Assembly: GCF_029889905.1 (NCBI RefSeq)
Contig: NZ_JARANZ010000003.1
Coordinates: 248,001-312,000 of the forward strand
Source of the DNA: Chromohalobacter sp. 11-W
Lineage (GTDB): Bacteria > Pseudomonadota > Gammaproteobacteria > Pseudomonadales > Halomonadaceae
Reading direction: 5' to 3'
Length of the DNA: 64,000 nucleotides
Positions 1-64,000 of this stretch are shown piece after piece. Under the pieces are notes generated by a model. The model was not told where the DNA came from. It ran no database searches and was given only the letters and a program-made list of their open reading frames with translations. The stretch's first letter is position 1, and every line of letters starts with the position of its first letter. A program made the position numbers and the translations under genes.

Positions 1-1131
1 ACAGATCGCCAGACTGCCGAGATAGTCACGCTGCTTGGCGAAGCGCAGCGCCGCCAGCGTATCGGCAGTCTCGCCGGACTGCGATAGCGTCACGAACAAG
101 GTGCCTTCAGGCACTACGACCTCGCGGTAGCGATATTCCGAGGCCACCTCGACCTGAGTGGGCACGCCGGCCAGTTTCTCGATCCAGTAGCGCGCTACCA
201 TGCCCGCATGGTAGCTGGTACCGCAGGCGATGATATGCACCTGGCGCACGCTCTCGAACAGCGACGCGGCCTCCGCCCCGAAACTGTTGACCAGCACCTG
301 ATGATCGCCGAGACGCCCTTCCAGCGTGGCCGCGATCACCTGGGACTGCTCGTGGATTTCCTTGAGCATGAAGTGCCGATAGCCGCCCTTGCTGGTCACG
401 CCGTCGCCATGCTCGAAGACGGTCACCGGACGCTCGACTCGTTCGCCGCTCGCCTCGAAGAGCTCGATCTCACCACCCCGGGCCAAACGCACCACATCGC
501 CTTCCATCATATAGATGAAGCGGTCGGTAACCTGCAACAGCGCCAGCGGGTCGGAGGCAAGGAATGCCTCGCCGATGCCTACGCCAACCACTAGCGGGCT
601 CCCCTTGCGCGCACCGATGATCGCATCGGGTTCGGCACGGTGTACTACCGCCAGGGCGTAGGCGCCTTCCAGCAATGCCACGCTGCGTTGCACGGCCTGG
701 AGCAAGTCCTGGGAAAGGGTGAACTCGCGCGACAACAAGTGTGCGATCACTTCGGTGTCGGTTTCGGAGGTAAAAACATAACCCTGGGATTCAAGCTCGC
801 CTTTAAGCGCCTCATGGTTCTCGATGATGCCGTTATGCACCACCGCCAGGCTATCGCCGGACTGATGCGGATGCGCGTTCTGCTCGCTGGGGCGACCATG
901 GGTGGCCCAACGCGTATGGGCTATACCCAGCGTGCCCTTGAGCGCCGTGTCGGCGAGCTTCTCTTCTAGAGCCGCCACCTTGCCCACCGCACGCTGACGA
1001 TTGAGTCGCGCATCGTCGGAAAGCACGGACATGCCCGCCGAGTCGTAGCCGCGATACTCGAGACGGCGTAAGCCTTCGAGAAGGATTTCCTGCACGTGAC
1101 GCTCGGCGACGGCTCCTACGATTCCACACAT
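1..1131 (-). CDS. glmS: Glutamine-fructose-6-phosphate aminotransferase (isomerizing), 5' part
   Basis: Converts fructose-6-phosphate and glutamine to glucosamine-6-phosphate, the first step toward UDP-GlcNAc for peptidoglycan and lipopolysaccharide; cytosolic. The protein begins MCGIVGAV, so Cys2 becomes the N-terminal nucleophile of the Ntn glutaminase domain after Met removal. The glutaminase motif HTRWATHG and the HNGIIEN loop follow within the first 130 residues. 377 codons are present of roughly 610 usual for the family; the rest of the sugar-isomerase half lies beyond the left window edge. The ATG at 1131 is 16 bases downstream of the GlmR-type regulator stop, as in Pseudomonas. Identity is secure; only the C-terminal part is unseen. 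Confidence 0.97.
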   Translation of the reverse strand, partial: MCGIVGAVAERHVQEILLEGLRRLEYRGYDSAGMSVLSDDARLNRQRAVGKVAALEEKLADTALKGTLGIAHTRWATHGRPSEQNAHPHQSGDSLAVVHNGIIENHEALKGELESQGYVFTSETDTEVIAHLLSREFTLSQDLLQAVQRSVALLEGAYALAVVHRAEPDAIIGARKGSPLVVGVGIGEAFLASDPLALLQVTDRFIYMMEGDVVRLARGGEIELFEASGERVERPVTVFEHGDGVTSKGGYRHFMLKEIHEQSQVIAATLEGRLGDHQVLVNSFGAEAASLFESVRQVHIIACGTSYHAGMVARYWIEKLAGVPTQVEVASEYRYREVVVPEGTLFVTLSQSGETADTLAALRFAKQRDYLGSLAIC

Positions 1132-1147
1132 ATTGAACTCCTCGTCT

Positions 1148-1918
1148 TCATTCGTTGACCGCAGCGCGGATGACGGCGATACCCTGTGCCTCGATCCGTC
1201 GACAGGCATCGGCATCGAGCCCCTCGTCGGTGATCAGGGTATGAATCCTTTCCCACGGCAGTTCCAGATTGGGAATGCGCCGGCCTATCTTGTCGGATTC
1301 GGCGAGCACCACGACTTCGCGCGCGACCTCGGCCATCACCCGCGATAGCCCCAGCAATTCGTTGTAGGTGGTGGTCCCACGCCCCAGATCGATGCCATCG
1401 GCACCGATGAACAATTGATCGAAATCGTAGAAACGCAACACCTGCTCGGCGACCTGTCCCTGGAAGGATTCGGAGTGCGGGTCCCAGGTACCGCCGGTCA
1501 TCAGGATCGCCGGCTCGGGCTCCACTTCGCGCAAGGCGTTGGCCACCGACAGCGCGTTGGTCATCACCACCAGCCCTTCGCGCCCGCCCAATTCGGGAAT
1601 CATCGCCGAGGTGGTGGTACCGCTGTCGATGATGATGCGATTGTGGGCGCGGATACGCGCACTCGCCGCTTGCGCAATCGCTAGCTTTCGGGGCGAAAGC
1701 GGCGCGTTGGCTTCCGCCAGTATCTCACTAGGTAACGGCAAGGCACCGCCGAAGCGTCGCAATAACAGACCGCTCTTCTCCAGCGTGGCGAGATCCTTGC
1801 GTACGGTGACTTCGGAGGTTGCGAAGTGTCGGGCAAGCGTATCGACGCTGGTTTCACCCTGCTCATTCACGTAGGCCAGCATGGCATGGCGGCGCTGGGC
1901 AGTATCGCGTTTGGGCAT
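1148..1918 (-). CDS. glmR: DeoR/GlpR-family transcriptional regulator, GlmR-type
   Basis: About 256 residues with the DeoR layout: an N-terminal winged helix (motif SEVTVRKDLATLEKSG near residues 35-55) that binds DNA, and a C-terminal phosphosugar-sensing domain (IIDSGTTTSAMIPEL, then LFIGADGID). Family members bind phosphorylated sugars and usually repress. It sits directly between glmU and glmS, the position of GlmR in Pseudomonas, so control of amino-sugar synthesis is the likely role (inference from synteny). A GTG at 1933 would add five residues, but the ATG at 1918 is preceded by AAGGAT at good spacing and is preferred. The gmh/glm ribozyme type of control known from Bacillus was not seen. 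Confidence 0.85.
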   Translation of the reverse strand: MPKRDTAQRRHAMLAYVNEQGETSVDTLARHFATSEVTVRKDLATLEKSGLLLRRFGGALPLPSEILAEANAPLSPRKLAIAQAASARIRAHNRIIIDSGTTTSAMIPELGGREGLVVMTNALSVANALREVEPEPAILMTGGTWDPHSESFQGQVAEQVLRFYDFDQLFIGADGIDLGRGTTTYNELLGLSRVMAEVAREVVVLAESDKIGRRIPNLELPWERIHTLITDEGLDADACRRIEAQGIAVIRAAVNE

Positions 1919-2095
1919 ATCATCCTTATTCACGAAAGATATATCTTCCGAAACGAAACAATACGCTTATAAAACGCGATTCGACATCTTCGGTCAAGCG
2001 CAGCCCGGCGACGTGTAGAAAAATCCTCCGCCCGCGATCAACAACGTCATACCAAGGGCGACGCTCCCTGGGATGAGAGCGCCGGAGTTCAATAC
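1919..2095. other. Intergenic spacer glmU-glmR
   Basis: 177 bases between glmU and the DeoR-family gene, without a coding sequence I would support. The part next to glmR (about 1930-1990) is relatively AT-rich and could hold the glmR-glmS promoter; no clear -35/-10 pair or terminator stem with a T-run was identified by eye. Confidence 0.4.
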
Positions 2096-3457
2096 TCAGG
2101 AAGACTTGCGGGGGCGCTTCCAACCCGTACGCGTGGTCTGACGCGGTCGCGCCACCGCCAACGCCCCGGCGTCGACATTCTTGTTGATGGTCGAGCCGGC
2201 CCCGACCGTCGCGCCATCACCCAGCGATACCGGCGCCACCAGGGCGGTATTGGAGCCCACGAAGACATCATCGCCGATCTCGGTGCGGTGTTTATTGGCA
2301 CCGTCGTAGTTGCAGGTGATGGTGCCCGCGCCGATATTGACGCCACGCCCCAGCCGAGCATCGCCGACGTAGCTCAAATGATTGATCTTGCTACCTTCAC
2401 CAACGTCGGCGTTCTTGGTCTCGACGAAGTTGCCGACCTTGCTGTCGCATGCCAGGCGCGTGCCGGGACGCAAGCGCGCGAAGGGCCCGATGCGCGCGCG
2501 TGATGCCACCTCGGCGCCGTCGATGATGCTATGCGCCTCGATGACCGTCTCCGCCGCAATATGGCTGTCGCGGATCAGCGTATAGGGGCCCACGCTGACG
2601 CCATCGCCGAGCGTCACCTCGCCCTCGAACACACAGCCCACGTCGATGAAGACATCATGACCGCAATCGAGGCGGCCACGCACGTCGAAGCGTGTCGGAT
2701 CGGCCAGCGCCACGCCCTCGGTTAGCAGACGTTCGGCTCGGTCGCGCTGATAGGCGCGTTCCAGGGCCGCCATCTGCGAGCGATTGTTGATGCCCTCGAC
2801 TTCCAGCGCCGAGGCGGGGCTGGCGGTGGCGATCTCGATGCCTTCGGCCGCTGCCATGGCGAAGATGTCGGTCAGATAATACTCACCCTGAACGTTCTCG
2901 GCGGAAAGCCGGGGCAACCAACGCTTGAGCTGCGCTGCGGTGGCGGCGACGATGCCCGTATTGCATTCGGTGATAGCGCGCTGGGCCTCGCTGGCTTCCT
3001 TGTGTTCGACGATGCCCGTGACATGACCGTCGGAATCGCGCACGATCCGCCCGTAACCGCTGGGATCGGGCAGTTCCACGGTCAGTAGACCCAGGCGGGT
3101 CTCATCCACCTCGGCAAGCAACGCCGCCAAGGTCTCGGCACGGATCAGCGGGACATCGCCGTAGAGGATCAGCACCTTGGCGTCGCCCATGTTCTCCAGT
3201 GCCTGGGCCACCGCATGGCCGGTTCCCTTCTGTTCGGCCTGCAGGGCGAAATCCACTTCACGTCCACTGAGTTCAGCCTCGACCTGCTCGGCGCCATGAC
3301 CGATCACGACGTGCGTGCGCGTCGCGCCCAGTTGCTCGGCGGTATCCAGCACGTGCGTCACCATCGGCTTACCCGCCAACGGATGCAGGACCTTGGGCTT
3401 GGCCGAACGCATCCGCGTTCCCTGGCCGGCGGCGAGTATCACCACGTCTAACGTCAT
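2096..3457 (-). CDS. glmU: Bifunctional GlcN-1-P acetyltransferase / GlcNAc-1-P uridylyltransferase
   Basis: Makes UDP-N-acetylglucosamine from glucosamine-1-phosphate in two steps, acetylation then uridylyl transfer; cytosolic, feeding peptidoglycan and lipid A. The 453 residues match the family length (E. coli 456). The N-terminal nucleotidyltransferase shows AAGQGTRMRSAKPKVLH near residues 8-24. The C-terminal half is a left-handed beta helix of hexapeptide repeats, with the acetyltransferase segment KINHLSYVGDA and GAGTITCNYDG around residues 355-385. It lies downstream of atpC and upstream of glmR-glmS, the same arrangement as in Pseudomonas. The ATG is preceded by AGGGACGA. No unusual features. 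Confidence 0.97.
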   Translation of the reverse strand: MTLDVVILAAGQGTRMRSAKPKVLHPLAGKPMVTHVLDTAEQLGATRTHVVIGHGAEQVEAELSGREVDFALQAEQKGTGHAVAQALENMGDAKVLILYGDVPLIRAETLAALLAEVDETRLGLLTVELPDPSGYGRIVRDSDGHVTGIVEHKEASEAQRAITECNTGIVAATAAQLKRWLPRLSAENVQGEYYLTDIFAMAAAEGIEIATASPASALEVEGINNRSQMAALERAYQRDRAERLLTEGVALADPTRFDVRGRLDCGHDVFIDVGCVFEGEVTLGDGVSVGPYTLIRDSHIAAETVIEAHSIIDGAEVASRARIGPFARLRPGTRLACDSKVGNFVETKNADVGEGSKINHLSYVGDARLGRGVNIGAGTITCNYDGANKHRTEIGDDVFVGSNTALVAPVSLGDGATVGAGSTINKNVDAGALAVARPRQTTRTGWKRPRKSS

Positions 3458-3594
3458 CGCAGTCGTCCCTATGCATCTCTTGAAGAAGATGGACGTATTC
3501 TACGGCGGGCGGAAGGCGCTACCAAGCGACATGCGTCATGTCTCGGCACGATATGTAAACGTCCGTGACATGCGGTTAGCGGATTGCATCCACG

Positions 3595-3619
3595 AAAAAG
3601 GCGACCCGTGGGTCGCCTT
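3595..3619 (-). terminator. Rho-independent terminator of the atp operon
   Basis: A perfect 9-bp stem (AAGGCGACC / GGTCGCCTT) with a four-base loop lies 27 bases after the atpC stop. Read on the minus strand it is followed by a run of five T (complement of the A run at 3595-3599). It should end the ATP synthase transcript before glmU. Confidence 0.85.
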
Positions 3620-3645
3620 CATGACAGTGGCATCGCGTGCGGCGC

Positions 3646-4071
3646 CTAGCGGCGGCTGCCCTTCTCACGCAGTTGCTGGATGGTACGCAACTGTGCCACG
3701 GCTTCCGCCAGTTCGGCGGCCGCACGGGTGTAGTCGAGATCGGACTGCTTGTCGCCCATGGACCGCAAGGCCTCCTGACGCGCCTCTTCGGCGGCAGCCT
3801 CATTGAGATCGTGCGCCCGCGTGGCCGTATCGGCCAGCACCGAGACCACCTCCGGTTGGACCTCCAGGAAACCGCCGGTGACGAAGTACACTTCTTCCTC
3901 GCCATCTTCACGCGTCACACGGACCGGTCCCGGCTTGAGCTCGGTGAGCAGCGGTGCGTGACCACGCAGAATACCCAGATCGCCCGACACGCCGGCCGCC
4001 ACTAGCTGCTCGGCGCTGCCGGAGAAGATGGCCTTCTCGGCGCTGACGATGTCGCATTGGAAGCTAGCCAT
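3646..4071 (-). CDS. atpC: ATP synthase epsilon subunit (F1)
   Basis: Central-stalk subunit that couples the c-ring to gamma and can inhibit ATP hydrolysis through its C-terminal helices. 141 residues, usual for the family, starting MASFQCDIVSAEKAIFSG; a beta-sandwich with the conserved GDLGILRGHAPLL segment is followed by helices rich in Ala, Glu and Gln. An upstream in-frame ATG at 4131 would add 20 residues, but ATG 4071 has GAGGAGA seven bases upstream and matches family N-termini. Last gene of the operon, followed by a strong terminator. Confidence 0.96.
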   Translation of the reverse strand: MASFQCDIVSAEKAIFSGSAEQLVAAGVSGDLGILRGHAPLLTELKPGPVRVTREDGEEEVYFVTGGFLEVQPEVVSVLADTATRAHDLNEAAAEEARQEALRSMGDKQSDLDYTRAAAELAEAVAQLRTIQQLREKGSRR

Positions 4072-4149
4072 CGCTATCTCCTCGTTCATGGAAGCGTCGG
4101 GCACGGCGCGCAACGGCGCCGTGCCTACCACTCCCGAATGGGCATGGCC

Positions 4150-5565
<1,416 letters not shown>

Positions 5566-5613
5566 CTAGGCCCCGAGGCTGCCCGCGTGAGTGCCTCGGT
5601 GGGACCTGCGTCG

Positions 5614-6492
5614 TCATACGGCGGCGGCGCCGCCGACGATCTCCGAAATCTCCTGGGTGATCGCGGCCTGACGGGCCTTGTTATAGACCAGCTCCAGGTC
5701 ATCGATCAGATTGCCGGCATTGTCGGTCGCGCTCTTCATCGCGATCATCCGTGCCGCCTGTTCGCAGGCCGCATTCTCGACCACTGCCTGGTACACCTGG
5801 GATTCCACATAGCGCACTAACAGATGATCGAGCAGGGTCTTGGCGTCCGGCTCATACAGGTAGTCCCAGCTGCCGCTGGCACGTGTCTCTTCTTCATCGT
5901 CATCATCCGCCTCGGCTTCCAAGGGGAGCAACTGACGCACGATCGGCTTCTGGGTCATGGTGTTGACGAACTCGTTATGCACCACGTAAAGCCGATCCAG
6001 TTGTCCCTCATCGAAGGCCTTCAGCATGACACTGACGCTCCCGATCAGGTCTTCGACGGCCGGGGCTTCGCCCAGACCGCTCTTGCCCGCCACCAAATTG
6101 CCGCCGTGGTTGCGAAAGAACACATTGGCCTTGGAGCCGATGGCCGCGTAATCGACCTCGACGCCCTGTTCATGCCAATACTTGGCTTCGCGCGTCACGG
6201 CCTTGAACACGTTGACGTTCAGGCCGCCGGCCAGGCCACGGTCACTGGAGACCACGATATACCCCACGCGCTTTATTTCGCGCTCGATCATGTACTCATG
6301 ACGATACTCGGGGTTGGCCTTGGCAATGTGGCTCACCACGCGACGGATCAGCTTCGCGTACGGCTGACTGGCCGTCATGCGTTCCTGGGCCTTGCGCATC
6401 TTCGACGCAGCGACCATTTCCATGGCACTGGTGATCTTCTGCGTGTTCTTGATGCTCCCGATCTGGGTGCGAATCTCTTTTGCAGCTGCCAT
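5614..6492 (-). CDS. atpG: ATP synthase gamma subunit (F1 rotor)
   Basis: Rotating central shaft that transmits proton-driven rotation to the catalytic beta subunits. 292 residues, with the conserved N-terminal coiled-coil start ([20 protein letters not shown]) and the C-terminal helix ending in [17 protein letters not shown], the two strands of the shaft. The mid-domain loop carries an acidic run (EADDDDEEE, about residues 196-204), also acidic in E. coli but somewhat longer here, in keeping with a salt-adapted proteome (inference). Located between atpA and atpD. Confidence 0.98.
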
Positions 6493-6559
6493 CTCGATCT
6501 CACCCTCTTGCGAGCCGCTCAGCTAGGATTGCCGGCCCGGTGTGTCACCGGGCCTTGCA

Positions 6560-8104
6560 TCACCAGGTCTGAGTGGACTTGAACGTCTCGAGGCCGGACT
6601 TGAGGCCCTGCTTGATATCGTCATCGTAATTGCCGGTCTGATTGATCTTGTCGATCAGCTCGGCATGCTCGGATTTCATGTACGCCTGCAGCGCTTTCTC
6701 GAAATCCAGCACCTTGTTGACTTCGATATCTTCCAGGAAACCTTCGTTGGCGGCGTACAGTGTCACCGCCATTTCGGCCACCGACATCGGCGAATACTGA
6801 TTCTGCTTCATCAGCTCGGTGACGCGCTGCCCATGCTCAAGCTGCTTGCGGGTCGCTTCGTCGAGATCCGAGGCGAACTGTGAGAAAGCAGCCAGTTCAC
6901 GATACTGCGCCAAGGCCAGACGCACGGTCCCGCCAAGTTTCTTGATGATCTTGGTCTGTGCCGAGCCACCCACACGCGATACCGACAGACCCGCATTGAT
7001 CGCCGGACGTACCCCGGAGTTGAAGAGGTTAGTCTCGAGGAAGATCTGACCGTCGGTGATCGAGATCACGTTGGTCGGCACGAACGCCGAGACGTCACCG
7101 CCTTGGGTCTCGATGATCGGCAGCGCGGTCAGCGAGCCGGTCTTGCCCTTGACCTCACCGTTGGTGAGCTTCTCGACATGATCGGCGTTGATACGCGCGG
7201 CACGCTCGAGCAGACGCGAGTGGAGGTAGAAGACGTCGCCCGGATAGGCTTCGCGGCCCGGCGGACGGCGCAGCAGCAGCGAGACCTGGCGATAGGCCAC
7301 AGCCTGCTTGGAGAGATCGTCATAGACGATGAGGGCGTCTTCGCCACGGTCGCGGAAATACTCGCCCATGGTGCAGCCGGAGTAGGCCGCCAGGAACTGC
7401 ATCGGTGCCGGGTCGGCGGCGCCAGCGGCGACGATGATGGTGTGCTCCATGGCCCCATGCTCTTCGAGCTTGCGCACCATGTTGGCAATGGTCGACTGCT
7501 TCTGACCGATGGCGACGTAGACGCAGGTGACGCCTTTGTCTTTCTGGTTGATGATGGTGTCGATGGCGATTGCCGACTTACCAATCTGACGGTCACCGAT
7601 GATCAGCTCACGCTGGCCGCGGCCGATCGGCACCATGGCGTCGATGGACTTGAGACCGGTCTGGATCGGCTCATCGACGGACTGACGGGTGATGACGCCC
7701 GGCGCGACCTTTTCCACCGCGTCGGTCATCCTGGTATCGAGCTCACCCTTGCCATCGATGGGATTACCCAGCGCATCGACGACACGGCCGATCAGTTCCG
7801 GGCCTACCGGCACCTCGAGGATGCGACCGGTACACTGCGCGGTCATGCCCTCTTCGAGCTGAAGATAGTCGCCGAGCACTACGGCGCCTACGCTGTCACG
7901 CTCGAGGTTGAGCACCATGCCGAAGATGCTGCCGGGGAATTCGATCATTTCGCCGAACATCGCATCGGCGAGACCATGGATCTTCACGATACCGTCGGAA
8001 ACGCTGACCACGGTACCTTCGTTGCGGGCTTCGGATGCGACATCCAGCTTTTCGATACGCTGTTTGATGATGTCGCTGATCTCGGAAGGATTCAGTTGCT
8101 GCAT
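6560..8104 (-). CDS. atpA: ATP synthase alpha subunit (F1)
   Basis: Non-catalytic nucleotide-binding subunit of the F1 head. 514 residues (E. coli 513). The P-loop reads GDRQIGKS near residues 170-177, where most family members have GDRQTGKT; Lys and the hydroxyl residue are kept. The arginine-finger region ([10 protein letters not shown], near 374) is intact. Start [20 protein letters not shown] is the usual N-terminus. It follows atpH by 16 bases. Confidence 0.98.
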
Positions 8105-8120
8105 GCCATGTCCCTCGAAC

Positions 8121-8657
8121 TCAAGCGGAAAGTGCGTCGCGTAGACGGTTCAATCGACCGCGTACCGAACCGTCGATGACGGTGTCGCCGGCACGCAGGA
8201 TCACGCCGCCCATCAGCGCACGGTCCACCTGAGTGGTAATGGAGATTTCGCGGTTGAGACGCTTCTTCAGCGCAGTCGCGAGCTTGTCCTGCTGTGCGGC
8301 ATCCAGATCGAAGGCGGAGACGATGGTCACATCCACCCGCTTCTCTTCTCGAGCGCGCAACGCCTCGAACTGCTCGGCGATCGCCGGGAGGGCGGCGAAC
8401 CGCCCTCGCGAGCCAACGGTACGGAGAAAGTTGCGAAGCGACTCATCGAGTTCTCCGCAAACGTCGAGCAACAACTCGGTCTTCTGTCCTCGGGACAGTT
8501 TCGGGTTGCCCACCACCTTGGCGTTGAAATCGGTGTCAGCCACTGCTTGCGCCGCCGACGCCAGGTGTCCGGACCAGGCTTCAAGCGCCTTTTGATCGCG
8601 CGCATATTCGAACGCCGCCTTGGCGTACGGACGAGCTACGGTAGACGTTTCAGCCAT
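8121..8657 (-). CDS. atpH: ATP synthase delta subunit (F1, stator)
   Basis: Links the top of the F1 head to the b-subunit stator. 178 residues, usual length. It has the helical N-terminal domain starting [15 protein letters not shown] and the conserved C-terminal segment ending with [21 protein letters not shown], which is diagnostic for the OSCP/delta family. 11 bases separate it from atpF, so translation is probably coupled. Confidence 0.97.
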
Positions 8658-8668
8658 GCCTCACCTCC

Positions 8669-9139
8669 TCAGAGCTCGGCCGCGAGCTTGTCGACCAGCT
8701 CACGATGCTTGGCTTCATCAATGGAGGAGTCGAGGATGCGCTCGGCCCCCTGAATGGCGAGTGTCGCCACCTGGGTCCGCAACTCTTCCTTGGCACGCTG
8801 CGTCTCCTGCTCGATCTCGCCGCGAGCGCTTTCGATCATGCGCTCCCCTTCGAGACGAGCGTTGTCACGCGCTTCCTCGACCATCTGGTTGGCCCGCTTA
8901 TGGGCTTGCTCGATGATCTCGGCCGCCTGCTCCTTGCTTTCCTTGAGTTGCTCGGCTGCTTGCTCCTGAGCCAGCTCAAGGTCGCGAGTCGCACGGCTGG
9001 CCGCATCCAGGCCATCGGCGATCTTCTTTTGCCGCTCCTGCAGCGCCTGCATGACCGGCGGCCATACAAACTTCATGCAGAACCAGACGAAAACCGCGAA
9101 GGCTATGGCCTGACCGATCAGGGTTAGGTTCAGATTCAC
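8669..9139 (-). CDS. atpF: ATP synthase b subunit (Fo, stator)
   Basis: Membrane-anchored peripheral stalk. 156 residues, as in E. coli. One N-terminal membrane span (about residues 5-27, ending [11 protein letters not shown]) is followed by a long charged helix rich in Ala, Glu, Gln and Arg that forms the dimeric coiled coil and ends with the delta-binding tail. It lies between atpE and atpH in the standard order. Confidence 0.97.
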
Positions 9140-9205
9140 GCCAGCACCTCTCGCATCACAAGTTTGGGGTTAATGTCACCGTGGCCCATGGGCCGAACGG
9201 CAAAG

Positions 9206-9472
<267 letters not shown>

Positions 9473-9506
9473 TCAAGATTTAAGGGGTTGGGGTTGAGAA
9501 AACCGG

Positions 9507-10785
<1,279 letters not shown>

Positions 10786-11013
10786 GGCGTCGGTCTTGCC
10801 GTCCTCTTGTTGCTGGTGTCGTCACCCGGACAAATCTTGGCGGATTATAGGGGAGGGCCTAGTGGCCTTCAACAGAACATGGGCCGATTTAGCGCGATCT
10901 GGCAGCTCGTTACCACTAAAGGGGCACGAAAAGACGATAAATAACGTTAACGCGCTAAACGTTGACTGCGGCATTTTGTCACACTAACCGTTTATCTCGC
11001 GGCTGCATTCCCG
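10786..11013 (-). promoter_or_regulatory. Probable atp operon promoter region
   Basis: 228 non-coding bases between the parB stop and atpI. The parB-proximal end (10920-10990) is AT-rich for this window and holds a GTTAAC-containing stretch (near 10945-10965) and TTTATC; it is the only room for an atp promoter. I could not assign an unambiguous -35/-10 pair. Confidence 0.5.
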
Positions 11014-11937
11014 TCATTGAATATGCCCCAGGATCCCATCCAGTTCGTCGAGACTGGTGTAGCGAATGGTGACGCGCCCCTTGCCGGAGGCCCCATGCTG
11101 GATCTTGACCGGCGCGCCCAGCAGTTCGGCGAGCCGCGTTTCGAGCCGCGCCACGTCGGTATTGCCCGACGCGCTCGGCGGGGACTTGGCGGTCTCCTTG
11201 CCGCTGGCGTTCTGCTTGGCCAGCGCCTCGGTCTGGCGCACGGTGAGATCGCGTTCGACGACTTCACGCGCAATGCTGCGCTGGCGCGCGGCGGGCAGGG
11301 TCAAAAGAGCACGCGCATGCCCCATGTCCAGGTCGCCGCGTTCGAGCAATGTCTGCACTTCCTCGTCGAGGCTCAACAGGCGCAGCAGGTTCGCCACTTG
11401 CGCGCGCGATTTGCCCACCGCATCGGCCACCTGCTGTTGCGTGAGTTCGAAGTCGTCGAGCAGACGCTTCAGCGCTGAGGCTTCTTCCACCGGGTTGAGG
11501 TTTTCGCGCTGGATGTTCTCGATCAACGCCAAGGCGAGGGCGGCCTCGTCGCTGACCTCGCGCACCACGGCGGGGATGACGTCGAGCTCCGCCAATTGAG
11601 CCGCCCGCCAGCGTCGTTCGCCGGCGATGATCTCATAGCGAGACTCGCCCATCGGTCGAACCACGATGGGCTGCATGACGCCCTGGGCACGAATCGAATC
11701 GGCCAGTTCCTCGAGCGACTCGGGCTGGATATCGCGCCGTGGCTGATACTTGCCTCGGCTCAGTTGTCCCAGCGGCAAGCGCATCAAGCGCTCCTGCTCT
11801 TCGCTGGCAGCCGGGGCCTGAGCGGGTTCCAGCAAGACATCGCCGTCGATGGCATCATCGCCGAGTGTATCGCGTTGACGCGCGCCTGCACCGATCAAGG
11901 CATCCAGGCCGCGTCCCAGTGCGCGTTTGCGCGTCAT
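11014..11937 (-). CDS. parB: Chromosome partitioning protein ParB (CTPase, parS-binding)
   Basis: Binds parS, spreads as a CTP-dependent clamp and loads ParA and condensin near the origin. 307 residues. The N-terminal CTPase domain has the motif GERRWRAAQ near residues 105-113, the central helix-turn-helix reads TQQQVADAVGKSRAQVANLL near 170-189, and a C-terminal dimerization domain follows an acidic/Ser-rich linker. It is 40 bases downstream of parA. Its probable targets are the six parS sites at 39.6-43.8 kb, about 27-32 kb away across the origin region. Confidence 0.97.
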   Translation of the reverse strand: MTRKRALGRGLDALIGAGARQRDTLGDDAIDGDVLLEPAQAPAASEEQERLMRLPLGQLSRGKYQPRRDIQPESLEELADSIRAQGVMQPIVVRPMGESRYEIIAGERRWRAAQLAELDVIPAVVREVSDEAALALALIENIQRENLNPVEEASALKRLLDDFELTQQQVADAVGKSRAQVANLLRLLSLDEEVQTLLERGDLDMGHARALLTLPAARQRSIAREVVERDLTVRQTEALAKQNASGKETAKSPPSASGNTDVARLETRLAELLGAPVKIQHGASGKGRVTIRYTSLDELDGILGHIQ

Positions 11938-11977
11938 AAGTATTCCCTCGATTCGTCTCCCACTCGCCTGGGACGCA

Positions 11978-12745
11978 TCATAGCGCCAGGCGGCGGATCA
12001 GTTCCTTGGCCAACACCCGATGGGCCTGGCTCCCACGCGACAGGCGCGCATACTTGGTCACCGGTACGCCGTGACTGGGTGCCTCGGCGACGCGCACGTT
12101 GCGCGGAATGGTCGTCTTGAGCAGGGTGTCACCGAAATATTGGCTCAACTGTTTGCTGACATCGCGCGTCAGGCTGTTACGCGCGTCGTACATGGTGCGC
12201 ACGATGCCGAAAATGCTCAGATCGGGATTCACGTTGGCCTGGATCTGCTCGACGGTATCCAGAAGCGCGGAGAGCCCTTCCAGCGCATAGAATTCGCATT
12301 GCAGGGGAATCAACACCCCGTCCGCAGCGGTCAAGGCGTTGACGGTCAGCATGTTGAGCGAAGGCGGACAGTCGATGATCACCACGTCGTAACTTGCAGC
12401 CACGCTTCCCAAGGCATCGCCCAGGCAGCGTTCGCGTCCGTCACGATCGAGAAGGTCGACTTCGGCGGCGGTCAGGTCGCCATTACCGGGTAGCAGGGCA
12501 TAGCCGGCGTCGGGGCAATCGAGAATCACCTCGCTGGCACGACGCCCATCGAGCAGCACCTCGAGCACGCTACCCTCGAGTTCGTGCTTGTCGACGCCAC
12601 TGCCCATGGTGGCATGTCCCTGGGGATCGAGGTCGACCAATAGGACCCGCCTGTCCAGCGCGGCGAGACAGGCCGCGAGATTGACCGCGGTGGTGGTCTT
12701 GCCAACGCCACCCTTCTGGTTGGTCAAGGCGATTATCTTGGTCAC
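11978..12745 (-). CDS. parA: Chromosome partitioning ATPase ParA (Soj)
   Basis: Deviant-Walker ATPase that forms a nucleoid gradient and moves ParB-parS complexes. 255 residues. The N-terminus MTKIIALTNQKGGVGKTTTA contains the signature Lys-x5-Lys P-loop at residues 10-17; the Walker A' segment VVIIDCPPSL lies near 122. No N-terminal helix-turn-helix, which separates it from plasmid type Ia ParA. It lies in a chain rsmG-parA-parB with short gaps, probably transcribed from mnmG. Confidence 0.97.
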   Translation of the reverse strand: MTKIIALTNQKGGVGKTTTAVNLAACLAALDRRVLLVDLDPQGHATMGSGVDKHELEGSVLEVLLDGRRASEVILDCPDAGYALLPGNGDLTAAEVDLLDRDGRERCLGDALGSVAASYDVVIIDCPPSLNMLTVNALTAADGVLIPLQCEFYALEGLSALLDTVEQIQANVNPDLSIFGIVRTMYDARNSLTRDVSKQLSQYFGDTLLKTTIPRNVRVAEAPSHGVPVTKYARLSRGSQAHRVLAKELIRRLAL

Positions 12746-12795
12746 GATCGACTCCCATTATCGACAACGCCCGAAAACGGCAGCGCTGGTGGCAT

Positions 12796-13422
12796 TCAAC
12801 TACGTCGCAGGCGCACGAGCACACGTTGCGCCTCATCGCCCGGCACCGCCAGCCGGCGGTTTTCGACGAGCGTTACCCCGCTCGGCAAGGCGGCAAGCTC
12901 CGTTTCCACATCACGCCCCTTCATCGCCAACCATTCGCCATCCTCGGCCAACAAGGGGCCCGTCAGCGTGAGGAAGGTCGCCAGATCGGCAAATGCTCGC
13001 GACACGATCTGATCGAAACCGCCATGCTCGAAGGTTTCGACCCGCGCTTGCACCGGCGTGACGTTATCCAGCCCCAACTCTAGAACGGCCTGGCGCTGAA
13101 AGCGTACTTTTTTGCCATTGCCGTCGAGCATGGTCACCGCCAGGCGAGGATCGAGTATCGCCAATACCAAGCCAGGCAACCCGGCGCCCGCACCGACATC
13201 GAGCAGCGTTGGACCGCGCACGGCGGCCGCGATGCTGGCGCTATCGAGCAGATGGCGGGTGACCATCTGCTCAGGATCGCGTACCGCGGTGAGGTTATAG
13301 GCGCGGTTCCACTTGTGCAACAACTCGAGCAACGCCAGCAGGCGCTCACGGGCAGTGGCATCGACATCGATCTCGAGCGTGGCAAGACCGGTATCGAGAC
13401 GCGTTTCACAAGCTGGGGTCAT
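12796..13422 (-). CDS. rsmG: 16S rRNA (guanine527-N7)-methyltransferase
   Basis: SAM-dependent methyltransferase modifying G527 of 16S rRNA. 208 residues. The SAM-binding motif I reads [17 protein letters not shown] near residues 73-89; motif II-like [14 protein letters not shown] follows. Its ATG overlaps the mnmG stop by four bases, indicating translational coupling. Formerly gidB. Confidence 0.96.
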
Positions 13423-15314
13423 GCGTTGGCCGCCTGGACGTCCTGATCCTCGATCAGACGACGCTTCTTGAGATGCACCAGCAATAGCGACACGGCCGCC
13501 GGGGTAACGCCGGAGATACGTCCCGCCTGCGCCAGCGTCTCTGGCCGCGCGGCCTCGAGCTTCTGACGGATCTCATGGGACAGGCCGTCGATGCGTGCGT
13601 AGTCCAGATCCTCGGGCAGACGCAGTGTCTCATGGCGGCGCAGACGCTCGATCTCGTCTTGCTGACGCGCAATGTATCCCTGGTACTTGGCTTGGATCTG
13701 CACCTGATCGGCGACGCTGGGGTCGAGCTCAGGCGCCTCGTCATCGAGGTCGGCATGCGTCAGTTCGGGCCGCTTGAGTAGATCCGCAAGACGGTATTCG
13801 CGGGCCAAGGGCTTGTCGAGCTTGCTTGACAGGCGCTGGGCCAGCTCGCTCTGGGGTTGTACCCAGGTATCCCGCAAGCGTTCGGATTCGCGGGCGATGG
13901 CCTCGCGCTTGGTGGAAAAACGCTGCCAACGCTCGTCGTCGACGAGTCCCAGTTCCCGGCCGATCTCGGTGAGACGCAAGTCGGCGTTGTCCTCGCGTAG
14001 CAGCAAGCGATGCTCGGCCCGCGAAGTGAACATGCGGTACGGCTCCTGGGTGCCCATGGTGATCAGGTCATCGACCAGCACCCCGAGATAGGCCTCGTCG
14101 CGGCGCGGTGACCAGGCATCCTGTCCCAGGGCGCGACGAGCGGCGTTGAGTCCGGCCAGCAAGCCCTGGGCGGCAGCTTCCTCGTAGCCGGTGGTGCCGT
14201 TGATCTGACCGGCGAAGAACAGGTTGTGGATAAATTTGGTTTCCAGCGAGTGACGCAGATCGCGTGGATCGAAGAAATCATATTCGATGGCATAACCGGG
14301 ACGCGTGATGTGCGCGTTCTCGAAGCCTTTGATCGAACGTACCACCTGGAACTGCACGTCGAAGGGCAGCGATGTCGAAATCCCGTTGGGATAGAGCTCG
14401 TGGGTATCGAGGCCTTCGGGCTCGACGAAGATCTGGTGACTCGATTTGTCCGCGAAGCGGTTCACCTTGTCTTCAATGGACGGGCAGTAGCGCGGTCCGA
14501 CACCCCCGATGACGCCGGAATACATCGGCGAGCGATCGAGGTTGGCGTGAATGATCTCGTGGGTACGAGCGTTGGTATGCGCGATATGGCAGTTCATCTG
14601 GCGCGGATGCTGCTCCCGGTTGCCAAGATATGACATCACCGGAGTCGGCGTATCGCCGGGTTGGGTCTCGAGTACCGAGAAATCCACGCTTTTGGCGTCC
14701 AGACGAGGCGGAGTACCGGTCTTGAGCCGATCGACGTTGAACGGCAGGGCACGCAGGCGTTGCGCCAAGGCGTTGGAGGACGGATCCCCGGCACGCCCGC
14801 CGGAGTGATTGTCCAACCCGATGTGGATAACACCGCCGAGGAAGGTGCCGGTACATAGCACCACGCTTTCGCCATAGACCCGGATACCCGTCTGCGTAAC
14901 GACACCGCGCACCGTGTCGCCATCGACGATCAGGTCGTCGGCGGCCTGTTGGAAGAGCGTCAAATGCGACTGGTTTTCCAGTTGGCTGCGAATCGCGGCC
15001 TTGTAGCGGACGCGATCGGCTTGGGCCCGCGTGGCACGCACGGCGGGGCCCTTGCGGGCATTGAGTACACGGAACTGAATGCCGCCGAGATCGGTGGCAT
15101 GCGCCATGGCGCCGCCTAAGGCATCGATTTCCTTGACCAGATGACTCTTGCCGATCCCGCCGATGGCGGGATTGCAGGACATCTGGCCGAGCGTCTCGAT
15201 GTTATGCGTCAGCAGTAGCGTCTGACAGCCCATGCGGGCGGCAGCCAATGCGGCTTCGGTCCCCGCATGGCCCCCGCCGATGACGATGACATCAAAGCGG
15301 TCTGGGTAATCCAC
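13419..15314 (-). CDS. mnmG: tRNA uridine 5-carboxymethylaminomethyl modification enzyme
   Basis: FAD-dependent partner of MnmE that installs the cmnm5 group at U34 of several tRNAs. 631 residues from the chosen start (E. coli 629). The dinucleotide fold [14 protein letters not shown] lies at residues 8-21 and [11 protein letters not shown] near 152; the C-terminal helical domain binds MnmE and tRNA. I take the GTG at 15314 ([11 protein letters not shown]), preceded by GAGGTG; an ATG at 15362 would add 16 residues not found in the family. Its partner mnmE lies about 17 kb away rather than adjacent. Two exact DnaA boxes lie inside the gene. Confidence 0.96.
14225..14233 (-). promoter_or_regulatory. 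DnaA box inside mnmG
   Basis: Exact 9-mer TGTGGATAA, complement of the consensus TTATCCACA. It lies in the coding region of mnmG, so codon use alone may explain it, but it belongs to the set of exact boxes found only between 14.2 and 36.4 kb. Confidence 0.5.
14822..14830 (-). promoter_or_regulatory. DnaA box inside mnmG
   Basis: Second exact TGTGGATAA within mnmG, same orientation as the one at 14225. Confidence 0.5.
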
Positions 15315-15921
15315 GTTACACCTCGAATCGCAGCGTATGGCTGCGGTCGTGCATGTCGGCAAGTCTCATCGTCAGGCGATGAAGCTTGGCAAATAGCCGG
15401 ACAGTATAAACCCCTTGTGAGTAACCGTCAGGGTTTTCCACACATGGATTGCCAGTGGGTTGGCTCCTCATTGGGTCTCTTATTAATAACAATATAGAAT
15501 TTAAAAGAAGTTCTATTGTTGTTGTTATTACTGGTATCGGCAAAATCTGGGGATAAGTGGAAAAACTCGAGTGTTGATAGTTTTTTACGCTGTTCACTCT
15601 TGATCGGAAAAAGCGCCAACAGCCTGCGCGGGAGCGGGGGATGGCCTGTGGATGGAAGGGGGGCTTATCCACACGCCAGATCATGCACTACTTGTCCCCA
15701 GGCACATACCAGGGCTCCGCCCATAGTGGTCAACATTTGTCGGCGTTGCCTCTTAACCCCCGCATGACGGGGCTGGTAACGAAAATGAGCGGGTTGTGAC
15801 AGCAATGTTATGCACAGGCAAAAAATTGCCCTGTGAAGACGGAAATGAAGCGCGGCGACCCTTGAAAGGTCGCCGCGTGATCGTGAGGTGAGAGCGTTAC
15901 CTGATGTTTGAGAACAAAAAG
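15315..15921. other. AT-rich DnaA-box region, candidate origin or secondary origin near mnmG
   Basis: About 600 bases with no supportable gene. An AT-rich core (15478-15540) includes TATTAATAACAA and GTTGTTGTTATTA. Flanking it are an exact DnaA box TTATCCACA (15665-15673), a TTATGCACA box (15808-15816, fits TTATNCACA) and near matches TTTTCCACA (15434-15442) and TGTGGATGG (15648-15656). In E. coli oriC lies beside mnmG (gidA); in Pseudomonas it lies between rpmH and dnaA. The 12-mer TTGTTATTAATA recurs (opposite orientation) in the dnaA-upstream region at 36105. GATC sites are sparse. Origin function is inference. Confidence 0.55.
15851..15877 (-). terminator. Hairpin downstream of the amino-acid ABC operon
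   Basis: Perfect 10-bp stem CGCGGCGACC / GGTCGCCGCG with a seven-base loop, 45 bases after the stop of the ABC ATPase gene. The minus-strand sequence after it (CTTCATTTCC) is only modestly T-rich, so it is a probable but not textbook terminator. Confidence 0.6.
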
Positions 15922-16692
15922 CTAGTGCTTGAGAACGCGGGAGAGGAAAGCTTGGGTGCGTTCGTGTTGGGGATGATCGAAGACTTCTTGTGGTGTGCCT
16001 TCTTCGACGATGCGCCCGTCATGCACGAAGATGACGCGGTCGGCGACCTCGCGTGCAAAGCCCATCTCGTGGGTCACGATCATCATCGTCATGCCTTCGT
16101 TGGCCAGTTCACGCATGGCGTCGAGTACTTCGCCGATCATTTCCGGGTCGAGGGCCGAGGTGGGCTCGTCGAATAGCATCAGGCGCGGTTCCATGGCCAA
16201 TGCGCGTGCCAAGGCGACACGCTGCTGCTGGCCGCCGGAGAGCTGGCTAGGATACTTGTCGGCTTGATTGCTGATACCCACGCGTTCGAGCAGTCGATCG
16301 GCGATTTCCCGGGCCTTGGCGTTGTTGAGCCCGCGTACTTTCTCCGGCGCCAAGGTCACGTTGGCATGTACCGACAGGTGGGGAAACAGATTGAATTGCT
16401 GGAAGACCATGCCGACCTCGGTACGGATGGTTTGCAACGATTTCCCGCCCTTGCCGTGCGGTGTGAGCTCGTTGCCATCGACGATGATGCGTCCCGACTG
16501 GAACTCCTCGAGGCCATTGACGCAGCGAATGAGCGTCGATTTGCCAGAGCCGCTGGCACCGACGATGACGACCACCTCACCGGCGGCGATCTCGAGATCG
16601 ATATCCTGCATCACGTGCAGGCTGCCGAAGTACTTGTTGACCTTCTCCATCGTGACGATCGGAGCGGTGGAATCTTGCTGACTGTCATTCAT
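15922..16692 (-). CDS. Polar amino-acid ABC transporter, ATP-binding subunit (GlnQ-like)
   Basis: Energises uptake of an amino acid. 256 residues with all ABC motifs: Walker [10 protein letters not shown] near residue 45, Q-loop [12 protein letters not shown], signature [16 protein letters not shown] near 152, Walker [15 protein letters not shown] and switch His in VTHEMGFA. The sequence is of the HisP/GlnQ subfamily. It is the last gene of a three-gene operon (binding protein, permease, ATPase), 10 bases after the permease. Substrate is not determinable from sequence alone; glutamine, glutamate or a basic amino acid are options. Confidence 0.93.
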
Positions 16693-16702
16693 GATAGGCG
16701 CC

Positions 16703-17374
16703 TCATTGTCCGACCAGGCCCTTGCGCTCGAGCAGGCGCAAGGCGAAAGAGAGACTCAGGGTGATCGCCAGATAGAGCAAGGCGACCATCAAATAGACCT
16801 CGAGCGCGGTGAAGGTGGTCGCGATATAGACCTGGCCCTGACGCACCAGCTCGCCCACGCCGATGACCGAGAACAGCGAAGTGTCCTTGATGCTGACGAT
16901 GCCCTGGTTGCCGAGCGCCGGAATCATGCGGCGTAGCGCCTGGGGCCAGATGATGTAGCGGAAGGTATCGGTCCGCGACAGGCCTAGCGACAAGCCGGCT
17001 TCGCGCTGGCCCTTTTCGATGGATTGCACGCCGCCACGCACGATTTCCGAAATATAGGCCCCCGCGTTGAGGGCGATGGCGGCGATACCGGCGACGACGG
17101 CGTTGATCGGGCCGCCAATGAGCTGCGGCAAGCCATAGAAGATGAACAGCACCTGCACGAGCACCGGAGTGCCGCGGAAGATTTCGATGTAGACCGTAGC
17201 TGGCCAGCGTAGTAAGCGCAGCGGACTGATGCGTAGAAGGCCAAAGATGATACCGATCAGAAAGCCGATGGCGAGGCCGCCGAACGAGATCAGTAAGGTC
17301 CAGGGAATACCAGTGAGAAGATGCGGGAGGGAGGCGATGGCCGCCTGCCAGTCGAACTGGAAGTTGACGTCCAC
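16703..17374 (-). CDS. Polar amino-acid ABC transporter, permease subunit (GlnP-like)
   Basis: Inner-membrane channel subunit, 223 residues, five hydrophobic spans. The HisM/GlnP-family features are present: [20 protein letters not shown] near residues 75-94 and the EAA loop [20 protein letters not shown] near residues 125-144, which contacts the ATPase. Only one permease gene is present, so a homodimer is expected, as in GlnHPQ systems. It lies between the binding-protein gene and the ATPase gene. Confidence 0.93.
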
Positions 17375-17453
17375 GAAGGTGTCTCCAGGGTCGTGCCTCA
17401 GCGTACGTGCGCGCTGAGGCGACGACGCTTACGGTGGATGATGAGCCATGAAA

Positions 17454-17483
17454 AGGGGCCGGGTGAATGATCACCCGGCCCCT
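17454..17483 (-). terminator. Intra-operon hairpin after the binding-protein gene
   Basis: Perfect 13-bp inverted repeat (AGGGGCCGGGTGA / TCACCCGGCCCCT) with a four-base loop, followed on the minus strand by TTT. It sits between the solute-binding-protein and permease genes. Such hairpins commonly attenuate or stabilise the 5' part of ABC operons so that the binding protein is made in excess; this is inference from position. Confidence 0.7.
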
Positions 17484-17498
17484 AAAGGATCGTCGTAT

Positions 17499-18275
17499 TT
17501 ATTCGGCGTCAGGTGCCTTGCCGAACCACTTTTCGTAGATATCGTCGTAGGTGCCGTCTTCACGCATCTCGCTGAGCGCTTCGTTGGCGGGTTCTACCCA
17601 TTCGCTGCCCTTGGCGAAGGCGATGCCGTATTGCTGGCCTTCATACAGTGGCCCGACCACCTTGGCCTTGCCTTTGCCCTTGGTCTCGGCGAAGTAGCCG
17701 ACGTTGGGCGCATCGTAGAATACGGCGTCGACACTGCCGCCCATGAGGGCCATGTACATGTCGGAACTGCCGGGATACGGAGTGATTTCGGCGTCGTCAC
17801 CGAGCTCTTCCTGAAGGTAATCGTAACTCGTGGACCCGATCTTGGTGCCGATACGCATGCCTTCGAGGTCGTCGAGTTCCTCGACGTCGTCGTTGCTGCT
17901 GGGGACCAGGATGCGCAGACCGCTGTCGTAGTACGGATCGGAGAAATCGACGATCTCGCCGCGTTCGTCGGTAATGGTGATACCCGCGATGGCGATATCG
18001 ACGTTCCCGGTCTGCACGGCAGGGATGATGCCGTTGAAATCCATGGTGTTGAGATCGATATCGAAGCCGGCACGATCGGCGATGGTGTTGATGATGTCGA
18101 TGTCGAAACCGACCATTTCGCCGCTATCCTCGTCCATCATCTCGAAGGGCACGAAGCTGGGGTCGGTCGCCACGGCGAGCGTGGGCGTATCCTGAGCGAG
18201 GGCGGCACCGCTGGTACCGAGTGCCAGAGCCAGGGCGGAAAGACGTAGTGGCAGACATAGTGGCAAGTGTTTCAT
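17499..18275 (-). CDS. Polar amino-acid ABC transporter, periplasmic binding protein
   Basis: 258 residues with a signal peptide (residues 1-27, cleavage likely after ALA before QDTPTL). The SBP_bac_3 fold is clear: [20 protein letters not shown] near 41-60, then [21 protein letters not shown] near 99-119, which binds the alpha-carboxylate and amine of an amino acid. The mature protein is strongly acidic (many Asp/Glu runs), a pattern seen in exported proteins of halophiles. First gene of the operon; substrate not assigned. Confidence 0.94.
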
Positions 18276-18373
18276 AGCGTTCCCCGTTTGCTGTTGTTGA
18301 TGGGACCGACTCTACATTGACGAGTCCCGGTGGGGGCGTCAAGTGGAGAGAGAGGAACGCGAAAGGAGAGAAG

Positions 18374-18396
18374 GGGCATCCGCGTGGCGGACGCCC
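18374..18396 (-). terminator. Possible erpA terminator hairpin
   Basis: Inverted repeat GGGCATCCGC / GCGGACGCCC with one mismatch and a three-base loop, about 20 bases after the erpA stop. The following minus-strand sequence is CCTTCTCTCC, so the T-tract is weak. Confidence 0.45.
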
Positions 18397-18414
18397 GAGG
18401 CGCTGCATGACCGC

Positions 18415-18768
18415 TCAGACGGCGAACGAGGCACCGCAGCCGCAGGTAGATGTGGCATTGGGATTTTTGATGATGAAACGCGCCCCGGCGAGGCCTTCCT
18501 CGAAATCTACCGTGGAGCCGACCAGATATTGATACGAGAGCGCATCAATGATCATCGACGCGCCGCCATGTTCGATGACGGTGTCCTCATCGCCGACATT
18601 CTCGGCGAAATCGAAACCGTACTGGAAGCCCGAGCAGCCCCCACCGGTGACGTAGACACGCAGTTTGAGACCCGGCTTGCCCTCTTCCTCGACCAATACG
18701 CCCAGACGCTGGGCGGCGGCATCGGTCAAGTACATGGGCACCGGGACGAACGATTCAGCCCCGCTCAT
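18415..18768 (-). CDS. erpA: Iron-sulfur cluster insertion protein ErpA
   Basis: A-type carrier that delivers Fe-S clusters to apoproteins such as the isoprenoid enzymes IspG/IspH. 117 residues; the three cluster ligands are Cys45 ([12 protein letters not shown]), Cys109 and Cys111 (TCGCGASF). Length and the N-terminal [18 protein letters not shown] match ErpA rather than IscA. The chosen ATG has AAGGAGG directly upstream; an ATG at 18825 would add 19 residues not found in the family. Monocistronic by context, with a good promoter upstream. Confidence 0.95.
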
Positions 18769-18808
18769 GGGTGACCTCCTTAATCCATCGTGTGACTTAT
18801 GGCTTCCC

Positions 18809-18838
18809 ATTATCGTGAAAACCAAGCAAAACGGTCAA
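18809..18838 (-). promoter_or_regulatory. Sigma-70-like promoter of erpA
   Basis: On the minus strand TTGACC (18838-18833) and GATAAT (18814-18809) are separated by 18 bases. The implied transcript start lies about 35-40 bases before the erpA ATG. No IscR-type site was recognised. Confidence 0.6.
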
Positions 18839-18974
18839 CTTTGTATTGCGCTGGAGGCGCTGCCTACCGTCCTTCGCTAAGGTGTATGATAGAAAATACG
18901 CTATGTCAGTTTGCCATGGCGACGCCGGGGCGTGGCCATGCCGCGCGCCATGACCTCGGTGGAATTATCCGTTC

Positions 18975-20747
18975 ATGGGGAGATACGGTGTGCCTTTGCG
19001 TCGGTTTCGACCACCGCTCAAGCGGCCCAGTATGGAAGCTTTTCGTCGCCGCTTGGCAAGCGTCGATGCATTGCCACAGTTATGTGTGCTGGGGGTCCTT
19101 TCGGGGCTTCTGACCGGCGGTTTGATGGTCGTATTTCGCGGCGCACTGGAGTTTGGGGCGTTGGCCTTCATGCCGGATGGCGACCCCGAGGCTTTCGAGC
19201 GACTCGCAGTACCGCTTCGCGTGGTGTTGCCGTTGATCGCCGTGGCACTGATCGGCCTGTGGCTGTGGCGCATGCCGACGAGTGCCGGCAAGATCGGCAT
19301 CGGCCATGTCATCGAACGGTTGACTTATCATCAAGGCAAGATGCCGCTACGCAACTGGATCACCCAGTGGTGGGTAGGGCTCGTGGCCCTGCTGGGCGGC
19401 CTTTCCGCAGGGCGTGAGGGGCCCGCCATTCATCTGGGTGCGGCGGCGTCGAGCTGGATCGGGCAGACCATGCGGTTGCCCCACAACAGCCTGCGCGTAT
19501 TAGTCGGATGTGGCACCGCGGCGGGCATCGCCGCGTCGTTCAATACCCCGATTGCCGGCGTCATCTTCGCCATGGAAGTGGTGATGATGGAATACACCAT
19601 CACCGGTTTCATGCCGGTCATTCTGGCCTCGACTACCGGTGCCGTTGTCTCGCAGTTGGTCTACGGTTCCCAGCCCGCCTTCTCGGTGCCCAGCGTGCAA
19701 CTGGCCTCGTTGTTCGACCTGCCCTGGATCGTCGTGACAGCCTTGTTGATCGGCCTGGTGGCCGGCGGTTTCGTGCGCCTTGCCAGGCCCGCGGCGTGGA
19801 AGGCGCGCCTACCCATGTGGGGGCGATTCCTGGCGGTGGGCGTCGCGGTGGCGGCACTGGCTTGGTGGTACCCCCAGGTCCAGGGTATGGGTTACGACTC
19901 GCTTGAGCGCATGCTCGTCGGCCAGCCGGCGCTGGATGTGTTGATCGCCGTGGCGCTCGGTAAGCTGGTGCTGACGGCACTGGCCATCGCCTTCGGAGTT
20001 CCGGTGAGCATCATTGGGCCGATTCTGGTGGCGGGGGCGGCTCTGGGCACGTTGTGCGGGCTGTTGTGGGCCATGCTGATGCCAGAGTTGGCCTCGTCGC
20101 CGGCGGTGTTTTCGCTGCTGGGCATGGCCGCCATGATGGGGGCCGTCCTGCAGGCGCCCCTGGCGGCGTTGATGGCGCTTCTGGAGTTGACGCACAATTC
20201 GAGCATCCTGCTGCCGGGCATGCTGGCGGTGGTCATTGCGGTGCTGGTGGCGCGTCAGGGGTATCACTGCTCGGGTTTTTTCATTTCCACGCTCGATAGT
20301 CAGGGTCTGCATCCCTTGCAGCGCCCCTTGATGCAAGCCTTGTCACGGGTCGCGGTGCCCGCCGTCATGGAACGTAGCGTGGCGCGGGCACCGCGCGTGT
20401 TGTCGCGGGCCCAGGCTCAGGAACTGCTGGCCGGCAAACCTACTTGGCTGGTGGTCTCGCGCGAGGAGGATAAACCCCCGGTGGGGCTCAAGGCCGCCGG
20501 GCTGGCGCGGCTCATGCTCGACGAAAAATGGCAGGACGAACCCCGCTTCGACCTGCTGGAAATCCCCGGTCAGCGTGTCGATCTGGCGCCCATTTCCTTG
20601 CAGGCGACGCTCTCGGAGGCCTTCGAGCAACTCAACAAGTATGGCGTCGATGCGCTCTACGTCGAACACACTACGGCGCCGCTGATCCGCAAGATTTCGG
20701 GTATCATCACCCGCGACGCCATCGAGAACTACTACCGTAACAAATGA
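18975..20747 (+). CDS. ClC-family chloride channel/antiporter with C-terminal CBS-like region
   Basis: 590 residues, about ten to twelve membrane segments in residues 35-440, then a cytosolic tail resembling a CBS pair (ending ISGIITRDAIENYY). The gating-glutamate motif GREGP is intact near residue 151. The segment NTPIAGVIFAMEVVMMEY aligns with E. coli ClC residues around 192-208; the internal proton-transfer Glu203 position appears to be Val, as in ClC channels. The selectivity segment reads SIIGP near residue 344 in place of the usual GxFxP. An ATG at 19032 (MEAFRRR) is an alternative start. Chloride or another anion is the likely substrate. Confidence 0.9.
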   Translation: MGRYGVPLRRFRPPLKRPSMEAFRRRLASVDALPQLCVLGVLSGLLTGGLMVVFRGALEFGALAFMPDGDPEAFERLAVPLRVVLPLIAVALIGLWLWRMPTSAGKIGIGHVIERLTYHQGKMPLRNWITQWWVGLVALLGGLSAGREGPAIHLGAAASSWIGQTMRLPHNSLRVLVGCGTAAGIAASFNTPIAGVIFAMEVVMMEYTITGFMPVILASTTGAVVSQLVYGSQPAFSVPSVQLASLFDLPWIVVTALLIGLVAGGFVRLARPAAWKARLPMWGRFLAVGVAVAALAWWYPQVQGMGYDSLERMLVGQPALDVLIAVALGKLVLTALAIAFGVPVSIIGPILVAGAALGTLCGLLWAMLMPELASSPAVFSLLGMAAMMGAVLQAPLAALMALLELTHNSSILLPGMLAVVIAVLVARQGYHCSGFFISTLDSQGLHPLQRPLMQALSRVAVPAVMERSVARAPRVLSRAQAQELLAGKPTWLVVSREEDKPPVGLKAAGLARLMLDEKWQDEPRFDLLEIPGQRVDLAPISLQATLSEAFEQLNKYGVDALYVEHTTAPLIRKISGIITRDAIENYYRNK

Positions 20748-20808
20748 TCCCGGTACTGCTCCGAGGCATTTTTCAGCAAGAACGTAGGACTAGCATTAAG
20801 GAATCGCC

Positions 20809-21240
20809 ATGTATCATTGGATCTTATCGCTGCATCTGGTTGCCGTCATGACCTGGTTCGCGGCGCTTTTCTTCCTCCCTCGATTGTTCGTCTATCATGC
20901 TCAGGCGCGCGATCATGGCGATGAACAGGCGATGGGCTACTTTCAGCTCATGGAAAGGCGTCTCTACAAGGGCATCATGCTGCCGGCGATGATCGCGGTG
21001 ATCGTTTTTGGGGGGCTGCTGATCTATCTGGTGCCGAGCGTCATGAGTAATGGCTCGTTTCATGTCAAGCTGCTGCTGGTCGCGTTTTTGATCGGCTACC
21101 ATCATGTGTGCCTGGCCTACCTCAAGCAGTTCGCGGCGCAGCGTTGCCAAAAGAGTTTGAAATTCCTGCGTATTTTCAATGGCATTCCCATCCTGCTGCT
21201 GTTTGCCATCATTCTACTCGTCGTCTTCCAGCCGTTTTGA
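20809..21240 (+). CDS. hemJ: Protoporphyrinogen oxidase HemJ
   Basis: Membrane enzyme that oxidises protoporphyrinogen IX to protoporphyrin IX, the penultimate step of heme synthesis. 143 residues, four membrane spans. The family signature is visible: HLVAVMTWFAALFFLPRLFVYH (His9 and His30), then MERRLYKGIMLPAM and KLLLVAFLIGYHH. It is one of the hemG/hemY-independent oxidases. Its TGA overlaps the thiD ATG by one base; hemL follows about 1.6 kb downstream and hemW 6.4 kb downstream. Confidence 0.9.
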   Translation: MYHWILSLHLVAVMTWFAALFFLPRLFVYHAQARDHGDEQAMGYFQLMERRLYKGIMLPAMIAVIVFGGLLIYLVPSVMSNGSFHVKLLLVAFLIGYHHVCLAYLKQFAAQRCQKSLKFLRIFNGIPILLLFAIILLVVFQPF

Positions 21241-22064
21241 TGACGACGCCAAGATTGCCGGCGGTGCTAGTGCTGGCTGGCCACGATCCCACTGGCGGGG
21301 CGGGGTTGACCGCTGATGCCGAAGCCATCCGCGCCTGCGGTGGCTGGCCATTGACCGTGCCCACTGCGCTGACGGTGCAGACCACGCGTGACGTACAGCG
21401 TGTCATGCCGTGTTCGCGAGAGAGCATCGAAAGTGCCTGCGAGGCCTTGTTCGAAGATATCGAGATCAGCGCCATCAAGGTGGGGCTGATCGCCGATCGT
21501 GCGTCCCTCGAGGCGGTCATCGCCGTGGTGAGCGCGCATCCCCATTTACCGTTGGTCGTCGACCCGGTGATGCGTGCCGGTGGCGGCGGTGTACTGGCGC
21601 CCGACGACGGCGTGCCGATGTTTTGCGAACGCCTGCTTCCGCTAGTGGATATCTTGACGCCCAATCGCCAGGAACTGGCGCGTCTGAGCACGGCTTCCGG
21701 CAGCGAGGTCGACCGGGTAGTGGAACTGATGTCGCTGGGCGCACAGGCGATTCTGGTCACCGGTGCCGATGCCTGGGAAGATGAGATGTCCGTGCGCGAT
21801 GAGGTTGTCCACACCCTGCATACCCCCGACAATAGTCGCCAATGGCGATGGCCACGCTTAGCGGGTGACTATCATGGGTCGGGATGTACCCTGGCGGCTT
21901 CGCTTGCCGCGCGCCTTGCGTGTGGTGAATCCTTGATCGAAGCCTGCAGCCAGGCCCAGCGAGTGGCGTGGGATAGCTTGGTGCATGCGCAACGTCCCGG
22001 ACACGGTCAGGCGTTACCCGATCGCCTGTGGCGATTGCCGCCCTTCGAGAGCGAGACGACATGA
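21240..22064 (+). CDS. thiD: Hydroxymethylpyrimidine/phosphomethylpyrimidine kinase
   Basis: Phosphorylates HMP to HMP-PP for thiamine synthesis. 274 residues from the ATG at 21240 (E. coli 266). Ribokinase-fold motifs: AGHDPTGGAGLTAD near residues 13-26 and the anion hole DYHGSGCTLAASLAARLA near 210-227. The start codon overlaps the hemJ stop (TGATG), and its stop overlaps the thiE start (ATGA), so the three genes are coupled. An upstream in-frame ATG at 21108 would lie inside hemJ and is rejected. Confidence 0.95.
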   Translation: MTTPRLPAVLVLAGHDPTGGAGLTADAEAIRACGGWPLTVPTALTVQTTRDVQRVMPCSRESIESACEALFEDIEISAIKVGLIADRASLEAVIAVVSAHPHLPLVVDPVMRAGGGGVLAPDDGVPMFCERLLPLVDILTPNRQELARLSTASGSEVDRVVELMSLGAQAILVTGADAWEDEMSVRDEVVHTLHTPDNSRQWRWPRLAGDYHGSGCTLAASLAARLACGESLIEACSQAQRVAWDSLVHAQRPGHGQALPDRLWRLPPFESETT

Positions 22065-22717
22065 CGGCGGATTGGACGCGAGGCATTTACGCCATTACCG
22101 ATGCGACGCTGTTGCCGGATGATGAGCGTCTGTTCGCGGCGTGCGAGCGTGCTTTGAGCGCGCCCCCGGCGCTTCTGCAGTACCGTGACAAGTCGGCGGA
22201 TGCCGACAAACGCTGGCGTCAGGCTGCGACCTTGGCGGGGTATTGCCACGATGCCGGGGTTCCGCTGATCGTCAATGACGATATCGCCCTGGCGGTGCGA
22301 CTGGGCGCGCGTTTCGGTACCACTATCGGGGTGCATCTGGGGCAGCAGGATGGCGCGTTGGATGCCGCACGCGAGGCGCTGGGACACACGGCGATCATCG
22401 GCGCGACCTGCCATGCGCGCTTGGATCTGGCCGAGCGCGCGGCGGCCGAAGGCGCCAGTTATCTGGCTTTCGGGCGTTTCTTCGCCTCGCGCACCAAGCC
22501 CGAGGCGCCACCGGCGCCCTTGACGCTGCTCGGCGACGCAGCGCGTTTCGGCCTGCCGCGTGTGGCGATCGGCGGGCTCGACGTCCACACTATGCGTCTA
22601 GCCCGGGAGGCCGGCGCGGAGTTGCTGGCCACGGTGCATGCGGTCTTCGGCGCCGACGACCCCTCCATCGCCATCAAGGGACTGCAGGCGAGTCTCGGCG
22701 ATGCGGCGCGCCACTGA
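22061..22717 (+). CDS. thiE: Thiamine-phosphate synthase
   Basis: Joins HMP-PP and thiazole phosphate to thiamine monophosphate. 218 residues with the TIM-barrel motifs [10 protein letters not shown] (diphosphate/Mg binding) near 41-50, [11 protein letters not shown] near 90-100, [15 protein letters not shown] near 117-131 and the phosphate-binding GGLDVHTM near 175-182. ATG 22061 overlaps the thiD stop by four bases. No THI-box riboswitch was recognised upstream of hemJ. Confidence 0.95.
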
Positions 22718-22718
22718 A

Positions 22719-22772
22719 TTATCCACAGGCTCGAGCGGAGAGTTTTTCGACCTGTCCAGAGATTTATCCACA
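22719..22772 (+). promoter_or_regulatory. Pair of DnaA boxes between thiE and hemL
   Basis: Two exact TTATCCACA 9-mers in the same orientation, 22719-22727 and 22764-22772, 45 bases apart start to start, in the 104-base gap before hemL. This is the only intergenic location outside the two candidate origin regions with exact boxes. A role in hemL regulation or DnaA titration is inference. Confidence 0.6.
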
Positions 22773-22821
22773 CTTTCTTTTAGCGACACGTTCTTTTAGC
22801 CACACACAGCCAGAGGAAGTC

Positions 22822-24111
22822 ATGACCACGTCCGCACAACTCTTCGAGCAGGCTTGCCGTCACATCCCCGGCGGTGTGAACTCACCAGTGCGCGCCTTCA
22901 AGGGTATGCAGCGCGCCCCGGTATTTGTGGAACGCGCCCAGGGCGCCTATCTCTACGATGTCGAAGGCCAGCGCTACATCGATTATGTCGGTTCCTGGGG
23001 GCCGTTGATCACTGGCCACGCCGACCCCGACGTGTTGGGCGCGGTGCGTGACCGTCTCGACGACGGCTTGTCCTTTGGCACCCCGACCGCCATCGAAACG
23101 CGCATGGCGGAATTGATCTGCGAGATCATGCCGTCCATCGACATGGTGCGCATGGTCAACTCGGGCACCGAGGCCACCATGTCGGCGATTCGTCTGGCGC
23201 GTGGCCATACCGGGCGCGACAAGATCGTCAAGTTCGAGGGCAATTACCACGGGCATTCCGACTCGTTACTGGTCAAGGCCGGTTCCGGCGCGCTGACGCA
23301 TGGCGAACCCAGTTCACCCGGCGTGCCGGCGTCCCTCGCCGAGCATACCGTGACGTTGCCCTATAACGATCTCGAGGCGGTGCGTGACTGCTTCGCACGC
23401 CTGGGGGATGAGATCGCCGGCATCATCGTCGAGCCGGTGGCGGGCAACATGAACTGCATTCCGCCGCAGCCGGATTTCCTCAAGGGCCTGCGCGAGGTAT
23501 GCGATGCTCATGGCAGCGTGCTGATCTTCGATGAAGTGATGACCGGTTTTCGCGTAGCGCTGGGCGGGGCTCAGGCACACTTCGGCGTGACCCCGGATCT
23601 GACGTGCCTGGGCAAGATCGTCGGTGGCGGCATGCCGGTCGGCGCCTTCGGTGGGGCGCGCGAGCTGATGGAGCAAGTCTCGCCTCTAGGACCGATCTAC
23701 CAGGCGGGTACGCTGGCCGGCAATCCACTGGCCATGGCCGCGGGGATCGCACTGCTCGAGAAGATTCGTGAACCGGGCTTCCACGATACGCTCGGCGAAC
23801 GCGTGACGACACTGTGCGATGGCCTGGAAGCCCGTGCCGAAGCGGCTGGCGTGGATTTGATCACCCAGCGTGCGGGCGGCATGTTCGGCGTCTTCTTCAC
23901 GGCCCAGCGGCGCGTCGATAATTTCGCCCAGGCCACTGCCTGCGATGCCGATACCTTCCGGCGCTTCTTCCTGGGTATGCTTGAAGAAGGCGTGTATCTG
24001 GCACCTTCGCCGTTCGAGGCCGGTTTCATGTCGAGCGCCCACACGGCGGCCGATATCCAGACGACCCTGGACGCCGCCGAACGGGTACTGGCGACATTGG
24101 GACAGGCCTGA
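22822..24111 (+). CDS. hemL: Glutamate-1-semialdehyde 2,1-aminomutase
   Basis: PLP enzyme converting glutamate-1-semialdehyde to 5-aminolevulinate, start of the C5 heme pathway. 429 residues, family length. The substrate/PLP region [15 protein letters not shown] is near residue 112; the Schiff-base Lys lies in [17 protein letters not shown] near residues 263-279. ATG preceded by AGAGGAAG. It follows hemJ-thiD-thiE on the same strand and is preceded by two DnaA boxes. Confidence 0.96.
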
Positions 24112-24119
24112 TATAGCGG

Positions 24120-25727
24120 GTGAACGATGCAATGCAACGACAGGATGCGGGAGAACGCTCAGTGAGCCAGGTATTGATCGAGGCATTGCGCCAAGGCAAG
24201 GAATTTGGACACTCGGTCGGGGAGGTCGAGGTGTTCGAGACCCATATTTCCTGGGTCATCCTCACTGGCAACTATGCCTACAAGATCAAGAAGCCGCTGG
24301 ATTTCGGCAGCTTTCTGAACTTTTCGACTCTCGAAAAGCGGCGTCGGCTCTGCGAGCAGGAAGTGCGTCTCAATCGGCGGCTTGCCCCGGCGCTGTATCT
24401 GGAGACGGTGCCCATCAGCGGTACGCCCGAGGCGCCGCGACTGGATGGCAGTGGCACGCCGTTCGAATATGCCGTCAAGATGCGCCAGTTCAGCAACCGC
24501 CACCTGTTCAGCACCCTGCAAGTTAGCGGCGAGCTTTCGGTGGAGCTGCTCGACGACCTCGTCGATCAGTTGGTGGCATTTCACGAAGACGCGCCGCGTA
24601 TCAGCGGCGATAGTCCGTTGGGCTCGCCGGATATCGTGCGCCGTACGCTGGACCGCGAGTTTCGCTTGATCGAAGCGCGGCTCGACGACACCCAGGCACG
24701 CGAGCGCCTCTCGCGACTCGAGACCTGGAGCCTGGACAGCTTCGCGCGGCTCGAGCATGAGTTCGAGCGGCGCTGGCGCGAAGGCTACGTGCGCGAGATC
24801 CACGGTGACATTCATCTTGGCAACGCGGTGCATTTCGAAGGCCGCGCGCTGCTCTTCGACGGCCTGGAGTTCAATGCCGAACTGCGCTGGAACGATGTCG
24901 GCTGCGAGCTGGCGTTCTTGTTGATGGATCTCGAGGCGCGCGGCGAACAGGCCTTCGCCAACCATGTGCTCAATCGCTACCTGGAACTCTCCGGCGATTA
25001 CGAGCTGGTGCGTCTGCTTGCCTATTACAAGCTTTATCGGGCACTGGTGCGGGCCAAGGTGGCGATGCTGCATTACCATCAACCGCAATTGACGCCTGAC
25101 GAACGCCAGGAAGTGTACGCTGAGTACCAGCACTACATTGCCTTAGCCGAGCGTTACAGCGAGTTTCGCTTCCCGTATCTGATCGTTGGCGTGGGGGTCT
25201 CGGGCAGTGGCAAGAGCCGTTTCACCGGCGAGATGGTGCAGCGGCTGGGTGGTGTGCGAGTGCGCTCTGACATCGAACGCAAGCGTCTGTACGGCTTTGA
25301 GGCCCAGGCCAGCACCGCCGATGGTGCTGATATCTATACCTCCCAGGCCACTGAGCGTACCTATGATCGCCTCGCGGAGCTGGCGGGGGTCTTGCTGGAA
25401 TCAGGGCTGCCGGCCTGTGTCGATGCTACCTGCCTGACACGCGCTCAGCGCACGCAACTGTGCTTCGAAGCCGAACGTCGCGGGTTGCCGGTGTTGCTGG
25501 TGAGTTTCGAAGCGGATGAAGCGACCCTGCGCGCGCGCATCGAAAGGCGTGCCCAGCGCGGGGGGGATCCTTCCGAAGCGGGGCTCCAGGTGCTCGAAAG
25601 CCAGCTGGCACGTTTCGAACCCTTCGCCGACGATGAATTGAGCCATCTGGTCCATCTCGATACCACGGCACCGGATGCCAATCGTACCCTGGTGTCGATG
25701 ATTCAGGAGCGTATCCAACTCAATTGA
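24120..25727 (+). CDS. Fused APH-like kinase / P-loop ATPase of unknown substrate
   Basis: 535 residues in two parts. Residues about 30-330 have the aminoglycoside-phosphotransferase fold: YAYKIKKPLDFGSF (Lys of the N-lobe), catalytic loop REIHGDIHLGNAVHF near 227-241 and the metal-binding DGLEFN near 247. Residues about 345-535 form a P-loop kinase: Walker A GVGVSGSGKSRF near 357-368, then an adenylate-kinase-like arrangement with ERRAQRGGDPSEA lid. This two-domain family is widespread in proteobacteria without an assigned substrate. The start is uncertain: GTG 24120, ATG 24132 or GTG 24162 (the last with GGGAGA upstream). It begins nine bases after hemL. Confidence 0.8.
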   Translation: MNDAMQRQDAGERSVSQVLIEALRQGKEFGHSVGEVEVFETHISWVILTGNYAYKIKKPLDFGSFLNFSTLEKRRRLCEQEVRLNRRLAPALYLETVPISGTPEAPRLDGSGTPFEYAVKMRQFSNRHLFSTLQVSGELSVELLDDLVDQLVAFHEDAPRISGDSPLGSPDIVRRTLDREFRLIEARLDDTQARERLSRLETWSLDSFARLEHEFERRWREGYVREIHGDIHLGNAVHFEGRALLFDGLEFNAELRWNDVGCELAFLLMDLEARGEQAFANHVLNRYLELSGDYELVRLLAYYKLYRALVRAKVAMLHYHQPQLTPDERQEVYAEYQHYIALAERYSEFRFPYLIVGVGVSGSGKSRFTGEMVQRLGGVRVRSDIERKRLYGFEAQASTADGADIYTSQATERTYDRLAELAGVLLESGLPACVDATCLTRAQRTQLCFEAERRGLPVLLVSFEADEATLRARIERRAQRGGDPSEAGLQVLESQLARFEPFADDELSHLVHLDTTAPDANRTLVSMIQERIQLN

Positions 25728-25852
25728 AGCGCCGTCATCATCATATCGTGGCTGCGTCATGGGCCTGTCATGTGCCACTTTTATGCTCAAGGGGTGGTTA
25801 GGGTCGTCACGTTGCCACATGGCGTGTGGATGATGTGAGTCTCGTGATATTG

Positions 25853-25880
25853 CGCCGCTCCTTCGGGAGCGGCGTTTTTT
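25853..25880 (+). terminator. Rho-independent terminator after the fused kinase
   Basis: Perfect 9-bp stem CGCCGCTCC / GGAGCGGCG with a TTCG tetraloop and six T. It lies 125 bases after the kinase stop on the plus strand and just before the convergent LuxR-family gene. Confidence 0.9.
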
Positions 25881-25896
25881 GTGGGTCGTGCAGGCA

Positions 25897-26649
25897 TCAT
25901 GACGTGCGCGCCTTGCGGGGGCTGCGCAACGAGACCATCGGCGGCGCACCGAGGTTCTGGCGTGCCCAGTTCATGGCCTGAATGCGGTTGTGCACCTTGA
26001 TCTTGCGGAAGATATTGTAGAGATGCGACTTGACGGTATGCTCGCTGACGAAGAGCTGATCGGCGATTTCGGTGTTGGACGCGCCGGTGCCCAGCAGGCC
26101 GATGATTTCCAGCTCGCGGTGGGTCAGACCACATACCGGGCGGTACGCGTTGAGCTGTTGGCGACGATAGAAATCGATCAGGCGTGTCATGAGGTTGCGC
26201 GACATCCACAGATCGCCCTCGAGCAGCTTGGCGATACCCTTGCAGATCAGCAGCAGGTTGTCCTGGCGATAAAAGACGCCCTGCAGATGTAAGCTGATAA
26301 GCAGTTCCGCCGCATGCTCATCGTCACGCAGATTGAAGGCCGCGAGGATCATTTCCGGACTTTCGCTGGCGCGGCTGTTCCATAGATGCATGCAGTTTTC
26401 GTCGACATGGTCGGCATCCAGCAATACCACGACTTTGCAATCCATGGGCGGCTCGAAGCTTTCCTGAGTGCTCAGCGCCGAGACCTGGCAATCGAGCTGC
26501 TGGCGAATGTAATCGATGAACAGCTGCGACTGCGGATTGCAGTCGGTGACCATCAGAACCCTTGTATTGTCCATGCTCATGCGTTTCATCCCGGTGTTGT
26601 GTGAGACATTATCAGTGGCATCTCCCGACTTTCTCATGGCCGGTTTCAT
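25897..26649 (-). CDS. LuxR-family regulator, CsgD-like
   Basis: 250 residues. The N-terminal part resembles a degenerate receiver domain as in CsgD (VLMVTDCNPQSQLFIDYI), and the C-terminal LuxR helix-turn-helix reads LTHRELEIIGLLGTGASN followed by HTVKSHLYNIFRKIKVHNRI near residues 205-224, nearly the CsgD signature. CsgD proteins control biofilm matrix genes. No csgBAC, bcs or diguanylate-cyclase genes are in the window, so its target is not known. ATGs at 26589 and 26574 are shorter alternatives. The 5' flank is very AT-rich. Confidence 0.82.
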   Translation of the reverse strand: MKPAMRKSGDATDNVSHNTGMKRMSMDNTRVLMVTDCNPQSQLFIDYIRQQLDCQVSALSTQESFEPPMDCKVVVLLDADHVDENCMHLWNSRASESPEMILAAFNLRDDEHAAELLISLHLQGVFYRQDNLLLICKGIAKLLEGDLWMSRNLMTRLIDFYRRQQLNAYRPVCGLTHRELEIIGLLGTGASNTEIADQLFVSEHTVKSHLYNIFRKIKVHNRIQAMNWARQNLGAPPMVSLRSPRKARTS

Positions 26650-27006
26650 GCCGAATTGCCTTCAAGCCTTATCCGAGACACGCCTTTTGTAAATAGACAG
26701 TAATCCCGGTATCTTAAAACTTAAAAGAATATAATCTTTATATTTTATAACTTTTATTAATTTTATAGTCGCATCAAGTGGTTGGATGGGGCTCGCGAGT
26801 ACCTCGATGAGCACGGTGTGGGTGGGCGAAGAGAAATTTCAGTCATGCCGCTCATTTATATTAGGCAAATAGTGACTCAAAAGTATGAGAAATTTCATTT
26901 ACGTCATTAACATATTGTTTTAAAAGATATATTAATTAACGGTCAGAGTGGTTTCCCGACCGTAGAGCGGCCCGTAGAATGAGTGGCCGAGCGATAAGGA
27001 GGAAGC
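26650..27006. other. AT-rich non-coding stretch upstream of the CsgD-like gene and rdgB
   Basis: 357 bases, strongly AT-rich at 26695-26770 and 26900-26945, divergent from both neighbours and the likely promoter region of both. A 50-codon plus-strand open frame without a start codon (26761-26910) reads IKWLDGAREYLDEHG and following residues; it may be a gene remnant but I do not recognise it. No clear repeat or terminator seen. Confidence 0.5.
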
Positions 27007-27615
27007 ATGATGGCGGATCGAAAGACCCTGGTACTGGCCAGCGGCAATGCCGGCAAGTTGCGTGAATTCCAGCACTTGCTGGGCCCTTTGGGGCTGGAGG
27101 TGCGCCCCCAACACGACTTCGCCGTGTCCGAGGTCGAGGAAACCGGCCTGACCTTCGTCGAGAACGCCCTGCTCAAGGCCCGCGAAGCCTCACGGGTAAG
27201 CGGATGTCCCGCTCTCGCCGACGACTCGGGCCTGGATGTCGACGCCTTGTATGGCGCGCCGGGGATTTACTCGGCGCGTTTCGCGGGCGAACCCAAGGAT
27301 GATGCCGCCAATAACCGCAAACTTCTGGAAGTCCTCGACGCGGTGCCGGAAGGACAGCGCACCGCGCGATTCTGGTGCGTACTGGTGTACTTGCGTCACG
27401 CCGAGGACCCGGTGCCGCATATCGTGCAGTGCGCCTGGGAAGGAGAAATCCTGGCGCATCCGCGAGGCGAGGGAGGTTTCGGCTACGATTCACTCTTCTG
27501 GGTGCCGGAACGCGGCATGAGCGCCGCGGAGCTACCCGCCGAGGACAAGAATCGGCTCAGCCATCGGGGGCGTGCCATGACCGCGCTGCTTGCCCAACTG
27601 TCCGCCGACTCATGA
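27007..27615 (+). CDS. rdgB: dITP/XTP pyrophosphatase
   Basis: House-cleaning NTP pyrophosphatase that removes dITP, ITP and XTP. 202 residues. The family motifs are at LVLASGNAGKLREF (residues 8-21), ADDSGLDVDALYGAPGIYSARFAG (near 71-94) and GEGGFGYDSLFW near 155. Two tandem ATG codons follow AAGGAGGAAGC. The stop overlaps the hemW start (ATGA). Confidence 0.95.
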   Translation: MMADRKTLVLASGNAGKLREFQHLLGPLGLEVRPQHDFAVSEVEETGLTFVENALLKAREASRVSGCPALADDSGLDVDALYGAPGIYSARFAGEPKDDAANNRKLLEVLDAVPEGQRTARFWCVLVYLRHAEDPVPHIVQCAWEGEILAHPRGEGGFGYDSLFWVPERGMSAAELPAEDKNRLSHRGRAMTALLAQLSADS

Positions 27616-28781
27616 CGACTCTGCCTCCCTTGTCGCTCTATGTGCATGTGCCCTGGTGCGTGCGCAAATGCCCATATTGCGATTTCAACTCGCATGGTGT
27701 GGGCCATGATCGCACGCTACCCGAACGCGCTTATGTCGATGCCCTGCTCGATGATCTGGACGCGGAGTTGGCGTTGGCCAGCGGCCGCGAGCTGGTGAGC
27801 ATCTTCATCGGCGGCGGCACCCCCAGCCTGCTGAGCGGTGCGGCGTATCGGCGTCTGTTGCAGGCGATAGAGGCACGCTTGCCGTTTGCTGAGGATATCG
27901 AGATCACCCTCGAAGCCAATCCCGGAGCCGTGGAGCACGACCGCTTCGCGGCGTATCGCGAGGCCGGCATCAATCGCCTGTCGCTGGGGGTGCAGAGTTT
28001 CCAGTCTCTCCAGCTCGAGCGTCTGGGGCGCATTCATGGCGGCGATGAAGCCGCTCAGGCGCTGCGTAACGCGCGCGCGGCGGGATTCGATAACATCAAC
28101 CTCGATCTAATGCACGGCCTTCCCGAGCAGGGCGTGGAAGATGCTCTGGCAGATATCGATCGGGCGCTGGCATTGGCGCCCGAACATATCTCCTGGTATC
28201 AGCTCACGCTCGAGCCCAATACCGAGTTCTACTCACAGCCCCCGCGCTTGCCCGATGAAGACGTCCTGTGCGATATCCAGGAGGCTGGGCATGCGCGGCT
28301 CGAGGCGGCGGGTTATCAACGCTACGAGATTTCCGCCTACACGCGTCCCGATCGCCAGGCGCGCCATAACCTCAACTACTGGACGTTCGGCGACTATCTC
28401 GGCATCGGGGCCGGAGCGCACGGCAAGTTGAGTGCTTGGCAGCCCGATGGCAGCCTGGCCATCGAACGACGCTGGAAGGTGCGTCAGCCGGAAGCCTATC
28501 TGCGGCGCGCACAGGATCCACGCGGTTTCGTTGCCGGACGACGCGCTCTCGAAACGCAGGATTTGCCGCTGGAGTTTTTGATGAACGCCCTGCGTCTCAC
28601 CGAGGGCGTTCCGCGACATTATTGGCGCGAGCGGAGCGGACAGACTGATACACTGCTCGACGCACGACTGGAAGAGGCCCAGGCCAAGGGATTACTGCGT
28701 GATCCGGCGCAGCGTCTACAGGCATCGCCTCATGGACTGTTATTCTTGAACGACCTGCTCGCGCTTTGCGATGAGCAGTGA
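27612..28781 (+). CDS. hemW: Radical-SAM heme chaperone HemW
   Basis: 389 residues, resembling HemN but shorter N-terminally, as HemW. The radical-SAM cysteines are Cys16, Cys20 and Cys23 (WCVRKCPYC), with GGGTPSLL near 59-66 and LMHGLPEQ near 170. HemW binds heme and delivers it to respiratory enzymes; it lacks coproporphyrinogen oxidase activity in characterised cases. ATG 27612 overlaps the rdgB stop; the same rdgB-hemW order is common in gammaproteobacteria. Confidence 0.94.
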   Translation: MTTLPPLSLYVHVPWCVRKCPYCDFNSHGVGHDRTLPERAYVDALLDDLDAELALASGRELVSIFIGGGTPSLLSGAAYRRLLQAIEARLPFAEDIEITLEANPGAVEHDRFAAYREAGINRLSLGVQSFQSLQLERLGRIHGGDEAAQALRNARAAGFDNINLDLMHGLPEQGVEDALADIDRALALAPEHISWYQLTLEPNTEFYSQPPRLPDEDVLCDIQEAGHARLEAAGYQRYEISAYTRPDRQARHNLNYWTFGDYLGIGAGAHGKLSAWQPDGSLAIERRWKVRQPEAYLRRAQDPRGFVAGRRALETQDLPLEFLMNALRLTEGVPRHYWRERSGQTDTLLDARLEEAQAKGLLRDPAQRLQASPHGLLFLNDLLALCDEQ

Positions 28782-28849
28782 CAAACGTTTCGATAGCAGG
28801 AACGCTAGAACGTTTTACGAAACGCATTACAGCTAAGGAGAAAGGACGC

Positions 28850-29530
28850 ATGCAACGCTCGATATGGATGGCGATTCCGCTGGCTCTGGCGATTGGTGTC
28901 ACGGGTTGTGCAAGCAACGATGCGCAAACCGGCGGCCAACAGAGCGACCACGGCAAGACATTCGGTGGTGCGGGCATCGGTGCCGCGGTGGGCGCAATTG
29001 CCGGCGCGCTGACCGGGGACGGCAGCAGCAGCACCCGTGACCGTGCGTTGATCGGGGCGACTGCCGGGGCAGCCATCGGTGGCGGTGTGGGTGCCTACAT
29101 GGATGCTCAAGAAGAAAAGCTGCGCCAGGATCTCGACGGGACCGGTATCGGGGTCGATCGTCAGGGCGACAACATCGTCCTCAACATGCCTAGCAGCGTG
29201 ACCTTCGCGGTCGACTCCAGTGAGCTGCGGACGCCCGCTCGGCAGGCACTCAACGATGCCACCGCCGTCATGCGCGAGTATCCCAAGACACGGATCAACG
29301 TGGCAGGCTACACCGACAGCACCGGTAGCGCCGACTACAACCAGCGCCTGTCGGAGCGTCGCGCGCAGTCCGTGGCCGATTATCTCGGTCAGGGAGGCAT
29401 CGCCGGCAATCGTATCGCCACGGTCGGCTACGGCGAAAGCCAACCCGTCGCCAGCAATGATACTGAAAGCGGCCGTGCCCAGAACCGGCGTGTCGAAATC
29501 ACGCTGACGCCTGTCACTCAGCAGAGCTAA
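28850..29530 (+). CDS. OmpA-family outer-membrane lipoprotein (YiaD-like)
   Basis: 226 residues. Signal peptide ends at the lipobox GVTGC, so Cys20 is lipidated. Residues about 42-90 hold a glycine-zipper region (GGAGIGAAVGAIAG and GATAGAAIGGGVGAY). The C-terminal OmpA domain has the peptidoglycan-binding motif YTDSTGSADYNQRLSERRA near 165-183. This matches YiaD-type envelope anchors. RBS AAGGAGAAAG precedes ATG 28850. An in-frame start at 28778 would precede the signal peptide and is rejected. Confidence 0.9.
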   Translation: MQRSIWMAIPLALAIGVTGCASNDAQTGGQQSDHGKTFGGAGIGAAVGAIAGALTGDGSSSTRDRALIGATAGAAIGGGVGAYMDAQEEKLRQDLDGTGIGVDRQGDNIVLNMPSSVTFAVDSSELRTPARQALNDATAVMREYPKTRINVAGYTDSTGSADYNQRLSERRAQSVADYLGQGGIAGNRIATVGYGESQPVASNDTESGRAQNRRVEITLTPVTQQS

Positions 29531-29546
29531 GCGACCACGGCAGCGT

Positions 29547-29572
29547 GCCAGGCCGGTTCACACCGGCCTGGC
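29547..29572 (+). terminator. Hairpin after the OmpA-like lipoprotein gene
   Basis: Perfect 11-bp inverted repeat GCCAGGCCGGT / ACCGGCCTGGC with a four-base loop, 16 bases after the stop. No T-run follows, so termination is less certain than hairpin formation. Confidence 0.55.
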
Positions 29573-29638
29573 CTGCCAGGTTCATCAGCGCCCCTGACGT
29601 GGGCTCCCTTCGCGCTTCACGTCGTTTCGGAAACTTTC

Positions 29639-30484
29639 ATGCTCGCCTATCAGCACGCCTACCACGCCGGCAATTTCGCCGACGTTCACAAACATCTCGC
29701 CATGTTCGCCGTTCTGCGCCATCTATTACGTAAACCTTCTCCTGTTACGTATGTGGATACGCATGCCGGACGCGGGCTGTATCCCCTTGATGCCGAGGAA
29801 ACGCAGCGCCTCAAGGAGTATCGCCACGGCGTGGCGAGTCTCTGGGCGGCGCGCGAGCGCCTTGCCGACGACGCATTTCTGGGTCCATGGTGCGAGCAAC
29901 TTGGTGCGGTACAGGCGTCGCCTCGGCTCAGCCACTATCCGGGCTCGCCCTGGTGGTTGTCTCAGGCATGTCGGGTGCAGGATCGCCTCGACCTGTACGA
30001 GCTTCACCCGGGCGAGTCGAACCATCTCGAAACCCAAGCGTGGCCTGACCAGGCGCGACGTTTCCACGCGGATGGGCTGGCTGGCCTGCGTGCCTCTTTG
30101 CCGCCGGCGACGCCCCGCCTTTGTGTGCTCATCGATCCCAGTTACGAACTCAAGCAGGAATATGTCGACGTCGCGACGACGTTGCAGGCCGTGTCCGCCA
30201 AGGTGCGTCACGCCATCGTCTTGATCTGGTATCCGTTATTGCCCAGCGGGCGTCATCACGACCTGCTCGATGCCGTCCGGCATAGCGGAGTGCGCAAGGT
30301 CTGGCGCAGCGAGCTGCTTCTGCATCCGCCCGGCGATGCCACGCATGGCATGTACGGTAGCGGCATGCTGATCTTCAATCCGCCCTGGGGGGTGGATACG
30401 CAGCTCGATGACAGCCTGGCGCGCGTCGTACGCTGTCTGGGGGACGAAGCCACGCATGCGTCGCAGTGGTGGGTCGAGGAGTAG
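29639..30484 (+). CDS. rlmJ: 23S rRNA (adenine2030-N6)-methyltransferase
   Basis: 281 residues, family length. The N-terminus MLAYQHAYHAGNFADVHKH is the RlmJ signature, followed by SAM-binding YVDTHAGRGLY near 38-48. The catalytic tetrapeptide at about 166-169 is DPSY (DPPY in E. coli). Methylates A2030 of 23S rRNA. Convergent with the Lrp-family gene. Confidence 0.93.
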   Translation: MLAYQHAYHAGNFADVHKHLAMFAVLRHLLRKPSPVTYVDTHAGRGLYPLDAEETQRLKEYRHGVASLWAARERLADDAFLGPWCEQLGAVQASPRLSHYPGSPWWLSQACRVQDRLDLYELHPGESNHLETQAWPDQARRFHADGLAGLRASLPPATPRLCVLIDPSYELKQEYVDVATTLQAVSAKVRHAIVLIWYPLLPSGRHHDLLDAVRHSGVRKVWRSELLLHPPGDATHGMYGSGMLIFNPPWGVDTQLDDSLARVVRCLGDEATHASQWWVEE

Positions 30485-30522
30485 GCGTGGCTAGGCAAGG
30501 CAAGTTCTGTGGAAATGGCTGG

Positions 30523-30975
30523 CTAAATCACTTCCTGCGAGACTTTAACCCGATCCAATACAACGATGGTTCTGAACCATTTGACGTTGGGGTTGTTGTG
30601 AAACAGCGCGTCGCAGAGTTCTTGAAACCGACTCATGCTGGGCACTAGCAGTATCAGCATGAAATCCGCTTCACCGGTCACGTAGTAACACTGCTGAATC
30701 TCAGGTCCGGAAAAATGGGTCTTGAGCTGCGCCAGATCAGCGGCGTGGGTCTTATCCGCCTGTACCTCCACCAGCAGAGTAATCACCTGACCCAGGCGGT
30801 CTGGATCGAGCACGGCAACGTTTGCCTGTATAAAACCGCCGTTCTTGAGCTTCTGTATGCGCCGCTGAATGGAAGCCGTCGACAGGTGGACCATTTCGGC
30901 CAGCTCGCGAAGCGGCGTCTGGCAATCTTTCTGCAAAAGTTCAAGCAGGGTGTAGTCAAAGTTATCCAGCGTCAT
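30523..30975 (-). CDS. Lrp/AsnC-family transcriptional regulator
   Basis: 150 residues: an N-terminal helix-turn-helix (TPLRELAEMVHLSTASIQRR near 20-39) and a C-terminal RAM ligand domain (AADLAQLKTHF then YYVTGEADFMLILLV). Divergent from the RarD-like transporter gene, so it may control it (inference). GC content here is visibly lower than in neighbours, suggesting transfer. The start at 30975 gives the family length; an upstream ATG at 31116 would overlap the divergent gene. Confidence 0.9.
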   Translation of the reverse strand: MTLDNFDYTLLELLQKDCQTPLRELAEMVHLSTASIQRRIQKLKNGGFIQANVAVLDPDRLGQVITLLVEVQADKTHAADLAQLKTHFSGPEIQQCYYVTGEADFMLILLVPSMSRFQELCDALFHNNPNVKWFRTIVVLDRVKVSQEVI

Positions 30976-31081
30976 CAGGATATTCAGGTGAGAAAATTTA
31001 TCGCTGACGGTAGGTAATACAAGCGCCTTTATCAAGGGTGCTGCAATAAAATAGCGCTGAATTCCCGACCGGAAGCAGCTT
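30976..31081. promoter_or_regulatory. Divergent promoter region lrp-like / rarD-like
   Basis: 106 non-coding bases between the divergent Lrp-family and transporter genes, moderately AT-rich. A plausible control region for both; no operator palindrome was recognised. Confidence 0.5.
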
Positions 31082-32002
31082 ATGCGCACGGACTCCACTA
31101 CAATCGCTGGCGTCACGCTGAACGTGATTGCCTCGGCCCTGTTTGCTTTACTGTTTGCCTATACCGCTCTGCTGCCGGCCATGGAGGGCGGCGAGATCTA
31201 CGGCTGGCGGATTCTGCTGACCTTTCCCTGCCTGAGCCTGTTTATTCTGTGGCGGGGCTATGGGGCGCAAATAACCACTCTTGGCCGGCGCCTGATAGCA
31301 GAGCGCTACTTCTGGGCCACCCGGCTGGCGTCAGCGTTCCTGCTGGGCGCTCAGCTCTGGCTATTCATGTGGGCGCCGGGCAATGGCCATGGCCTTGCGG
31401 TGTCGCTGGGCTACTTCATGATGCCGATCATCATGGTGGTTATCGGGCGCATCGCGTTCGGCGACCGCCTGACAGGCTTTCAGAAAGTTGCCTGCCTGCT
31501 GGCGGTGGCGGGCATTGTCAATCAGTTGGCCATATCGCAAACGCTGGCATGGCCAACCCTGGCGGTATGCGTAGGCTATCCGGCCTATTTTTGGCTGCGG
31601 CGTAAAACCGATACCAACCACATCGGCGGGCTATGGCTGGATATGCTACTGAGCCTGCCGGCATGCCTTTGGTTTATTCTTGCTGGCGGCCATATGACAG
31701 AAGCGATCAATATCGAGGCTATCGGGCTGGTGACGGGGCTTGGACTGCTCAGCGCGCTCGCTTTAGGGTTTCAGGCGCTCTCCGCCCCGCTGCTCAATCT
31801 GAGCCTGTTCGGCCTGCTGGTTTACGTTGAACCCGTGCTGCTACTGGGTGTTTCGCTGCTTTTGGGCGAGGTCATTGATCCCCGCGAATGGCCGACCTAT
31901 ATCGCGATCTGGCTGGCGGTAGTGGTGCTCATGGTGGAAGGCGCTTGGGGCTTGCACAACCGCCGCTACGCGCCTGAAAAGACTGCCCCCGTGGCGGAAT
32001 GA
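31082..32002 (+). CDS. EamA/RarD-like drug/metabolite transporter
   Basis: 306 residues with about ten membrane spans in two EamA repeats. The C-terminal block PLLNLSLFGLLVYVEPVLLL resembles RarD, a family whose substrates are unknown (E. coli RarD was named for chloramphenicol sensitivity). Divergent from an Lrp-family gene, an arrangement often seen for amino-acid or metabolite exporters (inference). Codon use and GC content differ from flanking genes. Convergent with mnmE, 20 bases apart. Confidence 0.82.
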   Translation: MRTDSTTIAGVTLNVIASALFALLFAYTALLPAMEGGEIYGWRILLTFPCLSLFILWRGYGAQITTLGRRLIAERYFWATRLASAFLLGAQLWLFMWAPGNGHGLAVSLGYFMMPIIMVVIGRIAFGDRLTGFQKVACLLAVAGIVNQLAISQTLAWPTLAVCVGYPAYFWLRRKTDTNHIGGLWLDMLLSLPACLWFILAGGHMTEAINIEAIGLVTGLGLLSALALGFQALSAPLLNLSLFGLLVYVEPVLLLGVSLLLGEVIDPREWPTYIAIWLAVVVLMVEGAWGLHNRRYAPEKTAPVAE

Positions 32003-32022
32003 CCGCGCACCACGCTACGCCC

Positions 32023-33399
32023 TTACTTGCCGATGCAGAAGCTGCCGAAGATTTCACCGAGTAGGTCGTCGGCGGTGAATTCGCCGGTGATTTCGGCGAG
32101 CGCGTGTTGCGCTTCACGGAGGTCCTCGGCGAGCAGTTCACCGGCCCCGTGCCCCTGTAGCTGGGCGATGCCGTTGTCGAGGGCCTGACCGGCGCGGTCG
32201 AGGGCGTCGAGGTGGCGCCGGCGCGCCGAGAAACGTCCTTCGGTGGTGGCATCGAAGCCCATCACCGTCTTGAGATGATCCTTCAGGTTATCCACACCCT
32301 CTCCAGTGATGGCGGACATGCGCACCAATGGTGGGGTTGTGGATAAATCACTCACGGCATTCTCGCCGCTTTCGTCGATCTTGTTACGCACCAGCGTCAG
32401 GCGCTCGGGATGGGGGAGGCGTGCGACGAATTCCGGCCAGAGTTGCATGGGGTCGGTCTGGGTCGTGGTCGCTGCATCGACCAATAGCAGCACGCGGTCG
32501 GCCTTCTCGATTTCTTCCCAAGCGCGGGCAACCCCGATTTTCTCGATGGCATCCGGCGTGTCGCGTAACCCGGCGGTGTCGATGACGTGCAGTGGCATGC
32601 CATCCAGATGAATGTATTCGCGCAATACGTCACGGGTGGTGCCTTCGATGTCGGTGACGATGGCGCTGTCGCGTTCGGTCAGTGCGTTGAGCAGGCTCGA
32701 CTTGCCGGCATTGGGGCGTCCGGCGATGACCACGTTCATGCCTTCGCGCATCAATGCCCCTTGCCCGGCGGCGGCACGTACCTCGCCGAGCATGGTGTGC
32801 ACGTCGTTAAGCATCGCCGCTACCTTGCCGTCGGCGAGGAAGTCGATCTCCTCCTCGGGAAAGTCGATGGCGGCTTCGACGAACATGCGTAACTCGATCA
32901 GCTTGTCGACGAGCGCTGCGACGCGCGTCGAGAATTCGCCCTGCAGCGAGCGCAGGGCGTTTTCGGCGGCGGCGCGGGAGCTGGCATCGATCAGATCGGC
33001 GATGGCCTCGGCCTGGGCCAGGTCGAGCTTGTCGTTGAGGAAGGCGCGTTCGGAAAACTCGCCAGGGCGCGCCAGGCGGGCGCCCAGCGTGACACAGCGT
33101 TCGAGGAGCAGGTCCATGATCACCGGCCCGCCATGCCCTTGCAGTTCAAGAACATCCTCACCGGTAAAGGAGTGGGGGCCGGGGAAGAAAATTGCGATGC
33201 CTTCGTCGATGACACCGTCGTCGGCGTTGCGAAATGGGCCGTACTGCGCGTGACGCGGCGCTGGGCAATGGCCGAGGAAACCCTCGGCCAGCGTGCGACT
33301 GGCGGGACCCGAGATGCGCACGATGCCGACCCCGCCACGTCCGGGGGGCGTGGCGATGGCGGCGATGGTGTCTTGGCGATAGAGCGGCGTAGCGGTCAT
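32023..33399 (-). CDS. mnmE: tRNA modification GTPase MnmE
   Basis: GTPase partner of MnmG for cmnm5U34 synthesis. 458 residues: N-terminal tetrahydrofolate-binding domain with [12 protein letters not shown] near 20-31, G domain with Walker [10 protein letters not shown] near 227-235, switch [16 protein letters not shown] and NKID, and the C-terminal catalytic tail CIGK. In Pseudomonas it is followed by mnmG; here 16.7 kb of other genes intervene. Two exact DnaA boxes in inverted orientation lie inside the gene. Confidence 0.97.
32288..32346. promoter_or_regulatory. Inverted pair of DnaA boxes inside mnmE
   Basis: Exact TTATCCACA at 32288-32296 and exact TGTGGATAA at 32338-32346, facing each other with 41 bases between. 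Both lie in the coding region. Confidence 0.5.
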
Positions 33400-33450
33400 G
33401 TTGATCTCCGACTCGTTGCCGGTATTGTCCCGGTGGTAGGCCCAAAACGC

Positions 33451-33476
33451 CAGACCCCCGCCGAGGCGGGGGTCTG
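33451..33476 (-). terminator. Terminator between yidC and mnmE
   Basis: Perfect 11-bp stem CAGACCCCCGC / GCGGGGGTCTG with a four-base loop, 25 bases after the yidC stop; on the minus strand it is followed by GCGTTTT. It may reduce read-through into mnmE. Confidence 0.7.
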
Positions 33477-33501
33477 ATCGGATGGTAAACGGAAAGGGCC
33501 G

Positions 33502-35199
33502 TCAGCTCTTGGCTTTACTGGCTTTTCCCGTTTCGCCGTCACTTTCGATCTTGCGCGTGATGATCCACTGCTGAAGGATCGAAATGACGTTGTTGCAGAT
33601 CCAGTAGATCACCAGGCCGGCCGGGAACCACAGGAAGAAGAACGTGAAGACCACAGGCAGCATCTTCATGATCTTGGCCTGCATGGGATCCGGCGGTGTC
33701 GGATTCAGCAACTGCTGAACGAACATCGAGGCGCCCATGATGATCGGCAGGATGAAGTAGGGATCCTGGGCCGAAAGGTCATTTATCCACAGCATGAAGG
33801 GCGCATGACGCAGTTCCACGGATTCCAGCAACATCCAGTACAAGGCGATGAAGACCGGCATCTGCACGACGATGGGCAGGCAGCCCCCCAGAGGATTGAT
33901 CTTCTCCTTCTGGTAGAACTTCATCATCTCCTGCGACATCTTCTGCCGGTCGTCGCCGTACTGTTCCTTGATGCGCTTCATCTCCGGGCCCATCTTGCGC
34001 ATCTTCGCCATCGACTTGTAGGCCTTGGCGGAGAGCGGGAAGAGCACGATCTTCACGACGACCGTAAGCAGCACGATCGACCAGCCCCAGTTACCGATCA
34101 GGCCATGAATCTTCGCCAGCAGCCAGAACAGCGGATTGGCGATGAACCATAACCACCCGAAGTCGACGGTCAACTCCAGGTGAGGCGCGATGGCTTCCAG
34201 GCGGTCCTGAATCTTGGGCCCCATGTAGAGCGTCGCGGCCAGAGTGGTTTCGCCGCCGGGCTGGACCTGCTTGGAGGGACCGGCAAACGCGGCGACGTTG
34301 CGATCACGGGAATCGATATTGGCGTAATAAAGATTCTCTTGGCTCTGTACCGGGACCCACGCCGAGGTGAAGTAGTGCTGGATCATGGCGACCCAGCCGC
34401 CCTCGGAGTTGACATTCTTGAAGTTGCCTTCACGAATGTCATCGAAGTCGATCTTCTCGTAGTTGCTTTCTTGCGTGGAGAAGGTCGCGCCGAGGAACGA
34501 CTTCATGCTCATAGGGCCGCCGCCCTGGCTGGGATCGGCGCTATTGTCGCGAGCAAGCTGGCCGACGAAACGCGCGGAGATAGGCGTTTCGCTCTGGTTA
34601 TCGAGTCGGTACTCGACATTGACGGCGTAACTGTCGCGATCGAAGGTATAACGCTTGATGATGTCCACGCCATTGACCTCGGCCGTGAGGTCGACGCTTA
34701 GGCTGTCTTGATCGTCGCCAAGCGAATATTGCATTTGCTCGGAAGAGAAATCGATGCGCCCATCATGGCCCTCCAATTGCAGCCCCGACTTGGCAACGTA
34801 GCTGCGCACGTTGTTGTCGCTGAGGAGAACGAAGGGTTGCTCGCTATTCAAGGACTCATGGTGCTTGGGTAGCGCGGCATAGACGACATCGCCGCCACGA
34901 GGATCGATGCGAATATCCAGCGTGTCGGTGCGTACCTCGATCAAGCCGTCCGCGTCGGTTTGCCCGTCCGCGCCAGGCATGTCGGCGGCCTCTTGCGATG
35001 AGGCACCGTTACCGCTGCTGTTGGACGTGGGAACCGAAAGGCTGTCGCTGTCGGCGTTACTATCGGACGTATCCTGGGTAACGCTTTCAGGTGCGCGTTG
35101 TTCGACGCTGTTTTGCCCATAATCCGCGTTCCACTGAATGACCAGTAGATAGGCGAGTACCGCGAGCGGGATGACGAGTAGGAGTCGTTTTACGTCCAT
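33502..35199 (-). CDS. yidC: Membrane protein insertase YidC
   Basis: 565 residues. An N-terminal span (about 5-22) is followed by a Ser/Asp-rich linker and the large periplasmic beta-sandwich (about 60-330), then the conserved Oxa1 core from IVLLTVVVKIVLFPLSAKAY (about 370-390) with its positively charged groove residue Arg/Lys, and LNPTPPDPMQAKIMKMLPVV near 482-501. It inserts and folds inner-membrane proteins with or without Sec. The linker is strongly acidic, as expected for a halophile periplasm. An exact DnaA box lies at 33783-33791. Confidence 0.97.
   Translation of the reverse strand: MDVKRLLLVIPLAVLAYLLVIQWNADYGQNSVEQRAPESVTQDTSDSNADSDSLSVPTSNSSGNGASSQEAADMPGADGQTDADGLIEVRTDTLDIRIDPRGGDVVYAALPKHHESLNSEQPFVLLSDNNVRSYVAKSGLQLEGHDGRIDFSSEQMQYSLGDDQDSLSVDLTAEVNGVDIIKRYTFDRDSYAVNVEYRLDNQSETPISARFVGQLARDNSADPSQGGGPMSMKSFLGATFSTQESNYEKIDFDDIREGNFKNVNSEGGWVAMIQHYFTSAWVPVQSQENLYYANIDSRDRNVAAFAGPSKQVQPGGETTLAATLYMGPKIQDRLEAIAPHLELTVDFGWLWFIANPLFWLLAKIHGLIGNWGWSIVLLTVVVKIVLFPLSAKAYKSMAKMRKMGPEMKRIKEQYGDDRQKMSQEMMKFYQKEKINPLGGCLPIVVQMPVFIALYWMLLESVELRHAPFMLWINDLSAQDPYFILPIIMGASMFVQQLLNPTPPDPMQAKIMKMLPVVFTFFFLWFPAGLVIYWICNNVISILQQWIITRKIESDGETGKASKAKS
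33783..33791 (+). promoter_or_regulatory. DnaA box inside yidC
   Basis: Exact TTATCCACA within the yidC coding region, about 2.2-2.6 kb from the boxes upstream of dnaA. Confidence 0.5.
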
Positions 35200-35282
35200 A
35201 AGGATTCTGCCCGGTGATACATTCTGACGTCACGTCCCGACCGGCACTGCGGCCACGGTGGAACGTGGCGGAGAAATGCCGA
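35200..35282 (-). other. rnpA-yidC spacer without yidD
   Basis: 83 bases. In most gammaproteobacteria the small gene yidD occupies this position, overlapping or abutting rnpA. I translated the minus strand here and found no YidD-like frame. Confidence 0.7.
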
Positions 35283-35669
35283 TCAAGGGGATGGCGTGGA
35301 CGAGACCGACTGCTTGCGTACGTCTTTTTCCAGGCGTCGCCACATGCCGTGCAATTGGCGATGCAAGGTATCGTTATCCAGCTCATGAGCCCCACGCCGA
35401 GCGAGAACGATGATATCTACGGCGGGGAGACGATGCTGCTGGAGACGAAAAGATTCACGGACGAGGCGTTTCAGACGGTTACGGTCGACAGCACGACGTA
35501 CGTTCTTCTTGCTAAATACGAGCCCCACTCGCGGTTCACCGAGAGCATTGGGACGCGCAAGCATCAAAAGGCCCTTGCCGTGCACCTTGAAGGACGCGTG
35601 AGCGAAGACGTGCTGATAGTCCCCGGCGGTTAGCAGTCGCCGCCGCCGGGGAAAGCCCTGATCGGACAT
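35283..35669 (-). CDS. rnpA: Ribonuclease P protein component
   Basis: Protein subunit of RNase P, which matures the 5' ends of tRNAs. 128 residues; the RNR signature is NVRRAVDRNRLKRLVRESFR near residues 56-75, and the N-terminal aromatic/basic cleft region FPRRRRLLTAGDYQHVF is typical. A longer in-frame start at 35960 would overlap rpmH and is rejected. Eleven bases separate it from rpmH. Confidence 0.96.
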   Translation of the reverse strand: MSDQGFPRRRRLLTAGDYQHVFAHASFKVHGKGLLMLARPNALGEPRVGLVFSKKNVRRAVDRNRLKRLVRESFRLQQHRLPAVDIIVLARRGAHELDNDTLHRQLHGMWRRLEKDVRKQSVSSTPSP

Positions 35670-35680
35670 TCGTTGTCCAG

Positions 35681-35815
35681 TCAGGCGCTCAGACGCTTGC
35701 GACCTTTGGCACGACGACGCGCCAGCACCTGGCGGCCGTTCTGGGTGGCCATGCGAGCACGGAAGCCGTGCACGCGCTTGCGCTTTAGGACGCTCGGTTG
35801 AAAAGTGCGCTTCAT
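35681..35815 (-). CDS. rpmH: 50S ribosomal protein L34
   Basis: Very basic 44-residue ribosomal protein, full family length: [20 protein letters not shown], then [20 protein letters not shown] and RLSA. ATG at 35815, stop at 35681. First gene of the rpmH-rnpA-yidC group, reading away from dnaA across the conventional oriC position. Confidence 0.98.
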
Positions 35816-36405
35816 AGCTGCGAATTCTCACGTGGTTGTTTGGAAACGATTTGAAACTGAAGAGCCCGGTACGTTTGCACCAGGCGGTATTCGGCTCAAG
35901 ACCGGCAATTCTAGTGAATCCCTGGGGCAGGTGCAATTTTTCCGGCGCTTTTATCCACACCTGTTTTGTTACGGCGGCGGGGGCTCGGCATGTGCCGAGG
36001 CGGTCGGCCCGAGCGGATGCTTGTTTGTTCGCTCGTCGCTTGTCGGCCTGCTCTTGGGCGAAACGATCAAGCTATTATCATTATTGAAGTTGTACTAACT
36101 GATGTTGTTATTAATAGTGGGGATATTATTTGTGGATAACCATATTTTTACCTTTATTAACAATGATGTGAGATGTTCTTGGATCTGTGAGGAAAAGGCG
36201 GGGAAGCGGTGGGTAAGCTGTCGGTAGCATTGTGGGTAAGTGGCGATTTCTACACACCCTACGACATCTCCACGTGTCACGGACACGTTGTGCGCTGAGT
36301 TATGGGGTGGGTTTTCCACAGGAAAAGAGACTCGGCATCCATGTGGATAACCCGGGCGTCGAACGATACAATAGCCGGCCATTCATCAACGCTAGGTGAG
36401 GTCGT
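35816..36405. other. Conventional oriC position between rpmH and dnaA
   Basis: About 590 bases without a gene. AT-rich segments at 36070-36175 (including TTGTTATTAATA at 36105-36116 and TTTATTAACAA near 36153). Exact DnaA boxes: TTATCCACA 35951-35959, TGTGGATAA 36131-36139 and 36342-36350. Near matches: TTTTCCACA 36312-36320 and TGTGGGTAA 36231-36239. In Pseudomonas and many gammaproteobacteria oriC lies exactly here. It also carries the rpmH and dnaA promoters. Origin function is inferred from synteny and boxes. Confidence 0.8.
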
Positions 36406-37893
36406 GTGTCGGTCGCTCTCTGGCAGCAATGCCTCAACTTTCTTCAGGATGAGCTGAGCTCTCAGCAGTTCAACACCTGGATTCGCCCCTTGCAGGCGGA
36501 GGACGGTGACGCCAACGAGCTGTGTCTGCTGGCGCCCAATCGCTTCGTGCGTGACTGGGTCAATGATAAATACCTGAAGCGTATCAATGAGTTGCTGAGG
36601 GAGCTTGCATCCGGCAAGCCGCCCAAGGTGCAGCTGACGGTCGGCAGCCGCCGCAACGTGGCCATGTCGTCGCCGCGTGATCTCGGGGCACCGGTATCGG
36701 CGGCGTCCATGAATACCTCGCGTCCCCCCGAGACGCCGCCTGCCGTGCATGCACCGAGAGCCCGGGGCGATTATGCGGATGAACAGGAAATCGATCGCAT
36801 GCGTGAGCGCGAGGATTCCTCGCGCCGTGGAGGTGGCGAGCGTCAGGTGCAGGTGGAAGGGAGCCTCAAGCACCAGAGTGGGCTCAATCCCAATTTTACC
36901 TTCGAAACCTTCGTCGAGGGTAAATCGAACCAGCTTGCGCGTGCCGCTTCGCGTCAGGTGTCCGAAAACCCCGGTGGTGCCTACAATCCGCTGTTCCTGT
37001 ACGGTGGTGTCGGCTTGGGTAAGACGCACCTCATGCATGCGGTAGGCAATCATCTGGCCGGCCAGCGGGAAAACGCCAAGGTGGTTTATCTGCACTCAGA
37101 GCGTTTCGTGGCTGATATGGTCAAGGCGCTGCAGCTCAACGCCATCAACGATTTCAAGCGATTCTACCGCAGCGTGGATGCACTGCTGATCGACGACATC
37201 CAGTTTTTCGCTGGCAAGGAGCGCTCGCAGGAAGAATTCTTCCATACGTTCAATGCGTTGCTCGAGGGCGGTCAGCAGATGATCCTTACCTCGGATCGCT
37301 ACCCCAAGGAAATCAGCGGGGTGGAAGAACGCCTCAAGTCGCGCTTCGGCTGGGGGCTGACGGTGGCCATCGAGCCGCCTGAGCTGGAAACCCGCGTGGC
37401 GATCTTGATGAAAAAGGCCGACCAGGCCAAGGTCGACCTGCCGCACGATGCAGCGTTCTTCATTGCACAGAAGATTCGTTCCAACGTGCGTGAGCTTGAA
37501 GGGGCATTGAAAAAGGTCATCGCCGACTCGCACTTCATGGGCAAGCCGATCACCCAAGATTTCATCCGCGAGTCGCTCAAGGACCTGCTGGCCCTGCAGG
37601 ACAAGCAGGTCGGCGTCGACAACATTCAGCGCACGGTGGCGGAGTATTATAAGATCAAGCTAGCGGATCTTCTCTCCAAGCGTCGTTCGCGTTCAGTGGC
37701 GCGTCCGCGACAGGTCGCCATGGCATTGGCCAAGGAATTGACCAACCACAGCTTGCCCGAAATCGGCGATGCCTTTGGGGGGCGCGATCACACCACGGTG
37801 CTGCATGCTTGCCGAAAGGTGCAGACACTCAAGGAAGAAAGCGCGGATATCCGCGAGGACTACAAGAACCTGTTGCGGCTGCTGACCAGTTGA
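36406..37893 (+). CDS. dnaA: Chromosomal replication initiator DnaA
   Basis: Binds DnaA boxes, unwinds oriC and loads helicase; also a transcription factor. 495 residues beginning at GTG 36406 (preceded by AGGTGAGG): domain I (about 1-80), a variable linker with charged repeats (about 95-140), AAA+ domain with Walker [12 protein letters not shown] near 200-210 and Walker [14 protein letters not shown], and the C-terminal DNA-binding domain with [15 protein letters not shown] and [15 protein letters not shown]. First gene of dnaA-dnaN-recF-gyrB. Confidence 0.98.
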
Positions 37894-37942
37894 GCATGGC
37901 GGCCAGAATATTCCCTTGGACCCCAGGACGAGAGTGGAGCCC

Positions 37943-39046
37943 ATGAGATTTACCATCACCCGCGAAGACCTTTTGCGTCCACTGTCGCTGGTCGCCGGCG
38001 TCGTCGAGCGTCGCCAGACCCTGCCGGTGCTGTCCAACGTGCTGCTCGAGGTACGTGACACCCAGTTGGCACTGACCGGTACGGACCTCGAAGTCGAGCT
38101 GATCGGCCGCACCGCCCCGCATCACGTCGATGAGCCGGGCTCGGCGACAGTGCCGGCGCGTAAGCTAATGGATATCTGCAAGTCGTTGCCCGAGAAGACC
38201 GATATCACCTTTACGCTCGAAGAGGGGCGTGCAGTGCTTCGTGCGGGGCGTTCACGCTTCACCTTGTCGACGTTGCCGGTGGCGGAATTCCCGAATATCG
38301 AGGGAAGTCAAAGCGATACAACCTTGACCTTGACGCGCGGCACGCTCAAGCACTTGATCGATGCGACCTCTTTCGCCATGGCGCAGCAAGATGTGCGTTA
38401 CTACCTGAACGGTATGCTGCTCGAGTTTGGCCATCACCTGGTGCGCACGGTGGCGACCGACGGTCACCGCTTGGCGGTATGCGCACGTAGCGCCGAGGTC
38501 GACGTCGAGCCGTCGCAGAAGCTCATCGTGCCGCGCAAGGGCATTCTCGAATTGGCGCGCTTGCTGGATGGCAGCGATGAGCCGGTGGAACTCACCATCG
38601 GTGGCACGCATCTGCGTGCTCAAACCGGGGATTTCACCTTTACTTCCAAGCTGGTCGACGGCAAGTTCCCCGATTACGAGCGCGTGGTTCCGCGGGGCGG
38701 TGATAAAGTCGTCATCGCCGAGCGTGGCGAGTTGCGGCAGGTGTTGTCGCGTACCGCTATTCTCTCCAACGAGAAATATCGCGGGGTCCGGCTCAATCTC
38801 GAAGAGCACAATCTACGTGTGACGGCCAACAACCCCGAACAGGAAGAAGCCGAAGAAAACGTGGCCATCGAGTATGAAGGCGACACCTTGGAGGTGGGGT
38901 TCAATGTCGGCTATCTCGTGGATGTGCTCGGCGTGCTCGATGCCGATCGCGTACAAATGACGCTGTCCGACCCCAACAGCAGCGCACTGCTGGAAGAACC
39001 GGGTGGTGGCGATGCCATGTATGTGGTCATGCCGATGCGCCTCTGA
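37943..39046 (+). CDS. dnaN: DNA polymerase III beta subunit (sliding clamp)
   Basis: Ring-shaped processivity clamp. 367 residues (E. coli 366), three repeated clamp folds; start MRFTITREDLLRPLSLVAGV and C-terminus MYVVMPMRL, both conserved, the latter in the loader- and polymerase-binding region. An in-frame ATG at 37916 would add nine residues; ATG 37943 matches the family. It lies 49 bases after dnaA. Confidence 0.97.
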   Translation: MRFTITREDLLRPLSLVAGVVERRQTLPVLSNVLLEVRDTQLALTGTDLEVELIGRTAPHHVDEPGSATVPARKLMDICKSLPEKTDITFTLEEGRAVLRAGRSRFTLSTLPVAEFPNIEGSQSDTTLTLTRGTLKHLIDATSFAMAQQDVRYYLNGMLLEFGHHLVRTVATDGHRLAVCARSAEVDVEPSQKLIVPRKGILELARLLDGSDEPVELTIGGTHLRAQTGDFTFTSKLVDGKFPDYERVVPRGGDKVVIAERGELRQVLSRTAILSNEKYRGVRLNLEEHNLRVTANNPEQEEAEENVAIEYEGDTLEVGFNVGYLVDVLGVLDADRVQMTLSDPNSSALLEEPGGGDAMYVVMPMRL

Positions 39047-39148
39047 TCGCCTGCGCTGCTCTTTCACTCATGCACGTCTCGGGCGCGGGTCGGTTCACGC
39101 CGACATTGCTAACCGCGTCCGAGGTGGCATGCTGCCTCCGATCCCCTT

Positions 39149-40234
39149 ATGCCCCTCGAACGTCTCAATTTCCTAGGTTTGCGTAACCTGGACGCACTCG
39201 ATATGCGCCCCGCGCCGGGAATCAACCTGGTGACCGGTGCCAATGGCAGTGGCAAGACCAGCTTGCTGGAAGGCGTGCACATGCTGGGCATGGCGCGCTC
39301 GTTCCGCACCCAGAAGCTCAAGCGCGCGATTACCCACGACACTGATGCCGTCACCTTGCACGGTCGCCTGTCGGGTGATCCGCCGGTATCGCTGGGCGTT
39401 CGACGGGCACGCGATGCTTCCGAGCTGGAAATTCGTCTCGATGGCGAGCGCGGTATTCGCGTGGCGCGCTTGGCGGAAACGCTCCCCCTGCAACTGATCA
39501 ACCCCGATGCGTTCCGCCTATTGGAAGGCGCACCTGCGGCTCGGCGTGAGTTTCTGGATTGGGGAGTGTTTCACGTGAAACACGAGTTCTTCGAGGCATG
39601 GCGACGGGTCAGGCGCGCCCTGAAACATCGGAATGCCCTGCTCAGGCATGATAGAATCGACCTACGATCGATGCGTGTCTGGGAGCAAGAGTTGGCGCAT
39701 TGGAGTGAGCAACTCGACCTCTTGCGCAGCGACTACATGGCGCAATTCGCCAAGACATTCGAAGCGACATTACATGAGTTGTTGCCGCTTTCCGGCTTGT
39801 CTCTTCGTTATTACCGCGGATGGGATAAACAACGTGGGTTGCTGGACGTGCTCGAAAATGGCCGGGACACCGACCGGCAAATGGGCTTTACCCAGCAGGG
39901 GCCGCAACGTGCCGATTTGCGCTTGCGCATCGGTAAGCGAGCTGCCGTGGAAGAACTATCGCGCGGGCAGCAAAAGTTGGTAGTGAGCGCGCTGAAGTTA
40001 GCCCAAGGGCGCTTGCTGGAGGAACTGACGGGGCGTACCTGCGTTTACCTGATCGATGACCTGGCTGCCGAGCTTGATGTTTCGCATCGGCGGATCTTTT
40101 GTCATTGGCTGGCACGCTTGCACTGCCAGGTCTTTATTACCGGAGTCGAGCGCAGTGCGCTCGAGAATGCATGGCAGTCGGAAACGGATGTCGCGATGTT
40201 TCACGTGGAACACGGGCGACTGCTCACGGAATGA
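39149..40234 (+). CDS. recF: DNA replication and repair protein RecF
   Basis: ABC/SMC-like ATPase that with RecO and RecR loads RecA at gaps. 361 residues: Walker A GANGSGKTSLLE near 30-41, signature SRGQQKLVVSALKLAQ near 271-286 and Walker B VYLIDDLAAELD near 299-310. Two parS sites are embedded in the coding sequence (39567-39582 and 40197-40212), where they encode FHVKH and FHVEH. No clear SD precedes the ATG; the 102-base gap to dnaN is unusual for this operon. Confidence 0.96.
   Translation: MPLERLNFLGLRNLDALDMRPAPGINLVTGANGSGKTSLLEGVHMLGMARSFRTQKLKRAITHDTDAVTLHGRLSGDPPVSLGVRRARDASELEIRLDGERGIRVARLAETLPLQLINPDAFRLLEGAPAARREFLDWGVFHVKHEFFEAWRRVRRALKHRNALLRHDRIDLRSMRVWEQELAHWSEQLDLLRSDYMAQFAKTFEATLHELLPLSGLSLRYYRGWDKQRGLLDVLENGRDTDRQMGFTQQGPQRADLRLRIGKRAAVEELSRGQQKLVVSALKLAQGRLLEELTGRTCVYLIDDLAAELDVSHRRIFCHWLARLHCQVFITGVERSALENAWQSETDVAMFHVEHGRLLTE
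39567..39582. promoter_or_regulatory. parS site 1 (inside recF)
   Basis: Perfect palindrome TGTTTCACGTGAAACA, identical to the canonical chromosomal parS of Bacillus and close to Pseudomonas parS. It is inside recF and encodes part of GVFHVKHE. Confidence 0.95.
40197..40212. promoter_or_regulatory. parS site 2 (3' end of recF)
   Basis: TGTTTCACGTGGAACA, differing from the perfect palindrome by one base (Pseudomonas-type right half). It overlaps the last codons of recF (AMFHVEHG). Confidence 0.92.
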
Positions 40235-40250
40235 CTTCACGACGGAGTAG

Positions 40251-42671
<2,421 letters not shown>

Positions 42672-42691
42672 CGCAGACACTGGGCAGGCGA

Positions 42692-42707
42692 TGTTTCACG
42701 TGGAACA
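42692..42707. promoter_or_regulatory. parS site 3 (after gyrB)
   Basis: TGTTTCACGTGGAACA, one base from the palindrome, 20 bases after the gyrB stop and before its terminator. Confidence 0.93.
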
Positions 42708-42757
42708 TTCACCATGAAGTGTCCTGCCTAGATTGTGGTGAGTAGGCTACAGGAGAG

Positions 42758-42792
42758 GCTGGCAACGTCACACGACGTTGCCAGCTTTTTTT
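42758..42792 (+). terminator. Terminator of the dnaA-gyrB operon
   Basis: Perfect 12-bp stem GCTGGCAACGTC / GACGTTGCCAGC with an ACAC loop and seven T, 86 bases after gyrB. Confidence 0.95.
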
Positions 42793-42842
42793 GTGGGGCA
42801 GGGCAGGGCAGGTGAGGGGAGGCCAAGCTGCGCGCAAGCATG

Positions 42843-43409
42843 TCAGTAATGGCAAGAAGCCGTTTTCTCGCACGAGAGGAGCCAGTCGGTGAAGGCGGCA
42901 AGGTCGTCAAAAATGCGTGCATGACCGAGGCCTGTGCCCTTTAGCTCAGTGCGCGCTCCCTTGCCTGTACGTACCAGAGCGCTTTGACATCCCATGGCAT
43001 CGCCGGCCTGTAGGTCGCGCAGGCTATCGCCCACCATCCAGCTACCTTCAAGCGTTTCTAGCCCGAGTGCATCGCGTATGCGCTCCAGCAGCCCGGGCAA
43101 AGGCTTGCGGCAGGAGCAGTCATCGTCCGGCCCATGGGGACAATAGGCGATGTGGTCGATTTTGCCGCCAGCAACATTCACCAGTGTTTGCATCTCGGTA
43201 TGCATCGCCTCGAGGGTGTCTACATCGTAATAGCCACGTGCGATGCCCGATTGATTGGTAGCCACCGCAACTGTCCAGCCGGCTTGCGTTAAGCGTGCAA
43301 TGGCCTCGATGGCCTGAGGGTAAGGGAGAAATTCATCGAGCGATTTTACGTAGTCATCGCTGTCCCGGTTGATGACACCGTCTCGGTCGAGGATAACGAG
43401 TTGAGGCAT
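42843..43409 (-). CDS. gmhB: D-glycero-beta-D-manno-heptose 1,7-bisphosphate 7-phosphatase
   Basis: HAD phosphatase in ADP-heptose synthesis, between the HldE kinase and cytidylyltransferase steps. 188 residues. Catalytic Asp8 and Asp10 lie in LDRDGV; the structural zinc ligands Cys90, His92, Cys98 and Cys100 are in YCPHGPDDDCSC; motif III is CRKPLPG. Placement between gyrB and glyS matches Pseudomonas. hldE and hldD lie 4-15 kb away in the LPS locus; gmhA is not in the window. Confidence 0.94.
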   Translation of the reverse strand: MPQLVILDRDGVINRDSDDYVKSLDEFLPYPQAIEAIARLTQAGWTVAVATNQSGIARGYYDVDTLEAMHTEMQTLVNVAGGKIDHIAYCPHGPDDDCSCRKPLPGLLERIRDALGLETLEGSWMVGDSLRDLQAGDAMGCQSALVRTGKGARTELKGTGLGHARIFDDLAAFTDWLLSCEKTASCHY

Positions 43410-43481
43410 GGAGGCTCGCGGCTATCAGGAAAACTGCTGTCAATTATCGCGGCTAAGTGCACCGACTGCAAAAGTACGCCA

Positions 43482-43497
43482 TGTTTCACGTGGAACA
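43482..43497. promoter_or_regulatory. parS site 4
   Basis: TGTTTCACGTGGAACA, one base from the palindrome, in the gmhB-glyS intergenic region immediately before the GAGCTAC repeat. Confidence 0.94.
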
Positions 43498-43503
43498 ATT
43501 CTT

Positions 43504-43592
43504 GAGCTACGAGCTACGAGCTACGAGCTACGAGCTACGAGCTACGAGCTACGAGCTACGAGCTACGAGCTACGAGCTACGAGCTACGAGCT
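43504..43592 (+). repeat. Heptanucleotide microsatellite (GAGCTAC)12 plus partial copy
   Basis: Twelve perfect tandem copies of GAGCTAC (43504-43587) plus GAGCT. Located between parS sites 4 and 5 in a gene-free stretch. Because the unit is 7 bp the frame shifts each copy; a plus-strand open frame through it reads repeats of LRATSYE, but no SD or start suggests it is expressed. Confidence 0.98.
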
Positions 43593-43620
43593 GAAGAGGG
43601 AAGAGGGAAGAGGGAAGAGC
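43593..43620 (+). repeat. Adjacent degenerate 7-bp repeat (GAAGAGG)4
   Basis: Three GAAGAGG copies and one GAAGAGC immediately follow the GAGCTAC array, so the tract holds two different 7-bp units in tandem. Confidence 0.9.
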
Positions 43621-43649
43621 GCATTCTCGGCGCTAAATCTGGGGTGCCA

Positions 43650-43665
43650 TGTTTCACGTGAAACA
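43650..43665. promoter_or_regulatory. parS site 5
   Basis: Perfect TGTTTCACGTGAAACA, between the heptanucleotide repeats and site 6. Confidence 0.96.
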
Positions 43666-43748
43666 TTTGTAGCTGACACGCGGGGAAGAAAGAAGAGGCT
43701 AGGAGGCTGGCTGGTGTAGTTAGTAAGCGTGAATGCCGATGAGCATTT

Positions 43749-43764
43749 TGTTCCACGTGAAACA
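43749..43764. promoter_or_regulatory. parS site 6
   Basis: TGTTCCACGTGAAACA, one base from the palindrome (Pseudomonas-type left half), two bases before the glyS terminator stem. Confidence 0.94.
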
Positions 43765-43765
43765 C

Positions 43766-43797
43766 AAAAGGGTGGCCCCGATAAGGGCCACCCTTTT
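43766..43797 (-). terminator. Bidirectional terminator after glyS
   Basis: Perfect 13-bp stem from AAAAGGGTGGCCC to GGGCCACCCTTTT with a six-base loop, 20 bases after the glyS stop. Symmetric A/T flanks allow function in either direction. Confidence 0.9.
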
Positions 43798-43817
43798 CGT
43801 CTGCAACGCGCATGCGG

Positions 43818-45884
43818 TTATTGCTGCAACTGGGCGATATCCGCGATTTCCAGGAACAAGGCCTGGAGGCTGGCCAGCAAAGCAAGGCGGTTGCGACGCA
43901 CGGCATCATCCTCGGCCATGACCATGACGTCATCGAAGAACGCGTCGACAGGGCCTCGCAGGCGTGCCAGAACGTCCAGTGCCTCGCTGTAACGAGCGGC
44001 ATCGATCAATGGGCGTACCGCCTGATGGCACTGCTCTAGCGCCTCACTCAGCGTCGTCTCGGCTTCGGCTTGCAGAAGAGAGGCATCCACGGCGGTAGCG
44101 CCGTCGTGCTGCTGCTTGGCGAGAATGTTGGAGACACGCTTGTTAGCCGCCGCCAGCGCTGCTGCTTCTTCCCGCTGACTGAAGGCATGCACGGCTCGAA
44201 TCCGGCGCGCGAAATCGAGCGGCCGCGTCACTGGTCGAGAGCGCACCGCCAGATAAACTTCAACGGCGATACCTTCGTCTTGGGTCCAGGCGCGGAAGCG
44301 ATCAAGCATGTAGTCGAGCACATCGTCGATCAGGCCGTCAGCCTTGGGTAGCTCGCCATGCTGAGCGGCGGCGAGTTCGAGCAGTTCGCGCAAGTCGAGA
44401 TCGAGCTCACCCTTGACCAGGATGTTGAGAACGCCGATGGCGGCGCGACGCAGGGCGAAGGGGTCCTTGGTGCCCGTGGGACGCTGGCCGATACCGAAGA
44501 TGCCGGTCAGCGTATCCAGGCGGTCAGCCAAGGCCAAGGCCAAGCCGGTCTGCGTCTTGGGTACGTCGTCGCTGGCGAAACGCGGCAGGTACTGCTCGTG
44601 GAGTGCTTGCGCTACTTCTTCCGGTTCACCGTCCTGACGGGCGTAGTAGGTGCCCATGATGCCCTGGAGCTCGGGGAATTCCAGCACCATCTCGGTGACC
44701 AGATCGCACTTGGCGAGCTGTGCGGCACGTTGAGCATGGTCGACGTCGCCACCGATCCGAGCGGCGATGAGCGCACCGATGGTCTGCATGCGTCGCGCCT
44801 TGTCACCCAGCGTACCCAGCGACTTCTGGAAGACCACGTTATCCAGCGCATCGCGCCGCGAGGCCAATGTCTGTTTGCGGTCGGTATCGTAGAAGAAAGC
44901 GGCATCGGCCAGACGCGGGCGGATGACTTTCTCGTTGCCCTCGATGACCTGCTGTGGATCGCGACTTTCGATGTTGGAGACGGTGATGAAGGCCGGCTTG
45001 AGTTGTCCCTCGGCGTCGAGCAGGTGGAAGTATTTCTGATTGGCCTTCATCGACGAGATCAAGCACTCGGCGGGTACTTCGAGGAAGCGCTCGTCGAAGC
45101 TGCCAGTCAGCGCCACTGGCCATTCGACCAGGCCGTTGACTTCGTCGAGTAGGTCGTCGTCGATGACGGCCGTGGCGTCGTTGACCTCTGCCTCGGCCAG
45201 CACCTGCTCGCGGATGCGCTCACGTCGGCGGTCGTTATCGGCTAGTACGAAGGCATTTTCGAGCACATCCAGATAGTCGTCGGCGTGCGCCAGCTCGATG
45301 GCCTGCGGGGCATGGAAGCGATGCCCTTGGGTGGTGCGGCCGGCTTCGAGGCCGAGTACCTCGGCGGACACCACGTCCTGGCCGTAGAGCATGACCAACC
45401 AATGCACGGGGCGCGAAAATTCGAGCCGAGAGGCGCCCCAGCGCATGTTCTTGGGCACCGGCAGGGCATTGACGGCACGCTTGAGTATGGCCGGCAGCAG
45501 CGCCGTGGTGGCTTCGCCCGGTTCCTGATAGCGATAGCCGAGCCAGGTACCCTTGTCGGTTTCCAGATGGATCAGGTCCGCGACGCTGACCCCGCAGGAA
45601 CGCGCGAAGCCTTCCGCGGCCTTGGTGGGCTCGCCGTCCTTGAAGGCGGCGGCCAGGGCGGGGCCGCGCCGCTCGATCTCGCGATCCGGCTGCTTGTCGC
45701 CAAGCGCCTCGATGCTGACTGCCAAACGGCGTGGCGTGGCGTGGGCATGAGCTGCTTCGAAGGGAACCTCGGCGTCGGTAAGGCCATTTGCGATACCGTC
45801 GCGCAGGGCATTGGCGAGGGATTCGATGGCGCCTGGCGGAAGCTCCTCGACGCCGAGTTCGACCAGTAGGGTGTTGGATGCCAT
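43818..45884 (-). CDS. glyS: Glycyl-tRNA synthetase beta subunit
   Basis: Tetrameric alpha2beta2 glycyl-tRNA synthetase; beta carries the tRNA-binding and HD-type domains. 688 residues (E. coli 689). It starts MASNTLLVELGVEELPPGAI, the conserved N-terminus, and the C-terminal anticodon-binding DALRD-type domain ends VFFDDVMVMAEDDAVRRNRL. One base separates it from glyQ. Confidence 0.97.
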   Translation of the reverse strand: MASNTLLVELGVEELPPGAIESLANALRDGIANGLTDAEVPFEAAHAHATPRRLAVSIEALGDKQPDREIERRGPALAAAFKDGEPTKAAEGFARSCGVSVADLIHLETDKGTWLGYRYQEPGEATTALLPAILKRAVNALPVPKNMRWGASRLEFSRPVHWLVMLYGQDVVSAEVLGLEAGRTTQGHRFHAPQAIELAHADDYLDVLENAFVLADNDRRRERIREQVLAEAEVNDATAVIDDDLLDEVNGLVEWPVALTGSFDERFLEVPAECLISSMKANQKYFHLLDAEGQLKPAFITVSNIESRDPQQVIEGNEKVIRPRLADAAFFYDTDRKQTLASRRDALDNVVFQKSLGTLGDKARRMQTIGALIAARIGGDVDHAQRAAQLAKCDLVTEMVLEFPELQGIMGTYYARQDGEPEEVAQALHEQYLPRFASDDVPKTQTGLALALADRLDTLTGIFGIGQRPTGTKDPFALRRAAIGVLNILVKGELDLDLRELLELAAAQHGELPKADGLIDDVLDYMLDRFRAWTQDEGIAVEVYLAVRSRPVTRPLDFARRIRAVHAFSQREEAAALAAANKRVSNILAKQQHDGATAVDASLLQAEAETTLSEALEQCHQAVRPLIDAARYSEALDVLARLRGPVDAFFDDVMVMAEDDAVRRNRLALLASLQALFLEIADIAQLQQ

Positions 45885-45886
45885 TC

Positions 45887-46843
45887 TTACGCGTCTCCCT
45901 CGTTGCTTTCTCGGCTCAGCAGTTCCTGACGGATGGCTTCGGGTGCCATGGGGAACCCGGCTGCCTTGCGCGATTCAAAGTAGGCGTGGGCGACGTCACG
46001 GGCCATGGTGCGCACACGCAGGATGTAACGCTGACGCTCGGTGACCGAGATAGCGTGCCGGGCGTCGAGCAGGTTGAAAGTATGCGATGCTTTGAGCACG
46101 TGCTCGTAGGCGGGCAGGGGCAACCCTGCGTCGAGCAGCTTTTGGCATTCGCCTTCGCTGTGGTCGAAAGCCGAGAACTGATAGTCGACGTCGGCGTGTT
46201 CGAAATTGTAAGCCGACTGTTCGCGTTCGTTCTGTAAGTAGACATCGCCGTAGGTGACGGATGAACCATCGGGGGCGTAGTTCCATACTAGGTCGTAGAC
46301 GCTATCGACGTCTTGCAGGTACATGGCGATGCGTTCCAGGCCGTAGGTCAACTCGCCGGTGACCGGATAGCATTCGATGCCGCCGGCTTGTTGGAAGTAG
46401 GTGAACTGGGTCACTTCCATACCGTTGAGCCAGACTTCCCAGCCGAGGCCCCAGGCACCTAGGGTAGGAGACTCCCAGTTGTCTTCGACGAAGCGAATGT
46501 CGTGGACCTGCGGGTCGATGCCGAGACGCTCGAGCGAGCCCAGATACAGCGCCTGTAGCTCCAGGGGGGAGGGCTTCATCACCACCTGGAACTGATAGTA
46601 GTGCTGCAAGCGATTGGGGTTCTCGCCATAGCGCCCATCGGTGGGACGGCGCGATGGCTGCACGTAGGCGGCATTCCAGGTCTCGGGGCCGATGGAGCGC
46701 AGGAAGGTCGCGGGATGAAAGGTGCCGGCTCCGACTTCCATGTCCAGGGGTTGCATGATTACGCAGCCCTGTTCGGCCCAGTACTGTTGCAGGGCAAGGA
46801 TCAGGCCCTGGAAGGTTTTCACGTCTGGCGTCGACTGTGTCAT
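45887..46843 (-). CDS. glyQ: Glycyl-tRNA synthetase alpha subunit
   Basis: Catalytic class II subunit. 318 residues (E. coli 303) from [20 protein letters not shown]; motif 2-like [20 protein letters not shown] near residues 75-94 and [16 protein letters not shown] near 135-150. An upstream in-frame ATG at 46891 is rejected as outside the family. glyQ-glyS order and short gap are standard. Confidence 0.97.
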
Positions 46844-46969
46844 TGGTGAAGTACCGTTGGCCCATGAATTCACGAACTGCCAAGTATACAATTAGCGGTT
46901 AATCGGTTATAGGCACCGTGACGAAAAGCACGCTTCCGTGTGGGTGCACGACTTGAAGGAATCGACGAC

Positions 46970-47926
46970 ATGATCGTAGTGACGGGCGGTGCCGGTTTTA
47001 TCGGCGCCAATCTAGTGAAGGCTCTGAATGCACGCGGCCACGAGGATGTGCTCGTGGTCGACGACCTCTCCGACGGCACCAAGTTCGTCAATCTCGCCGA
47101 CTGCACGCTGGGTGATTATCTCGACAAGGATGACTTCCTGGCGCGTGTGAAGGCCGAACTGCGCGGTGAGCCGAGCGCCTTGCCGCCGATCGAGGCCATC
47201 TTCCACGAAGGGGCCTGTTCGGATACTACCGAGTGGGACGGCAAGTTCATGCTCGAGAACAACTTCGAGTATTCCAAGGTGCTGCTGCATTTTTGCCAGC
47301 ACAAACGCATTCCCTTTCTGTATGCGTCGTCGGCGGCGACCTACGGTGGCAGCGAGGTATTCGTGGAGGCACCGGAGCACGAGAAGCCGCTCAACGTATA
47401 CGGCTATTCCAAGCTACTGTTCGACCAGTACGTGCGCGTTCACTGGGAGGAGTTCGAGGCTCAGGTGGTGGGTTTCCGCTATTTCAACGTCTATGGCCCG
47501 CGCGAGCAGCACAAGGGCAAGATGGCCAGCGTCGCCTATCACCATCACACGCAGGTGCAGCGTGGTGAGAACCCCAAGCTGTTCGGTGCCTGGGAAGGCT
47601 ATGAAGCCGGTATGCAAAGCCGTGACTTCATCTATGTCGGCGACGTGGTGGACGTCAATTTATGGTGCCTCGACAACCCCGAGGTGTCGGGCATCTTCAA
47701 TCTGGGCACCGGCCGTGCGGAACCGTTCAAGGCCATCGCCGAGACGGTGATCGATTACTACGCCACCGGCAAGATCGACTACATCGCCTTTCCCGAAGAG
47801 CTCAAGGGGCGTTATCAGAGCTACACCCGCGCGGATATCTCGCGCCTGCGTGAGGCGGGCTACCCGGCGGAATTCAAGACCGTGCGCGAAGGCGTCAACG
47901 CCTACCTGGATTGGTTGAATGGCTGA
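46970..47926 (+). CDS. hldD: ADP-L-glycero-D-manno-heptose-6-epimerase
   Basis: Epimerises ADP-D,D-heptose to ADP-L,D-heptose, the donor for inner-core heptoses. 318 residues; Rossmann fingerprint [16 protein letters not shown] near 4-19, Ser-Tyr-Lys triad visible as SSAATYGG and [10 protein letters not shown] near 141-150. ATG 46970 has AAGGA upstream; an earlier in-frame start at 46940 is rejected. Its last codons overlap waaF by eight bases. Confidence 0.96.
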
Positions 47927-48950
47927 CGACATCGCTACCTCCCCACGCCTGCTCGTCGTCGGCCCTTCCTGGGTCGGTGACATGGTCATGGCGCAGAGCC
48001 TGTTCATGACGCTCAAGGCGCGTTATCCGGAGGCCTACCTTGGCGTACTGGCCCCGGGCTGGTCGCTGCCGATTCTGGCGCGCATGCCCGAGGTCGACGA
48101 GACCGTTGCGCTGGACGTCAAGCACGGCGAATTCGGTTGGGCCACGCGGCGCAACGTGGCGCGCACGCTGAAGGGCCGCTTCGACCGGGCGATCGTGTTG
48201 CCGCGCTCCTGGAAATCGGCGCTGGTGCCGTTCCTGGCCCGCATCCCTGAGCGCTTGGGTTTCCAGGGCGAGCAGCGCTACGTGGTGCTCAATGCACGCC
48301 GTGAGCTCGATAAAAGCGTGCTGAATCAAACCGTGAAGCGCTTCGTCTCGTTGGGCCTGCCTGAGGACGAGGCGCAAGCCGGGGATTTTGCGATTCCCAC
48401 GCCGCGCCTCGAGGTCAATGCCGACGAACAACGCCGCCTGCACGAGACGCTGGGGCTCTCGGATCGTCCTGCCATTGGCATGATGCCGGGCGCCGAGTTT
48501 GGACCGTCCAAGCAGTGGCCGCTAGCGCATTTTCGCACCCTGGCGGAGCGCCTGGTGGCCGAGGGCTTCGAGGTGCGGGTGATGGGTGGCCCCAAGGACG
48601 CCGACGCCGGTGAGACGATCAGCCAAGGGCTGGATGGCGTGCATAACCTGTGCGGGCGTACCAAGCTCACCGAGGTGGTGGACCTGCTCGCTGACTGCCA
48701 GCAAGTGGTCACCAACGACTCGGGGCTGATGCACGTGGCGGCGGCGGTGGACACGCGCGTGCAGGCCATTTACGGCTCGTCCTCGCCGGCCTACACGCCG
48801 CCTCTGACCGAAAACGCCGAGATCCACGATCTGTATCTGTCATGCTCGCCGTGCTTCGCGCGTGACTGCCCGCTGGGACACACTAATTGTCTGCGTCATC
48901 TCGAACCGGCGCGGCTGTTGGCGGCGATTCGGCACGCGGCGCTCAGTTGA
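47919..48950 (+). CDS. waaF: Lipopolysaccharide heptosyltransferase II
   Basis: Adds the second L,D-heptose to inner-core Hep-Kdo-lipid A at the cytosolic face. 343 residues, GT9 fold: N-terminal [15 protein letters not shown] near 12-26 and donor site [18 protein letters not shown] near 189-206, which is WaaF-specific. Overlaps hldD by eight bases; its 3' end overlaps the convergent OpgB-like gene by eight bases. Confidence 0.94.
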
Positions 48951-50517
48951 CCCCTTTCCACATGTAGGTTTGCAGCGCGTCTTCCTCCGCCATGTGGTCG
49001 TTGATGGTCTCCAGGCCGTATTCTTCGACCAGCGTGGGGGCCTTGGCGAATAGTGAGCGCCCCAACCCGGCAGCGCGTGCGTCCAGCGTGAAGCCCATGG
49101 CTTCGAGTACCGTCGGGTAGACATCGACCATCGATCCCTGGCGCTGGATGCGCTTCCCGGCCGGGACCCCCTCGCCAAGCATCATGAAAGTGTTTTCGCG
49201 CTCGGCGTCGACCAGCTGCGGCCACTCCGAGTTCTTCATGCTCAGGTGGTCGCTGGAGATCACCACCAGGGTATTGTCGAGCAGGCCTTCCGCGTCGAGC
49301 CGCTTCAGGAAACGACGTACCAGCCAGCCCGTGCACTTCACCGAATATAGGATATCGACGCCGTCGAACTTGCCTTGGTTCTCCAGGCACGCCTGAGCCG
49401 GGTTGCCGAACGGCGGATGCGCCGCCAGGGTCAGGGCGAACATGGCATAGGGTTGGCGGTCGTCATTCTCGGCGAGCTTGCGAATGCGTTCGGTGGCCAT
49501 GTCGAGCAGGGTATCGTCGTAAAGGCCCCAATCGTTGAGGTAATCCGGCGGCGTGACCTGATCCTCCAGCTCGTCGCGGCCCAGCGCGCGGTCGAAGCCA
49601 TGTCCCTCGTAGAACACCTTCTTGCCGGCGAAACGTGTACTGGCCCCGCCCATGTAGGTGAGATCGTACCCTTTGGCATCGAGCAGGTCGCCCAGGCACT
49701 GGGTGTGCGGGAGTACCTCGTCGAGCGGCTCGAACTGGTTGTCATGTTTCAACCCGGCGGGAATCAGCGGCACGCCGCACTGGGTGGCGACCATGCCGGC
49801 GGTTGTCCAACCGGTATTGTCGAGCTGCTTGAGCCCCTCGAAGACGGTACCGCGCTTGCCGAGCTCGGCGAGATCCTCATAGGCGTCGCCGAAGGTGTCG
49901 CGGTTGGCGTAGGTTCGCTCGGTGCTCTCTAGATAGAGATAGATAAGATTGGGGCGCGTTTGCGGCTCGCTTTCAATGCTCGGGACGCGGTAGTGATCGC
50001 GCAACCAATCACCCTCGGTGACCACCGAAGCGCCGCGTTGCGAGAGACCGAACAGCAGCGGATTGAAGGCCAGCAGGAAGAGCGCGCCGACACGCTCCCA
50101 CAGCCGCCACCGGTGATCGGCGCGTACCAGCCAAGTAAAGGCCATGAGCATGACGATGGCGCATAGGGTGAAGATCACCGCGGCGACGACGCGGCCTTCG
50201 CCGCCATGCTCGGTCATCCCTGCCTGTAAATGGAAAATCACCGCGCCCAGATCCACCTTGCCGAAGCTATCGTCCAGGTACAGGTAGATCCACCACAGGG
50301 CCAGCGGAATCGACGACCAGGGCAAGACGCGTCGCGTGCTAGAGCGCTGCGCGGGATGGCCCCAGCGAAAATACCAGGCGATGGCGACCCACACTGCCGC
50401 GACGGGAAACAAAAACCAGTGACTGGTGATGGTCAGTGTGGTGAAGAGATACCCCAGGCATAAGCCGAGGTAGGTAAGCACGCTCCAGCGGAGGATGGCG
50501 GGCGGCAGCTTCATCAT
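48943..50517 (-). CDS. OpgB/MdoB-like phosphoglycerol transferase (membrane sulfatase fold)
   Basis: 524 residues. Four to five N-terminal membrane spans (about residues 10-175), then an alkaline-phosphatase-superfamily periplasmic domain. NLIYLYLESTERTYANRD near 197-214 holds the nucleophile Thr and metal site, and VVISSDHLSMKN near 429-440 holds the second metal site. The closest family known to me is E. coli MdoB, which moves phosphoglycerol from phosphatidylglycerol to periplasmic glucans; this protein is shorter and lacks the extra C-terminal part. A phosphoethanolamine transferase is the alternative, less favoured. Confidence 0.8.
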   Translation of the reverse strand: MMKLPPAILRWSVLTYLGLCLGYLFTTLTITSHWFLFPVAAVWVAIAWYFRWGHPAQRSSTRRVLPWSSIPLALWWIYLYLDDSFGKVDLGAVIFHLQAGMTEHGGEGRVVAAVIFTLCAIVMLMAFTWLVRADHRWRLWERVGALFLLAFNPLLFGLSQRGASVVTEGDWLRDHYRVPSIESEPQTRPNLIYLYLESTERTYANRDTFGDAYEDLAELGKRGTVFEGLKQLDNTGWTTAGMVATQCGVPLIPAGLKHDNQFEPLDEVLPHTQCLGDLLDAKGYDLTYMGGASTRFAGKKVFYEGHGFDRALGRDELEDQVTPPDYLNDWGLYDDTLLDMATERIRKLAENDDRQPYAMFALTLAAHPPFGNPAQACLENQGKFDGVDILYSVKCTGWLVRRFLKRLDAEGLLDNTLVVISSDHLSMKNSEWPQLVDAERENTFMMLGEGVPAGKRIQRQGSMVDVYPTVLEAMGFTLDARAAGLGRSLFAKAPTLVEEYGLETINDHMAEEDALQTYMWKGVN

Positions 50518-50573
50518 AAGAACGCGTCCTTGTCTTTATGACTAGAGTATGACAGCGAAGAAGCCGATCTGAC

Positions 50574-51335
50574 TCATCGTTGCGGCATTTGTTCGAGTTC
50601 GTAGAGCTCGTTGAGCTTGGCGTACTTCATGTAGGCATGAAACGCCGTGGTCAGAGCGACCGTCATGCCGTCCATTCCCTGGAGCATGCCGCCCTTGAAG
50701 ACCAGCTTGCGCAGCATCGCGTTGACGGCGTGCAGCGTCGGGCGCAGTCGTGAGGGGCGTACACCGCGCTCTTTCATCGCCCAGGCATCGCGGCTGGAGA
50801 GCGCGTCGATGCGCCGGATCCAGTGCGACATGTCTTCGTAAGTGAAATGTCGCAAGTGCGCAGTGGTGGCCTCGACCTTGGGGGCCTCGACCGAAGAGTG
50901 CGCCTTCTTGGGCAGGTAGCCGGCGGTAGTGCGGTTATAGAGGCGTACCACCGAGTCCGGGTAGAAGCCCGCGGCGCGAATCCAGTGCCGAGCCACGTAG
51001 TTCTTGCGTCGAAAGCTGTAGGCGGTCTGTGGATCATCGAGGGCGAGCGATTCGATCAGGGTTACGGCGTCGTCGTCGAGGCGCTCGTCGGCGTCCAGGG
51101 CCAGGATCCAGTCATTCTTGGCGAACGGCACGCCGTGCGCCTTTTGTGGGCCGTCGCCGAGATAAACCTGCGCGATCACCCGAGCGCCCTCGGCCTCGGC
51201 AATCGCCACGGTGTCGTCGCTACTCAGCGAGTCGACGACGATGACTTCGTCGCAGACGCGTGACAGCGAACGCACGCAGTCGGCGATATTGGCTTGCTCG
51301 TTGAGGGTGATGACGATACCGGTCAGCGGTTGCAT
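50574..51335 (-). CDS. Family 2 glycosyltransferase, WaaE-like
   Basis: 253 residues, GT-A fold: GIVITLNEQANIADCVRSL near residues 6-24, VVDSLSSDDT near 34-43, DxD motif ALDADERL near 84-91. Resembles WaaE/KdtX-type lipopolysaccharide core glucosyltransferases that add a hexose to heptose I. The ATG at 51335 overlaps the upstream GT9 gene by 13 bases on the same strand, so the two are coupled. Donor and acceptor not determinable here. Confidence 0.8.
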   Translation of the reverse strand: MQPLTGIVITLNEQANIADCVRSLSRVCDEVIVVDSLSSDDTVAIAEAEGARVIAQVYLGDGPQKAHGVPFAKNDWILALDADERLDDDAVTLIESLALDDPQTAYSFRRKNYVARHWIRAAGFYPDSVVRLYNRTTAGYLPKKAHSSVEAPKVEATTAHLRHFTYEDMSHWIRRIDALSSRDAWAMKERGVRPSRLRPTLHAVNAMLRKLVFKGGMLQGMDGMTVALTTAFHAYMKYAKLNELYELEQMPQR

Positions 51336-52402
51336 GGCGTTTCCTCGGTGGCCGTTGGCGTCGGCCAGGCGTCGGCGATTTGGCGTGCCACCGCTGCGAT
51401 GTCGATACGCGACATATCGCTGGCGGAGGCGTCGTCGGCCGGTGGGCTGAAGGCCAGGCGGCGTGTCTCGGCGTTGCAGGTTTGCCAGCGTAGCGGCGTG
51501 GCCGAGCGCTTGGCGGGGTAGAAGCCGATCGTGGGCCGGTTGAGCGCCCCGGCGATGTGCAAGGGCCCGGTCGAACCGGCGACGAAGACATCGGCGGCGG
51601 CCAGGGTCGTGGCGAAATCGGTCAGGCTGGCGCGTGGTGGCATGAGCACTGCATCGACATCGCGCGCATTGAGCGTCTCTACCAGGTGCTGGGCAACGGC
51701 TTCCTCGCCAGGACCATAAGTAAGCACCCACTTCGGAGGTGCGGCAAGATTGGCGCTGATTGCCTGAGCAAGATCCGCGTATTGCGCCACGCTGAGATTG
51801 ACTGCCGAGCCGCCGCTGCCGGGATGCAGAAACCACCAGGGGCGTGTCGGGGACAGCGACAGTTCGTCGCTCAAGCGCTGGCGTTGGGCGTCGCGCGTCG
51901 CATCGGGCAGTGGCCAGTAAGGCGGCGTCAGCGTTGGCATGTCCTGGCCGAGGGTGTGCAGCAGGGCGGCGGCCAGGTCCTGATTGTAGACGTACTCGGG
52001 TTTCTGCGATCGCGACCTACGTTGTTTAATGCGAAAGTTGTAAAATACCTGAGCCCATTTGGTGGCGGGCGCCATGCGCAGGGAAATGCCGGCGCGCCAC
52101 CCCAGCCACCCGATACGTGGCGTGGAGAACAGCGTCAGCAGGGCGTCGAACTTTCCGGCGCGAAGCTGCGCGAGCAAGTCTTTCTGCTGGCGTCGCGGCG
52201 CGGCGCCGCCCGGGTCGAGAATCACCTCGTCGATCCATGGGCAGGCATGCGCCAAGGGCGCCGTATAGGGGGGCACCAGCACGGCAACATGGTTGTCGGG
52301 GTGGGCACTCTTTAGGCAGGCCAGGGCCGGCCAGGCGAGCATGAAGTCGCCGAGCTTGTCGTTGCGTACCACGAGGATGCGCTGTGGGCGCGACTGGGTC
52401 AT
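51323..52402 (-). CDS. GT9-family (heptosyltransferase-like) glycosyltransferase
   Basis: 359 residues. N-terminal ILVVRNDKLGDFMLAWPAL near 9-27 and donor region FLHPGSGGSAVNLSVAQYADL near 188-208 define the ADP-heptose:LPS heptosyltransferase family, but the sequence is not waaF or opsX. Possibly adds a third heptose (WaaQ-like) or another sugar. Start MTQSRPQR at 52402; an earlier ATG at 52483 would overlap the divergent fragment. Confidence 0.8.
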   Translation of the reverse strand: MTQSRPQRILVVRNDKLGDFMLAWPALACLKSAHPDNHVAVLVPPYTAPLAHACPWIDEVILDPGGAAPRRQQKDLLAQLRAGKFDALLTLFSTPRIGWLGWRAGISLRMAPATKWAQVFYNFRIKQRRSRSQKPEYVYNQDLAAALLHTLGQDMPTLTPPYWPLPDATRDAQRQRLSDELSLSPTRPWWFLHPGSGGSAVNLSVAQYADLAQAISANLAAPPKWVLTYGPGEEAVAQHLVETLNARDVDAVLMPPRASLTDFATTLAAADVFVAGSTGPLHIAGALNRPTIGFYPAKRSATPLRWQTCNAETRRLAFSPPADDASASDMSRIDIAAVARQIADAWPTPTATEETPCNR

Positions 52403-52462
52403 CGAGTCTCCTGTGCCCGGTGGCGTCGACGCGTGAGTCGAACATTGTCCGAGGAGCTTGCC

Positions 52463-52705
52463 TTGCAGCACAAGGTTTTGCACATCTGTTTATCCCGCGG
52501 CTGGGGCGGGCTGGAAATGTACCCTGCGCGCATTATACCCGAGCTGGCCCGCCAGGGGTGGCGCGCCTATGTGCTGACGCTCGAAGGAACGCGTCTGGCC
52601 CAGACGTTGGCCGACTGCGCCAACGCCTGCCGCTTCGTCAATGCACGCTGCACGCTGGCCCGACATGTGTCCGGGCTGTGCGAGATTTACGCGGATGCCG
52701 CATAG
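52463..52705 (+). pseudogene. N-terminal remnant of a GT4 glycosyltransferase
   Basis: 80 codons from TTG 52463 (GAGGAG six bases upstream). LHICLSRGWGGLEMYPARII is the start of a GT-B family 4 glycosyltransferase, normally about 350-400 residues. It ends at a TAG and the next 18 bases lead to the convergent YejM-like gene, so about 300 residues are missing rather than frameshifted. Probably a decayed core glycosyltransferase. Confidence 0.75.
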
Positions 52706-52722
52706 CCGAGACGGCAGACCCC

Positions 52723-54564
52723 CTAGCGATAGAACTTACGGAACCACTGCATTGCTTCAAACACTGCCGGCGAGAACTCGGCGCCCTCGATCGGGTCGAG
52801 CTGACGGTCGACGATCTCCCACTGACCGGTGCCATCGACCACGGTGATGCGGTCCGGCTCGATGATGCCGTAGTCGATGTAGCTGCTGGACTCGACCCAA
52901 GGATGGTCGATGCCAGGCTCGAGCAGGTCCTCGCCCATGGCGTAGTCGGAGAGCGGATTGCTGCAACCCAGGGCGTGGCGCATCAGCATGGGGGCCACGT
53001 CGAGGTGGCTGGTCATGCCCGCGACCTCGCCCGTCTCGACGCCAGGTCCGTTGACGAGCATCGGCACGTGGGTCTGCGGCGAGGCGAAGTGACTGTTGTG
53101 GCCCCAGTAGTTCTTGTCGAAATCATCGAATGATTGGCCGTGATCGGCGGTGACCACCAGCATCGTGTTCTCCCATTCACCCTTGGCCTTGAGATCGTCG
53201 ATCACACGGCCGAGCAGGGCATCATCGTAATGTACGGCATTGCGATGGCGGTTGAAGGAGGGCACCGGATCGGTATCGGGACCCAGCTCGAGATAATCCA
53301 TGTTCTGGATAGACGGCTGAAAAGGTTGAGCAGCATCGGCCGGCACGTCATAGCCGTGTGGCGCATCGTAGAACAGCATGCCGAACCACGGTGACGCGTC
53401 CTCTTGCTCTTGCTGATCCAGCCACTTCAACCAGTCTTCGGTCATCCTCTCGTCCCGGCCCGCGGGCGAGTTACCCGGCGTGCTCAATCGCAGGGGATCG
53501 ACCGAGGAGAAAATCGTGCGATCGAAACCGACGCTATCGAGGCTGGCCGAGGAGAAGATGCCCAGCGCGTAGTCCTGCTTCTGTAGCTGGGTGATCAGCA
53601 AGGGGGGCGTCTGGGTGTCGTCGAGATAGGCGTAGTAGTTGCCAGTGAGGCCGTAGAACAGGCTCATCGTCCCGTTGCGGGTAGCATTGCCGCCGCTGTA
53701 GTGATTCAGATAGCGGCGTCCGTTCTCGTTCAATGCGGCATAGAGATTCGGCGTGTTTTGAGGTCCGTATTCGTCGGCGCGCCACGAGTCGATCAACACC
53801 ACCATGACATTGGGGGTGTCATCGGGCTGGCAACTTAGCGGGCTCTTGGGCCAGTCGAGATTTTGTGCCTGCTGGGTGTTGAGATCGGCGTTTGCGGCGC
53901 GGGCAGCGCGGGGGTCGAGCCAGCCGTGATCCTCCATGAAATCCTTGGCGGTCGCCGGGAACAGCAGCGGATAGATCCCCACCTGCTGGGTCACGCTACG
54001 CATATAGCGAGCATCGGCGACGACATGCACTGCGTGGCTGCCGACCAGGGCCAAAAGCACCAGGCTACAGGCCAGGCCGACCGGTACGCGGCGACCACGC
54101 CTGCCCGCGACCAGGCGGTGGGCGAGCCAGCCTTCCACTGCCAGCGCCACCAGCACGCAGCTGGCCACTACAAGCCAGGTCGAGGTCGTGAAGCTGAAAA
54201 TCTCGCCATTCTTGTCGTTCAGAAACAGCGAGACCATGAAGTAGTTCACGTGGAAGCGGTACTGGGCGTAGACCACGGTATCCAGTAACAGCGCACATAG
54301 CCCGAGTGCGCCTAATAGCGCCGCTGGCAGCCATAGCCAGCGGGCCTTCAACAATAGTGCCAACACACCCAGCGGCAACCAGGCGAGCAATACCAGCATG
54401 CCGAAATGGCCGACCCAGGTCAGGATCAGATACGCCACTCCCATGGCATCGTCGGGGATCGCGAGATACGGCACATAACGCAGGGCGATCAGCCACACGA
54501 GCGGGAGTTGCAACAGCGCAAAAATCAGAGTGCTGCGCCAACGACGCCTCAACGTATCGTGCAT
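52723..54564 (-). CDS. YejM/PbgA/LapC-like membrane protein (sulfatase fold)
   Basis: 613 residues. Five N-terminal membrane spans (about residues 12-205, DUF3413-like) and a periplasmic alkaline-phosphatase-fold domain with VVLIDSWRADEYG near 270-282, GGNATRNGTMSLFYGL near 306-321 and VTADHGQSFDD near 483-493. In E. coli the homolog senses LPS and controls LpxC stability through LapB. The putative nucleophile region is intact here, whereas enteric YejM is thought catalytically inactive. ATG 54564 has AAGGTGAT upstream. Placed amid inner-core genes, consistent with an LPS role. Confidence 0.85.
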   Translation of the reverse strand: MHDTLRRRWRSTLIFALLQLPLVWLIALRYVPYLAIPDDAMGVAYLILTWVGHFGMLVLLAWLPLGVLALLLKARWLWLPAALLGALGLCALLLDTVVYAQYRFHVNYFMVSLFLNDKNGEIFSFTTSTWLVVASCVLVALAVEGWLAHRLVAGRRGRRVPVGLACSLVLLALVGSHAVHVVADARYMRSVTQQVGIYPLLFPATAKDFMEDHGWLDPRAARAANADLNTQQAQNLDWPKSPLSCQPDDTPNVMVVLIDSWRADEYGPQNTPNLYAALNENGRRYLNHYSGGNATRNGTMSLFYGLTGNYYAYLDDTQTPPLLITQLQKQDYALGIFSSASLDSVGFDRTIFSSVDPLRLSTPGNSPAGRDERMTEDWLKWLDQQEQEDASPWFGMLFYDAPHGYDVPADAAQPFQPSIQNMDYLELGPDTDPVPSFNRHRNAVHYDDALLGRVIDDLKAKGEWENTMLVVTADHGQSFDDFDKNYWGHNSHFASPQTHVPMLVNGPGVETGEVAGMTSHLDVAPMLMRHALGCSNPLSDYAMGEDLLEPGIDHPWVESSSYIDYGIIEPDRITVVDGTGQWEIVDRQLDPIEGAEFSPAVFEAMQWFRKFYR

Positions 54565-54574
54565 GCAGATCACC

Positions 54575-55300
54575 TTATTGTGAGTCACCGGGAGCGTTTC
54601 GATAACCATCGACAATGGCGATGAAAGCGTGTTCCGCATTGGCGGGCGAGAAGCGAACGAGCGAGCGCTTGAGGCGTGCCAGGTTGCTCTCTTGCCAGCG
54701 CCCCGGGGGGCGCAACCGGCAGCGGTCGAAGTCGATCAGCCAGACGCGATCGTCGGCGTCGACGAGCAGGTTGCGAGCATTGAGGTCGACGTGGTCGAGC
54801 CCGGCGTCGTGAAAACGGCGCACGGTATGCCCGACCCGCTTCAGAAGGGCGGGCGTCGCCGTCGGCAGGCGCTCGGCCAAGGCCGTGACATCGGGAATAA
54901 GCCGCGTGATCAGCGTGGCGGTGTAGCTCGGGCCGTGTCGCCACACGCCAGCGGCCACCGGCGCGGGCACCGGCAGGCCGCGCTGCTTGAGTTCAGCGGT
55001 CAGGCGCATCTCGCGAAAGGCGCGGGTGCGCTCGAGCCCGGTCCACACATAGCGCGCGTCGCTGAGCCGGGCGATCAGGCCACCGCGTCGATAGGGCCGC
55101 AGCGCCCAGCGCTCGTCGCCGCAGGCGACGAAAAGGCTCGCCCCACGCCCCGGCGCTTCGCCGAGTACGGCGTCGCGCTCGTGCCAGAAGTCCGGGGTCA
55201 ACCAGCGTGGGTCGATTTGTGGCCCGTGGCCGGCGTCACATAGAATGTCGGCATCATATAGAATGAATGCCTGTCCCGTTTGGAATGTTGCCAACCGCAT
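54575..55300 (-). CDS. kdkA: 3-deoxy-D-manno-octulosonic acid kinase
   Basis: Phosphorylates the Kdo residue of Kdo-lipid IVA. 241 residues, starting [20 protein letters not shown], aligned with the KdkA start of Haemophilus. Kinase motifs: ALRPYRRGGLIARL near 96-109, catalytic loop HDAGLDHVDLNARNLLV near 172-188 and metal-binding LIDFDRCR near 196-203. The minus-strand ATG overlaps the plus-strand ATG of the next gene by two bases; AGAGGA lies upstream at good spacing. Ends ten bases before the YejM-like gene starts, suggesting co-transcription. Confidence 0.88.
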   Translation of the reverse strand: MRLATFQTGQAFILYDADILCDAGHGPQIDPRWLTPDFWHERDAVLGEAPGRGASLFVACGDERWALRPYRRGGLIARLSDARYVWTGLERTRAFREMRLTAELKQRGLPVPAPVAAGVWRHGPSYTATLITRLIPDVTALAERLPTATPALLKRVGHTVRRFHDAGLDHVDLNARNLLVDADDRVWLIDFDRCRLRPPGRWQESNLARLKRSLVRFSPANAEHAFIAIVDGYRNAPGDSQ

Positions 55301-56411
55301 GAAGCATCCTCTGCCCGTCCGTCCCGCGCATATTTGTGTACTACGACTGTCCGCGCTAGGCGATGTCTGCAACCTCGTCCCGACCATTCGCGTGCTGCAG
55401 CGCCTATGGCCCGATGCCCGCATCACCTGGATCATCGGCAAGGGGGAGCACAGTCTACTGGCCGGTCTATCAGGGGTCGAGTTCATCGTCTATGACAAGG
55501 CCTCGGGCTGGGCCGGCATGCGTGAGATCTGGCGTCGGCTCGGCGACACGCGCTTCGATGTGCTGTTGCACATGCAACAGGCGCTGCGCGCCAGCGTGCT
55601 TTCTCTGGGCCTCAAGGCGGACCTGCGTATCGGCTACGACAAGGCTCGGGCCAAGGATTGGCAGCACTGGTTCACCCACCGTCAACTGGCGCTGCATGCC
55701 CACGCGCATGTCCTGGAATCGTTTCTCGACTTCGCACGCTTGTTGGGCGGCGAGGAGCGCGTCGACGCCGAACCCTTGCGCTGGGACCTGGCGATCCCCG
55801 ACAGCGCCTACCAGGAAGCCGTACGCGTCACCGGCGAGGCGCCTTATGTGGTGATCAGTCCCTGCGCCAACCCGCGCCTGCGCAATTTCCGCAACTGGTC
55901 CGCCGAGGGCTATGCGGCAGTGATCGCGCATGCCTGGGAAGAGCACGGCCTGCGTACGGTAATGACCGGGGGCAATAGCGCCCAGGAGCAGGAAATGGGC
56001 GCGCGCATTCGCGCCCTATGCGCGGAAGGGGCGGTCATCGATGCCATCGGCGGCACCTCGCTCAAGGGTCTGCTGGCCATGCTCGACCGCGCACGCATGG
56101 TGATCGCCCCCGACTCCGGGCCGGTGCACATGGCCAACGCCCTGCGCACGCCTACGCTGGGGCTTTTCGCCACCACCAATCCCGATCGCGCGGCGCCCTA
56201 TTGCTGGCGGCGTTTCGTGGTCGACCGCTATCCCGATGCCGTGCGTCGTTATCTGCACAAGTCACCGGAGGTCATCCCGTGGGGCACGCGCGTGCGGCAC
56301 CCCGACGCCATGAGCCTGATCCGTGCCGACGACGTCATCGCCCAATTCGATGCCTTGCTGGATGCCTCGCCGTCCGCTTCGCCCCGCTCGGAGCCCGACC
56401 ATGAAGCTTGA
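55299..56411 (+). CDS. opsX: OpsX-type heptosyltransferase I
   Basis: 370 residues, GT9. [20 protein letters not shown] near residues 13-32, [11 protein letters not shown] near 45-55 and [15 protein letters not shown] near 110-124 match Haemophilus OpsX, which adds heptose I to Kdo-4-phosphate, rather than enteric WaaC. This fits the adjacent kdkA. No SD is visible before ATG 55299; ATG 55263 would add 12 residues. The 3' end overlaps hldE by 11 bases. Confidence 0.82.
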
Positions 56412-57831
56412 TCTGACCGTTCTCGAACAGGCCCGCCTGCTGGTGGTGGGTGACGTCATGCTCGACCGTTATTGGCACGGCGGTACCTCACGTATCTCGC
56501 CGGAAGCGCCGGTGCCGGTGGTCAAGGTCGGTGAATCGGAAGACCGTCCCGGCGGCGCCGCCAACGTGGCGCTCAATATCGCCGCGTTGGGCGCGCACGC
56601 CGCGCTGGCGGGCGTGGTTGGTGAAGATGACAATGCCGCGTTGCTCAAGGCGAGCCTTGAAGCTTCCGATGTAAGTACTTACTTTCATCACAGCCCTGAA
56701 ATTCCGACGATCACCAAGCTGCGTGTGATGAGTCGCAACCAGCAGTTGCTGCGTCTCGACTTCGAGGAATCGCTGTGGGAGATCGACACCCAAGGCCTGA
56801 CCGAGCGCGTCGAGGCAGCGTTGCCCGACGCCGACGTGGTGATCCTCTCCGACTATGGCAAGGGCAGCCTCAACCGCGTCGAAACGCTGATTGCCATCGC
56901 GCGTCAGGCAGGTAAGCGCGTGCTGGTCGATCCCAAGGGCCACGCCTTCGACAAGTATCGCGGGGCGAGCATCATCACTCCCAATCTGGGCGAGTTCGAA
57001 GCGGTAGTGGGGCCATGCCCCGACGATGCCACGCTCGCCGAGAAGGGCGAGCAGCTACGCGCCGACTTGCAGCTCGAGGCGCTGCTGGTCACGCGTAGCG
57101 AGAAGGGCATGACGTTGATCCGCGAGGGTCATGCGCCGCTGCATCTGCCGACGCATGCGCGCGAGGTCTTCGATGTCACCGGCGCCGGGGATACCGTCAT
57201 CGGCGTACTGGGATTGGCGCTAGCGGCGGGCCACGGCTATCCCGAAGCGATCATGCTCGCCAACCTGGCGGCGGGGCTGGTGGTCGCCAAGCCGGGCACC
57301 GCGACATTGTCCATCGCCGAGCTCTACACGGCGCTGCATGGCGACAAGCTTGCCGAATTCGGCCCCATCGAGGAAAGCGCATTGGTCGACGCGGTGCGCG
57401 CGGCCAAGCTGCGCGGCGAGCGCGTGGTGATGACCAACGGCTGCTTCGACATCCTGCATGCCGGCCATGTCGCCTATCTCGAGCAGGCCAAACGGCTGGG
57501 AGATCGGCTGATCGTGGCCGTCAACGACGACGCCTCCGTGGCGCGCCTCAAGGGCCCCAAGCGGCCGATCAACGCCCTCGAACGCCGCATGCAGGTGCTG
57601 GCGGGCTTGAGTGCGGTAGATTGGGTGGTGCCCTTCGCCGAGGAAACCCCGGCACGCCTGATCGCCGAGGTACTGCCCGATGTGCTGGTCAAGGGCGGCG
57701 ACTATCGTCCCGAAGACATCGCCGGCGGCGAGGCGGTGATCGCCGATGGCGGTGAGGTCCGGGTGCTCAACTTCGAGGATGGCGTCTCCACCACGGCGAT
57801 GATCGGCACCATTCTCGACCGTGAAGGCTAA
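56401..57831 (+). CDS. hldE: Bifunctional heptose-7-phosphate kinase / heptose-1-phosphate adenylyltransferase
   Basis: 476 residues. The N-terminal ribokinase-like domain (about 1-320) has [20 protein letters not shown] and the anion hole [17 protein letters not shown]; the C-terminal nucleotidyltransferase (about 345-476) has [18 protein letters not shown] and the ISSTS-like region VSTTAMIG. Together with GmhB and HldD it supplies ADP-L,D-heptose. It overlaps the opsX-like gene by 11 bases and waaA follows 24 bases on. Confidence 0.96.
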
Positions 57832-57855
57832 GGCTATGTACGAAAAGGCGGCGCA

Positions 57856-59148
57856 ATGATGGCGCCGGATGTCGCTCGCGGTCTCTACAGCGCGCTGTTG
57901 TATCTGCTCTCGCCGCTTATCTGGTGGCGGGTATGGCGTGAGCATGCGCTTACTAACAAGCGCGCGGAACGGTTGGGGTTGGTCGCTGCGGCGGCGGACG
58001 GCCCACCGACGATCTGGCTGCATGCCGCTTCGGTCGGCGAGGTGCTGGCGGCACGGCCCTTGATCGAGGCCCTGGCTGCGCGCCACGCCGACCACCGCCT
58101 GGTGGTCACCACCATGACTGCCACTGGCGCCGAGCGCGTGCGAGCGCTGTTTCCTGCCGAGCGCTATGCGCTCACGCATTATTTCCTGCCGCTGGATTTC
58201 CCGGGGACGGCGCGGCGTTTCATCGCCCGTTTGCGCCCGCGCCTGGCGATCATCGTCGAAACCGAGCTATGGCCCAACCTGCTGGCAGCGTGCGAACGGC
58301 AGCACGTGCCCGTGGTGGTCGCCAACGCTCGGCTCTCGGATAAGGCTTTCCAGGGCTATCGCAAGGTGGCGCCATTGCTGCGTGGCGCACTGGGCGCGGT
58401 CAGTTGGCTGGCGGCCAAGTCATCGTCGGATCTCGAACGCTTCACGGCATTGGGGTTGGCCCGTGAGCGCGGCGAAGTCGTCGGCTCGATCAAGTTCGAT
58501 CTGCCCATCAATGCCGAGTCGCGTGATGAAGGTGAGCGTTTACATACCCAGTGGGGGGCGCGGTTCGTTTGGGTGGCAGGCTCGACCCATGAGGGGGAGG
58601 ACGAGCAGGTGCTGGCCGCGCATGCCCGCCTACGACGCACGCATCCTCAGGCGCTGTTGGTGCTGGTGCCGCGCCATCCGCAGCGCTTTTCGGCAGTGGC
58701 CGAACTCTGTGAGGCACGCGGCGAGCGCCTCGCGCGGCGTTCGCAAGGTGAAGCGCCCAGCGCCGAGACGAGTGTCCTGCTGGGCGACACCATGGGCGAG
58801 TTGATGCGCTTTTATGCCGCATCGGACGCCGCCTTCGTAGGCGGCAGCCTGGTGCCCATCGGCGGACACAACCTGCTCGAGCCCGCCGCCCTCGGCGTGC
58901 CGGTACTCACCGGGCCGCATCTGGAGAACTTTCAGGACATTGCCGAGACCCTGCGCGAGGCCAAGGCACTTTGCGAGATCGACGCTGCCGAGACCTTGGG
59001 CGACGCCCTGGCGACCCTTGCCGACGACCCCGAACAGCGCCGCCGGCTGGGTGCCGCCGGTGAAGCCGTGGTGGCCGCCAATCGCGGCGCGTTGGAAAAG
59101 ACGCTGGAAGGCATCGCGGCGCGCCTGCCGGCGGATGTACACGCTTAG
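57856..59148 (+). CDS. waaA: 3-deoxy-D-manno-octulosonic acid transferase (WaaA/KdtA)
   Basis: Transfers Kdo to lipid IVA. 430 residues; one N-terminal membrane anchor (about 8-25), [20 protein letters not shown] near 54-73, [14 protein letters not shown] near 135-148 and the C-terminal donor block [20 protein letters not shown] near 325-344. In organisms with KdkA and OpsX the enzyme is often monofunctional; that cannot be read from sequence alone. Overlaps the convergent rpiA by four bases. Confidence 0.95.
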
Positions 59149-59816
59149 GGCGTATGGCGCTCGACACCCTCATTCGTCCCCAACAGCAACACATCGGCGC
59201 CGCGCTGGGCGAAGAGTCCGTTGGTGACGACGCCGACGATATTGTTGAGGCGCTGCTCCATGGCCTTGGGGTCCTCGAACAGGCATTCGTATCCGTCGAG
59301 GATCTGGTTGCCGTTATCGGTGACCACGCCGTCGCGGTAGACCGGGGTGATGCCCAGCTTGACCAGTTCGCGCGCCACGTAGGAGCGCGCCATGGGGATC
59401 ACCTCGATGGGCAGCGGAAAGCCGCCGAGCACGTCGACGTGCTTGGAGGCGTCGGCGATGCACACGAAACGCTCGGCGCAGGCGGCGACGACTTTCTCAC
59501 GCGTCAGCGCTGCACCGCCGCCCTTGATCATGTTGAAGTGCGCATCGATTTCGTCGGCGCCGTCGACATAAACCGGCACCGTACCCACGTGGTTGAGCTC
59601 GAAGACATCGATGCCGTGGCCTCGCAGGCGTTCGGCCGTGGCGTCCGAGCTTGCCACTGCGCCTTGAAAGTCGTGCTTGAGCCCGGCCAGCAAGTCCACG
59701 AAGAAATTGGCGGTGGAGCCGGTGCCCACGCCGATGATGGTGTCACGGCCGAGCAAGGGCTTGATATCCTCGATGGCGGCGGCGGCCACCGCGCGCTTGA
59801 GTTCGTCTTGGGTCAT
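59145..59816 (-). CDS. rpiA: Ribose-5-phosphate isomerase A
   Basis: Interconverts ribose-5-phosphate and ribulose-5-phosphate. 223 residues from [14 protein letters not shown]; conserved [15 protein letters not shown] near 30-44, [25 protein letters not shown] near 82-106 with the catalytic Glu/Asp set. ATG at 59864 would add 16 residues and is rejected. Monocistronic and divergent from ilvA. Confidence 0.96.
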
Positions 59817-60084
59817 GGTGCGTCCGTATGGGCGTTCGTATCGAGTCGTAAGACGTTTGTGCAATCGTTCATATAAGCGTTCGTGTAAACGTCATTATAG
59901 AGACGTATCGGCGAAATCCGTGCCCATTATAGAGCTTATCCGTGCCGCATAAGAGACATGCCGGCACGCATGGGACTGGACGCTGTGCCGCGCCCTCTGC
60001 TAACAATGGAAGTTTGCTACCGGTTGGCCGCCCCTGGCACGCCGGTTTCACAATGAGACGCGCGAATTCGCAGGACACACCAGA
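59817..60084. promoter_or_regulatory. Divergent rpiA / ilvA promoter region
   Basis: 268 non-coding bases. The rpiA-proximal part has loosely repeated CGTTC.TATAA/GCGTTCGTGTAA elements (59865-59905) and the ilvA-proximal part is GC-rich. It must hold promoters for both genes; no leader-peptide attenuator of the ilv type was recognised. Confidence 0.45.
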
Positions 60085-61599
60085 ATGCTAGAAGAGACCG
60101 TCAAGAAAATCCTCCAGGCACGCGTATATGAAGCTGCCCGGGAAACACCGATATCCCCTGCTCCCTTCCTTTCCCGCCGTCTCAACAACACGATTTTGAT
60201 CAAGCGTGAGGACCTGCAGCCGGTCTACTCCTTCAAGATTCGCGGCGCCTACAACAAGATGGCCCAGCTAAGCGAAGAGCAGAAGGCCAAAGGCGTGATC
60301 GCCGCCTCCGCCGGCAACCATGCCCAGGGCCTGGCCATGGCCGCCAAGCAGATGGGCGTCAAGGCAATCATCGTCATGCCGCGCATCACGCCGGACATCA
60401 AGGTTCAGGCGGTACGCGCCCGAGGCGCCAAGGTGGTGCTCAAGGGCGATGCCTTCGGCGAGGCACTGGCGCATGCGCGCGAACTGATCGACGAGCATGG
60501 CTATACCTACATTCCGCCCTTCGACGACAACGATGTGATCGCCGGCCAAGGCACGGTGGGGATGGAAATCCTGCGTCAGCATAGCGGGCCGCTGGATGCG
60601 ATCTTCGTGCCCGTGGGCGGTGGCGGCTTGCTCGCTGGCGTGGTGGCCTATATCAAGTACCTGCGCCCCGAAATCAAGGTTTACGGGGTCGAGGCGGAAG
60701 ACTCGGCCTGTCTCAAGGCAGCGATGGCAGCCAACGAGCGCGTCACCCTCGACCAGGTCGGCGTGTTCGCCGAAGGCGTCGCCGTGGCGCAGATCGGTGA
60801 GGCGCCGTTCGAGATCCTGCGCCACTGGATCGACGGTGTGGTCACGGTCACTACCGACGAGATATGCGCGGCGGTCAAGGATATCTTCGAGGATACGCGC
60901 GCCGTTGCCGAGACCTCTGGCGCGCTGTCGCTGGCCGGGCTCAAGAAGTATATCCAGCAAGAGCGCGTCGACGGCCAGACGCTGTTGTGCATCAACTCGG
61001 GCGCCAATACCAATTTCGACCGTCTGCAGCACATCGCCGAGCGCACCGAGCTGGGCGAACAGCGCGAGGCGATCCTGGCGGTGACGATCCCCGAGCGCCC
61101 CGGCAGCTTCAAGAAGTTCTGCAAGACCATCGGCAAGCGCATGGTCACCGAGTTCAACTACCGCTACGCCGATCCCGAGCAGGCGCATATCTTCGTCGGT
61201 GTTCAGGTCAAGCCGGGTGGCGACGATCGCCAGGCGGTCATCGACAAGCTGCGCGAGGCCGACTATCCGGTGGAGGATCTTACCGATAACGAGTTGGCCA
61301 AGCTGCACATTCGTCATCTCGGCGGTGGGCGCCCCAAGGAACACTTCAGCGAAGAAGTCTATCGCTTCGAGTTTCCCGAGCGCCCCGGTGCGTTGATGAA
61401 CTTTCTGACCCATTTGCCCGCCGACTGGAACATCTCATTGTTCCACTACCGCAATCACGGTGCGGCGTATGGCCGGGTCCTGGTGGGCATGCAGATTCCC
61501 AACGGCGACCGTGCTCATGTCGAGGAACACTTCGAGCGCATCGGTTATCGCTACTGGAAAGAATCCGACAATCCCGCTTATCGCCTGTTCATGGCGTGA
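60085..61599 (+). CDS. ilvA: Threonine ammonia-lyase, biosynthetic (threonine deaminase)
   Basis: Deaminates threonine to 2-oxobutyrate, first step of isoleucine synthesis, inhibited by isoleucine. 504 residues (E. coli 514). PLP Lys51 lies in YSFKIRGAYN, the phosphate loop is PVGGGGLLAGV near 176-186, and two C-terminal ACT-like regulatory domains follow (about 330-504). Monocistronic, divergent from rpiA. Confidence 0.96.
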   Translation: MLEETVKKILQARVYEAARETPISPAPFLSRRLNNTILIKREDLQPVYSFKIRGAYNKMAQLSEEQKAKGVIAASAGNHAQGLAMAAKQMGVKAIIVMPRITPDIKVQAVRARGAKVVLKGDAFGEALAHARELIDEHGYTYIPPFDDNDVIAGQGTVGMEILRQHSGPLDAIFVPVGGGGLLAGVVAYIKYLRPEIKVYGVEAEDSACLKAAMAANERVTLDQVGVFAEGVAVAQIGEAPFEILRHWIDGVVTVTTDEICAAVKDIFEDTRAVAETSGALSLAGLKKYIQQERVDGQTLLCINSGANTNFDRLQHIAERTELGEQREAILAVTIPERPGSFKKFCKTIGKRMVTEFNYRYADPEQAHIFVGVQVKPGGDDRQAVIDKLREADYPVEDLTDNELAKLHIRHLGGGRPKEHFSEEVYRFEFPERPGALMNFLTHLPADWNISLFHYRNHGAAYGRVLVGMQIPNGDRAHVEEHFERIGYRYWKESDNPAYRLFMA

Positions 61600-61838
61600 A
61601 CCGTCTGGTGCCATGGTATGACGACTTGGCATGGCACCTTCATAGTCTCCGATTATTAGGATCTAACTTCCCATAGATGCTAATGTCGGCGACATGACGA
61701 ATGTCAAATAAAAACATCGTTCGTTAACCAAACGTTTCATTCTTGTGCCCGAGGCCAGTTGTCAACCCATACGGCTGGCCCTATAGTCGTAAGCGTTATT
61801 CGGGGTGCTATAAGAAACAGTCCTTTACGGAGCAGGAA
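61600..61838. other. ilvA downstream spacer
   Basis: 239 bases, moderately AT-rich at 61650-61740, before the small membrane-peptide gene. A promoter for that gene is likely; I saw no clear terminator for ilvA. Confidence 0.4.
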
Positions 61839-61934
61839 ATGAAACGCAAGCCTGATTTGGTCATGGCTTTAGTAATGTTGTTTGGCTTGGGTGTAGTGGC
61901 GACGGGTTACGCACAGACATTGATGGGCACTTGA
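61839..61934 (+). CDS. Small single-span membrane peptide, function unknown
   Basis: 31 residues, MKRKPDLVMALVMLFGLGVV then ATGYAQTLMGT: a positively charged N-terminus and one hydrophobic span (about residues 8-24). A good SD (GGAGCAGGAA) precedes the ATG, supporting translation. I do not recognise the family; similar short KRKPD-type peptides occur in related gammaproteobacteria from memory, not verified. It lies between ilvA and fthC on its own. Confidence 0.6.
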   Translation: MKRKPDLVMALVMLFGLGVVATGYAQTLMGT

Positions 61935-62002
61935 TGAGCGCCCCGCTATCTGGGCGTATTCGCCGGTCGTCTTGAACGTCCGAGTGCTTGCATAGCCCGC
62001 CG

Positions 62003-62036
62003 AGCGGCCGACGATGGTTCTCCATCGTCGGCCGCT
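62003..62036. terminator. Strong bidirectional hairpin between small peptide gene and fthC
   Basis: Perfect 15-bp stem (AGCGGCCGACGATGG / CCATCGTCGGCCGCT) with a four-base loop. It ends 4 bases before the fthC stop and about 70 bases after the peptide gene. No T-run on either side, but the position fits a shared terminator. Confidence 0.65.
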
Positions 62037-62040
62037 TGCG

Positions 62041-62658
62041 TTACGGGCGTACGGTGCGGGCGTCGCTGACGATGGCATCGAGGGGCACGTCCCAGTCCGC
62101 GATGGGCAGTTGCTCGACGTACTGACAGTCGTGGGCAAGGCCGATCAGGCGCGGATGCGGGCGGCGCAGGCGTCGAAAGGCAAAAGTACGGTCGTAGAAT
62201 CCGCCGCCCATGCCCAACCGATTGCCCTGGGCATCGAAACCGACCAACGGCATGAGCACCAGGTCCAGCGCCCAGGCCGGCAGGCGCCGTGCGCGATGCG
62301 CGCCATGCCGCGTGCTCGGCTCCGAGATGGAAAATCGATTGGTACGCATGGGCGTCTTTGCGTGGTAATGCACGAACCACAGGCGGTTGTCGGATAGCGG
62401 TCGCAGCACCGGCAGATATACCCGGACGCCGCGGCGTCGGAACCACGCGATCAGCGGTGTCGGGTCGATCTCGCCGTCGTTGGGCAGATAGAGCGCGACG
62501 CGGCGGGCGCGCTTGACCTCCGGCAATTGACGCAGGCGGCGACATAGCGCATAGCCGGCCTGGCGGCGCTGGGATGCGGAAAGTCGACGTCGGCGCCGAC
62601 GCAATTCGCGGCGCAGGCTGCGTCGGTCGGATAGTTCGAGAGGGGGGGCGTGCGTCAT
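62041..62658 (-). CDS. fthC: 5-formyltetrahydrofolate cyclo-ligase
   Basis: Converts 5-formyl-THF to 5,10-methenyl-THF. 205 residues; the ATP/substrate core is LVLMPLVGFDAQGNRLGMGG followed by GFYDRTF near residues 133-155. N-terminus is unusually Arg-rich ([17 protein letters not shown]). It lies directly downstream of the 6S RNA gene, the standard ssrS-fthC (ygfA) pair of gammaproteobacteria, and is probably co-transcribed with it. Confidence 0.93.
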   Translation of the reverse strand: MTHAPPLELSDRRSLRRELRRRRRRLSASQRRQAGYALCRRLRQLPEVKRARRVALYLPNDGEIDPTPLIAWFRRRGVRVYLPVLRPLSDNRLWFVHYHAKTPMRTNRFSISEPSTRHGAHRARRLPAWALDLVLMPLVGFDAQGNRLGMGGGFYDRTFAFRRLRRPHPRLIGLAHDCQYVEQLPIADWDVPLDAIVSDARTVRP

Positions 62659-62667
62659 ATTCGGTGA

Positions 62668-62850
62668 GGTTCCCCAAAGTGCCGCTGTCGTTCTGGCCCT
62701 GAACCTAAAGGTTCAAGGTGGGTGGCCGCAGACGAGTCATCAGGCTTTCCGTCGCACGGACATGCACACAGACCCGTCTAGCAATTGGCCCCCTGGTAAT
62801 GCGCATAGGCTCGAGGGACTATAACGACTGGCGAACACTTCAGGGAACGC
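62668..62850 (-). ncRNA. ssrS: 6S RNA
   Basis: About 183 nt on the minus strand between zapA and fthC, the conserved ssrS location. The 5' end (GTTCCCTGAAGTGTTCGCCA) and 3' end (CACTTTGGGGAAC) pair as the closing stem, and the internal segments GTCCCTCGAGCC, ACCTTGAACC.TTTAGGTTCA and GGCCAGAACGACAGCGGC resemble E. coli 6S RNA. It inhibits sigma-70 RNA polymerase in stationary phase. Ends are approximate to within about 10 bases. Confidence 0.85.
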
Positions 62851-63004
62851 CTCTATCCTAGCAGAGACCGGGGCGCGGCCAAAGCGCCAGGCCCTTTTCG
62901 TATAGCGTCTTTTTCTCGTGTAGCCCTTGTTCTTGTATAGAACCTTTTCCTGTATAGCGTCTCGTCGTAGCGCACCCAAGCGCGTGTCGGACAACGCCGG
63001 AGAG

Positions 63005-63325
63005 TCAGCTCGAGGGTTTGCTGTCATCCGGGGATGGCGTATCGGCCAGGGCCTGTTCCAGACGTTCGCTAAGGCGTGACAGGCTGGACTCGCTCTCGCG
63101 CTGGGTGTCGAGCGCTTCGAGGAGTTCATGCGTGATGTTCAGCGCCGCCATGATGGCGATCTTCTCGGCGCCTTGCACCTTGCCCTGGGAATGGATCCCG
63201 TTCATGGCGCGATCCAAATAGCGCGCCGCACGCTTTAGCTCGTCTTCCTGATCGGGCGGGCAAGCGATCACGTAGGGGCGTCCCAGCAACGTGATCTCGG
63301 TCGTCTGCCGCGAGGCGTCGTTCAT
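63005..63325 (-). CDS. zapA: Cell division protein ZapA
   Basis: FtsZ-ring stabiliser. 106 residues: N-terminal beta-alpha domain (TTEITLLGRPYVIACPPDQE) and C-terminal coiled coil from about residue 60 (MAALNITHELLEAL). Start MNDASRQT at 63325; ATG 63427 upstream is rejected. The order ygfB-zapA-ssrS-fthC is standard in gammaproteobacteria, with zapA divergent from ygfB. Confidence 0.93.
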   Translation of the reverse strand: MNDASRQTTEITLLGRPYVIACPPDQEDELKRAARYLDRAMNGIHSQGKVQGAEKIAIMAALNITHELLEALDTQRESESSLSRLSERLEQALADTPSPDDSKPSS

Positions 63326-63535
63326 GGATCGCTCCAGAGCGGGCCAAGGTCGGGCCCGATGCGGTAAGATGGAACCAAGTTTCCGCGTCATGCGCGGTGG
63401 AGGGAACGGTCTCGACGACCTTGGCATCCTGCCGTCGCGAGCCTACGTTCGCCGCCATGTAAGCCATTGATCACTATAAAGAGCCGCCCGGTCGCGGTCA
63501 ACGCGGCCCGGCGGCCTGCATCACAGGACCGCATC

Positions 63536-64000
63536 ATGTCCCTCATCGACGAACAACTCGATTTTTCACGTGTCGCCGACACCTTTCTCGCCCACGGCAG
63601 CATGCAGTCACCGGCGTTTCTCGACGGCCGCTTGTGCGCACGCCTGGCGTTGGCCGACATCAGCGCCGATACCTGGCTCGAGGAAGTCTGCGCGACCCTG
63701 GGCGTCGACCAGCCCCATAGCCGCGAAGACGGCGAGGTTTTGCTCGCTTGGCGGCGCCAGGCGCTGGACGCTCTAGCCGCGCCGGAACTCAACTTCGAGC
63801 CGCTGCTGCCCGATGACTTGTTCTCCCTCGCCGAGCGCGCGCACGGCCTCCAGGAATGGACCCAGGGCTTCCTGGAGGCCATCGTCGAGGCCGGCGGTCA
63901 GAGCGACGACTGGTCACCGGCTCTGCGCGAAGTGCTCGAAGACCTCGGTTCGCTCGTCAACCTGGAGATCGAACTCGAGGACAACGCCGAGAACGAGAAC
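63536..64000 (+). CDS. YgfB/UPF0149-family protein, 5' part
   Basis: 155 codons, truncated by the window edge. MSLIDEQLDFSRVADTFLAH with the conserved HGLQEWTQGFLEA near 100-112, the UPF0149 signature. In Pseudomonas YgfB modulates AlpA-dependent expression affecting beta-lactam tolerance; function here is not known. Start ATG at 63536 is preceded by a weak SD (CAGGACCG). Usually followed by pepP and ubiH, which are outside the window. Confidence 0.88.
   Translation, partial: MSLIDEQLDFSRVADTFLAHGSMQSPAFLDGRLCARLALADISADTWLEEVCATLGVDQPHSREDGEVLLAWRRQALDALAAPELNFEPLLPDDLFSLAERAHGLQEWTQGFLEAIVEAGGQSDDWSPALREVLEDLGSLVNLEIELEDNAENEN

Follow-up and report, generated by a model that had tools for sequence, protein, structure and literature searches.

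In the 64-kb window analyzed, mnmG (gidA; 13419–15362, minus strand, NCBIfam TIGR00136) adjoins an oriC-like intergenic region, and mnmE-yidC-rnpA-rpmH (minus strand) together with dnaA (plus strand) occupy 32023–37893, with rpmH being assigned from sequence and position alone. The two sides, each carrying an origin-type module, are separated by a gene block at 15922–32002 that contains amino-acid ABC transporter parts, clc, a hemJ-like gene, thiD, thiE, a hemL-like gene, rdgB, hemW-like and ompA-like genes, rlmJ and others. Searching the window found 11 exact DnaA boxes (TTATCCACA) and one TTATGCACA at 15808, with zero further TTATNCACA, and all of these positions match exactly those listed in the original prediction. 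The relaxed pattern TTWTNCACA added sites at 15434 and 36312, which are both TTTTCCACA and lie within the two intergenic clusters, and at 52476.

The statement that all exact boxes lie in one segment holds for the window and fails for the genome (3.66 Mb, 38 contigs), in which 31 exact boxes were counted compared with 12 for a reversed control pattern. Eleven of the 31 fall inside the 22.1-kb segment and the other 20 are distributed across the remaining genome; two of these 20 are close to the left edge of the window, at distances of 5.6 kb (C23:242425) and 8.0 kb (C23:239967). With 0.12 boxes expected in 22.1 kb, the segment is enriched 90-fold (P ~2e-18, or ~3e-16 when corrected for 165 windows). 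The genome counts and the P value rule out chance or base composition as the source of the cluster, and enrichments of 27- to 111-fold were obtained in five relatives with mapped boxes. DnaA boxes are over-represented near the origin, one of the features expected of a titration region.

The window's genome was assigned to the Halomonadaceae from named mnmG matches, and its genus may be Chromohalobacter. For the comparison with relatives, 71 genomes of the family were located, and 42 relatives plus the window's own genome were used; the located genomes left out include those with the genes on separate contigs or a locus crossing a contig end, and the segment of G057 ends at its contig end. The tree was built without four named rows and four genomes with dropped mnmG. 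The mnmG–dnaA distance was 4.5–4.9 kb in genus g2, 9.5–13.4 kb in g4 and g22, and 17–39 kb in the other 33 genomes, and outside the family dnaA lay 4.1–9.1 kb from mnmG in 28 of 72 named loci. The block genes were undetected between mnmG and mnmE in the examined g2, g4 and g22 segments. As mnmG and dnaA are only 4.5–13 kb apart in outlying genera, gene insertion appears to have lengthened the region. Other layouts, among the located genomes outside the comparison, comprise distances of ~103 kb in G037 and 173 kb in G024, and a reversed mnmG orientation in G018.

Upstream of mnmG, four DnaA boxes that are exact or differ at a single base were found (15434, 15548, 15665 and 15808), compared with the at least three by which an oriC is recognized. 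The box at the mnmG edge of the oriC-like region (15434–15442, plus strand) reads TTTTCCACA in 19 of 20 aligned genomes and TTTTGCACA in the remaining one. The mnmG-side origin module (15507–15556, minus strand) consists of a box TTATCCCCA (15548–15556), an 11-nt spacer and nine DnaA-trios running leftward, and this imperfect box, with one mismatch, is present at the module in four of the five genomes of the window's genus. Modules with at least 6/8 trios were found here in 30/43 genomes, compared with 2/534 other boxes. The exact TTATCCACA at 15665–15673 (plus strand) has an exact counterpart in this interval in 7/43 genomes, and 19 of the 20 aligned rows show a sequence resembling a box; the interval matching the TTATGCACA box at 15808–15816 (plus strand) carries exact TTATCCACA in 15/43 genomes of 10 genera. 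In eight named Halomonadaceae mnmG loci, strict trio runs were only 3–4 long and the looser score reached 6/8 in five. That a spacer-11 module at mnmG is specific to the family was rejected, as the same score reaches 6/8 in 18 of the 39 named loci outside the family that have a box at this place, including Vibrio, Photobacterium and Aeromonas.

The dnaA side likewise has four boxes with at most one mismatch (35951, 36131, 36312 and 36342), again compared with the at least three of an oriC. The box in the rpmH–dnaA interval (35951–35959, plus strand) occurs at the equivalent distance from dnaA in 8/43 genomes of 3 genera, the TTTTCCACA box upstream of dnaA (36312–36320, plus strand) follows the relaxed pattern, and the dnaA-proximal box (36342–36350, minus strand), ~65 bp before the dnaA start, is found in 43/43 genomes of 20 genera and likely serves dnaA autoregulation. 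The dnaA-side origin module (36095–36139, minus strand) comprises the box at 36131–36139, an 11-nt spacer and seven DnaA-trios running leftward. It reached at least 6/8 trios in 16/43 family genomes, compared with 2/534 other boxes, and of 28 named loci from outside the family only one passed; since so few pass, this module may be not ancestral or not functional. In genera g1, g2, g8, g11 and g19, it retains spacer 11 and 7–10 trios.

Both modules share the same design and orientation, namely a DnaA box, an 11-nt spacer and a DnaA-trio run, and lie ~20 kb apart. The trio run at spacer 11 exceeds all 500 local shuffles at both sites. A box, a spacer of at most 16 nt and at least three DnaA-trios, which define the BUS, are present at both, with nine and seven trios, although three trios alone are a weak criterion, being present at 16% of other boxes. 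A bipartite origin holds its unwinding element in a single subregion, whereas a trio module was found here at both sites.

Exact boxes were also found within and between genes. In mnmE, a box at 32288–32296 (plus strand; codons 368–371, G-V-D-N) converges with one at 32338–32346 (minus strand; codons 352–354, L-S-T, with TTA for leucine), 50 bp apart. The former was found in 28/43 genomes of 14 genera, with 28 of 28 eligible genes, those in which the amino acids permit the box, carrying it compared with 1.93 expected, and the latter in 22/43 genomes of 12 genera, with 22 of 29 eligible compared with 0.04 expected; the L-S-T site sits in a variable loop, and its codon identity ranks only 0.12 within the 33 main-group genomes alone. 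The mnmG box at 14225–14233 (minus strand; codons 377–380, F-I-H-N) occupies the identical position in 23/43 genomes and 12 of 20 genera, and is carried by 20 of 26 eligible genes compared with 1.87 expected from codon usage (39 readable mnmG). Upstream of hemL, a distal (22719–22727) and a proximal box (22764–22772), both on the plus strand and 45 bp apart, were found in 18 and 22, respectively, of the 33 genomes whose segment includes hemL, and as a pair at 45–46 bp in 17/33 genomes of 8 genera. Two of the 11 exact boxes are not conserved: the other mnmG box (14822–14830, minus strand, codons 178–181; 6/43 genomes, 2 genera), at which codon conservation is not raised (rank 0.30), and the yidC box (33783–33791, plus strand, codon 470; 3/43 genomes, 2 genera; rank 0.43), both lineage-specific and possibly due to chance. 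Thus, of the genes pointed out beforehand as containing boxes, mnmE keeps both of its boxes and mnmG one of two, and these conserved mnmE and mnmG boxes and the hemL pair recur at fixed places across genera.

The genes carry 57 boxes compared with 2.2 expected from synonymous shuffling in mnmE, 34 compared with 4.1 in mnmG, and 12 compared with 0.5 in thiD (4/43 mnmG and 3/33 thiD were dropped for too short a reading; 17 hemW were usable), and these excesses overstate the independent events because the genomes are related. Protein-coding constraint as the cause was rejected for mnmE 352, mnmE 368 and mnmG 377, and for thiD gene-wide only; it may account for mnmG 178 and yidC 470. An order-wide search for the exact converging pair matched 23/293 genomes; the search covered 12 family genomes, five of which have the pair in mnmE-like sequence, and the remaining 18 matches have different sequences. 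No exact box was found inside mnmE in 34 named outside loci with mnmE data, some of them partial. About 21 kb left of mnmG, a DUF72 gene contains a box that stays conserved in genomes in which this gene is far from the origin, and box conservation therefore need not imply origin function. The conserved boxes between modules ~20 kb apart fit the extended DnaA landscape suggested at the outset, and the two origin-type modules, compared with the compact arrangement in outlying genera, fit a split origin.

To locate the replication start, a GC-skew analysis controlled for gene strand was used in place of the raw GC3 skew of the genes mnmG, mnmE and yidC, in which effects of gene strand and replication are confounded. 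In the window's own genome, the skew change point lies 2.2 kb from the mnmG start, which places the strand switch on the mnmG side; none was found on the dnaA side, where G022 has one. Log-likelihood ratios favored the mnmG side in the own genome (+8.1), G013 (+8.2) and G061 (+5.0), were near neutral in G004 (+1.8) and G026 (0.0), and pointed to the dnaA side in the outlying relative G022 (−14.1). The mnmG module of G022 is intact (8/8) and its dnaA module weaker (5/8), yet its skew favors the dnaA side, which indicates that module quality is no predictor of the origin used. The region at 15.43–15.82 kb upstream of mnmG is itself, as far as sequence features define one, a compact oriC, as judged from its gene position, its cluster of boxes, its AT-rich trio module and the skew switch, and the suggestion of an extended landscape in place of one compact oriC does not stand in this respect. 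The mnmG module is the most likely starting point of bidirectional replication in this genome.

Taken together, we consider it reasonably probable that the Halomonadaceae origin region has been stretched by insertion and has two modules, the mnmG side being active, along with conserved DnaA sites that probably act in titration. Gene insertion would have pulled the region apart into the mnmG module (15.4–15.8 kb), where bidirectional replication would begin, and the dnaA module (35.9–36.35 kb), which also bears the dnaA promoter boxes and may be an origin in reserve, a former one or one newly gained. The mnmG codon 377 box, the hemL pair and the mnmE pair would be kept by selection on DNA. Outlying boxes probably hold DnaA near the origin, a plausible titration in which box doubling soon after firing would lower free DnaA. 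An additional role in regulating hemL and dnaA is possible for the boxes next to these two genes.

A simpler arrangement, which appears rather doubtful, would be an ordinary compact oriC on the mnmG side plus an autoregulated dnaA promoter, with the dnaA trio run a relic or promoter-only feature and the other boxes in local regulation (hemL, the mnmE operon) without shared titration. It is consistent with the −65 box of dnaA in 43/43 genomes, with the dnaA-side module in only 16/43 genomes and 1/28 outside loci, and with the hemL pair lying directly upstream of its gene; however, the mnmE and mnmG 377 boxes are conserved deep in coding sequence, away from promoters, and spacer 11 with 7–10 trios is kept at the dnaA side in five genera (g1, g2, g8, g11 and g19). 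That Halomonadaceae have two working DnaA-dependent origins on one chromosome, 17–39 kb apart in most genomes compared and tied by conserved DnaA sites partly in protein genes, and that the family has seen a switch of the active side between mnmG and dnaA, is in our view unlikely.

Embedded datA- or DARS-like elements at mnmE and hemL, changing the DnaA nucleotide state, would suit the paired boxes at fixed spacings of 50 bp (mnmE) and 45–46 bp (hemL), but such elements seem quite improbable. Most improbable is that conserved protein motifs and codon usage alone gave rise to the boxes inside genes: G-V-D-N of MnmE and F-I-H-N of MnmG are partly protein-conserved, and mnmG 178 and yidC 470 come close to this expectation, but the 22, 28 and 20 boxes at mnmE 352, mnmE 368 and mnmG 377 compare with 0.04, 1.93 and 1.87 expected, and the first of these sites is in the variable loop.

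Among known systems, the gammaproteobacterial oriC beside gidA/mnmG (Vibrio, Photobacterium, Aeromonas, enterobacteria) resembles the mnmG side in position, orientation, box cluster, AT-rich stretch and trio phase, but here dnaA and a second module are found at a distance of 20 kb, and the strict trio run starts at spacer 11, compared with spacer 14 and only three trios in those loci of Vibrio, Photobacterium, Erwinia and Aeromonas for which that box was chosen. The BUS is described as an unwinding module of a DnaA-box and DnaA-trios, at least three with a central A (PMC8287927); its box, short spacer and at least three such trios recur here, but in two modules of the same design within one origin region. 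Bipartite origins of B. subtilis and H. pylori, described as spanning up to ~2 kb with one unwinding region (PMC4285127), likewise have two DnaA-box clusters in the dnaA neighborhood, whereas 20 kb and many genes separate the clusters here and there are two trio modules. More than one origin or candidate per gammaproteobacterial chromosome is also reported in P. aeruginosa, with two putative origins (Yee and Smith, 1990; Jiang, 2006, as cited in PMC4403523 and PMC3642087), and in a V. cholerae strain whose single chromosome has two functional origins (as cited in PMC10225481). DnaA boxes are enriched near the origin in E. coli and Salmonella (PMC12371093), and in B. subtilis clusters of such boxes can affect initiation by binding DnaA (via PMC5295017); compared with these accounts, the enrichment here is tens-fold in 13–35 kb, and single boxes are fixed at homologous in-gene positions across genera.

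These findings bear on how a bacterial origin can become separated from dnaA and yet remain under control. The relatives form a series from compact through intermediate to stretched, and in some of them both modules can still be recognized. The boxes fixed at codon level in mnmE and mnmG, being natural and easy to mutate, would allow DnaA titration to be tested in bacteria other than E. coli and B. subtilis.

The left part of the locus carries parB-parA-rsmG-mnmG, all on the minus strand, followed by intergenic DNA rich in AT; a block that includes transport, haem and thiamine genes, among others, separates this region from mnmE, and the right part comprises mnmE-yidC-rnpA-rpmH (minus strand) and dnaA-dnaN-recF-gyrB, with another AT-rich intergenic stretch between these two groups. 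The closest named mnmG sequences, from Halomonas, Billgrantia and Salinicola, are 79–82% identical, which places the genome in the Halomonadaceae. The 6S RNA gene (ssrS) was found at 62667–62849 (Rfam RF00013, 103.7 bits). Two perfect matches to the parS consensus, at 39567 and 43650, lie right of dnaA at a distance of 24–28 kb from the mnmG-side origin, which has parAB on its left; the region matching this right-of-dnaA part in the relative G013 has five parS.

An exact search of the window bore out the original prediction that all exact DnaA boxes lie in one 22-kb segment: every listed box was real and no further TTATNCACA occurred. Genome-wide counting likewise upheld the enrichment, as 11 of the 31 exact boxes fall in this segment (90-fold excess, P about 2e-18), and a reversed control pattern had 12 matches in the genome. 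The mnmG-to-dnaA interval was also enriched in all five relatives compared (27- to 111-fold). Between mnmG, or the mnmG start, and dnaA lay 6/23 exact boxes in G013 (60-fold), 8/22 in G023 (111-fold), 7/21 in G049 (100-fold) and 5/27 in G057 (27-fold); G022 had 7/58 between mnmG and dnaA (41-fold; 57 of the 58 among the matches listed).

Both intergenic regions contain a minus-strand DnaA box and, 11 nt beyond it, consecutive central-A triplets (DnaA-trios). The module upstream of mnmG (15.4–15.8 kb) has the box TTATCCCCA and nine DnaA-trios in the window, and that between rpmH and dnaA (35.9–36.35 kb) has TTATCCACA and seven. When modules were scored by the triplets fitting at spacer 11 in 43 genomes (42 relatives and the window's own), with at least 6/8 defined as a pass, the mnmG-side module passed in 30, the dnaA-side module in 16 and both in 10, among them each of the five genomes retrieved for the window's genus; only 2 of 534 other DnaA boxes reached this score. 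With boxes picked on box match alone, allowing up to two mismatches, mean scores were 6.28/8 on the mnmG side (43 genomes) and 5.29/8 on the dnaA side (34 genomes), compared with 3.34 and 3.04 for local shuffles, and each observed mean exceeded those of all 500 shuffles.

The same scoring was applied to named loci, 8 from Halomonadaceae and 72 from outside the family. On the mnmG side, five of the eight passed, with strict trio runs of only 3–4, as did 18 of the 39 outside loci with a box there, including Vibrio, Photobacterium and Aeromonas; the other 33 of the 72 had no such box. Judged by this shared sequence design, the mnmG-side module is the familiar gammaproteobacterial oriC. On the dnaA side, 28 outside loci had dnaA within reach; just one of them passed and six lacked a box. 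A dnaA-side module of this design is thus, within the sample, mainly a Halomonadaceae feature, and either module may be the older.

The mnmG–dnaA distance was 4.5–4.9 kb in five genomes of genus-level group g2, 9.5–11.5 kb in four of g4, 13.4 kb in g22 and 17–39 kb in the other 33 fetched genomes; still wider layouts exist beyond the fetched set (G037, about 103 kb; G024, about 173 kb). Outside the family, dnaA lies 4.1–9.1 kb from mnmG in 28 of the 72 named loci. In the MnmG tree, the stretched genomes group together (99/94), separate from g2, g4 and g22. The parsimonious account, with the order of events read from a midpoint-rooted tree, is that the ancestor of these stretched genomes would have gained, by insertion, the gene block that now separates mnmG from mnmE.

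By position, the box at dnaA −65 (36342) was present in 43/43 genomes, that at mnmG codon 377 (14225) in 23/43, and the mnmE 3′ (codon 368; 32288) and 5′ (codon 352; 32338) boxes in 28/43 and 22/43, paired at 50 bp in 19/43. The pair before hemL (22719 and 22764) was found in 17/33 genomes, and a thiD box, absent from the window's own thiD, in 14/33 (e.g. G029, G038 and G049). Compared with synonymous shuffling, boxes were found in excess in mnmE (57 vs 2.2 expected), mnmG (34 vs 4.1), and thiD (12 vs 0.5, 30 genomes); the other genes gave 5 vs 2.6 (dnaA), 3 vs 1.3 (hemL), 3 vs 0.28 (yidC), 1 vs 0.35 (clc) and 1 vs 0.06 (rsmG). These excesses do not count independent events, the genomes being related. 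At the exact codons, the observed and expected numbers were 22 vs 0.04 for mnmE 352, 28 vs 1.93 for mnmE 368 and 20 vs 1.87 for mnmG 377, and 6 vs 1.22 and 3 vs 0.35 for the two unconserved sites, mnmG 178 (14822) and yidC 470 (33783). The three conserved sites ranked in the top 2% of their gene for codon identity among genera across all genomes; within the main group alone the ranks were 0.124 and 0.007 for mnmE 352 and 368 (33 genomes) and 0.031 for mnmG 377 (30 genomes). At the mnmE 352 site (L-S-T), leucine stays TTA inside a loop with freely varying neighbours.

Conserved boxes also occur away from the interval. A presumably DUF72-like gene 21 kb left of mnmG carries a box (C23:242425, at 14425 of extracted locus L006, 5.6 kb left of the window) that codes L-W-I with codon ATA. 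Of 31 genomes searched, 28 have the gene, and 24 of these share the box at the corresponding position, with 25 boxes found and 3.67 expected by shuffling. Its retention in G010 and G022, despite distances of about 97 and 213 kb between the gene and mnmG, counts against a pure origin-proximity reading. Upstream of an MnmC-like gene (C36:33407–33455; L258:1362–1410), a TTATGCACA-like box, a 5-bp gap, TGTGGATAA and then CTGTTAA form a conserved element present in 12 of 25 loci (11 genera), the 25 having been picked for box-like sequence there; by resemblance, it could be DARS- or datA-like. A converging exact DnaA-box pair lies at a contig end (C4:170–216), with neighbours that by eye resemble pssA and ilvC.

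GC skew bears on which module is in use. The cumulative minimum lay left of the mnmG start in the window's genome and G013 (by about 2 kb) and in G061 (by 6 kb), left of dnaA in G022 (by 0.9 kb) and G004 (by 2 kb), and right of mnmG in G026 (by 1.2 kb), where the mnmG and dnaA sites are only 4.5 kb apart. Scoring the genes between mnmG and dnaA with leading and lagging genes separated (positive, mnmG side) favoured the mnmG side in the window's genome (+8.1), G013 (+8.2) and G061 (+5.0), pointed to dnaA in G022 (−14.1), and favoured neither side in G004 (+1.8) and G026 (0.0). Therefore, members of the Halomonadaceae appear to differ in which side they use. G022 argues against a simple reading, as its skew points to dnaA although the better of its two modules is the mnmG-side one.

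Precedents exist for an origin adjacent to mnmG, for BUS modules and for bipartite origins, as they do for double origins (putative or real) and for enrichment of boxes close to the origin. The literature searched gave no instance of two trio modules so far apart in one origin region, of such a region being stretched within one family, or of mnmE and mnmG genes with DnaA boxes fixed at the level of codons. The nearest precedents for titration by outlying boxes are E. coli and Salmonella, where Olivi et al. argued it from origin-proximal enrichment (PMC12371093), and B. subtilis, where removal of six clusters is reported to cause early initiation (PMC5295017). The boxes, the modules, their conservation and the skew are read from the sequences themselves, whereas the mechanism draws on established DnaA biology: DnaA would bind the perfect boxes, and the mnmG module would be where replication initiates; the outlying boxes that are conserved, doubling right after initiation, would sequester DnaA, and the dnaA-proximal boxes may serve dnaA autoregulation.
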